From positions 1 to 64,000 of the forward strand of contig CAMDBI010000021.1 in NCBI GenBank assembly GCA_945889005.1: a stretch of 64,000 bases of DNA, in the 5' to 3' direction. A program made the position numbers and the translations under genes. Positions 1 through 64,000 of this stretch are shown here, piece by piece (the first letter of the stretch is position 1; every line of letters begins with the position of its first letter). The notes under the pieces are model-generated. The model was given only the letters and a program-made list of their open reading frames with translations, was not told the origin of the DNA and ran no database searches. Origin of the DNA: Bacteroides fragilis (GTDB lineage Bacteria > Bacteroidota > Bacteroidia > Bacteroidales > DTGW01).

Positions 1-1347
1 AACAAGGCTACCGGCTGCTTCGATAGTTACGCTCAGTCTATCCAAGTGGGTGAGGTCAAGTGCGATGCCGTGTTCTCGTACTTTGTAGACTCGTTGAGCA
101 ACACTGTTACCTTCTCCGAAAGCAATATTGGTGTGGCTTCTGCTATGATTTGGAGCTTTGGCGATGGTCACATGTCGACCACCTCTAAACCTAAGCATCA
201 ATACAAGAAGCCGGGCTATTATACGGCCATGCTTACAACATACGATGCCGCAACGGGTTGTTACGACAATCACGAAAAGGTTTTACTCATTGGAAGCGAA
301 GGTAGCGACTGCGAAGCAAACTTCATGTATCAAGCAAGTGCAACTGACAATACCGTGGTATTTACCGACAAGAGTATGGGTCAAATCAAAAAACGCCTGT
401 GGAGCTTTGGCGATGGACAAACCGACACTTCGGCAAACCCATCGCACACTTACACCAAAACAGGTTATTTCAACGTATGTTTAACTGTAGTTAACAGCTT
501 TGGTATTAGCAACATATCGTGCCAACAGGTAGTGGTAAACCTGGCTGCTGTTAAATGTTTGGCAGAGTTTAACTACTCGGTCGACGATGCTCAGAAAAAA
601 GCTTCATGTAGCGATGCTTCGCTCGGCAACCCCGACAAATGGGATTGGGATTACAACAACGGAGCATGGAAGTCTACTACAAAGGATGTGAGCTTTACAG
701 CTCCTGCATCGGGATACTATTTGGTGGGACTCAAAGTAAGCAACAGCAACTTGTGCAGCGACAAAACATACAAACTGCTGAACATTGGTATGACATCGAC
801 CGGTTTGAAAGCAGCATTTGGTATGGATCAAATGGGCTATAGCCAAAAAGCAGGTGGCTACCCGGTCGACTTTGTCGGAACAGGTATTGGCGACCATGCA
901 AAACTTCGTTGGGACTTTGGCGACCAAACCAGCGATACCACATCGGACTCGCAAACACACACCTACTCAGAACCTGGCACCTACAGTGTTTGCTACACGG
1001 TATCGGATCCGGTTACGGGCGAGAGCGATCAAGTTTGCAACGAAATTGTAATTGTTGGCGAAACAAGCACCAAACAAAATCAAACGCAATCGGTTTCTAA
1101 AATCAAAGCCATACCTAATCCGTTTAACCACAGCCTTACAGTTGAATACAACATAAACGAGCCATCTCTAGTTAGCATTAGCTTGTTGAGCTTGCAAGGC
1201 AAAGAGATTGTTAAAGTTGCAGCCGGAAAAATGGATACAGGTACACACACAACACTCATTGGCACTGCAAACATTGCACAAGGTTGTTATATTTTACAAT
1301 TAAGAACTAAAGGTGGGGTTACTACAAAATTGGTAACTAAAGAATAA
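1..1347 (+). CDS. PKD-repeat surface protein with T9SS sorting domain (5' partial)
   Basis: The reading frame is open from the first base of the window, so this is the 3' end of a longer gene; the GTG at position 46 is internal and not a start. At least four PKD-type modules follow one another, three with the hallmark WSFGDG or WDFGD core and one degenerate (WDWDYNNG, around residues 165-245 from position 46). PKD modules are extracellular beta-sandwich spacers. The last 85 residues carry the pattern IPNPFNHSLTVEY ... GCYILQL, which fits a type A T9SS C-terminal sorting domain, so the protein is probably exported through the outer membrane and anchored or released. A strong hairpin terminator follows. 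No catalytic domain is visible in the part present; the function of the whole protein cannot be told. Confidence 0.88.
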   Translation, partial: NKATGCFDSYAQSIQVGEVKCDAVFSYFVDSLSNTVTFSESNIGVASAMIWSFGDGHMSTTSKPKHQYKKPGYYTAMLTTYDAATGCYDNHEKVLLIGSEGSDCEANFMYQASATDNTVVFTDKSMGQIKKRLWSFGDGQTDTSANPSHTYTKTGYFNVCLTVVNSFGISNISCQQVVVNLAAVKCLAEFNYSVDDAQKKASCSDASLGNPDKWDWDYNNGAWKSTTKDVSFTAPASGYYLVGLKVSNSNLCSDKTYKLLNIGMTSTGLKAAFGMDQMGYSQKAGGYPVDFVGTGIGDHAKLRWDFGDQTSDTTSDSQTHTYSEPGTYSVCYTVSDPVTGESDQVCNEIVIVGETSTKQNQTQSVSKIKAIPNPFNHSLTVEYNINEPSLVSISLLSLQGKEIVKVAAGKMDTGTHTTLIGTANIAQGCYILQLRTKGGVTTKLVTKE

Positions 1348-1387
1348 AGTAATGTGAGAATGTCAAATGTGAAAATTTGAAAATAAC

Positions 1388-1421
1388 AAAAAAGCCGGAT
1401 TCGTTGAGGTCCGGCTTTTTT
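1388..1421. terminator. Bidirectional rho-independent terminator
   Basis: A GCCGGA/TCCGGC stem (1394-1399 with 1410-1415) is preceded by a run of A and followed by six T. It sits between two convergent genes and can serve both. Confidence 0.85.
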
Positions 1422-1424
1422 GTT

Positions 1425-2141
1425 TTATACAATTTCTATTTGCTCGTCGGGCAATAGCTTTTCGCCTTTAAACTTAAGTAAAAGCCTTACCAACGCTACC
1501 ACATCGTTACAACAATAACGTGCAATTCGCTCCAAGTCTTTATCCTGATAATAAACCTTTGCAACCATGCTTCCATCAATATCGTTTTTGGGCGATGGTA
1601 TGCCCATTACCTTTGTAAGAAGTTCCAATGATGTGTAATTTTTGTAATCGCCAAACTTCCACAACTCCAAAGTATCGACAAACTGGGTTTCCCAAGGCTT
1701 TCGTCCAGCCACATCGAGCACCGTAGGCAAGGCTATATTGTTGATAAGCATACGCCTCGATATATAAGGAAAATCGAACTCCTTGCCATTGTGCCCACAA
1801 AGTACAAGGTCGTTTGCCGAGTTTAACTTAATGAGAAGGTCTGAAAAGTCTTTCAATACAGCGTATTCGTTGTCGTTGTATAGCGATTTTACTCGCAACA
1901 TTCGTTGACCATCTTTCCAATGCAACATTCCGAAGGATATACAAATAACTTTTCCAAATTCGGCATATATTCCGGCTCGCCCATAAACATCGGCAGCCGT
2001 TTGGTCTTCCTTACGAAATTGCGACGATTTCTTCTCCCACAATTTTTGAAATCCCTCATCGAGTTCACTAAAATCGGGCAAAGCAGGGACAGTTTCGATA
2101 TCGAGAAACAGCACTCGTTCGGGTTTCAAATAGTCTAACAT
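1425..2141 (-). CDS. PolB-like 3'-5' exonuclease (DEDD superfamily)
   Basis: This 238-residue protein has the three exonuclease motifs of the DnaQ-like superfamily: FLDIET near residues 12-17 (Asp14, Glu16), CGHNGKEFDFPYI in the middle, and a C-terminal YCCNDVVAL motif with the third acidic residue. The family is annotated as predicted PolB-type 3'-5' exonuclease and is found as a stand-alone protein without a polymerase domain. A role in DNA repair or nucleic-acid trimming is inferred from the family only. It has no signal peptide. The gene is convergent with the PKD gene and shares its terminator; a small beta-barrel gene lies 16 bp upstream on the same strand. Confidence 0.85.
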   Translation of the reverse strand: MLDYLKPERVLFLDIETVPALPDFSELDEGFQKLWEKKSSQFRKEDQTAADVYGRAGIYAEFGKVICISFGMLHWKDGQRMLRVKSLYNDNEYAVLKDFSDLLIKLNSANDLVLCGHNGKEFDFPYISRRMLINNIALPTVLDVAGRKPWETQFVDTLELWKFGDYKNYTSLELLTKVMGIPSPKNDIDGSMVAKVYYQDKDLERIARYCCNDVVALVRLLLKFKGEKLLPDEQIEIV

Positions 2142-2157
2142 ATCAATTTAGTAATTT

Positions 2158-2628
2158 TCACCATACATATCGAATTCCCAAAGCAGCTCCCCATCCTAAT
2201 CCGGTATGGTCGCCAATGAGATCCCACATTGGACGGGCATCTATACTTAACAACAAAGGCACATCTTGTTTCTTAAAATCGTACTCAATACCAATTTGCC
2301 CACCAATACCAATGTTTATATAACTATTGGTATATTTATACAATCCTACACTTGCACCCGGGCCAACATACCAATTAAAAGCATCTTCAATATTAAAATT
2401 CCACTGGTATATACCTGCTAAAGAAATTTGATCGCGGAATTTATTGGATGCAAAACCCAAATCAAACTCCAGTCTATTGGCACTCCCTTTTGCACGTTGG
2501 TACGAAATCTCAATACCATTAATATCTCCATCTCCGCCTATTCGTGCACCTATTGCATGCGAATTTACTTTCGCAAAAGTATTTACTCCCATGCATAATA
2601 CAAAAAACAATAAAAAACCTTTTTTCAT
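2158..2628 (-). CDS. Small outer-membrane beta-barrel-like protein
   Basis: I chose the start at 2628 because it begins MKKGFLLFFVLCMG, a typical signal peptide that would be cleaved near Ala in NTFAK; the longer frame from 2655 overlaps the end of hldD. The mature part is rich in alternating aromatic and polar residues (for example YQWNFNIEDAFNWYVGPGAS) and glycine turns, and it ends in aromatic residues (IRYVW), as outer-membrane beta-barrels do. At about 156 residues it would make an eight-stranded barrel. No specific family is recognised. It lies directly downstream of hldD on the same strand and could be cotranscribed. Confidence 0.65.
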   Translation of the reverse strand: MKKGFLLFFVLCMGVNTFAKVNSHAIGARIGGDGDINGIEISYQRAKGSANRLEFDLGFASNKFRDQISLAGIYQWNFNIEDAFNWYVGPGASVGLYKYTNSYINIGIGGQIGIEYDFKKQDVPLLLSIDARPMWDLIGDHTGLGWGAALGIRYVW

Positions 2629-2645
2629 TTTATTCAATTTTAAAA

Positions 2646-3611
2646 CTAAAAACATTTATTCATTATAAGATAATTTCCCACATAATCAGCCACACCATCT
2701 TCGAGGCTTGTAAAAGGCTTGTCGTAACCAATACTTCTGAGCTTACTCATGTCGGCTTCGGTAAAGTATTGGTATTTGTCGCGTATATCTATGGGAGTAT
2801 CGACAAAATCGATATTTTCGGGCACATTCATTGCTTTGAAAGTAGCCTTTACCAAATCGAGAAAAGTACGGGCTTTGCCTGTTCCAAGATTGTAAATACC
2901 CGATTGTTTGCGGGTTTTCATCAGAAATAAAATAACTTCTGCCAAATCGCGCACATAAATAAAATCGCGAAGTTGTTCACCATCCTTAAATTCCGGATTG
3001 TGCGAACGAAACAATTTCATTTGCCTATTTGCTTTTATTTGGTTGTATGCATGAAATATAACCGAAGCCATGCGCCCTTTGTGATACTCGTTTGGTCCAT
3101 AAACATTAAAAAACTTGAGACCAGCCCAAAAAAATGGTTGTTTTTCTTGTTGCAAAGCCCATTTATCAAAATCGTTTTTCGAATCGCCATAAGGATTGAG
3201 GGGTTTCAGCTTGAAACACAAATCGTGATCGTCTTTGTAGCCCAATGCTCCATCGCCATAAGTTGCAGCCGACGAAGCATAGATCAATGGCAAACCAAAT
3301 TCCACGCACAAATTCCATGTTTGCTGAGTATATCCCAAATTCAATTCGTCAAAAATGGCTTTATTGAACTCTGTAGTATCGGTACGTGCACCAATATGCA
3401 CCACAAACTGCACAAAGCGGTGATTTTGTCTAAGCCAATCGAAGAACTGAGTGCGTTTTACCTTTGAAGTAAACACCTTTGCCTGCAAATTACGATTTTT
3501 TTCTGTTTTCGAAAAATCGTCGACCAAAACGAGGTCATTGAAACCTTCGGAATTGAGGCGACCAACCACATAACTACCTATAAAACCTGCTGCACCTGTA
3601 ATTACTATCAT
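2646..3611 (-). CDS. hldD: ADP-L-glycero-D-manno-heptose 6-epimerase
   Basis: This 321-residue short-chain dehydrogenase/reductase converts ADP-D-glycero- to ADP-L-glycero-manno-heptose, the donor for the lipopolysaccharide inner core. The NADP-binding motif TGAAGFIG is at residues 5-12, the catalytic SSAATYG at 113-119, and the YGDSK pair (Tyr141, Lys145) follows. The motifs KFFNVYGPNEYHKG and QLRDFIYV are typical of HldD rather than of GalE. Length matches the family. It has no signal peptide, as expected for a cytoplasmic enzyme. It starts two bases from a degenerate MazF-like remnant. Confidence 0.92.
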   Translation of the reverse strand: MIVITGAAGFIGSYVVGRLNSEGFNDLVLVDDFSKTEKNRNLQAKVFTSKVKRTQFFDWLRQNHRFVQFVVHIGARTDTTEFNKAIFDELNLGYTQQTWNLCVEFGLPLIYASSAATYGDGALGYKDDHDLCFKLKPLNPYGDSKNDFDKWALQQEKQPFFWAGLKFFNVYGPNEYHKGRMASVIFHAYNQIKANRQMKLFRSHNPEFKDGEQLRDFIYVRDLAEVILFLMKTRKQSGIYNLGTGKARTFLDLVKATFKAMNVPENIDFVDTPIDIRDKYQYFTEADMSKLRSIGYDKPFTSLEDGVADYVGNYLIMNKCF

Positions 3612-3613
3612 TG

Positions 3614-3906
3614 TTATAAAAATTTATCAAAACCAAATTGAAACATAAGAGCTTCAAACAATTCCTTTTGTTTTTCAGCATCATCAATCAAACCATAATA
3701 CTGGGCAAAACGTCTTTTATCAATAGTTCTTATTTGGTAACAAAGAGCAATTGACTCTTCGTCAAGACCATAGGTTTTTGCAGGTAATAAAACTTCATTT
3801 TATTTGTTTTCGAATCGACCGAGTCATTTAAAACCACCATTATTTTTCTCCTTTTAGTGAAATTCTCGGGCAAATTAATTAGTAACTGCCTTTGATTATT
3901 TATCTT
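3614..3906 (-). pseudogene. Remnant of a MazF/PemK-type toxin gene with antitoxin-like upstream piece
   Basis: On the minus strand 3796-3614 reads as a 60-residue open stretch beginning EVLLPAKTYGLDEES and containing ALCYQIRTIDKRR, which resembles the C-terminal third of MazF/PemK endoribonucleases. It has no start codon and a stop lies two codons upstream in frame. Another frame from about 3906 reads QLLINLPENFTKRRKI, which resembles the tail of a small antitoxin. The two pieces are out of register, so this looks like a decayed toxin-antitoxin pair with the N-terminal part of the toxin lost. Identification rests on short motifs. The rest of the gap (to 3945) is AT-rich with nothing else visible. 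Confidence 0.5.
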
Positions 3907-3945
3907 TTATAATCATAAAAATATTTTTATCAAAGGTAAAATATT

Positions 3946-4773
3946 TTATACAAGAAAAATATTCCGTTTGTCCATAATTCTATTAGGCAAATTACTTTTC
4001 TCAAATAAAAATTCAATTGCATCTCTTCCAGTGTCACCGAGCGACACAGAATATTTGTTGACATACAAAGCTATATGTTGCTCAATTACTTCATCGGCCA
4101 ATTCCTGCGAATAGCATTTAATATAGGGTTTGCTTTGCTCTTTGTAATCAAAAGCATATTTCACGCTTTCTGCAATTTTTCTATTGATCAAATCTTTTAT
4201 TTGATCGGGCAAACTTCGGCGCACCACGATACAGCCCAATGCTATTGGCATTTTGTATGATTGCTCCCAGTATTCGCCCAAATCTACGATCTTGTACAAA
4301 CCTTTGCTTTGGAATGTAAAGCGCGACTCGTGAATAATAAGTCCGGCATCGTACTTCTCTTGCAATACAAGTTCTTCAATTTTCGAAAATAGCACTTCTT
4401 CCTTCTTCTGGGCATTTGGAAATGCAATATTCAACAAAAGGTTTGCTGTAGTGCGAATTCCGGGAATTGCAATCGACAGGTCGTTTATTTGATCAATTGT
4501 ATAGGGCTTTTTACTTACAAGAATCGGGCCATTGCTGTTTCCCATAGCTGCTCCGGCATCGAGTATTTGATAAAATTCAGAAATAGCAGGATAAGCTGCA
4601 ACACTTATTTTCGAAACATCGGGAATTTGCATAGCTACTAGCCCATTTAACTCTTCAATATCTTGGTAATTGGTTTCAAACTGAAGCCCCCCCCCATCAA
4701 TCCTTTTGTTGACAAGCGCATCGAACATAAATGTATCGTTCGGGCATGGCGATATGGCGAGTTTCAAAATCAT
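3946..4773 (-). CDS. mqnD: 1,4-dihydroxy-6-naphthoate synthase (futalosine menaquinone pathway)
   Basis: The N-terminus contains ISPCPNDTFMFDAL (residues 7-20), the signature of MqnD-family proteins that convert cyclic dehypoxanthine futalosine to 1,4-dihydroxy-6-naphthoate. The fold is periplasmic-binding-protein-like, but there is no signal peptide, so the enzyme is cytoplasmic. Later segments such as AGLIIHESRFTFQSKGL fit the family. Length (275) is normal. The gene lies 5 bp downstream of a phosphatase-like gene on the same strand. Odd feature: three successive GGG codons (Gly27-29) form a nine-G run in the gene. Confidence 0.85.
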   Translation of the reverse strand: MILKLAISPCPNDTFMFDALVNKRIDGGGLQFETNYQDIEELNGLVAMQIPDVSKISVAAYPAISEFYQILDAGAAMGNSNGPILVSKKPYTIDQINDLSIAIPGIRTTANLLLNIAFPNAQKKEEVLFSKIEELVLQEKYDAGLIIHESRFTFQSKGLYKIVDLGEYWEQSYKMPIALGCIVVRRSLPDQIKDLINRKIAESVKYAFDYKEQSKPYIKCYSQELADEVIEQHIALYVNKYSVSLGDTGRDAIEFLFEKSNLPNRIMDKRNIFLV

Positions 4774-4778
4774 ACGCT

Positions 4779-6416
4779 TTATTTTAGAAGCTGCAAAATG
4801 GGTTTACCCTGACATCCATTTGGATAGGCTATATCGAGAAAGGTGCAAATAGTTGGAGCAATATCGACCATATCTACCGGGTCGTATATGGTTTGCCGAT
4901 TGATACGCCATCCATAAAAAATAAGAGGCACGTGTGTATCGTAGCTGTATGCCGAGTTGTGTGCGGCATAGGTATTGTCCTTATCGACCCAGCCAGGCTC
5001 AAAATTGAGAAAGATATCGCCCGATCGTTTCTGATTAAAGCTATTCTGCATCTTCTGAAAAATTCCGTTTGTATATGCTGCATTTTGCAACTGGCTCGAT
5101 GTAGCAACATTTGAAACACCTGTAAATTGCAAACAAAAACGAGCAGTTACATCTTGAAAAGCAGGCAATTGAAGTTTCGAATTTTCAATCAAATCGCGAT
5201 TGAGGAATATTTGCTGTCCACGATAGAGCTTGATCCAATCGCCTTTGCCATACAATATATCCAAATAACTATTGAGCAAATGCATCGATTGTTCCTGATT
5301 AAAAATACCCGAAGGTATCCCAATTTCGCTCATATATTGCGGATTAAATGCTGCCCCATGGTTCGATGTAAGAAAAACCAACACATTTCCTTTGCCTACA
5401 TAGGTATCGAGAAAATCGAGAAAATGACGTATCTCCTTATCCAAACGCAGATAGGCATCTTCTGTTTCGACCGAGAGCAAGCCAAATTGCTTGGAAATAT
5501 ATTCGGTCGACGAAAAATTGACACTTAAATAGTCTGTATATTCGTCTTGTCCAAGTCGTTCGTTTACCAAAGCCGAGATTGCGAAATCTTTGGTAAGGCT
5601 ATTGCCAAAAGGTGTGTATTTTAACAAATCGTAGTTTCGCTTTGTGCTTCCGAGAGGTATCGACAGAGCTTTCAAATCGTAAGGAAATGTTTTTTGACTT
5701 TTTATGCCAAGTTCATAAACATTGTTATCGGGAAGACTTTCTTTATATTCAGCTATTGGACGTACAGTTTCCCAATTTCGATCGAGATAAGTATCGGCCA
5801 ATTTCTTGTTGTTAAAATCCAACACCCACTGGGGCAATTCGCTTATATAATCGGAAGAAGTAATCCAAAAACCGGTTTCGTGGTCGAACCAATATGCAGC
5901 ATTGGCAATATGACCTCCACTAAGCACTGCCGACGAACCATCGAGCGAAACAGAAATTACACTCGACTTTTTGAACGACGACATACGCATTTCGTCGCCA
6001 AATGTGGTCGACAGCATGTTGTCGGTCGAAAAACGTGGAATATCGGACTTTGAACCAACAATTGTTCCGCTCTCTGTTAGTGTCGCATTTACTTCTTTTC
6101 CTGTAAGTGGCACATACCAAGTTTCTGCAACGATTCCATGCCCAGAAGGATTTGAACCGGTTGCAATGGTTGCAAATCCGACACTCGACGGGTTAAATAT
6201 ATAGTTGTAGTGGGCATTTTTGCACATACTACCTTCATTTACCAAGCGTTTAAAGCCATTGTTCTCGTACTTATCCCAAAACTTAAACAAATACTCATAA
6301 CGCATAAGGTCTATAACAATTCCAACGACCAATTTGGGCTTCTCGGAAGGAAGCTTTGAGCTTTGAGCCGATATTAACTGTATTGACAATACTAATAAAA
6401 CAAAAATTGTACGCAT
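4779..6416 (-). CDS. PafA-like alkaline phosphatase superfamily protein, probably catalytically altered
   Basis: This 545-residue protein has a signal peptide (MRTIFVLLVLSIQLISAQ) and the fold of type I phosphodiesterase/alkaline phosphatases, with opening motif KLVVGIVIDLMRYEYL (Asp36) similar to Bacteroidota PafA. Several positions that bind metal or phosphate in PafA seem changed: the expected GN(N/D)W is AETW near 97-100, the K-x-R motif of LKDRG is LDGSS near 158-162, the TDYxGH motif is TEYISK, and the ADHG motif is SNHG. The final histidine motif (DTHVPLIFYG) is kept. The serine pair near 77-78 could replace the Thr nucleophile. It may be a phosphodiesterase of different specificity or a pseudoenzyme; location would be periplasmic. 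The alignment is from memory of the family. Confidence 0.75.
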   Translation of the reverse strand: MRTIFVLLVLSIQLISAQSSKLPSEKPKLVVGIVIDLMRYEYLFKFWDKYENNGFKRLVNEGSMCKNAHYNYIFNPSSVGFATIATGSNPSGHGIVAETWYVPLTGKEVNATLTESGTIVGSKSDIPRFSTDNMLSTTFGDEMRMSSFKKSSVISVSLDGSSAVLSGGHIANAAYWFDHETGFWITSSDYISELPQWVLDFNNKKLADTYLDRNWETVRPIAEYKESLPDNNVYELGIKSQKTFPYDLKALSIPLGSTKRNYDLLKYTPFGNSLTKDFAISALVNERLGQDEYTDYLSVNFSSTEYISKQFGLLSVETEDAYLRLDKEIRHFLDFLDTYVGKGNVLVFLTSNHGAAFNPQYMSEIGIPSGIFNQEQSMHLLNSYLDILYGKGDWIKLYRGQQIFLNRDLIENSKLQLPAFQDVTARFCLQFTGVSNVATSSQLQNAAYTNGIFQKMQNSFNQKRSGDIFLNFEPGWVDKDNTYAAHNSAYSYDTHVPLIFYGWRINRQTIYDPVDMVDIAPTICTFLDIAYPNGCQGKPILQLLK

Positions 6417-6429
6417 TAGAAAAAAAAAA

Positions 6430-6810
6430 TTATTTACTTAATAATCGGACTACGAAAATACCAAAAACAGTTGCCGAAATACCTAAAATGATACTTGCTC
6501 CAATATTTAACGAAAAAAAGAAATATTCTTTTCCTCGCAGCAAATTGAGACTTTCTATCGAAAAACTTGAAAAGGTAGTGTAACCTCCGCAAAAGCCTGT
6601 AATGAGAAACAGCCGCCATTCAGAACTTATAGCACTATTGCGTTCGCTAAGGGCAAAAAACACACCAATTAAAAAACAACCTAAAATATTGGCAATGAAT
6701 GTACCAAATGGAAAAGTCAAAAGAAAATACCTTTGAGCCATTATGTTGGTCAAATAGCGCAAAGCACCTCCCAAGAAACTACCTACACCGACCAATAAAA
6801 TTGCTTTCAT
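6430..6810 (-). CDS. crcB: Fluoride exporter CrcB/Fluc
   Basis: This 126-residue, four-helix membrane protein exports fluoride as a dual-topology dimer. It shows the family motifs GGALRYL near 14-20, FGTFIANILGCFLIG near 35-49 and GFCGGYTTFSSFS near 72-84, the last lining the pore with Thr, Phe and Ser residues. Length is typical for a single-domain Fluc. It is transcribed toward the PafA-like gene 14 bp away. No fluoride riboswitch is apparent upstream, where short tandem repeats occupy the gap instead. Confidence 0.93.
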   Translation of the reverse strand: MKAILLVGVGSFLGGALRYLTNIMAQRYFLLTFPFGTFIANILGCFLIGVFFALSERNSAISSEWRLFLITGFCGGYTTFSSFSIESLNLLRGKEYFFFSLNIGASIILGISATVFGIFVVRLLSK

Positions 6811-6837
6811 AAAAAAAATTACAAATGACTAATAACA

Positions 6838-7003
6838 AATGACACGAGATACGAGATACGAGATACGAGATATAAGACATGAGATATAAGACATGAGATA
6901 TAATTTATAAAAATCAGGATAAAAACTTAACTGTATCATATCCTTTTTTTAATATCAAATATATAATATCTCAATACTCATATCTCTTAACTCAATACTC
7001 ATA
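6838..7003. repeat. Inverted pair of short tandem-repeat arrays (no gene inside)
   Basis: Left array (about 6842-6902) consists of units of the kind ATACGAG and GAGATATAAGACAT; the right array (about 6966-7003) is made of ATCTCAATACTCAT units, roughly the reverse complement of the left type. About 60 AT-rich bases lie between. The layout matches the arrays around the four-helix-bundle gene at 11.1 kb but with no gene inside. Confidence 0.7.
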
Positions 7004-7009
7004 TATTTT

Positions 7010-7888
7010 TTAAGCACTTGCAGCATTAACAGCAGGGCTAATTTTCTTAATCAAACCTTGAAGCACTTTACCAGGACCCACTTCTACAAAATCGGCAGCA
7101 CCATCGGCAACCATGTTCTGAACAGTTTGCGTCCAGCGCACTGAAGCAGTTAACTGAAGATTGAGGTTTTCTTTAATCTTTGAAGGATCGGTATATGGCT
7201 TAGCATCGACGTTCTGATAAACTGGACATACAGGTTTTGCAAAATTTGTAGCTTGAATAGCTTCTGCCAGTTCTTTGCGGGCAGGTTCCATAAGTGGCGA
7301 GTGAAAAGCACCACCAACAGGAAGTTTCAAAGCTCGTTTAGCACCTTTGGCTTGCAATGCAACAATAGCAGCATCGATACCAGCAATTGATCCAGATATA
7401 ACAAGCTGTCCGGGAGTATTATAGTTTGCAGGCACTACTACCTCGGCAATCGAAGCGCATACTTCTTCAACTATGGCATCGTCCAATCCAAGAATTGCAG
7501 CCATAGTCGACGGATTGGCTTCGCAAGCTTTTTGCATAGCCATAGCACGTTTCGACACTAATACCAAACCATCTTTGAACGACAATGCTCCATTGGCAAC
7601 CAAAGCAGAAAACTCGCCCAATGAGTGACCAGCCACCATGTCGGGCTTAAACTCGGCTCCAAGCGTTTTTGCCAATATCACTGAATGCAAAAATATGGCT
7701 GGTTGAGTAACTTTTGTTTGTTTCAAATCTTCGTCGGTTCCGGCAAACATAAGATCGGTTATACAAAAACCAAGTATTGAATTGGCTTCTTCGAAAAGTT
7801 CTTTTGCAAGCGACGAATTGTCGTAAAGATCTTTACCCATTCCTACAAACTGAGCTCCCTGTCCGGGAAATACATAAGCTTTTGACAT
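7010..7888 (-). CDS. fabD: Malonyl-CoA:ACP transacylase
   Basis: FabD moves the malonyl group from CoA to acyl carrier protein to supply fatty-acid elongation. The oxyanion motif GQGAQ is at residues 9-13, the nucleophile motif GHSLGEF has Ser89, and the catalytic His lies in GGAFHSPLM near residue 200. The conserved GxxxGQL-type segment appears as NTPGQLVISG. Length (292) is standard. It is cytoplasmic, stands alone here, and is flanked by repeat DNA downstream and a divergently unrelated vWA gene upstream on the same strand. Confidence 0.95.
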   Translation of the reverse strand: MSKAYVFPGQGAQFVGMGKDLYDNSSLAKELFEEANSILGFCITDLMFAGTDEDLKQTKVTQPAIFLHSVILAKTLGAEFKPDMVAGHSLGEFSALVANGALSFKDGLVLVSKRAMAMQKACEANPSTMAAILGLDDAIVEEVCASIAEVVVPANYNTPGQLVISGSIAGIDAAIVALQAKGAKRALKLPVGGAFHSPLMEPARKELAEAIQATNFAKPVCPVYQNVDAKPYTDPSKIKENLNLQLTASVRWTQTVQNMVADGAADFVEVGPGKVLQGLIKKISPAVNAASA

Positions 7889-7956
7889 AATATTAATTTT
7901 TATTTAAAATTTTCTTTCAAAAAACATTCTTTAAATTTTGGCGCAAAAATAGTGAA

Positions 7957-9351
7957 TTAATATAATTCGAGAGCTAAAGAACTCCCCGAATTAATCTCGA
8001 ACTTCTTAGTAACAGTATATATGCTTTGTTTGGCACCTTGCGACCGAAAAACAACGACATATTGTCCAGGCTGCAACAACACCATTTCACTTCTATTATT
8101 CAATAAATTTAAATTATAGATCCACTCTTGCTTATTTTCGCGCATTATATATAAACTTCCATATCCAGTTACATTAGTAAGAAAAGTGACAATTCCGGGT
8201 CTGGGCAGTTTCAATGTGGTAGTCGAACTTTGTTTAATTTCAACTTCTTTGACAAACAAACGAGGCAAAACAGGTATTTCAACATCATACGTTCCAACCA
8301 AATAGCGTTCTGTCTGCCCCATTTTCTGATAGTTGACTGTTTCAATGTTATTTGCTTTTCTGACATAGAACGACAAATCGCGATAAACATCGGCTCCAAC
8401 CGATTTAAGCACAAGCATACCCTGAGGTGCACTTACTGCTGCAATAGTATGTTTGCCCGGATCGACCTTTACACTATCGATTTCAACCGGAGGCAATGTA
8501 TTAACCACAATTCTGTATGTTACCAATGGATCAAGCACCAAGGTGTCGGGGTTTCCACGGTGATTCAACGTATGATAATAGTTTTGAAGCACCTTTCCCG
8601 AATATCGATCGTAGAAAGTCATGTTGACATTGGTTTCTGTAGGCAAACCTTTTTCGTCGAGCAAGTTTACCTGAGATGTGGTTGAATTTAATGCCTGTGA
8701 AATTACGATTCCCATAAATTCCTTAAATTTTTCTTCATTTGTAGCATTGTAATATCGACCTATACATTCGAAGGTTTTACTAAAATTTTCGTCGATACCG
8801 ATTCCAATAATAAATGGTTTTAGCGCAATACCCATTCGTTGCAACGAATCGGACACCGCACAAGGATCGCCATCGCAAGCCTCTAAACCATCTGAAATAA
8901 GTATTATAACATTGCGACAATTTTCGCAGGGAGCAAAATCGTTGGCAGCCCTAGCCAACGAATTGGCTATTGGTGTAGTTCCTTTGGGAGTAATATATCT
9001 GAGCTTTTGCCTGATTATAGACGCATTGTTTTTAGCAAACTCGACTTCGAGCCGTGTATCGCTACAATCCTGTGGAGGCACCGGACTTTGATGTCCATAT
9101 ACTCGCAATGCCATTTGTACGTTTTCGTAATGCTCTATGCTGTCGATCATGCTTATAAGCACCTTGCGAGCAATGTTTATTTTAACATCGCTCTCCCACA
9201 TGCCTGCCATACTATTGGAAGCGTCAAACACAAACAAAATACGGGTAAGAGGAGGCTTAACCTTTGGAAGCTCTATCTCTCTAGTATTTTGAGACAACAA
9301 TGTCTGAAAAATAAACAAAAAACCTATATAAAATAATAGTCTAATATTCAA
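7957..9351 (-). CDS. Secreted von Willebrand factor A domain protein
   Basis: After a hydrophobic N-terminus ending in LLSQ (residues 1-21), a vWA domain begins at RILFVFDASNS; the MIDAS metal site is intact, with DxSxS at Asp43/Ser45/Ser47, a Thr in KGTTPIANSL and an Asp in ISDGLEACDGD. The region after about residue 215 is beta-rich and unassigned, and would form one or two Ig-like or carboxypeptidase-regulatory-like modules. No T9SS sorting domain is evident, so the protein is probably periplasmic or surface-attached. The partner and function are unknown; vWA domains usually bind proteins in a metal-dependent manner. Confidence 0.82.
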   Translation of the reverse strand: MNIRLLFYIGFLFIFQTLLSQNTREIELPKVKPPLTRILFVFDASNSMAGMWESDVKINIARKVLISMIDSIEHYENVQMALRVYGHQSPVPPQDCSDTRLEVEFAKNNASIIRQKLRYITPKGTTPIANSLARAANDFAPCENCRNVIILISDGLEACDGDPCAVSDSLQRMGIALKPFIIGIGIDENFSKTFECIGRYYNATNEEKFKEFMGIVISQALNSTTSQVNLLDEKGLPTETNVNMTFYDRYSGKVLQNYYHTLNHRGNPDTLVLDPLVTYRIVVNTLPPVEIDSVKVDPGKHTIAAVSAPQGMLVLKSVGADVYRDLSFYVRKANNIETVNYQKMGQTERYLVGTYDVEIPVLPRLFVKEVEIKQSSTTTLKLPRPGIVTFLTNVTGYGSLYIMRENKQEWIYNLNLLNNRSEMVLLQPGQYVVVFRSQGAKQSIYTVTKKFEINSGSSLALELY

Positions 9352-9533
9352 TGCTTTTTTTTCCTCAAAAGTATATTAAATGAGTTTGTAATAGAATTGT
9401 TGTAAAAAAAGATACTAACATTTTATTACATAAATCGAATTGCTTTAACAAAAATACCAATACACATTTTAATTTCGTTAAACTTTTTTTGATTCATAAT
9501 GTTTTCAAGAAGAATAAAGTTAAAAAGAAATAT

Positions 9534-9541
9534 TATCTTTG
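9534..9541 (+). promoter_or_regulatory. Predicted -7 box of the suf promoter
   Basis: TATCTTTG matches the TAnnTTTG element of Bacteroidota housekeeping promoters. A clear -33 TTG at the usual spacing is not seen, so the promoter may need activation or be weak. Confidence 0.55.
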
Positions 9542-9546
9542 CGTTG

Positions 9547-9563
9547 TTTAGAATAATTCTAAA
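9547..9563. promoter_or_regulatory. Fur/PerR-family operator candidate at the suf start site
   Basis: TTTAGAATAATTCTAAA is a perfect palindrome with a single central base, fitting the 7-1-7 pattern (TTAnAATnATTnTAA) of Fur and especially PerR boxes. It begins six bases after the -7 box, so it overlaps the expected transcription start; binding there would block sufB transcription. Which regulator uses it cannot be told from the window. Confidence 0.6.
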
Positions 9564-9627
9564 TTAATGAACTGCGGGGGCGTTTTTTTGTTATATATTT
9601 AGAAAGAAGAATTAATTTGATATTAAA

Positions 9628-11076
9628 ATGGAAAATAATTCCGAACAAATACTCACTGAAATAACCCAGAATGATTATAAATATGGTTTTGTAACCGACG
9701 TACAGACCGAGGTAATTCCGAAAGGATTGAGCGAAGACGTGGTAAGGCTCATATCTGCCAAAAAAGAAGAGCCCGGGTGGTTGCTGGAATGGCGATTGAA
9801 AGCATACCGCCATTGGCTTACCATGAAAATGCCCGAATGGGCACACCTGAAAATTCCAAACATCGACTATCAAGACATAATATACTATGCAGCTCCAGGA
9901 AACAAAGCAAAATACAACAGTATAGACGAAGTTGACCCCGAATTGCTTGCCACATTTGAGAAATTAGGAATACCTCTTCAGGAACGCCTCCAATTGGCAG
10001 GCGTAGCAGTCGATGCCGTTATGGATAGCGTTTCGGTAAAAACCACCTTTCGCGAAGCATTGGCCGAAAAAGGCATCATTTTCTGCTCATTTAGCGAAGC
10101 AGTAAAGGAATTTCCCGAATTGGTAAAAAAATATCTAGGATCAGTTGTACCCTATACCGACAATTTCTATGCAACATTAAACTCTGCGGTATTTAGCGAT
10201 GGGTCGTTTTGCTACATCCCTAAAGGAGTGCGCTGCCCTATGGAACTTTCGACCTATTTTAGGATAAACGCAGCCAATACCGGACAGTTTGAACGCACCC
10301 TGCTTGTAGCCGACGAAGGAGCTTATGTTAGTTACCTCGAGGGCTGCACAGCTCCCATGCGCGACGAAAACCAATTGCACGCAGCTGTTGTCGAACTAGT
10401 GGCCATGGAAGGAGCAGAAATCAAATACTCAACGGTACAAAACTGGTACCCTGGCGACAAAAATGGCAAAGGGGGAATATACAACTTTGTGACCAAACGC
10501 GGAATATGCAAAGGCAACAATGCCAAAATTTCGTGGACTCAAGTCGAAACAGGCTCGGCAATTACTTGGAAATATCCAAGTTGTATACTCAAAGGCGACC
10601 ATTCGAGCGCCGAATTTTATTCAGTAGCCGTTACCAACAACTACCAACAAGCCGATACAGGTACAAAGATGATTCACATTGGCAAAAACACTAAAAGTCG
10701 AATAGTTTCAAAAGGTATTTCGGCCGGAAAGAGCAATAACAGCTACCGTGGACTTGTCAAGATCCTCAAAAACGCTGACAATTCGCGCAACTACTCGCAA
10801 TGCGACTCGTTGTTGCTGGGCGACAAATGCGGTGCACATACGTTCCCTTATTTGGAGGTCGACAACCAATCGGCCATTGTTGAACACGAAGCTACAACCT
10901 CAAAAATTGGTGAAGACCAAATATTCTATTGCAACCAAAGGGGCATTAGCACCGAAGACGCAATAGGCCTTATTGTCAATGGTTATGCCAAAGAGGTACT
11001 CAATCAACTACCTATGGAATTTGCCGTTGAAGCACAAAAGCTATTACAGGTAAGTTTGGAAGGAAGTGTGGGGTAA
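9628..11076 (+). CDS. sufB: Fe-S cluster assembly protein SufB
   Basis: SufB is the scaffold subunit of the SufBC2D complex, on which iron-sulfur clusters are built. The 482-residue length and the segments [30 protein letters not shown] (the conserved Cys near residue 401) and [13 protein letters not shown] are diagnostic for SufB, including its beta-helix core and C-terminal helices. It is the first gene of the suf series and follows a promoter with a Fur-type palindrome. The next suf gene is separated from it by an inserted four-helix-bundle gene whose left repeat array starts five bases after the sufB stop. Confidence 0.96.
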
Positions 11077-11080
11077 AAAA

Positions 11081-11133
11081 AGTAGATGAGTAGTCGAGTA
11101 GATGAGTAGTCGAGTAGATGAGTAGATGAGTTA
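11081..11133 (+). repeat. Left tandem-repeat array flanking the four-helix-bundle gene
   Basis: A series of 16-bp units close to GTAGATGAGTAGTCGA fills the space between the sufB stop and the inserted gene. Units degrade toward the gene. Confidence 0.8.
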
Positions 11134-11145
11134 GATTTAATAAAA

Positions 11146-11517
11146 ATGGAGAAAGCAAGAAAATACAAGGATTTAATTGTGTGGCAAAAGTCACATGAAT
11201 TTGTATTGCTTGTATATAAAGTAACTGAAAATTTTCCTAAAACCGAAACTTTTGGCCTAACTTCACAATTCAGAAGAGCTGCTGTATCTGTTGCCGCAAA
11301 TATTGCTGAAGGATTTGTCAAAAGAGGTAAAGCTGACAAATTACGATTTTACAATATTTCACAAGGGTCTTTAGATGAATGTTCTTATTATATTATACTG
11401 GCTTCTGACCTAAAATATATCAATGAAACTGAATCTAATGCTCTACATTCAATAAATGACGAAGTAAACAAACTACTTAACAATTTCATTCGAGCCATTC
11501 AAGCAAATTCAACATAA
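11146..11517 (+). CDS. Four-helix-bundle protein (S23/IVP family) inserted in the suf operon
   Basis: The 123-residue protein has the family pattern: YKDLIVWQKSHEFVLLVY near the N-terminus, FGLTSQFRRAAVSVAANIAEG in the middle (core QFRRAAVSV), and a long C-terminal helix. This is the four-helix-bundle family first known from intervening sequences of 23S rRNA genes and related in fold to the Avd protein of diversity-generating retroelements. The molecular function is unknown; basic surface residues in homologues suggest nucleic-acid binding. It sits between sufB and sufC, where no such gene belongs, and it is framed by inverted arrays of short repeats, so it looks like an insertion. No transposase is present. 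Confidence 0.88.
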   Translation: MEKARKYKDLIVWQKSHEFVLLVYKVTENFPKTETFGLTSQFRRAAVSVAANIAEGFVKRGKADKLRFYNISQGSLDECSYYIILASDLKYINETESNALHSINDEVNKLLNNFIRAIQANST

Positions 11518-11518
11518 A

Positions 11519-11570
11519 CCACTCAACTATACGACTACTCAACTACACGATTGCTCAACTACTCAACTAC
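11519..11570 (-). repeat. Right tandem-repeat array flanking the four-helix-bundle gene
   Basis: Units such as ACTACTCAACTACACGA are the approximate reverse complement of the left array (GTAGTTGAGTAGTCGT against GTAGATGAGTAGTCGA). The array ends 13 bases before the sufC start, so the pair fills the whole junction. Confidence 0.8.
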
Positions 11571-11583
11571 AAAAATCAAATTT

Positions 11584-12342
11584 ATGCTCACAATCAAAAA
11601 TCTCCGCGCCAAGATAGGCGAAAAAGAAATACTCAAAGGCATTGACCTCGAAGTAAAAGCAGGCGAAGTACACGCCATAATGGGGCCCAATGGGTCGGGC
11701 AAAAGCACCTTAGCTGGTTTACTTGCTGGACGCGAACTATTTGAAGTAACCGAAGGCGAAGTAACCTTCAATGGAAAGAATCTGCTCGAAATGCCTCCCG
11801 AAGACCGCTCGAGAGAAGGTATTTTTCTTAGTTTTCAATACCCGGTAGAAATTCCGGGAGTTAGTATGACTAATTTTATGCGTGCTGCCATGAACGAGCA
11901 TCGCAAGTACAAGGGTTTGGAACCATTGTCGGCTTCTGCATTCTTGAAACTCATGCGCGAAAAACAATCGGTGGTTGAAATCGACTCGAAACTAACCAGT
12001 CGCTCTGTAAACGAAGGTTTCTCGGGTGGCGAAAAGAAGCGTAACGAGATTTTCCAAATGGCAATGCTCGAACCCAAACTCTCGATACTCGACGAAACCG
12101 ACTCGGGTCTCGATATAGACGCTTTGCGTATTGTTGCCCAAGGGGTCAACAAACTCAAATCGCCCGAAAATGCTACGATTGTAATTACTCATTACCAACG
12201 TTTGCTCGATTATATAGTTCCTGACTTTGTACACATTCTCTACAAAGGCCGAATAGTGAAGACTGCCGGCAAAGAACTAGCCTTGATACTCGAAGAAAAA
12301 GGATACGACTGGATAAAGGAAGAAGCTGAAATTAAAGAATAA
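11584..12342 (+). CDS. sufC: Fe-S cluster assembly ATPase SufC
   Basis: SufC is the ABC-type ATPase of the SufBC2D scaffold; ATP binding drives the conformational change that lets the cluster form. The start at 11584 (MLTIKNLRAKIG) is chosen because the upstream extension translates repeat DNA. Walker A GPNGSGKST is at residues 34-42, the ABC signature is the SufC-type FSGGEKKRNEI near 146-156, and the Walker B region reads SILDETDSGLD, also typical of SufC. The switch histidine is in VITHYQRLL. Length (252) is normal. It would be cotranscribed with sufB and sufD unless the inserted gene upstream interferes. Confidence 0.96.
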   Translation: MLTIKNLRAKIGEKEILKGIDLEVKAGEVHAIMGPNGSGKSTLAGLLAGRELFEVTEGEVTFNGKNLLEMPPEDRSREGIFLSFQYPVEIPGVSMTNFMRAAMNEHRKYKGLEPLSASAFLKLMREKQSVVEIDSKLTSRSVNEGFSGGEKKRNEIFQMAMLEPKLSILDETDSGLDIDALRIVAQGVNKLKSPENATIVITHYQRLLDYIVPDFVHILYKGRIVKTAGKELALILEEKGYDWIKEEAEIKE

Positions 12343-12371
12343 ATTGCATTTTATTAAAAAACTGCATTACC

Positions 12372-12416
12372 CTTCGGCTCCTCTCAGGGTGACGGTCAGT
12401 CTGAGCGGAGTCGAAG
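12372..12416. repeat. Hairpin intergenic repeat between sufC and sufD
   Basis: CTTCGGCTCCTCTCAGGGTGAC (12372-12393) pairs with GTCAGTCTGAGCGGAGTCGAAG (12395-12416) with three mismatches, giving a 22-bp stem. Sequences of the type CTTCGACTCCGCTCAG are common dispersed intergenic repeats in Bacteroidota. In the mRNA the hairpin could affect processing or stability between the two genes. Confidence 0.75.
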
Positions 12417-12458
12417 ACACTATCTAAAAAGCAATTTGAAATAAATGAGTTAAATTAT

Positions 12459-13796
12459 ATGAATGACGATAAATACATAGAGCTATACCAATCTAATATA
12501 GAAACAATAAGGGGCTCATATCCAGAGTATATCGAAAATTTCCGCCAATCGTCGATTGACCAATATGCCCAATTAGGTATACCTCGTAAACGTTCCGAAA
12601 AATACAAATATACAGATTTAGAATCTGCATTTGACAATGGATACAATGCATATTTGACCGAAAAGCCAGCAATTATCGACGTAAACGAGATATTCAAATG
12701 CGATGTTCCCGATATTGGTACCGACAATGTTATTATCCACAATGGTTTCTATTACAAAAAAAATGTTTTAAACGGCTGGCAGCCTTCGGGAGTATGGTTT
12801 GGAAGCATCAAACAAGCATTTACTGAATTGCCCGAGATTACTCAAAAACATTTTGGCAAATATACCAGCAACGACGGCATTACAGCCCTCAATGGCGGTA
12901 TGTTTTCCGATGGATTTATGCTCTATGTCCCTAAAGGCAAAGACCACGGTAAAACCATACAGATTATCAATGTTTTGTTGTCGAACGAGAACCTTATGGT
13001 TACTCACCGCAATCTAATTGTACTAGAGGACAATGCCACTGCCGACATACTCTTTTGCGAACATACTCTTTCGCAAAACCGTTTTCTGACTAACTCGCTC
13101 ACCGAGGTTTATGTAGGCAACAATGCACAATACAACCAGGTATGCTTACAAAACGAGCACAACAACTCTACACACATTACCAATACCTTTATTCATCAGG
13201 AATCGCACAGTCGAGTATCGACCAACACCATATCGTTGCACGGAGGACTTATTCGCAACAACCTGAGCGCCATACTCAATGGCGAAGGTGCCGAACACAA
13301 TAGTTACGGCCTTGCCCTCACAGACCAAAACCAGCATGTCGACAACAATATTTTTATTAACCATGCAAAACCACATTGTACGAGCAACCAACTATTCAAA
13401 AGTGTGCTCGACCACCAGTCGACAGGGGCATTTGGAGGCCGAATACTTGTAAGCCGCGATGCTCAAAAGACCTTGGCATACCAACGCAACAGCAATCTGC
13501 TACTGACCGACACAGCCAAAATGAACACCCAACCACAATTGGAGATATATGCCGACGATGTAAAATGTAGCCATGGCGCTACAGTTGGGCAGCTCGACCA
13601 AGATGCCCTGTTTTACCTACGTGCCAGAGGTATACCAAAGGACGAAGCCCGTCTGCTTATGATGTTTGCATTTACTCACGAAATAATTGAACAAATAAAG
13701 GTCGAACCACTCCGCGAACGTATCGATGGCATGGTCAATCAACGACTCAGAGGGGAACTTTCGAAATGCAACAACTGCCCAATGCATTGCTGCTAG
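12459..13796 (+). CDS. sufD: Fe-S cluster assembly protein SufD
   Basis: SufD is the SufB-like partner in the SufBC2D complex and is needed for iron entry. The N-terminal helix region contains GIPRKRSEKYKYTD (near 40-53), and the C-terminal core has the SufD-type CSHGATVGQLD followed by FYLRARGIPKDEARLLM. At 445 residues it has the expected length. The C-terminal tail ends CNNCPMHCC, with four cysteines in the last nine residues, which could bind metal or a cluster; whether this tail is common in related SufD proteins I can only suspect. Codon use matches sufB. Confidence 0.95.
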   Translation: MNDDKYIELYQSNIETIRGSYPEYIENFRQSSIDQYAQLGIPRKRSEKYKYTDLESAFDNGYNAYLTEKPAIIDVNEIFKCDVPDIGTDNVIIHNGFYYKKNVLNGWQPSGVWFGSIKQAFTELPEITQKHFGKYTSNDGITALNGGMFSDGFMLYVPKGKDHGKTIQIINVLLSNENLMVTHRNLIVLEDNATADILFCEHTLSQNRFLTNSLTEVYVGNNAQYNQVCLQNEHNNSTHITNTFIHQESHSRVSTNTISLHGGLIRNNLSAILNGEGAEHNSYGLALTDQNQHVDNNIFINHAKPHCTSNQLFKSVLDHQSTGAFGGRILVSRDAQKTLAYQRNSNLLLTDTAKMNTQPQLEIYADDVKCSHGATVGQLDQDALFYLRARGIPKDEARLLMMFAFTHEIIEQIKVEPLRERIDGMVNQRLRGELSKCNNCPMHCC

Positions 13797-13810
13797 GCTT
13801 TCGCGCTTTC

Positions 13811-14374
13811 TTATATTAGTGCATGAAGATAGTCAGCTGTATCTTTCAATCCATTATTTCTAAAAATATCAAGTACATCATATTCATTATATGGAGGATT
13901 CTTTTTATTCAAAACCATTTTTTTAAAAGCTTGAACAGATAAGTCGTGGTTCAAGTCAATTATATCAGTAAAAAAGTCATCAGGGGCTTTTGCCTTTAAT
14001 CCAAAGCTATATAAATAATCTTCCGGAAAATCTTTTAAATTATTGGTAATTATCAGGTCGGCATTTGTCTTTATTGCTGCTGCCAAAACATGTCTATCAT
14101 TTATATCTGGGAGTTTTAATGAGTCAATTAATGGTTCGAAATTTACTACTAAGGCATCAGGAAATACAAGATTAATTTTATCAGCACGTTTTAAAGCCTC
14201 GTTCTCTTCAATTCCTTTTCTTTTCATTATCGATATCCACTCATCAAAGATGTTGATACTCCATTTGGGAGTATATAGTTCATAATAAGCAAACCACATC
14301 AATAAATCACGTATCCAAAGTGGATATATGACATTTGTGTCTAATAAACATTTAAATTTTACACTATGAATCAT
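13811..14374 (-). CDS. PIN-domain toxin-like ribonuclease
   Basis: This 187-residue protein begins with the PIN-domain pattern CLLDTNVIYPLW (Asp12) and has a central DEW acidic residue, the motif DINDRHVLAAA and the late LIITNNLKDF, which together supply the metal-binding acidic residues of PIN ribonucleases. It overlaps by 11 bases the upstream gene for a helix-turn-helix protein, an arrangement typical of toxin-antitoxin pairs. The C-terminal 60 residues after the PIN core are unassigned. The target RNA is unknown. The pair stands on the minus strand between sufD and sufS, against the direction of the suf genes. Confidence 0.8.
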   Translation of the reverse strand: MIHSVKFKCLLDTNVIYPLWIRDLLMWFAYYELYTPKWSINIFDEWISIMKRKGIEENEALKRADKINLVFPDALVVNFEPLIDSLKLPDINDRHVLAAAIKTNADLIITNNLKDFPEDYLYSFGLKAKAPDDFFTDIIDLNHDLSVQAFKKMVLNKKNPPYNEYDVLDIFRNNGLKDTADYLHALI

Positions 14375-14828
14375 ATAATCCAGCTTCTTCGTCAGAGTTA
14401 ATTATTTCATTTATTAAATTTTCTTGATGTGCTTTCATTTTGCTTTTGTAGCTTACAACATCTTCATATCTAACCCTTCGATGTTTGCCAACTTTTGTAA
14501 ACTTAATTTCTCCTGATTCAAGAAGCTTTATAACATGAGGTCTTGAACAACTAAGTAACTCCGCAGTAGCTTGAGTTGTCAATTCGGTTGCAATAGGTAC
14601 AATTGAAACAGGTCGTCCATTGCTTGTCTCCTTTAAAATTTGTACTAATAATTTTAAAGCACTTAATGGAACCCTTATTTTTTCTCGTGTTTCTTCAATC
14701 TCAATTTCAGGATTATTATCTTTTAATTCACTGAGAACATTGGCAAGGGCATCATACGATTTCATTGCTGCAATCTGTTCTTCCTTTGTGGGTCGTGTAA
14801 TATTTTCCAAAATTTGCATGTCTCTCAT
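14364..14828 (-). CDS. Excisionase-type HTH antitoxin of the PIN pair
   Basis: The middle of this 154-residue protein contains an excisionase/MerR-like winged helix (TTQATAELLSCSRPHVIKLL followed by KVGKHRRVRYEDV, near residues 88-122), the DNA-binding type found in antitoxins paired with larger PIN toxins. The acidic C-terminal tail would neutralise the toxin. A -7 box is only 13 bases upstream of the ATG at 14828, so transcription would leave almost no leader; the second ATG at 14819 (MQILENI) may be the true start. Paired direct operators lie just upstream. Confidence 0.78.
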   Translation of the reverse strand: MRDMQILENITRPTKEEQIAAMKSYDALANVLSELKDNNPEIEIEETREKIRVPLSALKLLVQILKETSNGRPVSIVPIATELTTQATAELLSCSRPHVIKLLESGEIKFTKVGKHRRVRYEDVVSYKSKMKAHQENLINEIINSDEEAGLYDS

Positions 14829-14840
14829 TTTTTCTTAACG

Positions 14841-14879
14841 CAAAGATAATCGAAATATTCGAAACAAACGAAATATTCG
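14841..14879 (-). promoter_or_regulatory. Promoter and twin operators of the PIN/HTH pair
   Basis: On the minus strand TATCTTTG (14848-14841) is a -7 box. Two copies of the small dyad CGAAATATTCG lie at 14851-14861 and 14869-14879, 18 bp apart centre to centre, which puts them over the -33 region. This suits cooperative autorepression by the antitoxin. Confidence 0.6.
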
Positions 14880-15152
14880 AAATGTTATTTCAGCATGAAG
14901 CCTAACTATATCGTTTGGTTGATTTAAACAAAGGGTGCATATGACACCACATACACCCTTTGCATTAACTCGTTACTGCGACACAATAATTCGCTGTGTT
15001 TTAAACCCCTTGTCCGAAATTCAATAATTGATTTCTAAATATAAGTTGCGCGAGAATGTGAAAAAGTTACATGAAAGTAAAAATATTTTTAGCATAATGG
15101 CGAAATACAAAAAAGACAGATAATATTAAGAACTTATTTTCACTTATTAATC
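14880..15152. other. Intergenic stretch with one hairpin
   Basis: The only notable structure is a perfect 9-bp inverted repeat, CAAAGGGTG at 14929-14937 with CACCCTTTG at 14954-14962. No ORF or RNA gene was recognised in this gap between the divergent pairs. Confidence 0.5.
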
Positions 15153-15183
15153 TTGATTTTACCTTAAAAATAGATTAAATTTG
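15153..15183 (+). promoter_or_regulatory. Promoter of the DUF4160/DUF2442 pair
   Basis: TTG at 15153-15155 is separated by 20 bases from TAAATTTG at 15176-15183, a good match to the Bacteroidota TTG-N20-TAnnTTTG promoter. A second TAAATTTG follows at 15188-15195, just before the ATG at 15201. Confidence 0.6.
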
Positions 15184-15200
15184 TTCTTAAATTTGAAATA

Positions 15201-15506
15201 ATGCCATGTATATTTGAATATTTAGGAATTCTGATATTTTTCTATTCAAATGAGCATGAGCCAATTCATGTTCATGCAAAACATTCTGGATTTGAAAGTA
15301 AAGCAGAATTTTATATTGTTGATGGTAAAATTATTGAAATTAGAATAAAGCCTATTAAGGGATATAAACCATTGACAGGTTCAAAACTAAAGGATTTTGA
15401 GGATTTTCTTGAAGCATATTCAGAAAAGATTGTACAAAAGTGGATTGATTATTTTGTATATCACAAGGACATTGAAATGGAAAAAATTAATACTCGAATT
15501 AAATGA
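15201..15506 (+). CDS. DUF4160 domain protein
   Basis: This 101-residue protein matches the DUF4160 pattern: a short N-terminal stretch (MPCIFEYLGILIFFYSNEH), then the histidine-rich PIHVHAKHSG and the strand EFYIVDGKI. DUF4160 proteins often sit beside DUF2442 proteins and the pair has been suggested to be toxin-antitoxin-like; that role is not proven. The stop overlaps the next start by four bases (ATGA), implying translational coupling. AT-rich codon use differs from the neighbouring suf genes, suggesting later acquisition. Confidence 0.75.
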   Translation: MPCIFEYLGILIFFYSNEHEPIHVHAKHSGFESKAEFYIVDGKIIEIRIKPIKGYKPLTGSKLKDFEDFLEAYSEKIVQKWIDYFVYHKDIEMEKINTRIK

Positions 15507-15781
15507 GAATCGTTGAAGACTATAATGACTTTAAAGTTGAATTAATTGAGATTAAATCTGCAAAATACATTGGTGATTTTGCTATAAGAGTCTTTTTTAG
15601 TGATGGTTTTCATAGATTGGTCGATTTCAAGCCTTTTCTCGAAACTTCTTCACAACCTTCTATTCGGCAATATTTGAATGAAGATAAATTTAAATCTTTT
15701 GAAATTGTAGATGGCAATTTAAATTGGAATAACTATGATCTAATTTTTCCAATTGAGGATATTTTAAACGGTAAAATATAA
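15503..15781 (+). CDS. DUF2442 domain protein
   Basis: This 92-residue protein has the DUF2442 layout: IRVFFSDGFHRLVDFKPFL near 28-46 (strands that wrap a small alpha/beta fold) and a C-terminal LNWNNYDLIFPIEDI. It overlaps the DUF4160 gene by four bases and they surely form one unit. Its biochemical role is unknown; it would be the DNA-binding or neutralising partner if the pair is a toxin-antitoxin module. Confidence 0.75.
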   Translation: MRIVEDYNDFKVELIEIKSAKYIGDFAIRVFFSDGFHRLVDFKPFLETSSQPSIRQYLNEDKFKSFEIVDGNLNWNNYDLIFPIEDILNGKI

Positions 15782-15830
15782 AAAACACAACACGCTACTA
15801 CATACTCCTTACCACGAAATTCAAATTCTC

Positions 15831-16958
15831 TTATTCATTTTTTATCCCAACAAACCATTTTTTGAAAAAAGGATCGACAAAAGTTGCTCCCGTTTTACGA
15901 AACTCAATAAGATCGCGCTGCGAAAGCGATTCGCGGTTTTTTTTGACGTTGTTTGATGTCCCAAGCTTATATTTGTTCATAGCATCGACCGACGAAAACT
16001 GAGTAACACCATCGCATACGGCATATAACATGCCAATTTGCGTAGCGCTCAATTGTTCATAAATTTCCTGATAAAACATAGCATTGGTTCTAATAACTAG
16101 ATCAACTGCCTCATTATAAATCTTTTTATTAACCTCTTTTTCGGTCAAAATCCACACCGTATGCGACAATTGTTGTACATAATACGGGTGATTCTCTGCC
16201 GTTTGGGCTATTAAAACAGAAAACTCATTTTTTATTTTTTTTCCTGTATTTCGAAAGCTTTTTTCAATAAATTCTGTCCAATATTTCTCTTCAATACGAT
16301 CGAGCAAAATAGTGCTACCAAATCGATAGAAAGGCCGCTCCTCACTATTAAAAATTTCGGACATCATGTGTCGGCGACTTCCAAACAAACAATAAGCCAC
16401 ACATTTGTGATGTTGCCAATAACTGCGTAGTTCCTTCTCTATTTCTAGCGAGTTGGGCAAATTAGAAATATTCTGAAATTCGTCAATACAAATAACGATT
16501 TTTAAATCTTTTTTTTGCGCAATAATTTCGGGCAAATTAAGTATCTCATCTTTCGATTTTTGCACTTCTTCCCAATTCAAACTTACCGACAAATCGTTTT
16601 TCGGATCAATACTATAGCTAATAACGGGAATAATCTTTTTAAAGAAATTTTTACCAGCATTTAAAAATTCGGAACGTTTCGACAAAGTGGCTTTTAATGT
16701 TCTTTCCAATAGATATTTATATATATCTTCTTCGCTCCTAATGTGGTTGAAATCTATAAATACAAAACGGACATTTTCGTCTTTTCCCATTTCGAACGCT
16801 ACTTGCTTTACCAGCGAAGATTTTCCATATCGACGAGGCGACAGAAGTATGGTATTGACACCCGACTGAAAGTTGATTTTTAGCATTTTTCGCTCAATCT
16901 CTCTATTTACAAATGTCTGACCTACAAATGTTTTTCCAAAATTGAAAGGTGATTCCAT
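15831..16958 (-). CDS. STAND/archaeal-type P-loop ATPase
   Basis: The 375-residue protein has a Walker A motif SPRRYGKSSLV at 40-50, a Walker B motif KIVICIDEFQNI near 150-161 and a sensor-like LFGSRRHMM near 190-200, as in the AAA/STAND ATPases once called archaeal ATPases. The C-terminal part (AVCDGVTQFSSVDAMNKYKLGTS, near 317-340) looks like a winged helix, so DNA binding is possible. No signal peptide or membrane segment is present. It is a single gene on the minus strand between the suf genes, preceded by a 50-bp perfect palindrome and 15-bp repeats. Such ATPases are frequent in accessory DNA; the role is unknown. Confidence 0.78.
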   Translation of the reverse strand: MESPFNFGKTFVGQTFVNREIERKMLKINFQSGVNTILLSPRRYGKSSLVKQVAFEMGKDENVRFVFIDFNHIRSEEDIYKYLLERTLKATLSKRSEFLNAGKNFFKKIIPVISYSIDPKNDLSVSLNWEEVQKSKDEILNLPEIIAQKKDLKIVICIDEFQNISNLPNSLEIEKELRSYWQHHKCVAYCLFGSRRHMMSEIFNSEERPFYRFGSTILLDRIEEKYWTEFIEKSFRNTGKKIKNEFSVLIAQTAENHPYYVQQLSHTVWILTEKEVNKKIYNEAVDLVIRTNAMFYQEIYEQLSATQIGMLYAVCDGVTQFSSVDAMNKYKLGTSNNVKKNRESLSQRDLIEFRKTGATFVDPFFKKWFVGIKNE

Positions 16959-16959
16959 A

Positions 16960-17025
16960 TATGTTACTTATTGGTATGTTACCTTTGGGTATGTTACTAC
17001 ATAGTAACATACCCAAAGGTAACAT
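16960..17025. repeat. Perfect 50-bp palindrome with 15-bp direct repeats
   Basis: Positions 16976-17025 form a palindrome with 24-bp perfect arms and a two-base centre. TATGTTAC recurs at 16960, 16975 and 16990 with a period of exactly 15 bp. TACCTTTG, a -7 box sequence, occurs in both arms (16980-16987 plus strand; 17021-17014 minus strand). It lies immediately upstream of the ATPase gene and about 95 bp upstream of sufS. Confidence 0.8.
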
Positions 17026-17064
17026 TTTTTTATTTTGAAAAACAAATTTTTTACCAAAAAAATG

Positions 17065-17072
17065 TACCTTTG
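17065..17072 (+). promoter_or_regulatory. Predicted -7 box for sufS
   Basis: TACCTTTG fits TAnnTTTG and lies 47 bases before the sufS start at 17119. It would give the sufS-sufE-sufT genes their own promoter after the interruption of the suf series. Confidence 0.5.
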
Positions 17073-17118
17073 CAGTATAATCAACCCTGCTAATTACAGC
17101 AAAGACAATATAGGACAA

Positions 17119-18339
17119 ATGACTCTCGATATATCAAAAATACGCTCCGATTTTCCCATACTTTCACAAACAGTGCATGGCAAGCCTTTGGCCTATTTCG
17201 ACAATGGTGCAACCATGCAAAAGCCTCAACAGGTAATCGATTGCATCAACAGGCTTAACAGTTCACAAAACAGCAATATTCACCGAGGTGTGCATTACTT
17301 GAGTCAGCAAATGACCATTGCGTATGAAGAAGCTCGCAAAACCATTCAGAAATACATCAATGCAGAGCATTCGCACGAAGTGATATTTACCAATGGCACA
17401 ACCATGAGCATAAACACTGTGGCATTTTCGTTTGGCGAACGATTTGTAAAGGCTGACGACGAAGTGATTGTTTCAGCCATGGAGCACCACGCCAACATAG
17501 TGCCCTGGCAAATGATGTGCGAGCGTAAACAGGCAACATTGAAGGTTATTCCATTCGACCACAATGGAGTATTGCAAATAGAAGAATACAAAAAGCTTCT
17601 TTCTGACAAAACAAAGATTGTAGCCATTACTCATGTTTCAAATTCGCTAGGCACTGTCAATCCCATTAAAGAGATAGTCGATATAGCACACAAGAAAAAA
17701 ATTCCCGTTCTAATCGATGGCGCACAAAGCATTCAGCACGAAACAATAGATGTACAAGCTTTAGATTGCGATTTTTTTGTTTTCTCGGGACATAAAATAT
17801 ACGGCCCTACTGGCATTGGAGTACTTTATGGCAAGCAAAGCCTTTTGAACCAAATGCCTCCATTTATGGGTGGAGGCGACATGGTCGATAAAGTAACATT
17901 TGAAAAAACCACCTATAACGAATTGCCCTTTAAATTTGAAGCTGGCACAACCGACTATATTGGAGCTATTGGATTGGCTGAGGCTATAAAATATATTGAG
18001 TCCATAGGGATCGCCAACATTAAAGCTTACGAAACAGAATTGTTGCAATACGCAACAGATAAGATAAAAGCTATAGAAGGCGTTACCATTTATGGCAATG
18101 CAGCCGAAAAAGCACCTATTATTTCATTTTTAGCAGATGGCGTACATCCTTACGACACAGGCATGGTGCTCGACAAGTTGGGCATTGCAGTTCGCACAGG
18201 CACACATTGTACACAACCTGTCATGGATATTTTTGGCATTGAAGGAACTGTAAGGGCTTCGATGTGCATGTACAATACAAAAGAAGAAATTGACCGACTT
18301 GTTGAAGGAATAAAACGAGTAAAAACAATGTTCAATTAA
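17119..18339 (+). CDS. sufS: Cysteine desulfurase SufS (class II)
   Basis: SufS takes sulfur from cysteine and passes it to SufE for cluster assembly. The start at 17119 (MTLDISKIRSDFP) fits the family; the upstream extension runs into the promoter. The PLP lysine is in FSGHKIYGPTG (near residue 226) and the catalytic cysteine in RTGTHCTQP (near residue 363), the short loop of class II enzymes. The N-terminal YFDNGATMQKP and MEHHANIVPW motifs are also typical. Length (406) is normal. sufE follows 71 bp downstream. Confidence 0.96.
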   Translation: MTLDISKIRSDFPILSQTVHGKPLAYFDNGATMQKPQQVIDCINRLNSSQNSNIHRGVHYLSQQMTIAYEEARKTIQKYINAEHSHEVIFTNGTTMSINTVAFSFGERFVKADDEVIVSAMEHHANIVPWQMMCERKQATLKVIPFDHNGVLQIEEYKKLLSDKTKIVAITHVSNSLGTVNPIKEIVDIAHKKKIPVLIDGAQSIQHETIDVQALDCDFFVFSGHKIYGPTGIGVLYGKQSLLNQMPPFMGGGDMVDKVTFEKTTYNELPFKFEAGTTDYIGAIGLAEAIKYIESIGIANIKAYETELLQYATDKIKAIEGVTIYGNAAEKAPIISFLADGVHPYDTGMVLDKLGIAVRTGTHCTQPVMDIFGIEGTVRASMCMYNTKEEIDRLVEGIKRVKTMFN

Positions 18340-18410
18340 TGACTAATTACAAATTACTAATTACTAATTTTGCAATCAGTATAAATTGGCTAATTGTTTA
18401 ATTGTAATAT
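18340..18410. repeat. Short TAATTAC-type repeats between sufS and sufE
   Basis: The 18341-18372 segment repeats units close to ACTAATTACAAATT, and the right part (18391-18408) carries the roughly complementary GGCTAATTGTTTAATTGTA. A similar half-array follows the second MITE copy at about 58006-58032. Confidence 0.55.
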
Positions 18411-18845
18411 ATGACTACTCAGGAAATACAAGAACAAATAATAGAAGACTTTTCGATTTTTAGCGACTGGCTCGAGAAGTACGACTTTTTAATAGAGCAA
18501 AGCAAATCGCTACCGATTATTGACCCTAAATACAAAACTACAAATTACATTATTAATGGTTGTCAGAGCCGCGTATGGGTCAATGCCGAATTGAAAGACG
18601 ATGGTTTAATTTACTTTTCGGCCGACAGCGATGCTATTATTACCAAAGGCATTATAGCACTTTTAATAAAAGTTATGGATGGTCGTTCGCCCGAGGAAAT
18701 AATCAATATCGACCTTTTTTTCATAGATGCAATTGGTCTAAAGGAAAACCTATCGCCTACCCGTTCAAATGGTCTACTTTCAATGATTAAACAAATGAAA
18801 ATGTATGCATTGGCTTATAAGGCAAAAATAAATAGTGAACAGTGA
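18411..18845 (+). CDS. sufE: Sulfur acceptor SufE
   Basis: SufE accepts persulfide sulfur from SufS and hands it to SufB. The acceptor cysteine is Cys51 in INGCQSRVW, the diagnostic motif. The protein is 144 residues, with the expected C-terminal LSPTRSNGLLSMIKQM helix. It lies between sufS and sufT, the latter now separated by a MITE-like element. Confidence 0.95.
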   Translation: MTTQEIQEQIIEDFSIFSDWLEKYDFLIEQSKSLPIIDPKYKTTNYIINGCQSRVWVNAELKDDGLIYFSADSDAIITKGIIALLIKVMDGRSPEEIINIDLFFIDAIGLKENLSPTRSNGLLSMIKQMKMYALAYKAKINSEQ

Positions 18846-18904
18846 ACCGTTTTCGTTGACCGTTGTTTATTACTTGAGTACAGCTGTTTGGCTTATAAAT
18901 AAAT

Positions 18905-19046
18905 TATTACAATACAATGTCGTTTAGTTAACATTCTTCTTTTTTACCCCCATCCCCTAAAGGGGTGATAATGAAGTCCCCTTTAGGGGATTTAGGGGTA
19001 ATTAAAAAGTTGATATTTCTTAATTAAACGACATTGTATTACAATA
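18905..19046. mobile_element. MITE-like element, copy 1, with 10-bp target duplication
   Basis: The element proper is 18915-19036 (122 bp). It starts CAATGTCGTTTAGTTAA and ends in the reverse complement of that with one change, and inside it the block CCCCTAAAGGGG is answered by CCCCTTTAGGGG, so the whole element can fold into a long hairpin. It is flanked on both sides by the identical 10 bp TATTACAATA (18905-18914 and 19037-19046), a target-site duplication. It encodes nothing. A second copy of equal length is at 57884-58005. Confidence 0.9.
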
Positions 19047-19056
19047 GCAAATTATT

Positions 19057-19374
19057 ATGATTGATAAAATTTCTTCAATAGAAACAGAGATTGTAAATGT
19101 TCTTAGAACAATATACGATCCCGAAATACCTGTAAACATCTTCGATTTGGGACTTATATACGAGATCGATGTCGACAAAGACCTTAAGGCAAAGGTAACT
19201 ATGACCCTCACTGCACCCAACTGCCCTATGGCCGACGATATTGTAAACGAAGTACAGGTCAAAGTTGCCGAAATTGCCGAAGTAAAAGGTTCGGAAGTCA
19301 ACCTTGTATTCGAACCCCCTTGGGACAAAAGCATGATGACCGAAGAAGCCATGCTGGAACTGGGACTGCTATAA
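19057..19374 (+). CDS. sufT: SufT / MIP18-family (DUF59) Fe-S maturation protein
   Basis: This 105-residue protein has the DUF59 motif DPEIPVNIFDLGLIY (residues 21-35), the conserved cysteine in TAPNCP (Cys56) and a C-terminal PPWDKSMM. Members next to suf genes (SufT) help maturation of iron-sulfur proteins; a PaaD-like role is the alternative but the context decides for SufT. The start codon lies ten bases after the target duplication of a MITE-like element, so its ribosome-binding region is partly made of duplicated target DNA. Confidence 0.88.
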   Translation: MIDKISSIETEIVNVLRTIYDPEIPVNIFDLGLIYEIDVDKDLKAKVTMTLTAPNCPMADDIVNEVQVKVAEIAEVKGSEVNLVFEPPWDKSMMTEEAMLELGLL

Positions 19375-19405
19375 TAAATAGTTTAAACAACATGTATTTA
19401 GACTT

Positions 19406-19436
19406 TTGCTATTCGGTTATCAATTTTGTATATTTG
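19406..19436 (+). promoter_or_regulatory. Promoter of the first VapBC pair
   Basis: TTG at 19406-19408 is followed after 20 bases by TATATTTG at 19429-19436, an excellent match to the Bacteroidota promoter pattern. The antitoxin ATG is 13 bases further on. Confidence 0.65.
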
Positions 19437-19449
19437 TAAAAAAAGAGAT

Positions 19450-19653
19450 ATGAATACTGTTAACGTATTGTCGAAATTTGAAACACTTCCCCCAAAACTA
19501 AAAATGGAAGTTTCTGATTTTATGGACTTTCTAATACACAAGTCTTCATTTCCCCCCAAAAGAATAATTCCCAAATTTGGAAGTGCCAAAGGAAAAATCA
19601 GATTATCAAAAGACTTTGATGCTCCCCTTGACGAATTCAAAGATTACATGTAA
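19450..19653 (+). CDS. DUF2281-type antitoxin, first copy
   Basis: I start the 67-residue protein at 19450 (MNTVNVLSKFETLP), after the promoter. It has the DUF2281 pattern: LPPKLKMEVSDFMDFLIHK near 14-32 and the C-terminal GKIRLSKDFDAPLDEFKDYM, in which the DFDAPLDEF segment is the toxin-binding end. Small proteins of this kind are the antitoxins of VapC-like PIN toxins. Its stop overlaps the toxin start by one base (TAATG). Confidence 0.82.
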   Translation: MNTVNVLSKFETLPPKLKMEVSDFMDFLIHKSSFPPKRIIPKFGSAKGKIRLSKDFDAPLDEFKDYM

Positions 19654-20039
19654 TGAATTACCTTCTAGACACACATACATTCTTGTGGTTTATAGCTGGG
19701 AATAATGAATTGTCAAAAAAAGCAAAATCTATTATTTTAAATCCCGACAACGAAAAATATATTAGTATTGCTAGTTTTTGGGAAGTTGCAATTAAATTGA
19801 AAATTGAGAAAATTGAACTCGATTTTCCATTTAAAGAGTTGAAAAATCAGGCAATAAAAAATGGATTTCAGATTCTACCTATTTTATTCGAGGACACTTT
19901 ACAATTAACAAACATAGAACTACTTCACAGAGATCCATTTGACAGAATAATAATAGCACAGGCTATCCATAACAAACTAACAATTATTTCAAAAGATCCC
20001 GAATTTTTAAATTATCCAGTAAGAGTTGTCTGGAATTAG
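19653..20039 (+). CDS. VapC-family PIN toxin, first copy
   Basis: This 128-residue PIN-domain ribonuclease has LLDTHTFLWF (Asp6), SFWEVAIK (acidic residue near 47) and RDPFDRIIIAQA (Asp near 95-98), the four acidic positions of VapC active sites. It is coupled to the DUF2281 antitoxin by a one-base overlap. Homologues cleave tRNA or other RNAs; the target here is unknown. A divergent second pair lies at 29158-29750. Confidence 0.87.
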   Translation: MNYLLDTHTFLWFIAGNNELSKKAKSIILNPDNEKYISIASFWEVAIKLKIEKIELDFPFKELKNQAIKNGFQILPILFEDTLQLTNIELLHRDPFDRIIIAQAIHNKLTIISKDPEFLNYPVRVVWN

Positions 20040-20070
20040 TTTTATAGAATTCTTTATATTGAGACAACCA

Positions 20071-20988
20071 ATGAACCTTTCAACGTATATTAAACAAACT
20101 GCTCACAATCTTGGCTTTTCTGCCTGCGGCATTACCGATGCTAGTATCGACGATGCCGATGTATTGTTGCTCGAAGATTGGTTGACCAAGGGCTACAATG
20201 CCGATATGGATTGGATGAAAACGAATCTCGACAAAAGAACCAATCCACAAAAGCTTTTAGAAGGGGCCCGATCGGCAATTGTAGTATTACAAAACTATTT
20301 TCCCGAGAAAGAAATTGAACTGCCCAACAACTATAAGATAGCCAAGTATGCTTATGGGCACGACTATCATTATGTAGTAAAAGAAAAACTCAACAAACTG
20401 CTAGGCTCTATTCAAGAGCAAACGCCATGCGAGGGTCGTGCATTTGTCGATTCGGCTCCAGTTATGGAACGAGCATTGGCCAGAAAAGCTGGTCTAGGAT
20501 GGATTGGGAAAAACTCACTTCTGATCAATAAAGAAATAGGGTCGTTTACCTTTATTGGCGTTCTTTTGGTCAATATTGACTTGCCTTACGACTTATCGTT
20601 TGATCAAAACCATTGTGGCGCATGCACAAAATGCATAGATGCATGTCCGACCCTTGCTATTGTTGAACCCCGAATAGTAGATGCACAAAAATGCCTTTCG
20701 TACCAGACTATTGAAAATAAAGGCGAAATACCAACTGAATTAAGTATAAAGAATCCCAGCTGGGTATTTGGATGCGATATTTGCCAAGATGTGTGCCCAT
20801 GGAATCGAAGGGCAATTCCAAACACAGAAAAAGTTTTTGAGCCTTTACCTCAACTGTTCGAAATATCTGAGTCAAAATTAAACACACTCAGCTCTTCGGC
20901 TTTTAACAAACAATACAAAAAAAGCCCACTCTCGAGAGCAAGCTTAAAGGGTATTTTGAGAAATATAAGATCTATTCGACTGCAATAA
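20071..20988 (+). CDS. queG: Epoxyqueuosine reductase
   Basis: QueG reduces epoxyqueuosine to queuosine in tRNA, the last step of queuosine synthesis, using cobalamin and two [4Fe-4S] clusters. The start at 20071 (MNLSTYIKQTAHNLGF) fits the family; the longer frame begins inside the toxin gene. The ferredoxin-like motifs are CGACTKCIDACPT and CDICQDVCPW, and RGRALVDSAPVMER-like residues appear as EGRAFVDSAPVMER. Length is 305. The 3' end overlaps the convergent Nfu gene by 17 bases. It depends on the Fe-S machinery encoded just upstream. Confidence 0.94.
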   Translation: MNLSTYIKQTAHNLGFSACGITDASIDDADVLLLEDWLTKGYNADMDWMKTNLDKRTNPQKLLEGARSAIVVLQNYFPEKEIELPNNYKIAKYAYGHDYHYVVKEKLNKLLGSIQEQTPCEGRAFVDSAPVMERALARKAGLGWIGKNSLLINKEIGSFTFIGVLLVNIDLPYDLSFDQNHCGACTKCIDACPTLAIVEPRIVDAQKCLSYQTIENKGEIPTELSIKNPSWVFGCDICQDVCPWNRRAIPNTEKVFEPLPQLFEISESKLNTLSSSAFNKQYKKSPLSRASLKGILRNIRSIRLQ

Positions 20989-21211
20989 CCTCAGTTATTT
21001 GGGGAAAATCTTGCTTAAGAGTTGTTTCAACACCCGACTTCAAAGTATAAAAACTAAACGGACAGCTTCCACAAGCACCGATTAATTTTACAAATACTTC
21101 ATTTTTTTCGTTTACATCGACCAGTTCAACATTACCACCATCGGCTATTAAATATGGACGGACTTTGTCGAGCGATAAATTTATTTTCTTCTTAAACTCC
21201 TCTTTGCTCAT
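20972..21211 (-). CDS. Nfu-type Fe-S scaffold (NifU C-terminal domain)
   Basis: The 79-residue protein is a single NifU-like C-terminal domain, with VRPYLIADGGNVELV near 17-31 and the cluster-binding GACGSCPFS (Cys47, Cys50). Such proteins carry a cluster between subunits and pass it to targets. It overlaps the end of queG on the other strand. Its nearness to the suf genes suggests a shared role in Fe-S delivery. Confidence 0.92.
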   Translation of the reverse strand: MSKEEFKKKINLSLDKVRPYLIADGGNVELVDVNEKNEVFVKLIGACGSCPFSFYTLKSGVETTLKQDFPQITEVIAVE

Positions 21212-21279
21212 TTTTATTTAGATTTAATAAACGCAAAGATAGGTTCTTTCAAATATTAAATAACAAAATATTTTGGATT

Positions 21280-22281
21280 TTATTCAATATATTTATACCC
21301 TCTAAAATACTTCATAAACTGTACTCGTTCGTACACGGCAGGATTGTCGGCATGCGCCTGACTGAGTAGCCCTCGACATTCATCAATACTCTTGAAACCC
21401 TTGCGATCCATCCAAGTAGTAAGTTCGCCAAGCATTTCGTGAATGCAAACAGGACCGTTTTTGTACAATGCCGATGCAATCTGTACGGTTGTTGCACCTG
21501 CTAACATCATTTTTACAAATGAATGACCATCGTGAACACCCGAAGAAGCTGCCAAGTCGCATTTTACACGATTGGCCATAATAGCAATCCAACGGAGTGT
21601 AAGACGCATTTCTGAAGAATGACTTAAAATGCTGCCATGAGTGACCTCTATTTTTTCGATATCGATATCGGGCGCATAAAATCTATTGAACAGCACAATA
21701 CCATTGGCTCCGGCTTCCGACAAGTCCATCATCATTTTAGCAAAGCTCGAAAAATAGGAACTTAATTTTACCGAAACTGGTATTTTGACCTGCTTTTTTA
21801 CAGCTGAAATAATATCGAAATATACCTTTTCGTTTTCGGCACTCGAACGGTTAAAATCGGCTGGAAGTATAAATAAATTAAGCTCTAGCGCATCGGCTCC
21901 GGCAGCTTCAATTTTTTTGGGAAAATAGGTCCATTGACCGGGAGTCATGCAATTGATGCTTGCTATAACCGGAATCGACAATTCCTTTTTGGCATTCTCG
22001 ATAAGCGTAAGGTACTCGTCGGTACTTTGTTTTGGAAATTCGTTTTGTTCGTAAAAATCGACCGTTTCGGGATACAAAAAACTATCGTTGGTCATGCGTG
22101 TCATGTTAGCTTTAAGCTCGCGAACAATTTCTTCTTCGAAAAGCGATTTCAGCACCACTGCACCACAACCATTTGCTTCGAGCTGTTTGAGGCTTTGAAG
22201 ATTATCGGTCCAACCCGAACTGCCTGCAATCAATGGATTTCGCAATGTAAGTCCCAAATATTTTGTTGTCAAATCTGCCAT
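21280..22281 (-). CDS. Dihydroorotate dehydrogenase-like FMN protein
   Basis: I start at 22281 (MADLTTKYLGLTLRNPLIAGSSGW); the upstream extension is AT-rich with no support. The protein is a 333-residue TIM barrel of the PyrD-like superfamily, with LTLRNPLIAGS at the start, an ADALELNLF strand, IPVSVKLSS with the FMN-binding lysine, and a C-terminal AASSGVHDGHSFVKMMLAGA phosphate-binding region. Key residues of true PyrD are not clearly seen, so it may oxidise another substrate. Homologues labelled dihydroorotate-dehydrogenase-like are common in Bacteroidota. No iron-sulfur domain is fused. Confidence 0.8.
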   Translation of the reverse strand: MADLTTKYLGLTLRNPLIAGSSGWTDNLQSLKQLEANGCGAVVLKSLFEEEIVRELKANMTRMTNDSFLYPETVDFYEQNEFPKQSTDEYLTLIENAKKELSIPVIASINCMTPGQWTYFPKKIEAAGADALELNLFILPADFNRSSAENEKVYFDIISAVKKQVKIPVSVKLSSYFSSFAKMMMDLSEAGANGIVLFNRFYAPDIDIEKIEVTHGSILSHSSEMRLTLRWIAIMANRVKCDLAASSGVHDGHSFVKMMLAGATTVQIASALYKNGPVCIHEMLGELTTWMDRKGFKSIDECRGLLSQAHADNPAVYERVQFMKYFRGYKYIE

Positions 22282-22430
22282 CGTTTTATTGTTAAAAGAA
22301 TTATTGTAAATTAAATAAAAATGCAAATAAAGTACTGATAAAAAAAAGAAAAAATTTAATAAATATGGTAATTTCGTACCCGAATTATTTACATCCATTT
22401 CACACGACTATTTAGTCAAGAATATTCAAT

Positions 22431-22832
22431 ATGTCAAAAATTGTTCAATTGTCGGAAGCGGCATCAATAGCCTTACATGCAATGATTTTAATTGCCAGAG
22501 GCAATGGTGCAGCTATAAATGTCGATAAAATTGCCGAAGTTACTGGCAACTCGCGCCATCATATTGCAAAAGTCATGCAACGCCTATCGAAAAACGGGTT
22601 TGTAAATTCGTTTCGAGGACCCAATGGAGGTTTCTTTTTGGTCGAAAAACCCGAAAACATAAAGTTGCTCGATATTTACGAGGCTATTGAAGGCAAAATT
22701 ACAATTAGTCAATGCCCTAAAGACAAACAAATATGCCCTTTCGACAAGTGTTTTATGCAAAACATTACCGGCAAAATGACCAAAGAGTTTATTAAATACA
22801 TGGAAGCACAAACTTTGGATCAGTATATATAA
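22431..22832 (+). CDS. Rrf2-family transcription regulator with three cysteines
   Basis: Rrf2 regulators such as IscR and NsrR sense Fe-S state or nitric oxide. The winged helix contains NSRHHIAKVMQRLSKNGFV near 40-58 and the family loop FRGPNGGFFL at 61-70. Cys95, Cys102 and Cys107 (spacing six and four residues) lie in the expected cluster-binding loop, so a [2Fe-2S] or [4Fe-4S] cluster is likely. It is transcribed divergently from the PyrD-like gene and lies 3 kb after sufT, making the suf genes or nitrosative-stress genes plausible targets. Confidence 0.88.
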   Translation: MSKIVQLSEAASIALHAMILIARGNGAAINVDKIAEVTGNSRHHIAKVMQRLSKNGFVNSFRGPNGGFFLVEKPENIKLLDIYEAIEGKITISQCPKDKQICPFDKCFMQNITGKMTKEFIKYMEAQTLDQYI

Positions 22833-23154
22833 AGGGCAAAAATTTTCTCAACGACCAACACTATCTCTTCTTTACTTATCACCAAAATGGCATATTGAAA
22901 AGCAAAAGAACACAAATATGTTCACTTTGAATACGCCAAAATTAGAACAAATACTTTAAAAATTTAAAAACTGAAGATACTATTTTTTTATATGAATTTT
23001 TATTAATTTTGGCATTTTTAAAATTGAATATTACGACAACTAATTACAAAACAAAAGATAAAATACAAGAGACAACACTCTATTTATGAAATTAAAATTA
23101 ATTCTTAAAATAAACCGCTAAGTATAGAAAGTACTTGCACAAAACTTAAAATCT
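22833..23154 (+). other. Intergenic region, nothing recognised
   Basis: About 320 AT-rich bases separate the Rrf2 gene from a large T9SS protein. No ORF, RNA gene, clear promoter or terminator is visible. Confidence 0.5.
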
Positions 23155-26142
23155 ATGAAAAAAAAACTTTATTTTATCCTATTAGGAATAGTTTTAACAG
23201 GCAGTTGTGTTTTTGCACAAATTTCTGCCGATGGTCTTGTTGGGTATTGGCCTTTTAATGGCAATGCCAATGACGAAAGTGGGAATGGAAATAATGGCTC
23301 AGTAAATGGAGCTACTCTAACAAGAGATAGGTTTGGAAATGCAAATAGTGCATTCTTATTTACCGATGGGACTAATATTAGTGTGCCAAATTCAAATTCA
23401 TTACAATTTCAAAAAGATTTTTCCTATAGTGTTTGGGTAAAGTTAGCAAGTTTTGAAGGTCGCGATGGATGGGGTAGTTGGTCTACAAATGGTTATCAAC
23501 AAATATTCTCAAAAAATTGTGATAGACAGTTTGCCTATTCTGGTATTGGATATGATCCCACAAAACAACAAACAAGATTTCAACTAGGAACATGGTATGC
23601 AGGGTTGGATACTGTATTTCCAGAATTTTCACTTAATAAATGGCTCCACATAGCTTTTGTACATACCAATGGCAAAATAGTTGCTTATGCTGACGGTGTT
23701 GAAGTAGGGAGCAAGGAATCTACAATTGACTTTTCTTCCTCTAATAGTGCTGACTTAATTATTGGCATGTCAGGTTGCTTTAATTATTTTTTTAATGGTG
23801 CTTTAGATGAGTTGAGATTTTATAATAAAGCATTAAATGCTAATGAGATATCAGCCCTTTCGTATCCTTCAAATAGCACTGAAAACACAACAAAAACATT
23901 ATATAACAACCCTAACGGTGTTTATGGAATCTCAAATGCTGTTGTATTGAATAATAAGATTACACTATTGGTAGGTACTGAAACTGCAACACAACCAGAC
24001 GGATACCCAGATCCAAGTAATTGGACAAGTAAAGCTGTACTTTTAAATGAAGATAGTTTGTTTTCAAGTGCAATTATACATGATGGACCTTTCATGACAC
24101 ATGATTTAGATATTAAAGTATCGCCAGAAAATAAACTTGGCATAGTATATCAATACCCAACAGGCTATAGTTATGGATTCAATATGCCTTATAAAGAATG
24201 GGATGGAACTTCTATTTCAAAAAACGAAAATATTTTCTCTCAAGCTAACTGGGGCACTTGGGCACGATTGCAATATGGGGCCGACAACCGTCCACGAGTG
24301 AGTTCTTTTGGACATGCCGGTTACATTCTAAAATATCATAACAACAATGGTATTGCATGGTCAAACTCTAGTACTACAGGTTATGGCACACATTATACTC
24401 CACAGGCTTCTGCAATGATTGGGGATACTTATTATGTATTGGCTCGCAACAATTCAAACACTCCCTATCCAATTGTTTTATTTAACAACAACAATGGTTG
24501 GCAATCAGAAACTATTTCAGCAAGTAGTGAAAATATATGCGACTTTAAAATTTATGATACAATTATGTATTCGCTCTTTATCGATAGCAAAAGACTCATA
24601 TTAGCATCACGCTCCGTTAACACTAGCTGGACAAATGATACTGTGGTCATGCAAGACAGCATTTATCACAGGGCATCATTGTTTGTCGATAATGATGGTA
24701 GTGTATATATTGCCTTTATCAAAGGCCAAACAAGCAATACTTCTTTTAAAGTATTAAAGAAAATGGGCAATATTTGGCAAACGATATTTGAAAACAATCA
24801 GCTTACATTCGATGAAATATATTGGAGTTGGGGTCGTCGTCCGGAAATACTGAAAAGAGGCACCGACATCTGTGCTGTTTATTCCGACAACAGAAACGTG
24901 TATTTGTCAATTGTAAATGGAACAATCATCATTGATAAATCTAAGAAAATTACAGTACAGGATGTAATCTCCGAAATTCAAAACATCATTGAGGTGCCAA
25001 TTACAGTAGACAATTTGCAACACAGCGATCATATTATTTCCTATCAATTTGACTATGTCTACGATAGCACTAAACTGCAATATCTAAACCCAACAATTAA
25101 TGAGACAATTGCTGCAGATGGTTCAGTTATTGTAAATTCCACTATTGCTGGAATGCTTAATATTAGCTATATGTCAAGTACCCCAATTATAGGTTCAGGC
25201 ATTATTCTAAAACTCAACTTTAAAGCTATCAATGCGGGCACTTCAACTCCAAAAATTTCCAATTTCCTATTTAATACCGATACGGTATACAGTGTTTCAA
25301 ACGGCAAAATAAACATTAATTACAACTCTGGCGATGTAGACGTAAATGGTTACGTTCAGGCTTTCGATGCTGCATTAGCATTGCAATATTCGGTTGGTCT
25401 TGACCCAATGTCATCGGTAGCACCACTACCTTGGGACGCATGGCGCATTAAAATTGCTAACGTTGATAATATTGGAGGAGTAACAGCAAACGATGCTGCA
25501 TTAATTCTGCAATACTCTGCAAAAATTATCAATATCTTTTCGGTAAATAACAAACAAAAAAGTGCAAATCTGAATAATGTCGATGTTATAATTACACAGG
25601 AAGGGAACAACCTTGTTTTCAAATCGCAAGGCAACCTGATTGGCTTAAATGTTTTTGTAAAAGATAATGCACAGGCTTTAGGTAAGCCAACTGTTTTAGA
25701 TAATAACATGATAAAAGCATTTAATATTGATGCCAATAATTATGCTATTGGATTGGCAACGGCATACGCACCAGCAGAAGGCAGCACATTTATGACAATT
25801 CCTTTAAAATCAACTTCGCCAACTACTTTAAGCTTCGACATGATTATCAATACTGAAAACAATGTTAAATCGGTTTCAACTGCGACGGCAATCAATAATT
25901 CAGAAACTAATGGTTTTGCAATTTACCCGAACCCAGTAAAGAATGATTTAAAAATTACTGTTCCAACTGGATATAAAAATGCTTCGATAACAATTTTCAA
26001 CAGCGAAGGTAAACAAGTTCTTAAAGGTGTGTTAGAAGCAGCTCAAAACAATATAAATGTAAGTTCTATTAATAATGGCATTTACAACATTCAGATTTCA
26101 AATGGTTCAAAAACAATGAGCCAAAAGTTCATTAAACGATAA
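23155..26142 (+). CDS. LamG-cohesin-dockerin surface protein with T9SS sorting domain
   Basis: After a signal peptide (to about residue 23) a LamG/concanavalin-like domain starts with DGLVGYWPFNGNANDESGNG (near 26-235). The region 250-590 resembles a beta-propeller without clear family. Near 598-720 a cohesin-like domain is suggested by TVQDVISEIQNIIEVPITVDN-type strands and FDYVYDSTKLQYL. Two dockerin-type calcium loops follow: GDVDVNGYVQAFDAALALQY near 724 and a second ending TANDAALILQYS near 780. The last 80 residues, with IYPNPVKNDLKI and GIYNIQI, are a T9SS type A sorting domain. The protein is probably surface-displayed and may bind glycans. Both cohesin and dockerin in one chain is unusual. 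Confidence 0.82.
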   Translation: MKKKLYFILLGIVLTGSCVFAQISADGLVGYWPFNGNANDESGNGNNGSVNGATLTRDRFGNANSAFLFTDGTNISVPNSNSLQFQKDFSYSVWVKLASFEGRDGWGSWSTNGYQQIFSKNCDRQFAYSGIGYDPTKQQTRFQLGTWYAGLDTVFPEFSLNKWLHIAFVHTNGKIVAYADGVEVGSKESTIDFSSSNSADLIIGMSGCFNYFFNGALDELRFYNKALNANEISALSYPSNSTENTTKTLYNNPNGVYGISNAVVLNNKITLLVGTETATQPDGYPDPSNWTSKAVLLNEDSLFSSAIIHDGPFMTHDLDIKVSPENKLGIVYQYPTGYSYGFNMPYKEWDGTSISKNENIFSQANWGTWARLQYGADNRPRVSSFGHAGYILKYHNNNGIAWSNSSTTGYGTHYTPQASAMIGDTYYVLARNNSNTPYPIVLFNNNNGWQSETISASSENICDFKIYDTIMYSLFIDSKRLILASRSVNTSWTNDTVVMQDSIYHRASLFVDNDGSVYIAFIKGQTSNTSFKVLKKMGNIWQTIFENNQLTFDEIYWSWGRRPEILKRGTDICAVYSDNRNVYLSIVNGTIIIDKSKKITVQDVISEIQNIIEVPITVDNLQHSDHIISYQFDYVYDSTKLQYLNPTINETIAADGSVIVNSTIAGMLNISYMSSTPIIGSGIILKLNFKAINAGTSTPKISNFLFNTDTVYSVSNGKININYNSGDVDVNGYVQAFDAALALQYSVGLDPMSSVAPLPWDAWRIKIANVDNIGGVTANDAALILQYSAKIINIFSVNNKQKSANLNNVDVIITQEGNNLVFKSQGNLIGLNVFVKDNAQALGKPTVLDNNMIKAFNIDANNYAIGLATAYAPAEGSTFMTIPLKSTSPTTLSFDMIINTENNVKSVSTATAINNSETNGFAIYPNPVKNDLKITVPTGYKNASITIFNSEGKQVLKGVLEAAQNNINVSSINNGIYNIQISNGSKTMSQKFIKR

Positions 26143-26154
26143 ACCCTAGTAAAT

Positions 26155-26189
26155 ATAAAAAAGTCCCACCTCGTGTGGGACTTTTTTTT
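26155..26189. terminator. Bidirectional rho-independent terminator
   Basis: GTCCCAC (26163-26169) pairs with GTGGGAC (26175-26181), with A-rich flank on the left and eight T on the right, between convergent genes. Confidence 0.9.
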
Positions 26190-26216
26190 ACCTATAACAT
26201 GATTCGGTTCTTACCT

Positions 26217-26816
26217 CTATCGCCCTTTCTGCAACTGCATTATTCGAGCAATATACTTTCCAATGATATCGAATTCTAAATTGACAATACTTCCCTTTTT
26301 AATCTGATGAAAATTGGTAAAATTGAAGGTATACGGAATTATAGCCACTTGAAACGACTGCAACTGCGAGTTTACCACGGTAAGACTTACCCCATTTACA
26401 GTAACAGAGCCTTTCTCGACGGTTACATAATCGATTTGAGCAGGCTCGTACTCAAAAGTATAATACCAACTACCATCGACCTCGAGCACTTCGGTGCATG
26501 TAGCGGTTTGATCGACATGCCCCTGTACAATATGACCATCCAAACGACCGTTGAGTTTCATACTGCGCTCCAAATTCACTTTGTCGCCAACTACCAAATT
26601 CCCCAAATTAGATTTGAGTAATGTTTCCTGTATGGCAGTTACAGTATACGTTTTGCCATCATTACGAACAACCGTGAGACAAACCCCATTGTGGGCAACA
26701 CTTTGATCGATAGTCAACTCGTCGGCAAACGAACATTCCATGCTTATATGAAGATTCTCTTTATCTTTTTCAAGTTTTACAACCTTTGCAGCTTCTTCTA
26801 CGATTCCCGAAAACAT
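26217..26816 (-). CDS. ribE: Riboflavin synthase alpha subunit
   Basis: RibE condenses two lumazine molecules to riboflavin. The protein starts with the diagnostic MFSGIVEE and has the two repeated barrel halves, each with a GVCLTV or GVSLTV motif (AHNGVCLTVV near 41-50; TVNGVSLTVV near 139-148). LDGHIVQGHVDQTA is the conserved end of the first half. Length (199) is typical. No FMN riboswitch was recognised upstream, where short inverted repeats lie. Confidence 0.95.
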   Translation of the reverse strand: MFSGIVEEAAKVVKLEKDKENLHISMECSFADELTIDQSVAHNGVCLTVVRNDGKTYTVTAIQETLLKSNLGNLVVGDKVNLERSMKLNGRLDGHIVQGHVDQTATCTEVLEVDGSWYYTFEYEPAQIDYVTVEKGSVTVNGVSLTVVNSQLQSFQVAIIPYTFNFTNFHQIKKGSIVNLEFDIIGKYIARIMQLQKGR

Positions 26817-26840
26817 AATTTTTCAATTTGGAAATTAAAC

Positions 26841-26907
26841 AATATGCAAATGTGCAAATATTTTTGATATCTATTTTCATATTTGCATATTTGCACATTT
26901 TCAAATT
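26841..26907. repeat. Inverted pair of short GCAAATAT/GT arrays
   Basis: AATATGCAAATGTGCAAATA at 26841-26860 is mirrored, after about 18 bases, by ATATTTGCATATTTGCACAT starting near 26879. It resembles the other inverted tandem arrays of the window. Confidence 0.65.
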
Positions 26908-26940
26908 ATTAAAATTTTATCTTTACCAAAAAAACACACC

Positions 26941-29079
26941 ATGTCTAAAAAAAATCAACCCTATACAGGCATCAACAAAAAAAACATTCGCGAGCAAGTA
27001 CTGCACATTTTCAATGCTGAACCTCACAAACAATTCAATTACAAACAAATTGCTGCCGCCTTGCTTGTAAAAGACACATCGGAAAAGAAACTTATCAACA
27101 CCGTTCTGTACGATCTTAAGAACGATGGGCTACTCGACGAATTACAAACCGGCAAATTCCGATTAGTATACAAAGCCGATTTCGTAACTGGCACATTGGA
27201 AATGACATCGAGCCAAAATGCCTTTGTAAATTCTGAAGAAACCGAGGAGCCCGTTTTTATTGCCCAAAAGAACCTCAACCATGCTTTTAACGGCGATATT
27301 GTTAAGGTTCAACTTTATGCCAAGCGCAAAGACCGCCGTTTGGAAGGCGAAGTAGTCGAAACCATAGAACGAAAAAGAAAAACCATTGTTGGAACCATTC
27401 AAATAACAAAACATTACGCCTTTTTGGTTTCCGAAAGTCGCGATGTACCATACGATATTTTTATTCCACTCGACAAACTCAATAAAGCCAAAGATGGCTA
27501 CAAAGCCATAGCCCGCATTATCGAATGGCCCAAGACTTCAAAAAATCCATTTGGCGAAGTATTAGAAATACTGGGCAAGAAAGGCGCTCACGAAACCGAA
27601 ATGCATGCCATATTGGCCGAATATGAGCTTCCTTATAAATTCCCCGAAATTGTCGAGAAAGAAGCCGAACAAATACCCGAAGAAATTACAAAAGAGGAAA
27701 TTGCCAAACGCCGCGATTTCCGAAATATTACCACTTTTACCATTGACCCTGTCGATGCTAAGGATTTTGACGATGCCCTATCGTACCGCGTTCTCGAAAA
27801 TGGCAACTACGAAGTTGGGGTGCATATTGCCGACGTTACACATTATGTAAAACCAGGCTCCAAACTCGAGGAAGAAGCCGAACAACGTGCCACATCGGTA
27901 TATTTGGTCGACCGTGTAGTACCTATGCTTCCCGAAAAGCTCTCGAACAAGGTATGCTCGCTCCGCCCGAACGAAGATAAGCTTACCTATTCGGCTGTTT
28001 TCGAAATCGACAAAGACGCAAAGGTTGTGAACGAATGGTTTGGACGCACCATAATTCACTCCAACCGCCGTTTTTCCTACGAGGAAGCGCAATTGGTGCT
28101 CGAAACCAACGAAGGAGACCTTAAAGACGAGCTACTCACGCTCAACCAACTGGCAAAAGCTATGAGGGCAGAACGTATGCGAAAGGGTGCTATTGCATTC
28201 GAGAAAGTAGAAGTAAAATTCAATATCGACAAAGATGGCAAGCCACTGGGTGTTTATTTCAAAGAAATTAAAGACTCAAACCAGCTCATAGAGGAGTTTA
28301 TGCTCCTTGCCAATCGCAAAGTAGCCGAATATATTGGCAAACAAAAGTCGAAAAACGAAGAAAGCCGCAAAACATTCGTATATCGTATTCACGACAAACC
28401 CAACAAAGACAAGCTCGAACAGTTCATGAACTTTATCAAACGATTTGGCTACAAAATGAAGGGCGGTACCAACCGCGAAATCGGCAACTCGATGAATGGC
28501 GTGCTTCATTCGGTCAAGAACAAACCCGAACAGAACCTAATCGAGAATCTGGCAGTGCGATCGATGGCAAAGGCTGTATATTCGACCAAAAACATAGGGC
28601 ACTATGGCTTGGCGTTCGACTATTACACGCATTTTACCTCTCCCATACGCCGTTACCCCGACATGATGGTGCATCGCCTGCTGTTTCACTACATGAACAA
28701 AGGACAAAGCGTAGTACAGAAAAAATACGAAGAACAGTGCAAGCATTCGTCGGAACGCGAGCAAAAAGCCGCCGAAGCCGAACGTGCTTCAATCAAATAC
28801 AAACAGGTCGAATTTATGAGCGAGCGCATTGGTCAGGTGTTCGATGCTGTTATCTCGGGCGTTACAGAATGGGGCATTTACTGCGAAATAAACGAAAACA
28901 AGTGCGAGGGAATGGTGTTTATCAGAAACCTAACGGGCGACTACTACACATTCGACGAGGATAACTATTGCCTCATTGGCAAACGCACCAAGAAAAAATA
29001 CCAGCTTGGCGATGCCGTTAAAGTTGAAATTACAAAAGCAAATCTGGAGAAAAAACAGTTGGATATGAAGTTGGTGTAG
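26941..29079 (+). CDS. rnr: Ribonuclease R
   Basis: RNase R is a processive 3'-5' exoribonuclease of the RNB family that degrades structured RNA. The 712-residue protein has an N-terminal winged-helix region (to about 75), cold-shock domains, the catalytic RNB motif DPVDAKDFDDALS near 268-280, the RRYPDMMVHRLL motif near 575-586, and a C-terminal S1 domain beginning GQVFDAVISGVTEWGIY. It is cytoplasmic. It is divergent from ribE, with a repeat cluster between them. Confidence 0.96.
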   Translation: MSKKNQPYTGINKKNIREQVLHIFNAEPHKQFNYKQIAAALLVKDTSEKKLINTVLYDLKNDGLLDELQTGKFRLVYKADFVTGTLEMTSSQNAFVNSEETEEPVFIAQKNLNHAFNGDIVKVQLYAKRKDRRLEGEVVETIERKRKTIVGTIQITKHYAFLVSESRDVPYDIFIPLDKLNKAKDGYKAIARIIEWPKTSKNPFGEVLEILGKKGAHETEMHAILAEYELPYKFPEIVEKEAEQIPEEITKEEIAKRRDFRNITTFTIDPVDAKDFDDALSYRVLENGNYEVGVHIADVTHYVKPGSKLEEEAEQRATSVYLVDRVVPMLPEKLSNKVCSLRPNEDKLTYSAVFEIDKDAKVVNEWFGRTIIHSNRRFSYEEAQLVLETNEGDLKDELLTLNQLAKAMRAERMRKGAIAFEKVEVKFNIDKDGKPLGVYFKEIKDSNQLIEEFMLLANRKVAEYIGKQKSKNEESRKTFVYRIHDKPNKDKLEQFMNFIKRFGYKMKGGTNREIGNSMNGVLHSVKNKPEQNLIENLAVRSMAKAVYSTKNIGHYGLAFDYYTHFTSPIRRYPDMMVHRLLFHYMNKGQSVVQKKYEEQCKHSSEREQKAAEAERASIKYKQVEFMSERIGQVFDAVISGVTEWGIYCEINENKCEGMVFIRNLTGDYYTFDEDNYCLIGKRTKKKYQLGDAVKVEITKANLEKKQLDMKLV

Positions 29080-29157
29080 ATTTAGAACATAAGTTTTTCA
29101 AAAAGAATTATGTTGAATTTTTAAAGTTTTTTATTTAATTTTATAAAAAGTATTGAA

Positions 29158-29364
29158 ATGACTAATACAGCATTATATACAAAAATCTCAACACTACCAC
29201 AACCTATTCAGAATGAAATTTATGACTATATGGAATTCCTTATACACAAACATAAACCTCAAATAATTAAAAATCACCCTAAAGCTGGCTGCATGAAAGG
29301 AACATTCACTGTAAGTACAGATTTTAATGAACCTTTAGACGACTTCAACGAATATATGAAATGA
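29158..29364 (+). CDS. DUF2281-type antitoxin, second copy
   Basis: This 68-residue protein shows the same pattern as the antitoxin at 19450: LPQPIQNEIYDYMEFLIHK near 14-32 and STDFNEPLDDFNEYM at the C-terminus. It overlaps the toxin gene by four bases (ATGA). It is only about half identical to the first copy by eye, so cross-talk is not assured. Confidence 0.82.
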   Translation: MTNTALYTKISTLPQPIQNEIYDYMEFLIHKHKPQIIKNHPKAGCMKGTFTVSTDFNEPLDDFNEYMK

Positions 29365-29750
29365 GAATATTATTAGATACTCAAGCATTTATTTGGTTTG
29401 TCGAAAATGACAAACAACTTCCGGCTAAAATTTCGAAAATTATTGAGAACTCAGAAAATACTATTTTAATAAGCATTGCGACTTTATGGGAAATGACAAT
29501 AAAAATGTCTCTCGCGAAGTTGCATTTGAGTTGCACAATTGAACAGATGATTGAAAAACTCTACAAAAATGGATTTGAAATACTTCCAATAGACTCTATT
29601 CACATAATAAAATTAAGCACATTGCCATATATTCATAGAGATCCTTTTGATAGGATAATAATTTCCCAAGGATTAACAGAACTATTAACGATTATAAGTT
29701 CTGACAGGATCTTTGATGATTATGGAGTAAAAAGAGAATGGAATATATGA
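29361..29750 (+). CDS. VapC-family PIN toxin, second copy
   Basis: The 129-residue PIN protein has LLDTQAFIWF (Asp6), TLWEMTIK (acidic residue near 46) and HRDPFDRIIISQ (Asp near 95-98). It pairs with the preceding DUF2281 antitoxin through a four-base overlap. It is a paralogue of the toxin at 19653 and probably a ribonuclease of unknown target. The module lies between rnr and a beta-galactosidase gene. Confidence 0.87.
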   Translation: MRILLDTQAFIWFVENDKQLPAKISKIIENSENTILISIATLWEMTIKMSLAKLHLSCTIEQMIEKLYKNGFEILPIDSIHIIKLSTLPYIHRDPFDRIIISQGLTELLTIISSDRIFDDYGVKREWNI

Positions 29751-29771
29751 TTTAAAACAGTCTAAAAATAA

Positions 29772-32945
<3,174 letters not shown>

Positions 32946-32980
32946 TTTTCTAAAGGCAACGTTTTTTTCTCAATAATCAT

Positions 32981-33796
32981 TTATTGAAACAATTGATCAA
33001 AAATCTCATACGTTTTTTGTGAATAACGTTCTCTTACACCTTTGTTATACGATTGAGCACTTTCTGCAGCACTTATTAGGCTATAGAAATACAACAACGA
33101 GAACGAAGCTCCATAAATAACTCCACTGGTTTTTCGTCCTTCTTTAAGGTCGGAGTATACCTTATACCCACTAAGCAACGATGCTACGAGTGTAACCAAA
33201 CCTTCGCGCCATTGGTTGCCATAGCATTGCCCCGAACCGGGTACTATTGCCGACATTGCAACAGCCAAACCCGGTGACTTGAAGCGGGTATTGAGGGCCT
33301 CGTTCGACAAGTCGCGCAACTGCACAATGGTATTGTCGTTCGATGTATTTTTGCTGAGCAAAGCATACGAAAACAGATACTGCCCTTGTAGCAATTGCTG
33401 CGACGACTGAAAACAAAGGCGTTGCGATTCATTTATTTTTTTATTTAACGACAAAAGCAGATAAAGCGAATCGTATCTTTGTGTATGTAACAACGATAGT
33501 CCATATTGCATGGCTTCACCCTGTGGAGCAAACGAAATATCGGCATTGTATTTATTGAAACCTTCGATACCCGAACGATACTGACCCGAACGGTTTAGCG
33601 ACTTCAACAATTGCACACGTGCAAAAGTATCGGAAGCATCGAAAAACAATAGCCTCTGATACTCGAGTGCAGCAAACTGATATTGCTTTTGTTGATAAAG
33701 ACTGTTTGCAAATGCCGACAAGCTATCTTTTGATTGTGCCTGTATCTGCACAAGTCCAGAAAATATAAATATTATTTTAAAAAAAAATTTCATCAT
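32981..33796 (-). CDS. TPR-like exported protein with membrane region
   Basis: This 271-residue protein has a signal peptide (to about IQAQ, residue 21), then TPR-like helices (AFANSLYQQKQYQFAALEYQ near 28-47 and following). Near 170-235 it has hydrophobic segments beginning MSAIVPGSGQCYGNQWREG, a glycine-rich pattern seen in small membrane proteins of the DUF5683 kind. The function is unknown. It overlaps ruvC by four bases, so the two are cotranscribed. Confidence 0.65.
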   Translation of the reverse strand: MMKFFFKIIFIFSGLVQIQAQSKDSLSAFANSLYQQKQYQFAALEYQRLLFFDASDTFARVQLLKSLNRSGQYRSGIEGFNKYNADISFAPQGEAMQYGLSLLHTQRYDSLYLLLSLNKKINESQRLCFQSSQQLLQGQYLFSYALLSKNTSNDNTIVQLRDLSNEALNTRFKSPGLAVAMSAIVPGSGQCYGNQWREGLVTLVASLLSGYKVYSDLKEGRKTSGVIYGASFSLLYFYSLISAAESAQSYNKGVRERYSQKTYEIFDQLFQ

Positions 33797-34347
33797 TTGA
33801 CCCTCCCCGGGTTATTGGCCATAAATTCCTTCCAGTTCTTTGCCTTTGGACTCACATCGACCACCGTTCGTTGGTAAAAATGACACACAGCCGCCGCCAA
33901 GCCATCGGTAGCATCGAGATTGTGAGGTATCTCGGCAAAGCCAAGCATACGCTGCAACAAACGAGCAACTTCTTCTTTCGTAGCTTCTCCTTTACCGGTA
34001 ATAGCCATTTTTATTTTTCGTGGTGCATATTCAAAAATATCGACCTTTCGGTGCAAACCGGCTGCAATAGCTACCCCTTGTGCACGTCCAAGCTTTAGCA
34101 TCGACTGCACATTCTTTCCCTGAAACGGCGCTTCTATAGCCAATTCCGTTGGCTTGTATTTGTCGATCAATGCCAATGTGGTATCTAAAATATGAGCCAT
34201 TCGCTCAAAATGATCTTCAATCTTTTTGAGATTGACCACACCCATTTCGAGCATACGTAATTTGTTGCTTTCGGCTACAATCACACCAAACCCCATGATT
34301 TGCGAACCCGGATCGATGCCTAATATAATTCTGTCATTTAATATCAC
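33793..34347 (-). CDS. ruvC: Holliday junction resolvase RuvC
   Basis: RuvC cuts Holliday junctions in recombination. The four acidic residues are recognised: Asp12 in LGIDPGSQIMG, Glu72 in LAIEAPFQGKN, and two Asp in NLDATDGLAAAVCH near 150-160. Length (184) is standard. It is the upstream partner of a TPR-like gene on the minus strand. Confidence 0.95.
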   Translation of the reverse strand: MILNDRIILGIDPGSQIMGFGVIVAESNKLRMLEMGVVNLKKIEDHFERMAHILDTTLALIDKYKPTELAIEAPFQGKNVQSMLKLGRAQGVAIAAGLHRKVDIFEYAPRKIKMAITGKGEATKEEVARLLQRMLGFAEIPHNLDATDGLAAAVCHFYQRTVVDVSPKAKNWKEFMANNPGRVK

Positions 34348-34462
34348 CAGCTTTAATACTCATTTAAAAACCTAAAATACCATATTATTTTTTAGAAATA
34401 ACAAGGCTGACAAAAGTAACAATTACTAATCTGCAACAATACTACTTCGCAAGATTCAATTT

Positions 34463-37400
34463 TTACACTCCATTTTCTTTAAAATTTTTCAAATTAATAA
34501 ACTCACTAGGAGAAACTCCAAATTGTTTTTTAAATGATTTTGTAAAGTAGTGGTGCGAGTTAAAACCAACGGCAAAACCAACTTCATTTACCTTGTATTT
34601 ACCATCTTTCATTAGGGCTATTGCATGCTTAAGTCTTACATACCTAATAAACTCAGTTGCCGATTGGTCGGTCAATGCCTTTAGCTTCCTATGCAAATGA
34701 GTGCGGCTAATATTTAATTTCTCAGCCAATAATTCAACAGAAAACTGCACATCAAGCATATTATCTTCTGTAATTTTTGTTGCTTTAATTACAAACTTTT
34801 TATCCAAACTCTCAGACGATATTTTCTCTTCCCAATTTGCCTCATGCGAACTAAATAGCTGTCGAAGCTCATTTCGTGATTTTAGCAAATTATGAATTTG
34901 AACTATTAGCAGTTCGTCATTAAATGGTTTTGAAACATAAGCATCTGCACCTCTTGATATTCCTTTTATTCGATCTTTTATGGTTTCAAGGGCGGTTAAA
35001 AGAATTACAGGAATGTGAGATGTTCTAATATCGGTTTTAAGCTTTTGGCACAATTCAATACCATCCATTATAGGCATCATGATGTCCGAAATAATTATGT
35101 CCGGAGACAAAGTTAGCGCCTGTTCAAAAGCAATTTCCCCATTGTTGGCTTTAACTACAATATAATATTCACTTAAAATATTTCTAATGTATGTTTGAAG
35201 TTCAAGATTATCTTCAACCACTAGCACGGTTATGTTTTTATTCACATACTGTTCTGCTTCAAACTTATCGGCTATAGCATTTTCTATCACCGATATTTGA
35301 TTGGTCTTACTTATTGTACGAGTTGAATTTGCAACCTCAGTTTGGTTAACCGGCAAATAAATTTTAAAAGTAGTTCCACTCCCTTCATTGGAGTTTACGG
35401 CAATACAGCCATGGTGCAATTGCACATATCTGTCTGCAATTGACAAGCCAATGCCAGTACCTCCCGATTTATTATGATTACCAATAAAATAACTGTCAAA
35501 TATATTTGGCAATATATTTTGAGGAATCCCATAACCGTTATCAGAAACTGTTATAGATACATAATGCCCATTATTAACTTCTCCGGTTACAAACGAAAAA
35601 CAATCGCCACATTGAAAATTATCGTTGATTTCTTCTTTCTGCACTTTCACAAAAATGACACCTTTTTTAGGAGTGTTTTTGAACGCATTCGATAGTAAAT
35701 TATAAAGTACCTTATCAAGTTTGTCAGTATCAAAATCAATATTAAAACATTCGATATCTGCTTGAAATTGATAATCAATCGATTGTTGCTCTGCCAAAAA
35801 CTTGTAAACTGAAAAAATATTGTGAATAAAGGATACAACATCATCTTTAACCGGCTGTAGCTTTATATTGCCAGTTTCTGCTTTTCGGAAATCTAGGAAC
35901 TGATTCACGAGATGCAACATACGATTGGTATTATTGCTTATTAAGTTGAGCAAATAAACCGATTCTGGTTTCGTTTCTACTCTCAAAAGTTTGTCGAGCG
36001 GACCACGTATGAGCGTAAGCGGGGTACGAAATTCATGCGATATATTGGTAAAAAACTGAAGTTTCATTTGATGAATCTGCTCGTTTGACTGATTTTTTAC
36101 TTTTTCAACTTCAACTTCAGCAATTAGTTTATGTTTGTTTATCAATAACCTTCTATACCAAAATATGCCGTAAACAATAATAAAAACATATACAGTATAA
36201 GCATACCAGCTAAACCACCATGGAGGTGTAATTCTTATCTTGATTTTCGTTGGATTATTGTTCCATACTCCGCTATTATTACTTGCTTTAACTTCAAAGG
36301 TATACAAACCAGGTGGCAGGTTATAAAAATCTACATTTCCTAACCAATCTGCAAACATCCAATTGTCTGTATAGCCAACTAGACGATATTTAAATTGGTT
36401 TTTCTTCGAATTAATATAATTATTGTTATTAATTCGAAACCCAATGTTGTTTTGTTTATAATTCAATTTGATAAAGGTGGTTGTCGAAACCGGTTCACTT
36501 AATATATCGCTTTTGTCATTTGGCATAACAATCTTATTATTAACCATCAAATCAACAACATGAACCTTTGGCTCCAATGGATTTTTATAAATTCTTTGAG
36601 GTGAAAATCGAATAAGCCCATTTGAACCCCCAAAAAACAATTCCTGCCCTTTCTTTATAGACGCAGATGTAGTTAATAAACTAATATTAAAATTGTCATT
36701 ACCTGAATAACTTTGAAGTTCATAGGAATAGGGATTAAACTTGTATAATCCATTTTCGGTTGCTAACCAAAAATTTTGTTCTGTATCGGTAGTAATGGAG
36801 AATATTTCGTTTCCCGTAATTCCTTCGTTTAAAATAAAATGTTCTGCTTCTAAAGTTTTTACATTTATTTTGTTAAGCCCATAACCATTGGTTCCTACCC
36901 ATATATTGCCAGATGTATCGCCGGCTATACTATATATAAAATCGCCCGAAATACTTTTGGGATTATCTTTGTGATGAAAAAAGCGGATAAACTCAGATGA
37001 TCCTTTTTTCATAAGGTTGACACCTTTCTCAGTGGCAAACCACAGGTTATTGGATTTGTCAAGGTAGATTTGGCGCACATTATTACTGGATATCGAATGA
37101 ATATTCAGTGGGTCATGATAGAATTCTTTGAATTCCTTTGATGAGAAATCATAAAAATACACACCTTTCGGGTAATTACAAACCCATAAACCATCTATTG
37201 TTGGCAGCAAGTAATATGCCTGTATTCCTTCAGCAAAGGAATGTTTCAGTTTAAAAAATACGCCGCTATTCTTTTTTTTATAAAAAACCCCATCGTTATG
37301 AGTACCTGCCCATAAGGTTTCGTCTTCATCATAGGCTAAGCTTTTTATATTTTTTATGTCATCATTATTGTAGTAGACTGGCAACTGGTCGAATGTATTG

Positions 37401-38542
37401 GTGTTTAGGTCAAATATATTGATACCTCCGTTCTCAGTTCCTATAAGTACCTCATTTTTATTAGGTGTTCCTACTATGCAGCCTATATAATTGTCGTTTA
37501 TTGAATTATTTGACGACGAAACTGAATAATGTTGAAATTGGTTATTGTAAATACTATGAAAACACAATCCGCCTTTCCATGTTCCAACCCATATATTATT
37601 CTGTGAATCTTTGTACAATGACCAAATAGAATGATGGGGAATTAAAGGATACCTGTTTTTTTTAATTATATATTTTACCTCGAAGTCTTCTATTACAGCA
37701 ATGCCTTCGAAGGTTGCCACCCACACTGAATTATCTTTCACTTTAATAATATCTCTCGAATAGTTATGCGGCAGTCTTTTCTTTTCAGAAGAACTTTCTT
37801 TGTTAAATTGGTGCTTTATGTTACCATCCATTGATAAACAAATAACTCCTTCATGGTTAAAACTAATCCAAACATTTGTGTTATCGAAAAGAACAGAGTA
37901 TATTTGATAAGCAGGAATTTTTGCAAATGGTTTAAATTTGTTCTCATCACTTCTTTTAACATATATTTCCCCATCGGTATAAAATAACCAAATTGAATTG
38001 TCTTTTGGATTGTATTCAAGTTTACTATTTCTGGTTTGTTTTTCAACGGTATATGTCTGCACCGTTGCATTGTCTAAATCTATAGTACCAAAATCCTGAC
38101 CATTCCTAAACCAAAAAGTGTGGTTCTTATCTTCAAAAAAATCAATTATTTCGGTTTCAATTATACGACCAGCCTGATCCTTTAATGTAAGTCGTCTAAA
38201 ATTTCCGCTTTGCAAATTATATTGGCATATTCCTTTGTTGGTGCTTATCCACAACCTACCATAAGTGTCTTTATAAATATACTGTATATTGTTCGAAGGA
38301 ATAGTGGTCGAATCTTCTCTTATATTTTTAAATTGTTTTATTTCAACAGCATTGTAATTGTATAATCCATTTTTTGTCCCAAACCATATAACTCCGGTGT
38401 TATCTTCTGCTATACATCTTATCTCTGAATTTACATATCCTCCTTCAGGAGTTACTCTTGAAAATGAATAGTAATGTTCTGAAAAAGGAAATAAATGTTG
38501 TAGAAAAACTAATGAAATTAAAATAGTAATATAATATTTCAT
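34463..38542 (-). CDS. Hybrid two-component system sensor/regulator (HTCS)
   Basis: This 1359-residue protein combines sensor kinase and response regulator and typically controls a neighbouring polysaccharide utilization locus. After a signal peptide come two-bladed-propeller-type Reg_prop repeats (many VWFGTKNGLY- and IWVGTWKGG-like units, residues about 35-670), a Y_Y_Y domain (about 687-764), one membrane helix (about 780-803), a HisKA domain with ISHEFRTPLTL (His near 833), a HATPase domain with NLLSNAFKNTP and GTGIGLS, a receiver domain (LVVEDN ... DIIISDIMMP, about 1100-1215) and an AraC-type helix-turn-helix (about 1254-1357). The periplasmic propeller probably binds an oligosaccharide. 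It is divergent from the TonB-dependent receptor gene. Confidence 0.95.
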   Translation of the reverse strand: MKYYITILISLVFLQHLFPFSEHYYSFSRVTPEGGYVNSEIRCIAEDNTGVIWFGTKNGLYNYNAVEIKQFKNIREDSTTIPSNNIQYIYKDTYGRLWISTNKGICQYNLQSGNFRRLTLKDQAGRIIETEIIDFFEDKNHTFWFRNGQDFGTIDLDNATVQTYTVEKQTRNSKLEYNPKDNSIWLFYTDGEIYVKRSDENKFKPFAKIPAYQIYSVLFDNTNVWISFNHEGVICLSMDGNIKHQFNKESSSEKKRLPHNYSRDIIKVKDNSVWVATFEGIAVIEDFEVKYIIKKNRYPLIPHHSIWSLYKDSQNNIWVGTWKGGLCFHSIYNNQFQHYSVSSSNNSINDNYIGCIVGTPNKNEVLIGTENGGINIFDLNTNTFDQLPVYYNNDDIKNIKSLAYDEDETLWAGTHNDGVFYKKKNSGVFFKLKHSFAEGIQAYYLLPTIDGLWVCNYPKGVYFYDFSSKEFKEFYHDPLNIHSISSNNVRQIYLDKSNNLWFATEKGVNLMKKGSSEFIRFFHHKDNPKSISGDFIYSIAGDTSGNIWVGTNGYGLNKINVKTLEAEHFILNEGITGNEIFSITTDTEQNFWLATENGLYKFNPYSYELQSYSGNDNFNISLLTTSASIKKGQELFFGGSNGLIRFSPQRIYKNPLEPKVHVVDLMVNNKIVMPNDKSDILSEPVSTTTFIKLNYKQNNIGFRINNNNYINSKKNQFKYRLVGYTDNWMFADWLGNVDFYNLPPGLYTFEVKASNNSGVWNNNPTKIKIRITPPWWFSWYAYTVYVFIIVYGIFWYRRLLINKHKLIAEVEVEKVKNQSNEQIHQMKLQFFTNISHEFRTPLTLIRGPLDKLLRVETKPESVYLLNLISNNTNRMLHLVNQFLDFRKAETGNIKLQPVKDDVVSFIHNIFSVYKFLAEQQSIDYQFQADIECFNIDFDTDKLDKVLYNLLSNAFKNTPKKGVIFVKVQKEEINDNFQCGDCFSFVTGEVNNGHYVSITVSDNGYGIPQNILPNIFDSYFIGNHNKSGGTGIGLSIADRYVQLHHGCIAVNSNEGSGTTFKIYLPVNQTEVANSTRTISKTNQISVIENAIADKFEAEQYVNKNITVLVVEDNLELQTYIRNILSEYYIVVKANNGEIAFEQALTLSPDIIISDIMMPIMDGIELCQKLKTDIRTSHIPVILLTALETIKDRIKGISRGADAYVSKPFNDELLIVQIHNLLKSRNELRQLFSSHEANWEEKISSESLDKKFVIKATKITEDNMLDVQFSVELLAEKLNISRTHLHRKLKALTDQSATEFIRYVRLKHAIALMKDGKYKVNEVGFAVGFNSHHYFTKSFKKQFGVSPSEFINLKNFKENGV

Positions 38543-39247
38543 ATGAGTTTTTTGAGATGCTATATAAATTTATAATTAAATTTTAAATAATAGACAAAAG
38601 TAATGTTTTTTTTTATACATATTCAATGCGAATTATGAGTTGAAAATCAAATAATTGCCAATATTGCAAAATACTTATTTACAGACACTTACAAATATTA
38701 CTTTTTTCAATACTATTAAATATCTGTATTTTAAAACTTGTATAACTAACAATGCCATGCCAAATAGTTCCTAAGTTGATTTATGTATTTTTATATTTTT
38801 AACTGTTCAACTAAGCTCCGTAATAAAAAACAATGCTTTTATTAGCTTTTCACAAAATCAGTAAATTGACAATTCCACAAAACTACAACATCAAAATAAC
38901 TTGTACTCATGTTTCAATATGTAACATTTGTACAAAAATAATACATAATAACAAGCAATTGGGAGCAATAGTTACAGGTAATGAATGCTTGCTAATATAA
39001 ATTTGAAAACAAAAAAAATGTGGTTTTAAAATGATTTTTTGACTTATATTTATTACAAACTAAATGAATTTGTTCATGCAGTTTGATTTCTAAAAATTAA
39101 TTTTATAAATTGCAAATAATTAATGCTATTCAATATAAGAACCAAAAAAAAAAATTTGCTTAATATTTTGGCTATCAAATTATTAAGCAAATAAATATTA
39201 CTGCTAGTGTTTACTAACTAATATATAAATTAAACTAATTAATAAAT
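38543..39247. other. Regulatory region between HTCS and polysaccharide locus
   Basis: About 700 AT-rich bases separate the divergent HTCS and receptor genes. A possible -7 box TAAATTTG is at 38998-39005. A 12-bp inverted repeat (39154-39192) is listed separately. No ORF or RNA gene is recognised. Confidence 0.55.
39154..39192. promoter_or_regulatory. 12-bp inverted repeat upstream of the TonB-dependent receptor
   Basis: ATTTGCTTAATA (39154-39165) and TATTAAGCAAAT (39181-39192) are perfect complements separated by 15 bases, ending 55 bases before the receptor start. It may be a regulator site (HTCS DNA-binding dimers use spaced repeats) or a leader hairpin. Confidence 0.5.
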
Positions 39248-42091
39248 ATGAAGATAATTTTAACACTTTTATGTACTGTATTTTTAAGTACTGCCATTGT
39301 TAGCAAGTCAATGGCACAACAAAATTCCTGGATATCAGGAACAATTACTGAGGCCAACACAAATATTCCACTTCCTGGCGCCACTGTTTTCATAAAGGAA
39401 TATAGTTTAGGTACTGTAACAGATTACAATGGAGCTTATAACCTTAAGAACGTTCCGGCAGGAAAACATTTGGTAAGAATATCATACCTGGGTTACAAAA
39501 ATCAGGAACTTGAAATTGAAACCGAAGCCGGACAGAAAAAACAGTTAAATATTGTGCTCGAGTCCGATGTTGAAAACCTTGAGGAAGTGGTGGTAACAAC
39601 TCAGGTAAAAGGCCAAATAGGTGCAATTAATCAACAATTGTCGGCCGACCAAATGAAGAATGTTGTTTCAGCTGAACGAATTAAGGATGTCCCCGATGCA
39701 AATGCTTCTGAATCAATTGCCCGTTTGCCGGGTATTTCTCTTCGACGCGATGGAGGTGAAGGTACAAATGTAAATATCAGAGGTTTGTCGCCCGAGTTTA
39801 ATAAAATTACAATTAACGGGGTTACAGTTCCATCTACCGGAGAAAATACACGTTCGAGCGATTTGAGCATGATTTCATCTGAAAACCTCAGTGGAATAGA
39901 AGTATTTAAATCTATTACCCCCGATATGGATGGGGATGCCATTGGCGGAACTGTAAATATGAAAATTGCTAAAGCCAAAGACACTCCCGAACGCTATGCC
40001 AGAGCATATGGTGGCTATAATGTTCAGGAAAACGATTACAGGCAATATAAGGCTTCAGGAAGATGGAGTCAGCGTATACTCAAAAAGAAAATTGGAATTC
40101 AGGCTTCATTTAATACAGAAAAGAAAAACAGGAGTAGCGAAGGCTTAACTGCAGGTTATGAACTGGGAGCAATTTCAAACACAGGCAAAATACCATTATT
40201 ACTCAACAACGTTAGACTAAATGATTTTGAAGAGTATAGAGTAAGATCTGGTGGCAATATAATACTTGATTATTCGGTTAATGAAAATTTGGAGTTCATG
40301 CTCCTAAACACTTACAACTCAACCAATCGCAATGTATTTGAAAGAACTTTTAGTTTCGATAAGGACAATTCGTATCCAACCTCTGTTATTGCAAACCCTG
40401 AGCACAATCTCAATTTGCTAAGCAATGCGCTGAGTTCAGAGTATAATGCAGGTTTTGCTAAATTCGAATGGACATTATCTCGAAGCAAAATTGTAAGTGA
40501 AAAACTTCATGACAACGCGGTTGATTTTAGACATTATGGCGCTCAAATGCCTTTAGGTGTTGATTATGAAACTATAAGCCCCATTGATTTAATTAGCAGC
40601 GTGGTACCCGACAGTAATAGTAATATATATCAACCCAGATATGAGGATAATAAAGTAAACGAATTAAACTACATGGCCGATATGAATATTACTATTCCTT
40701 ACAGATTAGGAGAAATGCTTACCGGTGAGATGAAATTTGGGGGACGATTAAAATTAAATAACAGGGATAGAATTTCAAATGTACCAGCATTAGATTTACA
40801 AGTTGGACAACTAAGGTTTCCGATTACAGACTATTTTGACAACAATTATGATCAAGGAAATTTTCTTGATGGACAGACAAATTTTGACATTTTACTCGAC
40901 CCATCAAAAACCAATGATTTTTATAACCAATATTCTTCAATATATAGTGATAGCGAATTCGCGAGAGAAACCTATACTACAGAAGACCAGATTGGTGCTA
41001 CTTATTTAATGACAAAATTAAAATATGGCAAAATAATTACACTTATTCCCGGAATTAGGTATGAGCAATTTAATGGTACATATACTGGAGAATATAAATT
41101 CCAAACCGGTTTTAGGACCGGTGTAACAGAGGACACTACAACAAATATTGTTCATAAAGACTGGTTGCCAATGGTAAATATGATTGTACGACCAACAGAT
41201 TGGTTCAATGTGCGTTTAGCAGTTACAAAAACATTGGTAAGACCCTCGTATAACGATTTAATTCCCAGATTATTTCTAGACTTAAATCAATCAAACGATG
41301 GTGTCGACCAAGGCAACCCTGATCTTCAGCCTACTCGTTCGTGGAATTACGATGCCTACCTTACTTTTAATCATAAGTATATTGGTTTATTTACAATTGG
41401 CGGTTTCTACAAAGATCTCAAAGGGGTAATTATAGATGTAGAACGTCGTATCAGCTCCGTTAGGGAATTGGATAGCCTTGGTTTATCAAATCCTTTTTAT
41501 GTTTTTCAAGGTCGAAATTTATCTTATATAGACAGACAAGTTACAAGACCCGAAAACACCGGAAACTCAAACGTAAAGGGTGTTGAATTGGAATGGCAAA
41601 CCAACTTAAGGTATTTACCTTCTCCATTTAATGGAGTTGTATTGAGTGCAAACTATACTAGGCTATGGAGTAAAACCAATTATTCTTATTTCCTTGTCGA
41701 AAATGTATATGACCCAACACGAAGACCTCCTTTTTACCAGAAATACACTACAGGTTTGCGCGAAGGTAGAGTAAGAGGTCAGAGCGACCATATTATTAAC
41801 TTTTCTGTTGGTTACGACTTTAAAGGATTCTCATCACGCGTATCAATGACTTATCAGGGAGAAAGTTTAAATTCTGTTAGCACGCAAGCAGAAAGAGACA
41901 GGTACAATAATGGATGGGTTAGATGGGATCTAACCATAAAACAAAATATTGGAAAACACATTAGTATCTATTTCAACGGCTCGAACTTAAATAATCAGTA
42001 CGATAGCGGACATCAGGGTTACGACTCACGTCCTACAGAACTTGAATATTATGGCGAGCAGCTAGAATTAGGTCTTCAAGTAAATTTCTAA
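39248..42091 (+). CDS. TonB-dependent receptor of Xanthomonas/Caulobacter type
   Basis: This 947-residue outer-membrane transporter has a signal peptide (MKIILTLLCTVFLSTAIVSKSMAQ), a carboxypeptidase-regulatory-like domain (GTITEANTNIPLPGATV, about 33-115), a plug (about 125-240) and a 22-strand barrel ending LGLQVNF. The plug reads DVPDANASESIARLPGIS and RDGGEGTNVNIRGLSPEFN, wording characteristic of the Xanthomonas/Caulobacter TonB-receptor group rather than of SusC. No SusD gene follows, as it would with SusC. It probably imports oligosaccharides released by the enzymes downstream. It is the first gene of the plus-strand locus. Confidence 0.9.
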   Translation: MKIILTLLCTVFLSTAIVSKSMAQQNSWISGTITEANTNIPLPGATVFIKEYSLGTVTDYNGAYNLKNVPAGKHLVRISYLGYKNQELEIETEAGQKKQLNIVLESDVENLEEVVVTTQVKGQIGAINQQLSADQMKNVVSAERIKDVPDANASESIARLPGISLRRDGGEGTNVNIRGLSPEFNKITINGVTVPSTGENTRSSDLSMISSENLSGIEVFKSITPDMDGDAIGGTVNMKIAKAKDTPERYARAYGGYNVQENDYRQYKASGRWSQRILKKKIGIQASFNTEKKNRSSEGLTAGYELGAISNTGKIPLLLNNVRLNDFEEYRVRSGGNIILDYSVNENLEFMLLNTYNSTNRNVFERTFSFDKDNSYPTSVIANPEHNLNLLSNALSSEYNAGFAKFEWTLSRSKIVSEKLHDNAVDFRHYGAQMPLGVDYETISPIDLISSVVPDSNSNIYQPRYEDNKVNELNYMADMNITIPYRLGEMLTGEMKFGGRLKLNNRDRISNVPALDLQVGQLRFPITDYFDNNYDQGNFLDGQTNFDILLDPSKTNDFYNQYSSIYSDSEFARETYTTEDQIGATYLMTKLKYGKIITLIPGIRYEQFNGTYTGEYKFQTGFRTGVTEDTTTNIVHKDWLPMVNMIVRPTDWFNVRLAVTKTLVRPSYNDLIPRLFLDLNQSNDGVDQGNPDLQPTRSWNYDAYLTFNHKYIGLFTIGGFYKDLKGVIIDVERRISSVRELDSLGLSNPFYVFQGRNLSYIDRQVTRPENTGNSNVKGVELEWQTNLRYLPSPFNGVVLSANYTRLWSKTNYSYFLVENVYDPTRRPPFYQKYTTGLREGRVRGQSDHIINFSVGYDFKGFSSRVSMTYQGESLNSVSTQAERDRYNNGWVRWDLTIKQNIGKHISIYFNGSNLNNQYDSGHQGYDSRPTELEYYGEQLELGLQVNF

Positions 42092-42130
42092 AATACATTA
42101 TACTTTTTTATTAACTAAATATTAAATATT

Positions 42131-43765
42131 ATGAATTTGTTTACAAAAACTATTGCATCGTTGATATTTGTATCAATGTCAGCAAATTTGATGTCTGCTG
42201 AGATCAAGCCTGATCCTGCTGTCTCAAACTCTTTAGTTGATGCTATCGTAGGTGCTCAGGCTGGAGATGTTATTATTCTTCAAAGAGGTGCTTATTATTA
42301 CCATCAAACAACGATTGAAATTTCGGTTCCGCTTACTATTAAAGCAGATGCTACAAACCCAGAGTTGCCAAAACCTATTGTTTCCTTGCTTGTAAGGACA
42401 GACAATACAACACCTACCACTAATTTTACGGTAAAGTCGGATCTGGTATGCGAAAATATTCATTTTCATGCCGGTGTTTCAGGTCGTCCTGGTTATCACG
42501 ACGATGTACGAAGATGCATGGAATGGAGTACTACTGCTAATATGAGGGCCGAATTTAGGGGTTGTATTATTCAAGACTACGATGCCCGTACAATGGTACT
42601 GGAAGCTCCTGATATGAAGTTTTTTGCCTACGATTGCGTTTGGCTAAACGATCATAAAACACCTGGCCCATCTGAAGGCAGAAGTATCGACTTAAGGCAA
42701 TTTGGACCTGATTCGCTGGTTATTCAAAATAGCACCTTTGTAAATTCTGGCAACCGTTGGATCAGACACATGCCAAGTTCTGGCGTAATTGACCCTATCA
42801 ATTATGCAAAAATCGACCATTGTACCTTTGTAAATGCTGCCGGATACCATCCTCCTTTCGATTTTGGTACTATTGAAAACCTTCAGTTTACCAATAATAT
42901 CGTGCAAAACAACGGAATTATGGGTACCGATTTTACCGTCCAGTCTGCAGCAGTTAACAAATTAGGTATAATTGCCGATCCTGCCAATTATAATTCAACT
43001 GATAAAAAATTAATGCCTTACCGTGTTTCGGAAGTTTATTACGACCGTGCCGATGGTATTGTGATTTTGGGATGTCATGGAGTTGATTCTATAGGTACCA
43101 AAATTACAATGCATAACAACAACATTTACAATATTCCTGAAATTGCAGCTAAATTAGCCCAAAACGACACAGTATCACCTGTAGCTGTTTGGTGTACTCA
43201 ATTTAAAAAATCTATTCAAGGCGATACTACTAAAGCTTATTCTCAAGAAGCTATTAAATTTGTAAAAGGTTCTGAATTAGTAGGCGATGGATTCAATTGG
43301 ATTGACAGTATTATGAATCGCTATATTGGATATTGGGACAAAAACCAGTATTTCGTTATGCCTTGGCCAAATTTAGAAGACATCGATTTTAATTATGGTA
43401 CAACTGCGGCAGCTTATACAGCCGGTGTAGACGGTTACCCATTAGGCGATTTAAACTGGTATCCTTATTATAAATGTAAATGGGCTGGTGGTACTAATTG
43501 CGTAGATACAAAAACAAAAGTTTATAATAGCGATATAGTATCGGTTTATCCAAATCCGGCGTCTAATTATTTACAAATTAAGATTAACGGTAACAAACCT
43601 GCTACTTTCAAAATGTTTAACCTGTTTGGCAACTTGGTATACTCAAGTAAGGTTGTTAATAGTTCTTCTTTTGACTTAAAAGCAGCAAATATCGGACAAG
43701 GCTTATACTTATACACTGTTGAAACAGAAGACAATTATTACTCTGGCAAATTAATAGTTAAATAG
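42131..43765 (+). CDS. Beta-helix surface protein with T9SS sorting domain
   Basis: The 544-residue protein has a signal peptide (to about SANLMSA) and a DAIVGAQAGDVIILQRGAYY opening (near 37-56), the style of parallel beta-helix proteins such as PL6-like lyases and DUF4957 proteins. Strand repeats with small residues and Asn (CENIHFHAG, FRGCIIQDYDA, VIQNSTFVNSG, KIDHCTFVNAAG) support a beta-helix up to about residue 300. The end (SVYPNPASNYLQIKI ... GLYLYTVE) is a T9SS sorting domain. It may be a polysaccharide lyase or a surface glycan-binding protein taking the place of SusD; catalytic residues cannot be assigned. It lies 39 bp after the receptor gene. Confidence 0.72.
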   Translation: MNLFTKTIASLIFVSMSANLMSAEIKPDPAVSNSLVDAIVGAQAGDVIILQRGAYYYHQTTIEISVPLTIKADATNPELPKPIVSLLVRTDNTTPTTNFTVKSDLVCENIHFHAGVSGRPGYHDDVRRCMEWSTTANMRAEFRGCIIQDYDARTMVLEAPDMKFFAYDCVWLNDHKTPGPSEGRSIDLRQFGPDSLVIQNSTFVNSGNRWIRHMPSSGVIDPINYAKIDHCTFVNAAGYHPPFDFGTIENLQFTNNIVQNNGIMGTDFTVQSAAVNKLGIIADPANYNSTDKKLMPYRVSEVYYDRADGIVILGCHGVDSIGTKITMHNNNIYNIPEIAAKLAQNDTVSPVAVWCTQFKKSIQGDTTKAYSQEAIKFVKGSELVGDGFNWIDSIMNRYIGYWDKNQYFVMPWPNLEDIDFNYGTTAAAYTAGVDGYPLGDLNWYPYYKCKWAGGTNCVDTKTKVYNSDIVSVYPNPASNYLQIKINGNKPATFKMFNLFGNLVYSSKVVNSSSFDLKAANIGQGLYLYTVETEDNYYSGKLIVK

Positions 43766-43783
43766 TTAAGTTAAGGATTTTTT

Positions 43784-43820
43784 ACAACTTCCACATAAAG
43801 AAATTTATTGTGGAAGTTGT
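43784..43820 (+). terminator. Hairpin terminator after the beta-helix gene
   Basis: ACAACTTCCACA (43784-43795) pairs with TGTGGAAGTTGT (43809-43820), followed by a short T run. It would end the receptor/beta-helix transcript or attenuate it. Confidence 0.7.
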
Positions 43821-44129
43821 TTTAAACCCTTAAATACTAAAAAAATCATAATTGAATTATACAACTTACTACTCATTAGACAGTTTTTTACCATTTAACT
43901 ACAGAATTACAAAACCTAAAAGGAGTTTGTTTTCTGTATATTGTTTGTTTAACAGCTTATACAGGTATTGTTCTGTAAATATGCGGGTTAATAAAGTATA
44001 ACATTATATCTATTTTAATAATTAACGTTAATTTTTTAGATACTACTTAATATCTGACATAGAATTCTAATACGTTTATTAAAATACTAGGTTTTATTTA
44101 TTGAACTATAAATAGTTAAATTTAAAAAA
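43821..44129 (+). other. Intergenic region before the GH115-like gene
   Basis: About 310 AT-rich bases; probably contains a promoter for the second half of the locus, but no clear -7/-33 pair, repeat or ORF was found. Confidence 0.45.
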
Positions 44130-46205
44130 ATGAAAAAGTTCATCCTGTTTGCCGTATTCATGAATTTGTTTTATAACATTATCGCTCAGGATAATAAAAC
44201 AACACTACTTCCGGGTACAACAATTTATCTAAACGACACAAATTCTGCTCCAATTAATAAGGCTCTTAATATATTGCAACGCGATTTATTAGCCGTGTTA
44301 GGAAAAAAATCTCCTGTAAAATTATTAGATAACAAATTAGCAATTATTAAATCGATAATTATTGTTAATAATGAAACAGCCAAAGGCTACAAAGGTTTTG
44401 ATTTAAAAGGTTTTGAAAGACATCAAATATATATAAACAACTCAAATATAGTATTACATGGTACTGATGAGTTAGGCACGATTTTTGCTATTTATACTTT
44501 TAGCGAACAATTTTTAGGCATTAAGCCATTATGGTTTTGGGCATCGTTAAAACCAATTTCAAAAGACAACATTTCTATTTCTAATTCATACAAGTTCGAT
44601 TCGGGCGAACCTTATGTAAAATATCGCGCCTGGTTTCCAAACGATCAGGATATGTTTGGTCCATGGAGAGACCTTTCGAATTTTAACAATGAAATTTTAT
44701 ACGAAACACTGCTAAGATTAAAACTAAATACAATTGAAGTTGAAAACACCATTGATTATACTAAGAAAGGTTCTGTTACAGAAAGAGCTAAGTTAATTGA
44801 CCAATATGGACTTATTATGACTTTTCATCATCACTCTCCGATGAACTCAAAATCAAGCGATTGGGAGACTTATTGGAAAATGATGGGAAAAACTGGCAAA
44901 CCCGAATTCAAACTAAGCAATATGTCGGAGCTTGAAGAGTTTTGGCGCTATAATGTAAAAACACTTATTGAAAATGGAATTGATAAAATAATTTGGGGTG
45001 TTAATTTCAGGGGAAATGGCGACCGGCCTTTCTGGCTATCATATAGCGATGCACCCGAAAGCATGGAAGCCAGAGCAGGAATAATTAATAAAGTTGTAAA
45101 CCGACAAATTGAAATATTAAAAGAAGAAAACAAGGCTTATCTACCTATGACTCGAATGATTTTTTATGACGAAATATCAGACCTTTTAGCTGAAGGATTA
45201 TTGAAACCACCTGCTGAAGAAAACCTTATTTGGAATTATGTTGCAGCACGTCGCGACCATTTCCCAAATGATGATATCCGAAATCAGACTTTTGACAATT
45301 CAATAAATTTAGGTTATTACATGAACCTTCAGTTTACATCAACAGGTTCGCATTTGATACAAGCAGAAGGTCCCTGGAAGATGGAAAAAAATTACCGGTA
45401 TGTTGACTCTAAAAACGATAAACCTGTCATTTTTTCTGTAGCAAATTCGGGAAACAACCGCGAACATTTATTGACGCTTAGTGCAAATGCCGAAATGTTA
45501 TGGAATTTTAAATTATACAATACCAATAGTTTTCTAAAACAGTTTTGCGGCGTCTATTATGGCAACGAACAGGCAGAAAACATTGCCGGCTTATACAAAC
45601 AATTTTTTTATGCATATTGGAACCCCAAAAAGAGCGATATCGAAGGCTTCGACCGACAATATATATTCCACGATTTGAGATATAAGCAAGCGGTTAAGCA
45701 GCTATCGGCCAAATTTCTAGATACCATTAATTTAAATCCCCTTAAGGATTATTCATGGGAACAACTTCCAAATAGGGCATTTCGGATTGTACCTGCAGAC
45801 AATGGGGCCGAAAACCAGGTTGATGCATTGCTAAATGGCACTAAAGCATCGTACGAACGATTTCAAAAAGTTGTTCAGCAGGCCGATAGCACGCTTCAAT
45901 ACATACATCCAGAACATCAGACTTTCTTTAACGACAATTTACGTTACCCTGCCTATTTTATGATGCATTTAAATGATGCTGTTTATCATTATTTTATGGC
46001 CTATAAGACCGAAAATGTTCATGAAAAAGCAAAGTTGGTACGCAAATCGCACTATGCAGCCGAGAAAGCAAGATTAAGCCTTTATCAAATGGCGCATGGC
46101 GATTTCGAAACTTGGTATGCTCACGAACATATATTCGATATTGATGATTTTGTTAACAGAATTCAAAAAACATACAATTCGCTTCAGGAAACATTATTGT
46201 ATTAA
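44130..46205 (+). CDS. GH115-like alpha-glucuronidase family protein
   Basis: The 691-residue protein has a signal peptide (to IIAQ) and the GH115 arrangement: an N-terminal alpha/beta domain ending GTDELGTIFAIYTFSEQFLGI (near 112-132), then a TIM barrel with RAWFPNDQD and a KIIWGVNFRGNGD motif (near 285-297), comparable with the RGxGD motif of GH115. GH115 enzymes remove glucuronic or 4-O-methyl-glucuronic acid from xylan or other glucuronate-bearing polymers. It is shorter than usual members (about 800-950), lacking the C-terminal module. It would be periplasmic, with no T9SS tail. A 19-bp gap leads to the GH2 gene. Confidence 0.75.
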   Translation: MKKFILFAVFMNLFYNIIAQDNKTTLLPGTTIYLNDTNSAPINKALNILQRDLLAVLGKKSPVKLLDNKLAIIKSIIIVNNETAKGYKGFDLKGFERHQIYINNSNIVLHGTDELGTIFAIYTFSEQFLGIKPLWFWASLKPISKDNISISNSYKFDSGEPYVKYRAWFPNDQDMFGPWRDLSNFNNEILYETLLRLKLNTIEVENTIDYTKKGSVTERAKLIDQYGLIMTFHHHSPMNSKSSDWETYWKMMGKTGKPEFKLSNMSELEEFWRYNVKTLIENGIDKIIWGVNFRGNGDRPFWLSYSDAPESMEARAGIINKVVNRQIEILKEENKAYLPMTRMIFYDEISDLLAEGLLKPPAEENLIWNYVAARRDHFPNDDIRNQTFDNSINLGYYMNLQFTSTGSHLIQAEGPWKMEKNYRYVDSKNDKPVIFSVANSGNNREHLLTLSANAEMLWNFKLYNTNSFLKQFCGVYYGNEQAENIAGLYKQFFYAYWNPKKSDIEGFDRQYIFHDLRYKQAVKQLSAKFLDTINLNPLKDYSWEQLPNRAFRIVPADNGAENQVDALLNGTKASYERFQKVVQQADSTLQYIHPEHQTFFNDNLRYPAYFMMHLNDAVYHYFMAYKTENVHEKAKLVRKSHYAAEKARLSLYQMAHGDFETWYAHEHIFDIDDFVNRIQKTYNSLQETLLY

Positions 46206-46224
46206 TTTTTAAAATATTATACGA

Positions 46225-48033
46225 ATGCTTAATATCAAATTAATAGCTTATTTATTGTGTTTTGTAAGTATTTATGCTTTTGCAGGTGAATACTCATTAA
46301 TAACTAATATTGCCAATCGAAACACTGTTTCGCTAAATGGCAAATGGCGAACTATTGTCGACCAGGCTGAAATAGGTAAAAAACTAAAATTTTGGGAAGA
46401 CAAAACGGTAAAAGACAAAACAGAATTATTAGAGTATAATTTCGACATGGCCGAATACCTCAATGTGCCTGGCGATTGGAATTCTCAACTCCCGGAATTG
46501 AACTACTATGAAGGTAAAATCTGGTACCGTAAAACATTTCCTTTTACACCAAAAAACAACAAAAGGTATTTTTTATACTTCGGTGCAGCAAATTACAAAA
46601 CCGAGGTATATTTTAATGGTGAGAAATTAGGCGAACATCTGGGTGGCTTTACTCCTTTTAATTTTGAAATTACTAAACTCCTTAAAAACGACAACTCAGT
46701 TGTGGTATCGGTCGATAATACCAGAAAAGTTGAACAAGTACCTACTTTAGTTAGCGATTGGAAAAATTTTGGAGGTATTACACGCGATGTACTTATTATT
46801 GAAGAAGATGAATTATTTATTGAGGATTATAGCCTACAACTAAAAAAAGGAAGTAATACGTTTCTCGATTTTAAAGTTTGGTTGAACGACTCAACTGCTA
46901 ACACAAAGCTAATTATTCAAATTCCTGAACTAAAACTGAATGAAGTTATTGATATAAAAAATGGAGAAGCACAACAGGAATTCAAAGTTAAAATTCCTGT
47001 TTTATGGACCCCAGAAACACCTAAATTATACAATGTTTCTCTGTATATCGACGAAAACAATAAGCTCACCGATCAAATCGGTTTTAGAACCATTGAGGTA
47101 AAAGGGAAGGATATTTTATTAAATGGCAAATCAATATTCTTAAGAGGCATCAGTTTGCACGAAGAAAATCCGTTTACTAACGGTCGTGCCCATTCAAAAG
47201 AAGAAGCAAGAATGATGCTTACATGGGCTAAGGAATTGGGATGCAACTACGTACGCTTATCGCACTATCCGCACAACGAGTATATTGTGCGATTGGCCGA
47301 TGAAATGGGATTGCTACTTTGGGAAGAAATACCTGTATATTGGCAAATTGACTGGGACAACGAGCAAACTTTTGTTTTAGCAAAATCGATGTTAAGCGAT
47401 GTAATTAAACGCGATAAAAACCGAGCTTCCCTGATTATTTGGTCGGTTGCTAATGAAACTGATATATCGGATAGCAGGAACAAATTTTTAAAAGCACTCA
47501 TAGATTATACCAGGGAAAAAGATAATACACGCCTGATTAGCGCTGCTCTTTTAACAGAAACGCATACCGAAGGCGATGTAGTTAAAAAAGTAGTAGATGA
47601 TCCTTTTGGTAATTATGCCGATGTTGTTTCGGTTAACCAATATATGGGGTGGTATGGTAAACCAACACCGGAAAGACTGCAAAATCTTGTATTGGATATA
47701 AAGTTTGACAAACCTTTTTTATTTAGCGAGTTTGGAGCAGGAGCATTAGGAGGTTTTCATGCCGATTCTCTCACACGTTGGAGTGAGGAATATCAGGAAT
47801 GGTATTATACCGAAACTTTAAAAATGTGCAATAGGATTGACCAACTACGTGGCATTAGCCCATGGATACTAATTGATTTCCAATCGCCACGACGTTTGCT
47901 TGCAAACTATCAGGATGGGTACAACCGAAAAGGTCTCATTTCCAGTGAAGGGAAAAAGAAAAAAGCGTTTTTTGTGCTTCAAAAATACTATCAGAATAAA
48001 GTAAAAGAATCGACAATAATTAATAACAAGTAA
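46225..48033 (+). CDS. GH2 beta-glucuronidase-like enzyme
   Basis: This 602-residue protein has a signal peptide (to AFA) and the three-domain GH2 core: VPGDWNSQLPELNYYEGKIWYRKTF near 82-106, an Ig-like domain and a TIM barrel with acid/base in WSVANETD (Glu near 411) and nucleophile in LFSEFGAG (Glu near 501). An NRKGL motif near 566-570 matches the NxK motif that binds the carboxylate of uronic acids in beta-glucuronidases, which argues against a galactosidase. It would release glucuronic (or galacturonic) acid in the periplasm, fitting its GH115-like neighbour. Confidence 0.85.
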   Translation: MLNIKLIAYLLCFVSIYAFAGEYSLITNIANRNTVSLNGKWRTIVDQAEIGKKLKFWEDKTVKDKTELLEYNFDMAEYLNVPGDWNSQLPELNYYEGKIWYRKTFPFTPKNNKRYFLYFGAANYKTEVYFNGEKLGEHLGGFTPFNFEITKLLKNDNSVVVSVDNTRKVEQVPTLVSDWKNFGGITRDVLIIEEDELFIEDYSLQLKKGSNTFLDFKVWLNDSTANTKLIIQIPELKLNEVIDIKNGEAQQEFKVKIPVLWTPETPKLYNVSLYIDENNKLTDQIGFRTIEVKGKDILLNGKSIFLRGISLHEENPFTNGRAHSKEEARMMLTWAKELGCNYVRLSHYPHNEYIVRLADEMGLLLWEEIPVYWQIDWDNEQTFVLAKSMLSDVIKRDKNRASLIIWSVANETDISDSRNKFLKALIDYTREKDNTRLISAALLTETHTEGDVVKKVVDDPFGNYADVVSVNQYMGWYGKPTPERLQNLVLDIKFDKPFLFSEFGAGALGGFHADSLTRWSEEYQEWYYTETLKMCNRIDQLRGISPWILIDFQSPRRLLANYQDGYNRKGLISSEGKKKKAFFVLQKYYQNKVKESTIINNK

Positions 48034-48061
48034 AACAAACAATTAACTAAATTTTTATGCT

Positions 48062-51000
48062 ATGGAGAAACAAAAATTAAATTTAAAAAAACTAATTACA
48101 ATGCTTTTTGCTATTGTAATTTTAAGTGGCTCTGCCAGTGCAGCGCCATCTGCCAGCTTTGCGCCAGATATTATTTGGCAGTCGATAACTGGTGCTACTA
48201 AGTATGGTTACGATCACAGTACTGTTGAATGGTTAAGGAATGAAGGGTATGTTGTATTTGTTGATACAGCAATAGTATTTCATGGCAAAAAATTAACTCA
48301 GGATGGTATTGATTCTATAAATGCCGCTAAGCTTATTATAATTAGCATCAATACAAATAGCTCTCTTTACCTTGATTCTATAGTAGGTAAAGGCATGGCG
48401 AAGGTTACTACCCCTGTTTTATGCCATAGTTCCAATGTGACCAGAAGTTCGCAAATGAGATTTTTCAGTACAACAACACGAGCTAGTGTCAGTACTAATG
48501 ATACTTTGAAAATGAGGAATATTGACTCTCGCCTCAATGCTAAAAGTGATACAATAATTGATACCAATGGAATCGAACATGCTACACCTGGAGGAAACGA
48601 AACTTATACCCTCCTGGCTAATAAAGATGGAAGTGGACGAGTACTTTTTGCTGAATTTGCAGCCGGAGTAGAAACATACCCTGGTGGCTATACACCCGGT
48701 AGTAAATGGGTGTTTTTTGGACCTAAGGGGCAGAAAAATGGTGTAATTTCATTTACCACGAGGGGTAAGGAATTGTACCTGAATACAATTAAATACCTAA
48801 AAACTATCCCCAGAAACTTTACTAAAAATGTCACCTTAAACGATGTAGCATTAAGCTGGGATGCCGTTACCGGTGCCGTAGGTTACAATGTGTATAGAGG
48901 TGCTGTGTTAATTGGCAATGCAATAACTACTACCACACTAAACGACGAGAACCTTGCCGATGGAACCTATAATTATACAGTAGAAGCTGTTAGTGCGGGT
49001 TTTAAGTCTGGTACAAGCTCGGTGCAAGCTGTTGTTGATACTGAATTAGATAAGCCTGCAAACTTAATAGCAGCTGTAAATGTGGACACCGTTAGATTGA
49101 GTTGGGATGCTGTTGCTGGCGCTGTTGGTTACAATATATACCGAAACAGCATTTTAGTTGGCGATTCAATTTTAGTAGCAAACTATACCGATGCAGATGT
49201 TGCCGATGGAACTTACATTTATGGGGTTACTGCAATCAACGGATTGGATGTAGAGTCTGATACTTCTAAAACACCTGAACAAATTATTAATACCAGCTAC
49301 CCTGCACCGGCTAATTTATCAAAAGAAATTGTTGGTAATGATGTAACTTTGAAATGGGATGTTGCTGCCTCTGCTCTTGGATATAATGTATACCGCAATG
49401 ATGTTAAAGTTGGAGATGCAATTGCTGACACATTTTATATAGACCAAGACCTGGCTGAGGGAACTTACAAATATGATGTTTCTGCTAAATCTCCTGCTGG
49501 AGAAACTTCAAAAACATCAATTTCGGTAACTATCGACACTAAATTACCTGCACCGATCAACTTTACTGCAAATGTTGCTTTAAACGTTGTATCTTTAAGC
49601 TGGGATGCCGTTGCCGGAGCCGTAGGTTATAATGTACATAGAGGCACTGTGTTAATTGGCGATTCAACAACTACTACCACACTAAACGACCAAGGTCGTG
49701 CCGATGGTACTTATAATTATACCGTAAAAGCAATTAACCAGTTCGATGTTGAGTCTGATGCAGATTCAGTTCAGGCAGTTGTAAAAACCAAATTACTTGC
49801 ACCTGCAAACTTTATCGCAACTGTAAGTAATGACACAGTTAGATTGAGTTGGGACGCTGTTACTGGCGCTGTTGGTTACAATATATACAGAAACAGCATT
49901 TTAGTTGGCGATTCGGTTTTAGTTGCAAACTATACCGATGCAAAGGTTGCCGATGGAAAATACATTTATAAGGTTACTGCAATCAACGGATTGGATGCAG
50001 AATCGCTCGCTTCTAGTGCTACTGAATTTGCTATTGGCAAACTTGTTGTTGCTGACATAATTTTCGAAACTGACAATTACAAAGCAGACAGTATGACCAT
50101 TGATTGGATACGTTCGAATAACTATACAGTATTTGTTGATACCGCGAAAATATACCGTAACAAGTTATTGCCGCAACTATCAATTGATGAACTAAATGCA
50201 GCAAAGCTTATCATTATTAGCCGTGAAACAAACAGCAGTCACTTTAAAACAACTAATATTGGAGCAGGATATAAACAGATAACAACACCAGTTCTTTGCC
50301 AAAACGCCTATGTTGTTCGCAAATCAAGAATGAATTTATTTAATTCAGACGAATTAACGGAACTACCAGGAGCTAATATCTATTTCAAGAAAATTAATCA
50401 AAAATTGCTGACTATTACCGATAGCATTCAAATAGATACTACTAGTTGGACATACATTAAACCAATAGGAACCGAAAACTATACCTTATTGGCCGATCCT
50501 ACTGCCAATGGTGGTGTTTTAATAGCCGAATTTAAAGGAGGGAAAAAAACCTACACAAGCACTGCGGATACCGGCGGGTTTGTACCTGGAGGAAAATGGG
50601 TATTTTTTGCGCCTAAGGGAACAACACCAGGTTTAACTCCAAGTTTCGTAACAGGCAAAATTTCATTTACCGATTCCGGCAAGGTGTTGTACATTAATTT
50701 ATTAAAATACCTAACAACTCCTCCTCCGGCAAAATTGGTTCCTGCACCTGAGAATTTAACCGGACTTGCTGTATTAAAAGACGTAACAATAAAATGGAGT
50801 CCAGTTATAGGAGCTTTAGCCTATAATATATACAAAGACGATATTTTGATTGGCGATTCAATTGTCGACACAACCTTTGTCAGTAGGGGTCTTGCAGATA
50901 AAGCTTACAAATTCGATGTTGCCGCTATAGATTCACTTGGTGTTGAATCAGATATTGCTACTGTACGTGTAGAAGTATATACTTCAGTTTCAGCACCCGT

Positions 51001-51472
51001 TACGCTTACAGCAATTGTAACAGGTAACAATGTTCGTTTATCTTGGTCTTCAATGCCAAATGCTGTTGCCTTTAATGTATACAGAGATAGCGTAATAATC
51101 GCCGATTCTATTACCTTAGTGACTTATACCGATCAAGGTGTGGCAAACGGAACTTATACATACGCTGTAACCGCAATCAATGTTTTTGATGATGAATCGG
51201 GTAAAAAAGAAAAGCAGGTGACTGTAAATTACATACCAAGTTCAATTTTAGGCTTTACTAAACCTACAATTTCGGTATATCCTGTTCCATTTGAAAACGT
51301 ATTAATGATTGATGAAAATGTAAAAATCAATTCATTAAAAGTTGTAAATATTACTGGTCAGTCAATTAATTATAAATTAGAAAACAACCAACTAAGTATG
51401 CCTGGGGCAGAGAGTGGTTTGTATTTTATACTAATAAATAATGAATTTACTGTAAAAGTTACTAAGAAGTAG
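48062..51472 (+). CDS. T9SS surface protein with duplicated unknown domain and seven FN3 modules
   Basis: After a signal peptide (to about SASAAPS) comes a 230-residue alpha/beta domain (about 33-262: DHSTVEWLRNEGYVVFVDTA, AAKLIIIS, TTPVLCHSS, KWVFFGPKG). A second copy lies at about 665-905 (DSMTIDWIRSNNYTVFVDTA, AAKLIIIS, TTPVLCQNA, KWVFFAPKG). Five fibronectin type III modules separate them and two follow, each with LSWDAVTGAVGYNVYR-like cores. The last 80 residues (ISVYPVPFENVLMI ... GLYFILI) are a T9SS sorting domain. The duplicated domain resembles a ThuA/glutamine-amidotransferase-like fold but has no recognised catalytic residues. A surface glycan-binding or scaffold role is inferred from location. 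Confidence 0.7.
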   Translation: MEKQKLNLKKLITMLFAIVILSGSASAAPSASFAPDIIWQSITGATKYGYDHSTVEWLRNEGYVVFVDTAIVFHGKKLTQDGIDSINAAKLIIISINTNSSLYLDSIVGKGMAKVTTPVLCHSSNVTRSSQMRFFSTTTRASVSTNDTLKMRNIDSRLNAKSDTIIDTNGIEHATPGGNETYTLLANKDGSGRVLFAEFAAGVETYPGGYTPGSKWVFFGPKGQKNGVISFTTRGKELYLNTIKYLKTIPRNFTKNVTLNDVALSWDAVTGAVGYNVYRGAVLIGNAITTTTLNDENLADGTYNYTVEAVSAGFKSGTSSVQAVVDTELDKPANLIAAVNVDTVRLSWDAVAGAVGYNIYRNSILVGDSILVANYTDADVADGTYIYGVTAINGLDVESDTSKTPEQIINTSYPAPANLSKEIVGNDVTLKWDVAASALGYNVYRNDVKVGDAIADTFYIDQDLAEGTYKYDVSAKSPAGETSKTSISVTIDTKLPAPINFTANVALNVVSLSWDAVAGAVGYNVHRGTVLIGDSTTTTTLNDQGRADGTYNYTVKAINQFDVESDADSVQAVVKTKLLAPANFIATVSNDTVRLSWDAVTGAVGYNIYRNSILVGDSVLVANYTDAKVADGKYIYKVTAINGLDAESLASSATEFAIGKLVVADIIFETDNYKADSMTIDWIRSNNYTVFVDTAKIYRNKLLPQLSIDELNAAKLIIISRETNSSHFKTTNIGAGYKQITTPVLCQNAYVVRKSRMNLFNSDELTELPGANIYFKKINQKLLTITDSIQIDTTSWTYIKPIGTENYTLLADPTANGGVLIAEFKGGKKTYTSTADTGGFVPGGKWVFFAPKGTTPGLTPSFVTGKISFTDSGKVLYINLLKYLTTPPPAKLVPAPENLTGLAVLKDVTIKWSPVIGALAYNIYKDDILIGDSIVDTTFVSRGLADKAYKFDVAAIDSLGVESDIATVRVEVYTSVSAPVTLTAIVTGNNVRLSWSSMPNAVAFNVYRDSVIIADSITLVTYTDQGVANGTYTYAVTAINVFDDESGKKEKQVTVNYIPSSILGFTKPTISVYPVPFENVLMIDENVKINSLKVVNITGQSINYKLENNQLSMPGAESGLYFILINNEFTVKVTKK

Positions 51473-51491
51473 TTAACTAAAAAAGCGAATA

Positions 51492-51535
51492 AAGTTGCTC
51501 AATTACCTGTATTATGGTTTTTGAGCAACTTTTTT
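51492..51535 (+). terminator. Hairpin terminator after the FN3 protein gene
   Basis: AAGTTGCTCAA (51492-51502) pairs with TTGAGCAACTT (51521-51531), followed by T residues. It precedes the next gene by about 25 bases and rules out the in-frame TTG at 51521 as a start. Confidence 0.8.
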
Positions 51536-51559
51536 ATTATATTAACACAAATTAGTATT

Positions 51560-53089
51560 ATGTGCCAGTTCAATAATAAAGTAATAATGGTAGTTCTGAT
51601 ATTTGCCTTAGTATCATGTACTGTTGGTTTTCGTGATGCAGAACTGGCTTCGGAAGCAATAGGAACCGTAAAAAGTAAATATTCCAGCGAAATAATAGCC
51701 TCACCATTTGGCATTCAGGCAGGTACTACAGAAGACTCTGTCCTTCAACATGCAGCGCAAATTGGAGTAAAATGGACTCGTTTGGGTGCCCATTGGCCGG
51801 GTATTGAAAATAAAAAAGGTATATATAGCTGGAGTAAACTCGATACCGCCATTAATGTAGTTATAAGAAACGGAATAACTCCGTTTATTACCCTTGGTGG
51901 CAGTAACGAACTATATTCAAAGTTGAGCACCTATGACGACGCCAAACTGGCCGCTATTTATGGTTATAAACCGGAGCCACCGGTAAAGGATGCCAAGGCA
52001 TTTACAGCATACCTTGCTTATGTTAGAGCCACCGTTGAACGTTATAAAGATAAAATTGATTACTGGGAAATTTGGAATGAACCCAACCACAGGAATTATT
52101 GGGGAGCAACACCCGATGGGAAAGAATATGGCATATTATTGCTTAAAACAGCTACTTTGGTTCGTGAACTGGATCCTGGCTGCAAAATTATTGCTGGAGC
52201 TATGGCAGGCATCGATCCGGCATTTGCAAACGATTTTCTTCAAGTATGCCCCGATTCATTAATTGATATTATTTCCTTTCATAATTATGGTGCTGTGCCC
52301 GAAGAGCGTGTTTATGCTGCTGTTGAACTTTGGGAGGTAATTCATAAATATAGCAATACTATTGAATTATGGCAGGGCGAATGTGGATACCCATCGCATA
52401 GCAGCACCCGCGATTACAGGGGAAGGGCCCCCTGGGGATTAAATATTCAGGCCAAATGGCTGTTACGACAAAGCTTTGTCGATTTATATTACTGCCATAC
52501 CACACTGAGCAATTATTTTAAATTAGCCCATACCGAAGGTAAAGGCGAAAAACACGAGCGGAAAAATTTAAGTTCGCTGGATAGCATATTTGGCTATCCT
52601 GAGCGTGGCGGCTCAAGGGTAAGAATAAAAGGCATAAATGAAAAATGCTTGCTTACCAATCCTGAATACAACAAAAAACCAGCTTTTTTTGCCTATCAAA
52701 ACCTATGCGCTATCTGGAAACCTGATTATAAAAAATATAAAACAAATTACACATTTGATATAACTAATGAAGGCGATTTTTATGGCATTTCCGAAGACGA
52801 TGCCTTTCCTTCGTTACCCTTGCTGGCTTCATTTGCCGATAGTGAAGGCAACCATTTAGCAGCCTATTGGATTCCTTGGAATATGCAGGAAAACATAATC
52901 AATACTGCAACGGTTAATATTACACTACAAAACCTTTCATTTAAATCACCTGTGCTTATCGATCCTTTGTCAGGTAAAGTATATCCGGTAAGCGTTATTA
53001 AAAAAGACAATCAAAGCATTATTGGCAATGTTCCTTTAACCGACTACCCTTTAATTATTGCTGAGCAGGCAACAATAGAAATTAAATAA
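51560..53089 (+). CDS. GH-A-clan glycoside hydrolase lipoprotein
   Basis: I start at 51560 (MCQFNNKVIMVVLIFALVSC); a start at 51587 (MVVLIFALVSC) is also possible. The sequence ALVSC is a lipobox, so this is probably a lipoprotein. The TIM barrel begins SPFGIQAG (about residue 47) and has the acid/base in YWEIWNEPNH (Glu near 174) and the nucleophile in WQGECGYPS (Glu near 273), as in clan GH-A (GH39/GH5-like). The family cannot be fixed. It is 510 residues. It may cleave the polymer backbone at the cell surface. The T9SS tail of its neighbours is missing. Confidence 0.75.
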   Translation: MCQFNNKVIMVVLIFALVSCTVGFRDAELASEAIGTVKSKYSSEIIASPFGIQAGTTEDSVLQHAAQIGVKWTRLGAHWPGIENKKGIYSWSKLDTAINVVIRNGITPFITLGGSNELYSKLSTYDDAKLAAIYGYKPEPPVKDAKAFTAYLAYVRATVERYKDKIDYWEIWNEPNHRNYWGATPDGKEYGILLLKTATLVRELDPGCKIIAGAMAGIDPAFANDFLQVCPDSLIDIISFHNYGAVPEERVYAAVELWEVIHKYSNTIELWQGECGYPSHSSTRDYRGRAPWGLNIQAKWLLRQSFVDLYYCHTTLSNYFKLAHTEGKGEKHERKNLSSLDSIFGYPERGGSRVRIKGINEKCLLTNPEYNKKPAFFAYQNLCAIWKPDYKKYKTNYTFDITNEGDFYGISEDDAFPSLPLLASFADSEGNHLAAYWIPWNMQENIINTATVNITLQNLSFKSPVLIDPLSGKVYPVSVIKKDNQSIIGNVPLTDYPLIIAEQATIEIK

Positions 53090-53098
53090 TTTACTGAT

Positions 53099-56002
53099 AT
53101 GAAGACACAACTAAGCTTTACAATTGTACTGATTTTTACAGTATTGACCTTAATTAGCCAATCGGTTATAGGGCAGGTTAAAATGTATCCAACACCGCTC
53201 AATGCCGTTACAAGTGCGGTATTCTCGCTCAAAGCCGATGGTTCGGCCGTGTATGTAAACGATTATATGGACTATCATTATGTTCATTTCGAATTATCTG
53301 GAACTACTACTATTGAGGTAACTGCACCTGAGAATATTTCGACTTACACGGTAAGTCCTGTTTCACTTGGCATTGTTGCCACGGTTCTTGGCAATAAACT
53401 AACATTTAACATTGTACAAAATAAAACAGATCACGAAACACCAAGCTATTTAATTGTTCAGATCAACAATCTTGAAAAATTGGTTATTCTTGCCGACAGG
53501 CCAGAAACAGATGTACCACAGGCAAGCGGAAGTGGAATATATAATGTAAGGAATGCTGCTTACAATGCCGATTCTACCGGTGTAAGCAGTGCACAAAGCG
53601 CCATTCAGAAAGCAATAGATGATGCAACAAACGCCGGAGGCGGTATTGTTTATGTCCCCTATGGTTTGTATCAAATTAAAGAAAACCTGACTTTAAAGAG
53701 CAATGTGAGCCTGTATATAGAAGCAGGGGCTGTTTTAAAGTCAATTGAAAACAGAAATGAATACCCTCTGGTAGCTGGAATCGAACCGGCAGTAATTATT
53801 CACAATGCCAAAAATGTAAAAATTTACGGCAGAGGCGAGATCAATGCAAGCGGTTTTGCAATCATGAATCCTATTCTTGGTTTTACTGAACAAAGTGTAG
53901 AGCATCCGCGCCGTAGGGTTATTGAAACCGATAATTCTCAAAATATTATTCTTAACGGAATTCTAGTAAAGGATGGAACTGGCTGGACTGTTGAGTTGAA
54001 ACTTTCCGACACAGCTGTGGTACAGAATGTTAAAGTGCTCAATCATAAAGACATCAACTATAAAATTCAAAACGATGGTATTAATGCAACATCATCGTCA
54101 AATACATTGGTTAATCAGTGTTTTGTAATGACCATTGACGATGCCATGTGTTCCAAATCGCGTTATAATGGAACAATGAAGAATTGCACTTTTTCAAACA
54201 ATGTGATTTATTCTTGGTCGTCGGGGGTAAAAGCCGGCATGCAAAGCACCGGCAACATGGTTAATATTGTTTTTCGTAATTGCGATGTGGTACATGCAAG
54301 ACGTGGAGTGGGTATTGATACCAGAGAAGGATATAAACCAATAGCAGGAGTGGTTTTTAATGATATTAGAGTCGAAGAGCTTGAACCTACATCGGGTGGT
54401 GGCGACTATGCCATTGAGTTTGCAACAGAATTAGCTCCGGTTGATAATATTACAGTGCGAAGGGTTACCTGTACAACAAATAACAAAATCAGACTGGCAG
54501 GTTTATTCGATTTAACAAATATAAAGTTTGAAGGCATAGAACTTAATAATAAACTTGTTATGTCAAACGCCATGGCAAATGCTTCAATTGAACCGGGAAT
54601 CAATGTAACCTATAGTTATGATTCGGTATTTACCGATGATATAGTTTATGATAGCACGTATAGCGATATATCTTCTGGCTGGACAGGCGCCGGATTAATA
54701 AACAATGGCATTAAAAACGATGTTGCTTCGAATAGTGCAACCGAAGCATGGATTGAATACTCATATACTGAAGCATTAGATATTTATAAAGCTCGGGTAA
54801 ATATTTCCGGCAATACTGGTACCACCTGGATGATTAAATATTGGAACGATACCTCAACTGTATGGTCGAATGCCTTTCCTGATGCTGTAACATTAATAGA
54901 AGGCTGGAACAATAAAACCTTTTATGCATCGGCTTCAAAAATTCGTTTTTATTTTTACAACGCTGCAGGAAACATTAACATCAATGAAATACAAGGTTTT
55001 GCCGATATCGTTGCTATAGAGAACAATGGTGGCGCAGATAGTAACAAGTGCTTACTTATTGAACCCGAAGACCTGAGCGGACACAAACAGTTTGCTCCCT
55101 TTTATGTGGCTGCAGATGCCACAGCCTGCAATGGTTCTTATGTCGTTTCCGATACCGATGGCGATTTAAACCTGCCAAGCAGTACCGGTGTAGTAAATGT
55201 CGATTTTTATGTTGATAGCGCTGCCAGATATAATTTTTTACTCAGAGTTATTGCTCTAGGTACAAGTGATGACTCGTTTTGGGTTATTGTCGACGGCGAT
55301 GCTGTTAAATACAACCTAATTAAAGCTAGTACAGAATGGATTTGGGTAGAAGCGCCCAAGTCGTACGATTTAACTAAAGGCTTGCACAACCTTAAAATAG
55401 TAAACCGTGAAAGTAACACAAAACTCGACCAGATACTGATTAGTACATCAGCAAATTTGCCTACGGGTTGTTCTTCGTGTGGTAATAAATACGACCCTTC
55501 TATTATTTATTATACGCTAAAAACCAGTGCAGTTGGATTGGGATCAATATCCCTCGACCGGGCAGATGGAGTTTATGTTGCAGGAACTTCGGTTACATTA
55601 ACAGCAATTCCTGCTAAAGGCTATTTTTTTGATGGCTGGAGCGGCGATACGCTTAGTACTACAAACCCTCTACAAGTAGTTATGGATAAAAATAAGAGTA
55701 TTGCTGCTACTTTTAGAAAAATCGAAACTTCAAATGCTAGAATATTCAGTAACAATGAAATCAATGGGCAGATTCAGATATATCCAAATCCTGCTAACAA
55801 TGTATTGTTTTTTAATATAGAAGGACAAATTGAAGGTACTATTACGCTATATGGAATTAACGGGATTGCTGTCAGAAAACAATACATCGGGCAGAAAAAC
55901 ACTATAAGCACAAGCGATTTGCCGGAAGGTTTGTACATGATTCAGTATATATCGGTTAATGGCAAAGTTAAGTATTCCCAAAGCTTATACATTACTCACT
56001 AA
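53099..56002 (+). CDS. Clan GH-N (GH28/GH49-like) beta-helix enzyme with CBM and T9SS domain, 967 aa
   Basis: Signal peptide to about VIGQ. An N-terminal beta-sandwich (27-145) precedes a right-handed beta-helix (about 160-500) with an NDGIN motif near 324 and TIDDAM near 345, the acidic residues of clan GH-N. The GHG and RIK motifs of polygalacturonases are not seen. Then come a discoidin-like region (500-640), a galactose-binding-like CBM (EPEDLSGHKQFAPF, about 650-780), an InlB-like repeat (GYFFDGWSGD, about 802-872) and a T9SS sorting domain (IYPNPANNVLFF, from about 890). It may be a surface glycanase for an acidic polysaccharide; the exact linkage is unknown. Confidence 0.78.
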   Translation: MKTQLSFTIVLIFTVLTLISQSVIGQVKMYPTPLNAVTSAVFSLKADGSAVYVNDYMDYHYVHFELSGTTTIEVTAPENISTYTVSPVSLGIVATVLGNKLTFNIVQNKTDHETPSYLIVQINNLEKLVILADRPETDVPQASGSGIYNVRNAAYNADSTGVSSAQSAIQKAIDDATNAGGGIVYVPYGLYQIKENLTLKSNVSLYIEAGAVLKSIENRNEYPLVAGIEPAVIIHNAKNVKIYGRGEINASGFAIMNPILGFTEQSVEHPRRRVIETDNSQNIILNGILVKDGTGWTVELKLSDTAVVQNVKVLNHKDINYKIQNDGINATSSSNTLVNQCFVMTIDDAMCSKSRYNGTMKNCTFSNNVIYSWSSGVKAGMQSTGNMVNIVFRNCDVVHARRGVGIDTREGYKPIAGVVFNDIRVEELEPTSGGGDYAIEFATELAPVDNITVRRVTCTTNNKIRLAGLFDLTNIKFEGIELNNKLVMSNAMANASIEPGINVTYSYDSVFTDDIVYDSTYSDISSGWTGAGLINNGIKNDVASNSATEAWIEYSYTEALDIYKARVNISGNTGTTWMIKYWNDTSTVWSNAFPDAVTLIEGWNNKTFYASASKIRFYFYNAAGNININEIQGFADIVAIENNGGADSNKCLLIEPEDLSGHKQFAPFYVAADATACNGSYVVSDTDGDLNLPSSTGVVNVDFYVDSAARYNFLLRVIALGTSDDSFWVIVDGDAVKYNLIKASTEWIWVEAPKSYDLTKGLHNLKIVNRESNTKLDQILISTSANLPTGCSSCGNKYDPSIIYYTLKTSAVGLGSISLDRADGVYVAGTSVTLTAIPAKGYFFDGWSGDTLSTTNPLQVVMDKNKSIAATFRKIETSNARIFSNNEINGQIQIYPNPANNVLFFNIEGQIEGTITLYGINGIAVRKQYIGQKNTISTSDLPEGLYMIQYISVNGKVKYSQSLYITH

Positions 56003-56180
56003 AAGCAATAAACAGGGACTACCAACAGTACAATTTTTTGTAATTACGATAATTGAAACACTCTTAAATTTGAAATAAACATTTTGACCGGAGCTTATCC
56101 TATTGTTCATAATAGGATAGCTTTTGTCTTATTGCCGAAGCAAAAATCGACTCAGAAAAACAATTTAAATTTTAAATTAA
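56003..56180 (+). other. Intergenic region, nothing definite
   Basis: A short AT-rich gap between two beta-helix enzyme genes. A possible hairpin TCCTATTGTTCATAATAGGA (56097-56116) may act as terminator or leader structure. Confidence 0.45.
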
Positions 56181-57854
56181 ATGTTAAATATTATAAAAAG
56201 CTGTACGTTTTTGTTATTCTTTTCCTTTTTACATGAATATGTAAACGGGCAGGTTGAAATTTACCAGTTCTCATCTGAAACGAAGAAGGCATCTGATTTT
56301 AAGGTATATGTAAATGACCAGGAAGTATTTGTACACACTGCCCCTGCATCAATTTCTCTAGATCCGCTCAATTTGCAAGGTATGCCTACCCCTGCATTTG
56401 CCAGCTTTGGCTGCAGCGAAACGGTAACTGTAAGAGTAGAGCTCATTGGAGAATCACTAAATTCGGTGGAATTAAGACCCAGATCTAAAGGAATTAGCCC
56501 AACGATTAATGGTTCAGAATGTAGTTTTACAATGTCCAGTATGGACAAAATAATTGTACTGAAAAATGGTGATAAAAACAGAAGACTTTATCTGTTTGCA
56601 AATCCTTTGGAGGTAAACAAACCATCTCCCATCGATTCAAATGTAATTTATTATGCAGCAGGTCAAATATACGATGTAGGTGTTTTAAATACTCAACCTG
56701 GTCAAATTATTTATATCGAAGGAGGTGCCATAGTAAAAGGAAATATTAATGTGTATAATGATAGTAACGTGCAGGTGAAAGGTTTTGGAATTCTGGATGC
56801 GACAGGGAGGAATCCCAACCAAACAATCAGGGTAAATAATAGTCCTAACTTCACCATGGAAGGCATAACGATAGTAAATGAAAACAACTGGACTGTAGGC
56901 ATTTATATTTCGAATAATGTTGCAATTAAGGATGCGAAAATTATAGCCTATAATAACGTATACACAGATGGTCTTGATGTGCTGGGCTCCAGCCATATAT
57001 ACATAAACAATTGTTTTATTACCAGTGGAGATGATTGCATTTCAATTAAGACCGATAAATGGATTTTCGCTGGCAATGTTAACGATGTAGTTGTTGAAAA
57101 TTGTATACTCTGGAAAGAAAGAAGGGGTAATGCAATGACTATTGGCAAGGAAGTAGGCAAATATAAAGGAAATAGTCACTTAGGTATTAGAGATGTATAT
57201 TTTAGTAATATTGACGTAGCCTATGATGGAACGGTACCTGAGAGTCCATTTGGCAGAGCCGCAATTTCGGTTTACAATGATGGTATGGGGTATGTAAAAA
57301 ATATTAATTGGACAAATATCAATATAGATGAAGCAAAAGAGAATTTAATAAATATTACTTCGGCAGCATCTGCAGAAGCTTTTGTTGATAGTATTAGCGT
57401 GACCAATGTAAACTTAACAGGAGGCGAACGGGTACCATCGATAATTTCCGGATATAATTTCCAGAAAAAAATTGAACATGTTGCGTTTGACAGTCTGATG
57501 ATTCATGGACAGCTTATTCTAAATCATGCTGCAGGAAACTTCACTATAAAAAATGCTGATGAAATTACTTTTGGGCCATCTTCACAAGTTGGTGTATATA
57601 ACACAATTGAAAGCAAAGAACATGTTAAGATATATCCAAATCCGGCAAACAATTTTTTTTATATTGAACCTTTTAGCAATGCAAAAGGTATAGTATTGTT
57701 ATACAGAATTGATGGTGTGGTTGTAAGGAAACAATACATTGAGCAAAAAACCTCCATAAGCACTATAGATCTGGCTCAAGGATTATACCTCTTTAAATAT
57801 TTTTCAGAGAATGGAAAAGTTGTAAAGGCGCAAAACCTTTATATAACTCGCTAA
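56181..57854 (+). CDS. Clan GH-N beta-helix enzyme with T9SS domain, 557 aa
   Basis: The signal peptide ends near YVNGQ. A N-terminal beta-sandwich (about 25-145) is followed by a beta-helix with GGAIVKGNINVY and GFGILDATG, then TDGLDVL near 261 and SGDDCISIK near 281-289, the paired acidic motifs of GH28/GH49. The position of GHG reads GNAMTIG, and the RIK motif is missing. The T9SS sorting domain (IYPNPANNFFYI ... GLYLFKY) closely resembles that of the preceding gene, including VVRKQYI. Expected to be a surface exo- or endo-hydrolase on a uronate- or glucan-type polymer. Confidence 0.8.
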   Translation: MLNIIKSCTFLLFFSFLHEYVNGQVEIYQFSSETKKASDFKVYVNDQEVFVHTAPASISLDPLNLQGMPTPAFASFGCSETVTVRVELIGESLNSVELRPRSKGISPTINGSECSFTMSSMDKIIVLKNGDKNRRLYLFANPLEVNKPSPIDSNVIYYAAGQIYDVGVLNTQPGQIIYIEGGAIVKGNINVYNDSNVQVKGFGILDATGRNPNQTIRVNNSPNFTMEGITIVNENNWTVGIYISNNVAIKDAKIIAYNNVYTDGLDVLGSSHIYINNCFITSGDDCISIKTDKWIFAGNVNDVVVENCILWKERRGNAMTIGKEVGKYKGNSHLGIRDVYFSNIDVAYDGTVPESPFGRAAISVYNDGMGYVKNINWTNINIDEAKENLINITSAASAEAFVDSISVTNVNLTGGERVPSIISGYNFQKKIEHVAFDSLMIHGQLILNHAAGNFTIKNADEITFGPSSQVGVYNTIESKEHVKIYPNPANNFFYIEPFSNAKGIVLLYRIDGVVVRKQYIEQKTSISTIDLAQGLYLFKYFSENGKVVKAQNLYITR

Positions 57855-57883
57855 AGAACTGAAAATATTTAATCATTATGATC

Positions 57884-58005
57884 CAATGTCGTTTAGTTAA
57901 CATTCTTCTTTTTTACACCCATCCCCTAAAGGGGTGAAAATGAAGTCCCCTTTAGGGGATTTTGGGGTAATTAAAAAGTTAATATTTCTTAACTAAACGA
58001 CATTG
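57884..58005. mobile_element. MITE-like element, copy 2
   Basis: This 122-bp element matches copy 1 (18915-19036) over its whole length with only a handful of base differences, including the terminal repeat CAATGTCGTTTAGTTAA and the internal CCCCTAAAGGGG/CCCCTTTAGGGG pair. No target duplication is seen here. It lies in a gap between two beta-helix enzyme genes; short TAGTAAT repeats follow at 58006-58032. The rest of the gap to 58182 shows no gene. Confidence 0.9.
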
Positions 58006-58188
58006 ATTAGTCATTAGTAATTAGTAATTATTTTTGTTAAATACAATCTGACGATTTTTCCGAAACAAAGAATTTCACTTTGAAGTAGATGTATTATGGT
58101 TATAGAGTTTAAAAGTCATAAGTAACACATTTTTCTCACTTAGTGAGTTAAAATATTTTTCAATATTTTTACAATTAACAACTTGAAC

Positions 58189-61100
58189 ATGCGAATTATG
58201 AAAACAAAAGTACGAATGAAGCATTTACCTTTTCTAATGAAGGTTGCAGTATCACTAATAGTATATTTTAATTCAATAAACCTTTATGCCCAATGTGACT
58301 CTACGCTCAGAAATGGCGATTTTGAAGTTGTAAAACTAGATGTTGTTGAGGTATTTAAAAATCAGGCATGTTACGATGTGAATAGTAATTATATTTTGCG
58401 TGTTAACAACCAAGTAGTGCCTTTATTGGAGCACAAATATTACGAATATGTAGGTGCACCAAATATTCATTTAAACGTACTTTTTGCGAGTTTTTATTTT
58501 ACCGATACAGTAATTGTTGAAATTAAAAAAACATCGTCATCCATTGGTACTTACTCTATTAGTCCGTTAAAATTTAATATTACCCCGGAGAAAACCAGTA
58601 ATACTTTAACCTTTGCTATCAATAGTCCAAAACAATTGTATATTGATATTGATGGAACAGAAATATTATTATTTGCCGAGGCAAAACTAACCAATAAGCC
58701 ACAGGAATCAGGAACAGGTATTTTTAATATTACGAGTTATGGTGCCAGTTCAAATAGCAATTATACAGTAAATCAGGCTACTGCTATTCAAAACGCCATT
58801 AACGCTGCCTCTGCTTATGGCATTTCAAATGGCACCAGAGGTACTGTTTATGTTCCTGCCGGGCTATATTATACAACCAATCTCGATTTGAAAGACAGCC
58901 TTAATATTTACCTCGAGGGGGGCGCTGTTATTCGCGGTACAGGCCGATCGGACGATTACGGCACAGGTACAGGCCGATTGTCTATGTTTAATGCTGAAGG
59001 TAGTGCATCAAACTTTATAGAAAATGTAAAAATATACGGCCCCGGCATTATCGATGCCAATGGTGTAGCCACAGCCAAAGTAGATAATATAGCTGATTTG
59101 TACGATAAAATAAACTTACGCAATGGTCATTTACTGAGGTTGATTTCGATGGACTATGTCAAAAATATCGATATTGAAGATGTTATAGCCATGGAAGGTT
59201 CGTCGTGGCAGTTAAGTTTTCATGAGTCGGAAAAAATTAATATTGAACGGGTAAAAGTGATTGGACACCGAACCATGAAATGGAATGATGGCATTGATGT
59301 AAGCGCCTGCAAAAACGTGGTAATACGCGATTGTTTCGCTATTGGCTTCGATGATAATTTCTGCATTAAAGATGATGCGTACCAGGTTTCTGAAAATATT
59401 CTTATTGAAAATGCTGTAGGATATTCGCATTCCCGCACATTTAAAATTGGTTTTCAAGCTGGAGCCGGCGTTCGTAATTGCACCATAAGAAATGTAGACG
59501 CTGTTCGTTCGCGCCATGCGTGCCATTTAATGCAGTCGACCGGAACAGGAGCCACCTGGGAGGATATTTTAATTGAAAACTATGTTGTTGAAAAACTGCA
59601 ACCATCAGATCCTTTAGATAGTAGTGAACCTGCACCTTTTCGGATTCAATTGTCGCTCGATAATGGTATTGCTAAAAATATCGCTGTAAAAAATTTCACC
59701 TTCTTAGGAGATAATTATGCCAGTTCGCCTTACGATAGCGACCTGGATCAGGAAGGCATAAATACTACCATTAATAATATTGCATTTACCAATTTCAAAG
59801 TAGGTGGTAATTATGCAACAAATAATGTTCAGGCTTATTTGGATGTGAACACGGCTACAAATATTACTTTTAACACCGATCAGGCCAATAAGGCGCCGGT
59901 ATACAGCAATGTACCGGTTTCGGCAATTTTGGGCAGCAATGCTACACCTAAATATTGGCAACTGACCGGTTCAGGCGCTTTTGAAGACGCTACAGCCGGG
60001 CGCAGTGGCCGTGCAATTAGCCTTGAACCACACGCTGGTGGTTCTTATTGGCAACAGCAATTATGCAACCTAAACGTTGGCAGCACCTATTGGTTAAAAG
60101 GTTTTATAAAAACCGAAAATATAAGTGGTGGTTACGCTGCAATGGTGGTTGGGCAATCCGACACTTCGCAAAAGGTTTCAGGCACAACAGGCTGGTCCGA
60201 AGTATCCATTGAGTTTGTTGCTGATGCTCAAACTAAAAATATATTTTGCCTGTTCGATGCCACCAACGGCAAAGCCTTTTTCGATGATATAACTTTTATT
60301 GCAACACCAACCGGGGTGTCTGTTGAGCCTTCAATATTGAGCATTACAAAGGGTGACACTAAACAATTGCGGGCATCGGCCATTCCTGAAAATGGACTGG
60401 ATTTGGGCTATTCATGGCAATCAAACAATCCTTCTGTGGCCTTCGTCGATCAAAACGGCTTGCTTACAGCTATTGCAGCGGGTAATGCCGACATTATAGC
60501 CATTTCGAAATATAACAATAGCTTTTCCGATACCTGTACCGTAAAAGTTCTTGATAAGGTAATTATTAAAAATTACTTTTTGGAAGCCGAAAGCGCATCC
60601 GGACAAACCCTTTTTAGTCCTTTTGAAGTGGTTGATGACAATTCTGCTTCCGGCAAAAAATATATAGTAACAAATTTGAGCAATACTACGGCCAGTAATG
60701 CTATTACAGGTCAGGCAGCTTATACTTTTGAACTGGCTGAAAACACAAACGTTACATTTTCGGTTATTGCCGATTTTCCGGCAGGTGGCGACGATTCTTT
60801 CTTTTATAAAATGGATAATGGATCCTGGCAAACACAGAATGGCCAAACAACCTCTGGGTGGGATACTTTGGAGATAAATGAATTTAATTCATTATCGGCT
60901 GGCACACACACACTTACTTTATTACGACGCGAAAATGGGGCTAAAATCGACAAAGTTTTTTTTAGTACACCTAAAGCAGTTATTATTACAGATTCAGTTG
61001 CGGTTATAGTCCCTGTTGACAAACTAGTGCTTTCGGCAGCAAGCATTTCGCTTGCAAAAGGTCAGTCAGGCACACTTACTACACAAATATTTCCGGCAGA

Positions 61101-61818
61101 TGCTACAATTAAAGCAATAACCTACAGCTCCGGCAGCCCATCGGTTGCTACGGTTAGCCAAAGTGGGCTGGTGACTGCAATTGCAGTGGGCAGCGCAACA
61201 ATTACCGTTACCTCGGCTGCCGATGGAAGCAAAACCGATGTGTGCACGGTTACGGTAACGCCTGCTGTTGTTGCAGTGGACAGCATTAAAATAGCACCGA
61301 AAAGTTTGGCATTGGCGATTGGGCAAACAAGCACCCTGGGCACCACGGTGTACCCGGATGGTGCTACCAATTCAGCTGTTACCTACAGCTCCGGCAGCCC
61401 ATCGGTTGCTACGGTTAGCCAAAGTGGGCTGGTGACTGCAATTGCAGTGGGCAGCGCAACAATTACCGTTACCTCGGCTGCCGATGGAAGCAAAACCGAT
61501 GTGTGCACGGTTACGGTAACAGACCCTGGAACAAACCTGATATTGGATAAATTGAACGAAAGTTTACGAGCATATCCCAATCCGTTTAATAATCAGGTTG
61601 TTGTTACATTTAACACTAAACCAAATTCAAATATAGCCATTACCCTGCACAATGTAACCGGAAAAGAATTAATTATTAATCACTACAAACCCCAAACATT
61701 AGTTAATAATGAGCTTGTATTAAGTACAGCTCATTTACCTGGTGGAGTTTATTTTATAAAAGTAATGGTGGGTACAAATATTAATACAAGTAAAATAATA
61801 AAACTGGTAAAACATTAA
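58189..61818 (+). CDS. Clan GH-N beta-helix enzyme with CBMs, three Big2 modules and T9SS domain
   Basis: I take the ATG at 58189; 58198 (MKTKVRMKHLPF) is equally possible. After a signal peptide (to NLYAQ) come an N-terminal beta-sandwich (about 30-165), a beta-helix (176-560) with WNDGIDVSAC near 365 and GFDDNFCIKDD near 385, a CBM4_9-like domain (587-704), a Big2 module (707-789), a CBM6/35-like domain (794-929), two further Big2 modules (942-1024, 1030-1112) and a T9SS sorting domain (AYPNPFNNQVVVTF, from about 1124). GHG and RIK motifs of polygalacturonase are absent (YSHSRTFKIG occupies that region). The last two Big2 modules share an exact 140-bp DNA repeat. Confidence 0.8.
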   Translation: MRIMKTKVRMKHLPFLMKVAVSLIVYFNSINLYAQCDSTLRNGDFEVVKLDVVEVFKNQACYDVNSNYILRVNNQVVPLLEHKYYEYVGAPNIHLNVLFASFYFTDTVIVEIKKTSSSIGTYSISPLKFNITPEKTSNTLTFAINSPKQLYIDIDGTEILLFAEAKLTNKPQESGTGIFNITSYGASSNSNYTVNQATAIQNAINAASAYGISNGTRGTVYVPAGLYYTTNLDLKDSLNIYLEGGAVIRGTGRSDDYGTGTGRLSMFNAEGSASNFIENVKIYGPGIIDANGVATAKVDNIADLYDKINLRNGHLLRLISMDYVKNIDIEDVIAMEGSSWQLSFHESEKINIERVKVIGHRTMKWNDGIDVSACKNVVIRDCFAIGFDDNFCIKDDAYQVSENILIENAVGYSHSRTFKIGFQAGAGVRNCTIRNVDAVRSRHACHLMQSTGTGATWEDILIENYVVEKLQPSDPLDSSEPAPFRIQLSLDNGIAKNIAVKNFTFLGDNYASSPYDSDLDQEGINTTINNIAFTNFKVGGNYATNNVQAYLDVNTATNITFNTDQANKAPVYSNVPVSAILGSNATPKYWQLTGSGAFEDATAGRSGRAISLEPHAGGSYWQQQLCNLNVGSTYWLKGFIKTENISGGYAAMVVGQSDTSQKVSGTTGWSEVSIEFVADAQTKNIFCLFDATNGKAFFDDITFIATPTGVSVEPSILSITKGDTKQLRASAIPENGLDLGYSWQSNNPSVAFVDQNGLLTAIAAGNADIIAISKYNNSFSDTCTVKVLDKVIIKNYFLEAESASGQTLFSPFEVVDDNSASGKKYIVTNLSNTTASNAITGQAAYTFELAENTNVTFSVIADFPAGGDDSFFYKMDNGSWQTQNGQTTSGWDTLEINEFNSLSAGTHTLTLLRRENGAKIDKVFFSTPKAVIITDSVAVIVPVDKLVLSAASISLAKGQSGTLTTQIFPADATIKAITYSSGSPSVATVSQSGLVTAIAVGSATITVTSAADGSKTDVCTVTVTPAVVAVDSIKIAPKSLALAIGQTSTLGTTVYPDGATNSAVTYSSGSPSVATVSQSGLVTAIAVGSATITVTSAADGSKTDVCTVTVTDPGTNLILDKLNESLRAYPNPFNNQVVVTFNTKPNSNIAITLHNVTGKELIINHYKPQTLVNNELVLSTAHLPGGVYFIKVMVGTNINTSKIIKLVKH
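61120..61259 (+). repeat. 140-bp exact direct repeat, copy A (Big2 module)
   Basis: Identical to 61381-61520; period 261 bp (87 codons, one Big2 module). Confidence 0.95.
61381..61520 (+). repeat. 140-bp exact direct repeat, copy B (Big2 module)
   Basis: Identical to 61120-61259. The 121 bp between the copies differ from the corresponding part of the first module. Confidence 0.95.
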
Positions 61819-61891
61819 GTTATTAAGCGTCAGAATAATAAGGCATTATTGATTGGGCGTTTTAAAAGATGGTATATAATAACCAATAATT

Positions 61892-63982
61892 ATGAAAGTA
61901 GCAGTAAAAAAAAATATAGAACGTAGTATTTTGAATGTCATAATTTTAACAACAATGCTGTTTGTTAGTTTTCAAAATTTATACGCACAGTGCACGGCCG
62001 GCATTAAGAATGCCGGATTCGAAGAAACCGGTAATGTTATAGCGTATCCGGTTCCCGCATGTTATCCAATATCCGACGATTACGTAATTCGTGTGAACGG
62101 AACCAATGTGCCCGTAATAAAGCACGAATACTACCCATATGTAGGAGCAACCAGCAAAGTATTGAATGTATTGCATGCGAGTTTTTATTTCAAAGGCACA
62201 GCTGTGATTGAAATAGAGAAGCAATCTGCTTCAATAAACAGTTTTACTATTAGTCCTAAAAAATATAATATAGCACCAATTGAGCCAGACAGCAAAACCC
62301 TAAAGTTTGCCATTAACGAGCCTAAACACTTGTATATCAACATAAATGACACAGAAATTTTACTGTTTGCCGAAAACATACTCACCAATCAACCTGCAAG
62401 CAGCGGAGTGGGAATTTATAACATTACCAATTACGGGGCAGGCTCAAACAACAACAGCACCGTTAATCAAAAATCAAAAATTCAGGCTGCCATTGATGCT
62501 GCCTCGTCCTATGGAACTCCTTCGGCTCCGGGTACAGTATATGTTCCGGCCGGTGTTTATTACACTACCGATTTAAAATTAAAAGACAATGTAAATCTTT
62601 ATCTCGAAGGAGGCTCAGTATTGCGCGGTACTGGCAATTCTGACAATTATGGATCGGGAACAAGCACAAAAACGGTACTAAGGCTAGATGGTAGTTCAAG
62701 TAACAGAATTGAAAACGTTAAAATATATGGTCCGGGTTTCATTGACGCAAACGGTGTTTCTACCGCTGAAGCTCCTAATGTGCCCGACTTTGACGACAAA
62801 ATAAATGATCGGACCGGTCATAAGATGCGTTGTATTGATGCTGACTATATTCGTAACATTACGGTTGAAGATGTTCTTGTAAGAGAGGGAACTTCCTGGC
62901 AGGTAAGTTTTCATGAAGGTAATGATCTTTCTGTTGAAAGGGTAAAAGTAATTAGCCATCGCATTATGAAGCACAACGACGGTATTGACGTTAGCGCCTG
63001 CCAGGATGTGGTTATCCGCAATTGTTTTGCTCTTGGTTTTGATGATAATTTTTGTATTAAGGATGACCCTTACCAGCCTTCACAAAACATTTTGATTGAA
63101 AATATATTAGGCTATTCACATTCGCGAACATTTAAAATTGGCATGCAGGCTTATAATGCTGCACGTAATTGTACCATTAAAAATGTGGATGTAATAAGGT
63201 CGCGTCAGGCTTGTCATTTGCAGCAAATAAGAGGTGGAAATGCAATTTGGGAAGATATTTTGATTGAAAACTTCACCATTGACTATAACCTTCAGGCTTC
63301 TGACCCTTTTGATATTCGTGAACCAGCACCATTTTGTATAGAACTGGAAATGGATGGTGGTATTGCTCGTAATATAACAGTTAAAAATTTTACATATCTG
63401 GGCGATAATTGGAGCAACTCCGGTTTCGACAGCGATATGGATCAGTTTAGTGGTGTGAATACGGTTATCGACAGTATTTCCTTTGTTAATTTTAAAGTGG
63501 GCGGTAGTTACGCAATTTCACCCGAGTTAGCCAATATGGACACCAACAGAGCTACAAATGTTACTTTTAAAATAGATTTAAATAACCAGGCCCCTGAGTA
63601 CAAAAATGTACCAATTCCCGCTTCAAGCACAACAGATACATGTACAGATAGTGTAACAGACCCTGGTACAAACCTGATATTGGATGAATTGAACGAAAGT
63701 TTACGAGCATATCCCAATCCGTTTAATAATCAGGTTATTGTTGAATTTAACAGAAAAATTCATTCGAATGTACAGATTTATTTACTCGATGTTATGGGTA
63801 AAGCGTTTTTTTATGAACGTTACAAACCCCAAATTTCAGTTAACGACGAATTTAAAATAAATACCTCTCAATTGTCGGGAGGATTGTATTTCCTGATTGT
63901 AATGGATGAGTCAGAAAAAAACATTATTAAAACCATCAGACTAATAAAAAATAATTCAAGAGATACTGCTGAAAAGCTCTAA
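61892..63982 (+). CDS. Clan GH-N beta-helix enzyme with T9SS domain, 696 aa
   Basis: This is a paralogue of the preceding gene: signal peptide to NLYAQ, the same N-terminal sandwich with ACYPISDDYVIRVNG, and a beta-helix with HNDGIDVSAC near 361 and GFDDNFCIKDD near 382. It lacks the CBM and Big2 modules; the helix is joined by DTCTDSVTDPGTNL, which looks like the leftover end of a Big2 module, to a T9SS sorting domain (AYPNPFNNQVIVEF) nearly identical at DNA level to that of the neighbour. GHG and RIK motifs are absent. It probably attacks the same or a related linkage. Confidence 0.8.
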   Translation: MKVAVKKNIERSILNVIILTTMLFVSFQNLYAQCTAGIKNAGFEETGNVIAYPVPACYPISDDYVIRVNGTNVPVIKHEYYPYVGATSKVLNVLHASFYFKGTAVIEIEKQSASINSFTISPKKYNIAPIEPDSKTLKFAINEPKHLYININDTEILLFAENILTNQPASSGVGIYNITNYGAGSNNNSTVNQKSKIQAAIDAASSYGTPSAPGTVYVPAGVYYTTDLKLKDNVNLYLEGGSVLRGTGNSDNYGSGTSTKTVLRLDGSSSNRIENVKIYGPGFIDANGVSTAEAPNVPDFDDKINDRTGHKMRCIDADYIRNITVEDVLVREGTSWQVSFHEGNDLSVERVKVISHRIMKHNDGIDVSACQDVVIRNCFALGFDDNFCIKDDPYQPSQNILIENILGYSHSRTFKIGMQAYNAARNCTIKNVDVIRSRQACHLQQIRGGNAIWEDILIENFTIDYNLQASDPFDIREPAPFCIELEMDGGIARNITVKNFTYLGDNWSNSGFDSDMDQFSGVNTVIDSISFVNFKVGGSYAISPELANMDTNRATNVTFKIDLNNQAPEYKNVPIPASSTTDTCTDSVTDPGTNLILDELNESLRAYPNPFNNQVIVEFNRKIHSNVQIYLLDVMGKAFFYERYKPQISVNDEFKINTSQLSGGLYFLIVMDESEKNIIKTIRLIKNNSRDTAEKL

Positions 63983-63984
63983 TT

Positions 63985-64000
63985 ATGTATACTATGAAAA
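63985..64000 (+). CDS. Possible start of a further gene (3' partial)
   Basis: An ATG at 63985 and another at 63994 follow two bases after the last stop; the window ends before any identity can be judged. Confidence 0.25.

Follow-up and report, generated by a model that had tools for sequence, protein, structure and literature searches.

A TonB-dependent receptor and its T9SS-exported beta-helix partner in a polysaccharide utilization locus without SusD

The secreted beta-helix protein P0002 is a near-obligate, co-inherited partner of the clade of TonB-dependent receptors to which P0001 belongs. On balance, and with slightly better than even confidence, we read the operon that encodes them as a system for the utilization of a uronate polysaccharide. 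Its import pair would not be SusC/SusD but the receptor together with a T9SS-exported beta-helix that captures uronate-rich oligosaccharides. The open-access literature on the receptor/beta-helix pair, on DUF4957/DUF5123 and on TonB-Xanth-Caul receptors in Bacteroidota yielded nothing on such a pair.

Locus layout

The analysed locus spans positions 34463-63982 of the window, that is, the whole 64,000-nt stretch of contig CAMDBI010000021.1, which itself ends at 72,457 (Table 1). The initial annotation described an HTCS gene divergent from a TonB-dependent receptor, with surface or periplasmic proteins downstream. Pfam and TIGR profile searches confirm this layout: beta-helix, GH115, GH2, FN3, GH39-like and four GH28 proteins follow the receptor. 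The operon extends beyond the window with an SGNH-like hydrolase, an outer-membrane efflux (OEP) protein, a GH97 and a second sensor kinase.

Table 1. Genes of the locus, with their positions in the window.
Feature	Position	Strand	Evidence or remark
HTCS (hybrid two-component sensor/AraC regulator), divergent from operon	34463..38542	-	Pfam Reg_prop, Y_Y_Y, HisKA, HATPase_c, Response_reg, HTH_18
TonB-dependent receptor P0001, TonB-Xanth-Caul type; N-terminal CarboxypepD_reg, plug, barrel	39248..42091	+	TIGR01782, AF2 model
Partner P0002, secreted right-handed beta-helix protein, T9SS tail (Por_Secre_tail)	42131..43765	+	starts 39 bp past receptor
GH115 (alpha-glucuronidase family), signal peptide, no T9SS tail	44130..46205	+	PF15979 2.4e-41; PDB GH115 matches
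Putative GH2 exo-uronidase (beta-glucuronidase or beta-galacturonidase), NxK motif, no T9SS tail	46225..48033	+	Pfam GH2; PDB 6d89, 7vqm AqGalA, 6d1n
FN3-repeat protein, unassigned unit x2, weak T9SS tail	48062..51472	+	PF18962 1.3e-5, below curated cut-off
GH39-like enzyme, likely lipoprotein (LVSC lipobox)	51521..53089	+	PF01229 1e-10; PDB beta-xylosidase, PslG matches
GH28-type beta-helix enzyme, InlB-like repeat domain, T9SS tail	53099..56002	+	profile matches
GH28, T9SS tail	56181..57854	+	PF00295 5.8e-13, PF18962 6.3e-8
GH28 with Big_2 domains, T9SS tail	58183..61818	+	profile matches
GH28, T9SS tail, close paralogue of the 58183..61818 gene	61892..63982	+	profile matches

Receptor class and SusD

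The receptor matches the TonB-Xanth-Caul model TIGR01782 over its full length (model positions 1-868) with 407 bits, above the cut-off of 310. Against the SusC model TIGR04056 it reaches 91 bits, with a cut-off of 368, and only its N-terminal part (residues 29-219) is matched. All 38 receptor relatives that were scanned match TIGR01782, and P0001 clusters with the paired receptors, separate from SusC. Hence the gene at 39248 falls outside the SusC family, as had been claimed. For the AF2 model of P0001 (pLDDT 89.6), the closest solved folds among the matches listed are BtuB, FhuA and the BtuB1 of BtuB1-BtuG1. SusC is not among the 50 structural matches listed, an observation that carries no evidential weight.

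No SusD was found at the locus by Pfam. A SusD HMM, in a version that includes two divergent SusDs of the same genome, matched nothing, either in the window translated in all six frames or in the 8.5 kb between the window and the end of the contig. The claim that the locus lacks SusD thus stands, and no SusC/SusD pair follows just past 64 kb.

Pairing of receptor and beta-helix

In all 75 relative loci where the order could be tested, spread over at least ten phyla, the beta-helix is the next gene after the receptor. The reverse also holds: a receptor lies directly upstream in 27 of the 29 best partner matches from 198 Bacteroidota genomes. The receptor and partner trees agree with r = 0.88 (r = 0.86 when the T9SS tail is left out), while 5000 shuffles give a maximum of 0.16, and 49 of 69 nearest neighbours are common to both trees. 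At locus L090 a long antisense ORF overlies the partner, which is present in a six-frame search.

The initial annotation proposed either the beta-helix or the FN3 proteins as a stand-in for SusD. The beta-helix proposal is strengthened because the protein is so tightly bound to the receptor clade by gene order and descent. The FN3 protein (48062) was rejected as a SusD substitute, since a search of the relatives' flanks found no homologue.

A search for the same gene order in other genomes returned, besides this two-gene order, a wider cassette. Receptor, beta-helix, GH28 and GH115 are found together in Neomarinimicrobiota, where the GH115 homologue is 53% identical to that of the window (cassette L050). 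Therefore the cassette has probably moved between phyla. Among 100 proteins encoded alongside the pair in relatives, 15 are GH2 and 13 GH88, while sugar-type regulators and SSF symporters account for 10 each. A Reg_prop (HTCS-type) regulator lies upstream in 14 of 56 relative loci.

Fold and family of the partner

The AF2 model of P0002 (pLDDT 81) superimposes on the C-terminal domain of the PL6 lyase BcAlyPL6 with a Z-score of 30.2 and 2.6 Å over 293 residues. The two are also related by sequence (E 2.7e-14), and on 7dmk the partner profile is significant only for the C-terminal domain. This accessory C-terminal beta-helix, as found in BcAlyPL6, AlyGC and Patl3640, resembles the partner in fold throughout (Z 24-30). 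According to one proposal, it makes the substrate more accessible and helps to bind it (PMC11381880). Unlike the PL6 lyases, the partner is a separate, receptor-linked protein without the PL6 catalytic domain, for which none of 65 partners has a Pfam match, and it carries its own R-D-R ladder, kept in 53 of the 65. Generic domains aside, the models that match the partners are limited to T9SS, Beta_helix, DUF4957 and DUF5123.

Delivery and substrate

The six T9SS tails of the initial annotation (genes at 42131, 48062, 53099, 56181, 58183 and 61892) were recovered by profile searches, five above the curated cut-off and that of 48062 just below it (25.8 versus 27; E 1.3e-5). P0002 scores 41-44 bits, over the cut-offs of PF18962/TIGR04183, and its signal peptide, searched for a lipoprotein anchor, has no lipobox cysteine. 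The tail is shared by 63 of the 65 partners, and the genome encodes the T9SS translocon (SprA_N match, 588 bits). Delivery of the enzymes by T9SS, as proposed, applies to the GH28s, along with the FN3 protein and the beta-helix, but does not extend to GH115, GH2 and GH39. Because GH115 and GH2 lack T9SS tails, both are probably periplasmic.

The specificities of GH2 and GH115 are family-level guesses. GH115 and the NxK-bearing GH2 (46225; N-R-K motif, YNRKG), on which a glucuronate-containing substrate had been proposed, are real. However, galacturonate is pointed to as well: among the solved structures nearest to the GH2, the beta-galacturonidase AqGalA appears next to glucuronidase-type enzymes, and the four GH28s suggest galacturonate in the substrate. 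We infer a uronate-rich polysaccharide.

Proposed mechanism and alternatives

In the mechanism we propose, the HTCS would detect a breakdown product and switch the operon on. The four GH28 enzymes would reach the cell surface through T9SS, as would the FN3 protein and the beta-helix, and there the GH28s would cleave a polysaccharide containing galacturonate or glucuronate. The beta-helix, attached to the surface beside the receptor and presumably in contact with it, would bind the acidic chain or oligosaccharide and hand it over like a lid, in the role of SusD, BtuG or XusB. For such a lid, the constant pairing and shared descent of the two genes are indirect evidence. TonB energy would then pull the oligosaccharide through the receptor, and GH115, GH2, GH39, the SGNH-like hydrolase and GH97 would complete the breakdown in the periplasm.

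In the main rival reading, the partner is a surface enzyme, either a polysaccharide lyase or a hydrolase, and supplies the receptor clade with its ligand. GH88, which takes off the unsaturated uronates that lyases generate, is among the commonest operon mates, but the locus in the window has none. The fold class of P0002 is common to PL6, PL9, GH28 and tailspike enzymes, and the conserved residues of the partner form an R/D/R...R...H ladder. Yet the ladder is lost in 12 of 65 partners, none of the 65 matches a lyase family in Pfam, and the homologous PL6 domain is without the main active site, although the C-terminal domain of BcAlyPL6 is weakly active as a lyase according to one review (PMC8618178). 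Other TonB-Xanth-Caul receptors in the relatives, sisters of the paired clade, adjoin a phytase, which shows that an enzyme can occupy the place of the partner. Both this phytase and the lost ladders count against our main reading. Overall we judge a surface enzyme to be unlikely, though a serious contender.

A partner that tethers polysaccharide as a classical surface glycan-binding protein, without touching a receptor that imports alone as in Xanthomonas or Caulobacter, appears distinctly unlikely. Proteobacterial sugar receptors of the TonB-Xanth-Caul type are not known to come with a SusD. Proteins exported by T9SS usually end up linked to LPS or are released, rather than being fixed to a receptor, which favors a tether and counts against a receptor-fixed beta-helix. 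However, neither the invariant gene order nor the agreement of the trees is expected of an independent binding protein. Finally, it is highly improbable that we are looking at an ordinary PUL whose SusC/SusD pair is encoded elsewhere. The genome does contain two SusC genes that pass the cut-off, each with a SusD homologue behind it and neither on this contig, but the locus has a complete receptor of its own. Related loci exist in genomes without a match in the SusD search (KSB1, Melioribacter), and in genomes with 20-60 SusDs they adjoin none of these. Across the flanks of 80 relatives a single SusD occurs (L109), and it sits behind its own SusC.

Discussion

A non-SusC/SusD import pair, our preferred reading, would share much with known systems. 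Like SusC/SusD PULs, the locus has an HTCS-type regulator, clustered CAZymes with surface endo- and periplasmic exo-enzymes, and a TonB receptor with an adjoining dedicated surface protein. In contrast to them, the receptor is no SusC, the partner is a T9SS beta-helix instead of a SusD lipoprotein, and the module also occurs where no SusD is matched. The carbohydrate receptors of Xanthomonas and Caulobacter belong to the same family, TIGR01782, and likewise lie in sugar loci without SusD, but ours have, at the N-terminus, the CarboxypepD_reg domain that is common in Bacteroidota. Neither T9SS nor a beta-helix partner is known from the Xanthomonas/Caulobacter systems. The functions of receptors of this type have been listed elsewhere (PMC3400609).

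SusC-free pairs of a receptor and a surface protein are known in Bacteroides: BtuB-BtuG (PMC10404256) and XusA-XusB (PMC13142918). These too combine a non-SusC TonB receptor with a dedicated non-SusD surface protein. Their partners, however, are lipoproteins (BtuG a beta-propeller) and their ligands B12 or siderophores, whereas our locus has T9SS delivery, a beta-helix fold and glycan enzymes.

PUL searches rest on SusC/SusD pairs. Hence they overlook loci of this kind, and a genome that lacks SusD seems to have little glycan import. With the near-obligate pair as a simple criterion, such loci can be searched for in Bacteroidota, Ignavibacteria, KSB1, Neomarinimicrobiota and further groups. 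The pair also poses the structural question whether a TonB receptor can have a T9SS-exported protein for its lid. More tentatively, and with somewhat less than an even chance of being right, we suggest that a second class of glycan pedal bins extends over the FCB superphylum, with a beta-helix delivered by T9SS, instead of a SusD lipoprotein, as the dedicated lid of a TonB-Xanth-Caul-type receptor. Such importers would act where SusDs are few or absent and would be passed between phyla together with their enzymes. Our results point to a second two-part system, so far undescribed, by which sugar chains are handled at the cell surface.

Gene content of the locus

The locus starts with a gene for a hybrid two-component regulator (HTCS) on the minus strand. 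After a gap of 705 bp follows a plus-strand run of ten genes, the last ending at 63982. The TonB-dependent receptor comes first, followed by the beta-helix protein, GH115, GH2, an FN3 protein, a GH39-like protein and four GH28-type proteins. A T9SS sorting domain is present on six of these ten proteins, that of the FN3 protein scoring slightly below curated cut-offs; the GH115, GH2 and GH39-like proteins are without such a tail. The genome encodes SprA, the T9SS translocon. The operon crosses the window edge, with the SGNH-like hydrolase beginning directly 3' of the last stop codon, and the contig ends at 72,457.

An efflux-type gene is odd within a sugar operon, and the sensor kinase past the window edge has neither a receiver nor an HTH domain. 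The last two GH28 genes lie in tandem and are closely related paralogues (840 bits). The FN3 protein contains two copies of a unit of about 190 residues, set between FN3-like domains; a homologue was not found in related loci.

Coordinates of features in the window, beyond its edge and in other loci
Feature	Position	Strand	Remark
HTCS gene	34463-38542	minus	locus start
TonB-dependent receptor	39248-42091	plus	N-terminal CarboxypepD_reg domain, plug, barrel
Beta-helix partner	42131-43765	plus	T9SS tail
FN3 protein	48062-51472	plus
First tandem GH28	58183-61818	plus	extra Big_2 domains
Second tandem GH28	61892-63982	plus
SGNH-like hydrolase, outer-membrane efflux (OEP/TolC-type) protein, GH97, Reg_prop sensor kinase	L023:1985-10154 (contig 63985-72154)		operon beyond window
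Tandem beta-helix family members	L065:12892-22886		Cloacimonadota; several behind a single receptor
Lipoprotein-like phytase (PF02333)	L039:13231-14367; L040:11026-12189		after TonB-Xanth-Caul receptors without beta-helix partner
Lipoprotein-like beta-helix (PF13229)	L047:10728-12014		after another own-genome receptor (contig C11)
T9SS protein	L048:10791-12473		after another own-genome receptor (contig C10)

Receptor class and absence of SusD

Against TIGR01782, the TonB-Xanth-Caul profile, the receptor scores 407 bits in a full-length match (cut-off 310); the SusC profile TIGR04056 matches only the N-terminus (91 bits, cut-off 368). It is the sole receptor of its genome above the TIGR01782 cut-off, and among close relatives matching receptors are rare (6 of 60 genomes). 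Its predicted structure is similar to those of BtuB and FhuA, and one of the nearest folds is BtuB1 from the BtuB1-BtuG1 pair. In a tree, the paired receptors group together with support 95, apart from SusC and from five receptors that lack this particular partner. The window receptor clusters (support 100) with sequences from Neomarinimicrobiota (49% identity) and KSB1 (46-47%).

No SusD was found from the locus through the contig end. On other contigs of the genome, two SusC genes exceed the cut-off, each followed by a SusD homologue; the Pfam SusD model has only one match in this genome, a weak one. To search the flanks of relatives, 1.33 Mb in six frames, we used a SusD HMM made from 16 sequences, two of which are divergent. 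The only SusD it found lies in L109, 3.7 kb away from the receptor pair, where it directly follows a SusC of its own. Two KSB1 genomes and one Melioribacter genome have the module but no SusD match; other genomes have it alongside 21 to 61 SusDs. The lack of SusD at the locus therefore does not simply reflect a genome that has none.

Pairing and co-inheritance

In the first four relatives with full neighbourhoods, a homologue of the beta-helix protein is the next gene after the receptor. Scanning the receptor alignment against 84,980 species genomes yielded 405 relatives; we retained the top 80 together with their flanks, and many of these loci come from metagenome-assembled genomes. They belong to Bacteroidota, Ignavibacteriota, Neomarinimicrobiota (Fidelibacterota), KSB1, Calditrichota, Gemmatimonadota, Cloacimonadota, Rhodothermota, Balneolota and Deferribacterota. 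Five loci stop directly after the receptor; in all remaining 75 the next gene belongs to the partner family. Seventy pairings meet a strict rule, with a median gap of about 50 bp; L064, L074, L075, L077 and L090 are counted as paired once overlong or masking ORFs are corrected, and in L062 the family match is weak. Because the 80 loci represent the top fifth of the matches, and the search motifs were drawn from receptors that all have the partner, the 75 of 75 holds for this clade and not for all TonB-Xanth-Caul receptors.

In reverse, the partner profile was searched against 198 Bacteroidota genomes. Among the best matches (29 loci), 27 have a receptor C-terminus immediately upstream; the exceptions are a tandem partner copy and a partial match inside a 2330-residue protein. 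The partner family has one to six copies per genome (ten genomes tested). We found no description of the pair in the open-access literature.

Receptor and partner are inherited together. Their patristic distances correlate across 69 pairs with r = 0.88, or 0.86 when the T9SS tail is left out (maximum of 5000 permutations 0.16), and the nearest neighbour is identical in both trees for 49 of the 69. One Neomarinimicrobiota locus (L050) holds the receptor (49% identity), the beta-helix protein (50%), a GH28-type T9SS protein and GH115 (53%) together, then GH3. The simplest reading is that this cassette was transferred as a unit.

Substrate and role of the partner

Among 100 operon mates downstream of the pair in relatives, the dominant types are GH2 (15), GH88 unsaturated-uronide hydrolases (13), sugar-type regulators (10) and SSF symporters (10); upstream, Reg_prop (HTCS-type) regulators occur in 14 of 56 cases and sulfatases in 6. 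These neighbours link the module to glycans and point prominently to uronates. The window GH2 has the NxK motif, and the beta-galacturonidase AqGalA is among its closest solved relatives. Together with GH115 and the four GH28s, this suggests a galacturonate/glucuronate polysaccharide as substrate.

The T9SS tail is present on 63 of 65 partners; further Pfam matches are Beta_helix (17), DUF4957 (11) and DUF5123 (3). The AlphaFold model of the window partner is a right-handed beta-helix (pLDDT 81), closest to the C-terminal domain of PL6 lyases, first that of BcAlyPL6 (residues 426-747, Z 30.2, 2.6 A over 293 residues) and then those of Patl3640 and AlyGC. The family profile matches this domain by sequence too (E 2.7e-14). 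In PL6 the active site lies on the N-terminal domain, and the C-terminal domain is proposed to aid access and binding of the substrate (PMC11381880); weak lyase activity of that C-terminal domain is noted in a single review (PMC8618178). A stacked motif specific to the partner family, R184-D187-R189, is kept in 53 of 65 members and lost in 12; R212 and H230 accompany it. This basic face suits an acidic glycan; alternatively, it could be a catalytic site.

We propose that the beta-helix protein would sit on or beside the receptor and capture glycan. The receptor would then import GH28 products, on which GH115, GH2, GH39 and GH97 may act in the periplasm. TonB receptors with surface partners other than SusD have precedents in BtuG (PMC10404256) and XusB (PMC13142918), but both of these partners are lipoproteins, whereas the one here is T9SS-tailed. 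The strongest rival is that the partner is an enzyme, and sister receptors do have a phytase in the equivalent gene position. These might be receptor/phytase pairs for inositol phosphates.

Two other receptors of this genome are followed by a lipoprotein-like beta-helix and by a T9SS protein, respectively; pairing with a surface protein may be common across this class of receptors in Bacteroidota.

Follow-up and report, generated by a model that had tools for sequence, protein, structure and literature searches.

Four probable clan GH-N hydrolases with GH49-like architecture and GH28-like helix sequence in a Bacteroidales polysaccharide locus

Four genes in a 64,000-nucleotide stretch of Bacteroides fragilis DNA (the window) encode proteins that are, in our judgement, reasonably likely to be T9SS-secreted two-domain hydrolases of clan GH-N, members of an unnamed clade beside GH28 that either includes or borders on GH49, and acting on an acidic polysaccharide. 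GH28 and GH49 form one clan, yet have looked far apart; the broad bacterial group to which these proteins belong connects them in sequence, in fold and on the tree, and its N-terminal domain was found in 33 of the 295 genomes sampled of the order (E <= 1e-6). We would file the four under clan GH-N with a GH49-type architecture and no family assigned, three of them being Pfam-GH28 by score and the body being GH49-like, though not by profile. Profile-based annotation would label such proteins polygalacturonases. Should their active sites differ in the way that the motifs indicate, many labels of this kind would be wrong, and a set of new alpha-glycoside specificities would be open to testing.

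The genes and their neighbourhood

The four reading frames, named here 53099, 56181, 58198 and 61892, are intact and lie on the plus strand (Table 1). The 58198 gene has a TTG start at 58183 and ATG codons at 58189 and 58198, and its residues are numbered from the last of these. In all four proteins the C-terminal end is a T9SS sorting domain by Pfam. Two full paralogues stand at the start of another contig of the same genome, C20 (L001:259-3987 and L001:7503-11636), and the set falls into type A (58198, 61892 and L001:259), type B (53099 and L001:7503) and type C (56181). The type A members 58198 and L001:259 are 59-66% identical to 61892, and the type B pair is 38% identical. A further type B gene begins beyond the window on the same contig (C21:72371; L002:12371-12457), where the contig end cuts it; the type assignment comes from comparing its start, MERKKPQNSILQPFRFSSVLLSFFLLIGL, with MKRKTQQNPILQSIRFFSVLLSFFLLVGL. 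This brings the genome to seven or more genes of the kind, provided that this start and the C20 copy do not belong to one repeat; an overlap between the ends of C21 and C20 was looked for and not found. Only five proteins of the genome match PF00295, namely the two C20 paralogues and three of the window proteins, so that no canonical polygalacturonase was found in it. A repeated stretch without a Pfam name (EAE..S....FSPF.V..D..ASGG.YIV) occurs in 53099 (about residues 650-795), in 58198 (about 845-975) and in the L001 genes, and looks like a carbohydrate-binding module common to several of the enzymes.

Table 1. Coordinates of the four enzymes, their domains and neighbouring genes within the window
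Feature	Coordinates	Strand	Remarks
Hybrid two-component regulator (HTCS)	34463..38542	-	typical of polysaccharide loci
TonB-dependent receptor	39248..42091	+	
GH115 (alpha-glucuronidase family)	44130..46205	+	
GH2	46225..48033	+	
GH39-like hydrolase	51521..53089	+	PF01229; nearest solved structures beta-xylosidases and PslG; same gene cluster
53099, type B enzyme	53099..56002	+	967 aa; N-terminal sandwich domain, beta-helix D326/D347-D348, InlB-like repeat, T9SS tail
53099, unannotated stretch resembling the other modules	within 53099..56002	+	
53099, N-terminal domain	53177..53533	+	profile A7
56181, type C enzyme	56181..57854	+	557 aa; N-terminal sandwich, beta-helix D263/D284-D285, T9SS tail
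56181, N-terminal domain	56253..56636	+	
58198, type A enzyme	58183..61818	+	~1206 aa; N-terminal sandwich, beta-helix D364/D385-D386, Big_2 domains, T9SS tail
58198, N-terminal domain	58345..58716	+	
61892, type A enzyme	61892..63982	+	696 aa; N-terminal sandwich, beta-helix D363/D384-D385, T9SS tail
61892, N-terminal domain	62036..62410	+	

The surrounding genes suggest a polysaccharide that contains uronic acid, above all GH115 in the window and, on C20, the glucuronate isomerase UxaC (692 bits). No SusD was obvious in the locus, and the stretch 39248-43765 is an unusual polysaccharide locus; after the TonB receptor it carries a T9SS-tailed protein whose family was not recognised (42131-43765). 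The cluster contains two GH2 genes in all. A secreted protein at 48062-51472 has an unrecognised domain twice (the first near residues 35-250) between fibronectin-like repeats, and gives a beta-sheet match to RGI_lyase (PF18370). Downstream on the window's contig lies a GH97 gene, of a family that includes alpha-glucosidases, and farther along another two-component-type protein, named by its likeness to one on C20. That contig also holds this second two-component regulator, a CBM96 protein whose middle was read by eye as a right-handed beta-helix, and a gene, likewise named by eye, that we take to be a hexuronate transporter.

Other polysaccharide-degrading genes adjoin those relatives whose neighbours were scanned (10 scanned, as a raw list without a background rate): GH88 with PL8 (L138), PL7 (L141), a sulfatase (L140), GH31 (L145), CE2 (L142), and a pectic lyase, a sulfatase and an RGL11-like C-terminus (L146). 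These neighbours favour acidic polysaccharides of many kinds. GH115 is discussed in connection with glucuronate in both arabinogalactans and xylan (PMC11036162, in excerpt), and on that basis a glucuronate-bearing arabinogalactan or exopolysaccharide is our guess for the substrate.

Catalytic residues and family profiles

Asp and Asp-Asp are separated by 21 residues in all four proteins, the same spacing as in the triad of A. niger PGII (D180, D201, D202; excerpt of PMC8952511), which bears out the preliminary description in its claim of correctly spaced acidic motifs. Equally sound was its observation that the GHG histidine and the Arg-x-Lys motif of polygalacturonases are missing from every one of the four. 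The GHG position reads SSGVKAG in 53099, GNAMTIG in 56181 and SRTFKIG in 58198 and 61892, with no His, while the R-x-K position reads GID (53099), SVY (56181), HLM (58198) and HLQ (61892).

What this absence means was assessed on a joint alignment of 64 proteins, comprising 32 N-domain proteins, 20 named GH28 relatives and 12 further GH28-like proteins (the "X" rows, being those above 100 bits to profile A1, from 11 loci chosen out of many). The triad is complete in 30 of the 32 N-domain rows and in all 20 and all 12 of the others. At the GHG column, His is found in none of the N-domain rows, six of the 20 named relatives and none of the 12; one column beyond it, seven of the 32 N-domain rows have a His, all of them type C relatives and none among the four. 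R-x-K is likewise confined to the named relatives (13/20, against 0/32 and 0/12). Among the 32 GH28-like proteins without the N-domain, 17 therefore lack both motifs (5/20 and 12/12), and the 15 of these that are rows of profile A9 (the 12 "X" rows and six of the named relatives) match PF00295 at E <= 0.001 without exception. One protein with neither motif (L108) reaches 767.8 bits, where 500 suffice, with the NCBIfam rhamnogalacturonidase model BT4146, itself a GH28 enzyme (PMC8002723, in excerpt), and His223 is missing from GH28 rhamnogalacturonases according to an excerpt of PMC8952511. The earlier reasoning that proteins without GHG and RIK fall outside GH28 is thus rejected in view of L108, the rhamnogalacturonases and the 17 motif-less proteins. 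Since loss of both motifs is common in GH28-like proteins, the argument opposes classical polygalacturonase activity, not GH28.

In the alignment with GH28 relatives the invariant columns comprise the triad, one Lys and glycines, and a conserved Lys after the DD is common to the four and those relatives. Two relatives with the N-domain show partial loss of the triad (SGG for NDG, and NN for DD; L116:1465-2950 and L028:2829-4130), and from these residues it is possible that they are binding proteins or have a different chemistry. Another distinct subgroup comes from a single 11-kb contig (L143; contig C149 of genome G562), where four N-domain enzymes lie together; in the aligned ones HDG or HDC replaces NDG and the Lys after DD is absent.

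Family profiles place three of the four over the PF00295 cut-off of 22.9 bits: 56181 (49.1 bits, E 5.8e-13), 61892 (47.1 bits, E 2.3e-12) and 58198 (38.2 bits, E 1.2e-9). Protein 53099 gives no PF00295 match at E <= 10 and matches PF12708 (34 bits, E 3.3e-8). Chance resemblance of motifs is ruled out by the Pfam E-values. The best NCBIfam models are all GH28 enzymes (PglB, BT4153, BT4146 and BT4155), and all stay far under their cut-offs, the best scores, set against 600, being 123.8 for 53099 (PglB), 36.5 for 56181, 75.4 for 58198 and 86.7 for 61892; no NCBIfam GH28 model passes for any of the four. A strong hit to one established family, which had been named beforehand as evidence against a new one, is thus seen only weakly, as PF00295 scores that are over cut-off in three of four and low in bits. 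The best PDB sequence matches of the enzymes are also GH28. A search of genome contigs with profile A2 returned ordinary GH28 alone (21 loci, best 29% identity), and so a named close relative of types A and B was not found; counts from the genome searches with A2, A3 and A1 are lower bounds, as at most three candidates were scored per genome.

The GH49 profile PF03718 matches none of the four at E <= 10, with filters that drop weak matches, and nothing in their own genome, and it matches five of the 32 members of the N-domain clade at E <= 1, the lowest value being 0.0012. Plain GH49 membership is rejected on this profile, although the architecture agrees; the preliminary suggestion of GH49-like enzymes holds for the body, as modelled in two of the proteins, and not by profile. 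GH87 and GH110 are absent from the Pfam matches of the four catalytic regions at E <= 10, again with HMMER filters that drop weak matches.

N-terminal domain, fold and tree

A profile of the N-terminal domain built from six proteins of the genome (four in the window, two on C20) brought in 27 other distinct proteins at E <= 1e-9, for a set of 33, and all 27 also score to the helix profile. Ordinary GH28 proteins match it at E above 1 only, with matches admitted up to E 10. In the own genome it occurs at six places, all of them these genes, with nothing else below E 0.2; the highest count among the sampled genomes is eleven matches, in G590. Three derived profiles are used below: A6 has 32 rows (without L143:5054-7456), A7 covers the N-domain (without two L028 proteins and L121), and A10 combines 56181 with 13 relatives (without L010). 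In the omitted type C relative (L010:1450-3072) the beta-helix frame reads through, with no stop codon, into a short-chain dehydrogenase, as a fusion or an assembly join.

AlphaFold2 was given the window proteins and GH28 relatives, with no GH49 sequence included. The 61892 model (pLDDT 84.4, pTM 0.87) superposes on isopullulanase 1wmr with Z 29.6 and rmsd 3.0 over 447 residues (model residues 39-561), and on GH49 structures 6nzs and 1ogm with Z 28.4 over 452 and Z 27.3 over 441. GH28 Z values equal or exceed those of GH49 (31.1 for 7b8b), over the helix only (338 residues, 172-562), and the alginate epimerase/lyase 8ja4 shares the highest Z, 31.1. Besides GH49, only the GH28 entries 2uve/2uvf among the rows listed start before residue 160 (from 142). 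Foldseek query TM-scores are 0.57-0.63 for GH49 and 0.43-0.47 for GH28 exo-enzymes and 1bhe, the best listed GH28 being 0.52 (7b8b_B). The 56181 model (pLDDT 83.5, pTM 0.88) is nearer still to GH49, which takes ranks 1-4 (Z 33.2, 33.2, 31.4 and 30.7; 407-414 residues; rmsd 2.6-2.7) and Foldseek ranks 1-7; the best GH28, 1bhe, has Z 29.0 over 285 residues, and a few non-GH49 rows begin before residue 145, each aligning at most 307 residues. For both models, GH49 structures alone align over both domains and at least 400 residues.

Structure prediction and superposition, as proposed in the preliminary description, thus give a GH-N fold with the GH49 body arrangement, where an N-terminal beta-sandwich precedes the helix, in 61892 and 56181, and by homology only in 53099 and 58198. 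The sandwich had been attributed to all four: the domain is indeed shared by all, a beta-rich form was modelled for these two, and the two models support its likeness to GH49. A PDB search with profile A7 returns no GH49 structure at E <= 10, so that this kinship rests on the models. Function cannot be read off a common fold.

In sequence the helix lies nearer to GH28, which counts against the reading preferred here: profile A6 finds GH28 3jur best in the PDB (148 bits, over the helix) and isopullulanase at 92.5 bits (2e-25), spanning N-domain and helix. Profile A10 scores 3jur at 92.2 bits, dextranase 6nzs at 80.7 (8e-22) and isopullulanase at 75.4 (3.2e-20). An unrooted, helix-only maximum-likelihood tree of 68 rows contains isopullulanase as its single GH49 row, because PF03718 gave one weak match, under cut-off, in 198 genomes of the phylum. 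It separates the 32 N-domain rows and isopullulanase from 35 GH28 rows (three of them solved structures) with support 100/99, so that in this limited sample the four fall outside GH28, in line with the earlier idea that they are set apart from it. Isopullulanase, the longest branch of the tree, groups with 15 N-domain rows, those of type C (96/95), and a tree that unites all N-domain rows without it is narrowly rejected (AU p 0.048). The A and B rows are, in the quick tree as drawn, the N-domain rows nearest GH28. A fair statement is that a series runs from GH28 through types A and B to type C with GH49. A search of the literature by title and opening abstract found no description of this clade, though full texts may still contain one.

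Proposed activity and nearest known systems

By analogy with their clan, the four are probably inverting alpha-glycoside hydrolases. Excerpts of two papers describe a mechanism common to GH28, GH49, GH87 and GH110 (PMC7939477), with one acid, a pair of bases and inversion (PMC7939477; PMC8952511). An alpha-linked glycan would accordingly be hydrolysed with inversion by these enzymes. The individual roles are assigned by analogy with GH28: the first Asp of the DD would be the acid (D384 in 61892, D347 in 53099, D284 in 56181 and D385 in 58198), and water would be activated by D363 and D385 in 61892 and by D326/D348, D263/D285 and D364/D386 in 53099, 56181 and 58198. R256 and K258 line subsites -1/+1 in GH28 (PMC8952511, in excerpt). 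As the polygalacturonase His and the uronate-binding Arg-x-Lys are replaced, these subsites are expected to recognise another sugar, or to bind a uronate through other residues. Type A has SRTFK and HLQ or HLM at the places of GHG and RIK, and so R412, K415 and H442 of 61892 may, speculatively and judging from sequence, contact a charged sugar. That the types differ at these places and keep the triad suggests a common chemistry on different linkages; each paralogue might cut its own linkage in an acidic polysaccharide, a substrate to which GH115, the glucuronate isomerase and likely hexuronate transporter of C20, and the lyases beside relatives all point.

Much of this could also be expected of divergent GH28 enzymes, rhamnogalacturonidase- or galacturonidase-like, in a pectin-type locus, with an N-domain gained once as an accessory and a GH49 likeness that is either a coincidence or an ancient trait of the clan. 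Such an origin would account for the PF00295 scores of three proteins, for best matches that are GH28 in both NCBIfam (PglB, BT4153, BT4146) and the PDB, for motif loss as in 17 of 32 N-domain-less proteins, for the pectic lyase and RGL11-like protein beside L146 and for UxaC on C20. We consider it unlikely, given NCBIfam scores that never pass (at most 123.8 of 600 bits), a tree whose GH28 rows exclude the four (100/99) and a 56181 model nearer GH49, in a locus whose scanned genes hold no pectin enzyme family beyond the four save the PF18370 match in 48062. That 56181, if not the others, is a true alpha-glucanase of the GH49 type, acting on dextran or pullulan, seems highly improbable. Its top structural matches are GH49, isopullulanase sits inside its clade (96/95) and GH97 lies downstream, yet PF03718 is absent from the four and from the genome, its best identity to any tree row is 31%, to a relative and not to GH49, and the locus is rich in uronate genes, with no GH31, GH66 or GH13 among those scanned.

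Nor need a beta-helix be a hydrolase: the top-ranking tie of 8ja4 with the 61892 model would suit a lyase or epimerase on the same fold, and CBM89, a binding-only beta-helix family (PMC8810776, in excerpt), a catalytically dead glycan-binding helix. A decayed site would lose the triad, Lys and glycines that are invariant in the alignment with GH28 relatives, and the full D/DD triad at GH28 spacing is present in all four and kept in 30 of 32 N-domain rows; this reading we therefore regard as improbable. Two-domain GH-N hydrolases thus remain our preferred reading. A bolder extension of it, to which we give somewhat less than even credence, is that a large undescribed Bacteroidota superfamily of GH49 architecture has diversified its active sites onto many acidic polysaccharides, with the GH49 dextranases and isopullulanase as one specialised branch; types A, B and C would then found new GH families with new linkage specificities.

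Among known systems, the GH87 alpha-1,3-glucanases and GH110 alpha-1,3-galactosidases share the fold and catalytic machinery (PMC7939477, in excerpt); GH87 matches are weaker, from Foldseek rank 13 on for 56181, and GH110 appears as one alpha-1,3-galactosidase chain, 8yk3, at rank 50 for 61892. The GH28 enzymes (PglB, rhamnogalacturonidases of the BT4146/BT4153/BT4155 type, galacturonidases, 3jur and 5olp) resemble the four in helix sequence, D/DD triad, spacing and the Lys after DD, and differ in that the 20 named GH28 relatives match the N-domain nowhere below E 1 and that the tree places the four apart from the GH28 rows sampled. GH49 dextranases have neutral alpha-glucans as substrates (excerpt of PMC10316084), whereas the present locus looks uronate-oriented; moreover, GH49 identity to the models is low (14-21%) and PF03718 does not recognise the four. 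It is nonetheless the GH49 isopullulanase and dextranases (1wmr/3wwg, 1ogm and 6nzs) that share the order and packing of sandwich and beta-helix over about 407-452 residues (rmsd 2.6-3.2), with TDG and DD motifs that align and an aligned isopullulanase that is likewise without GHG and RIK.
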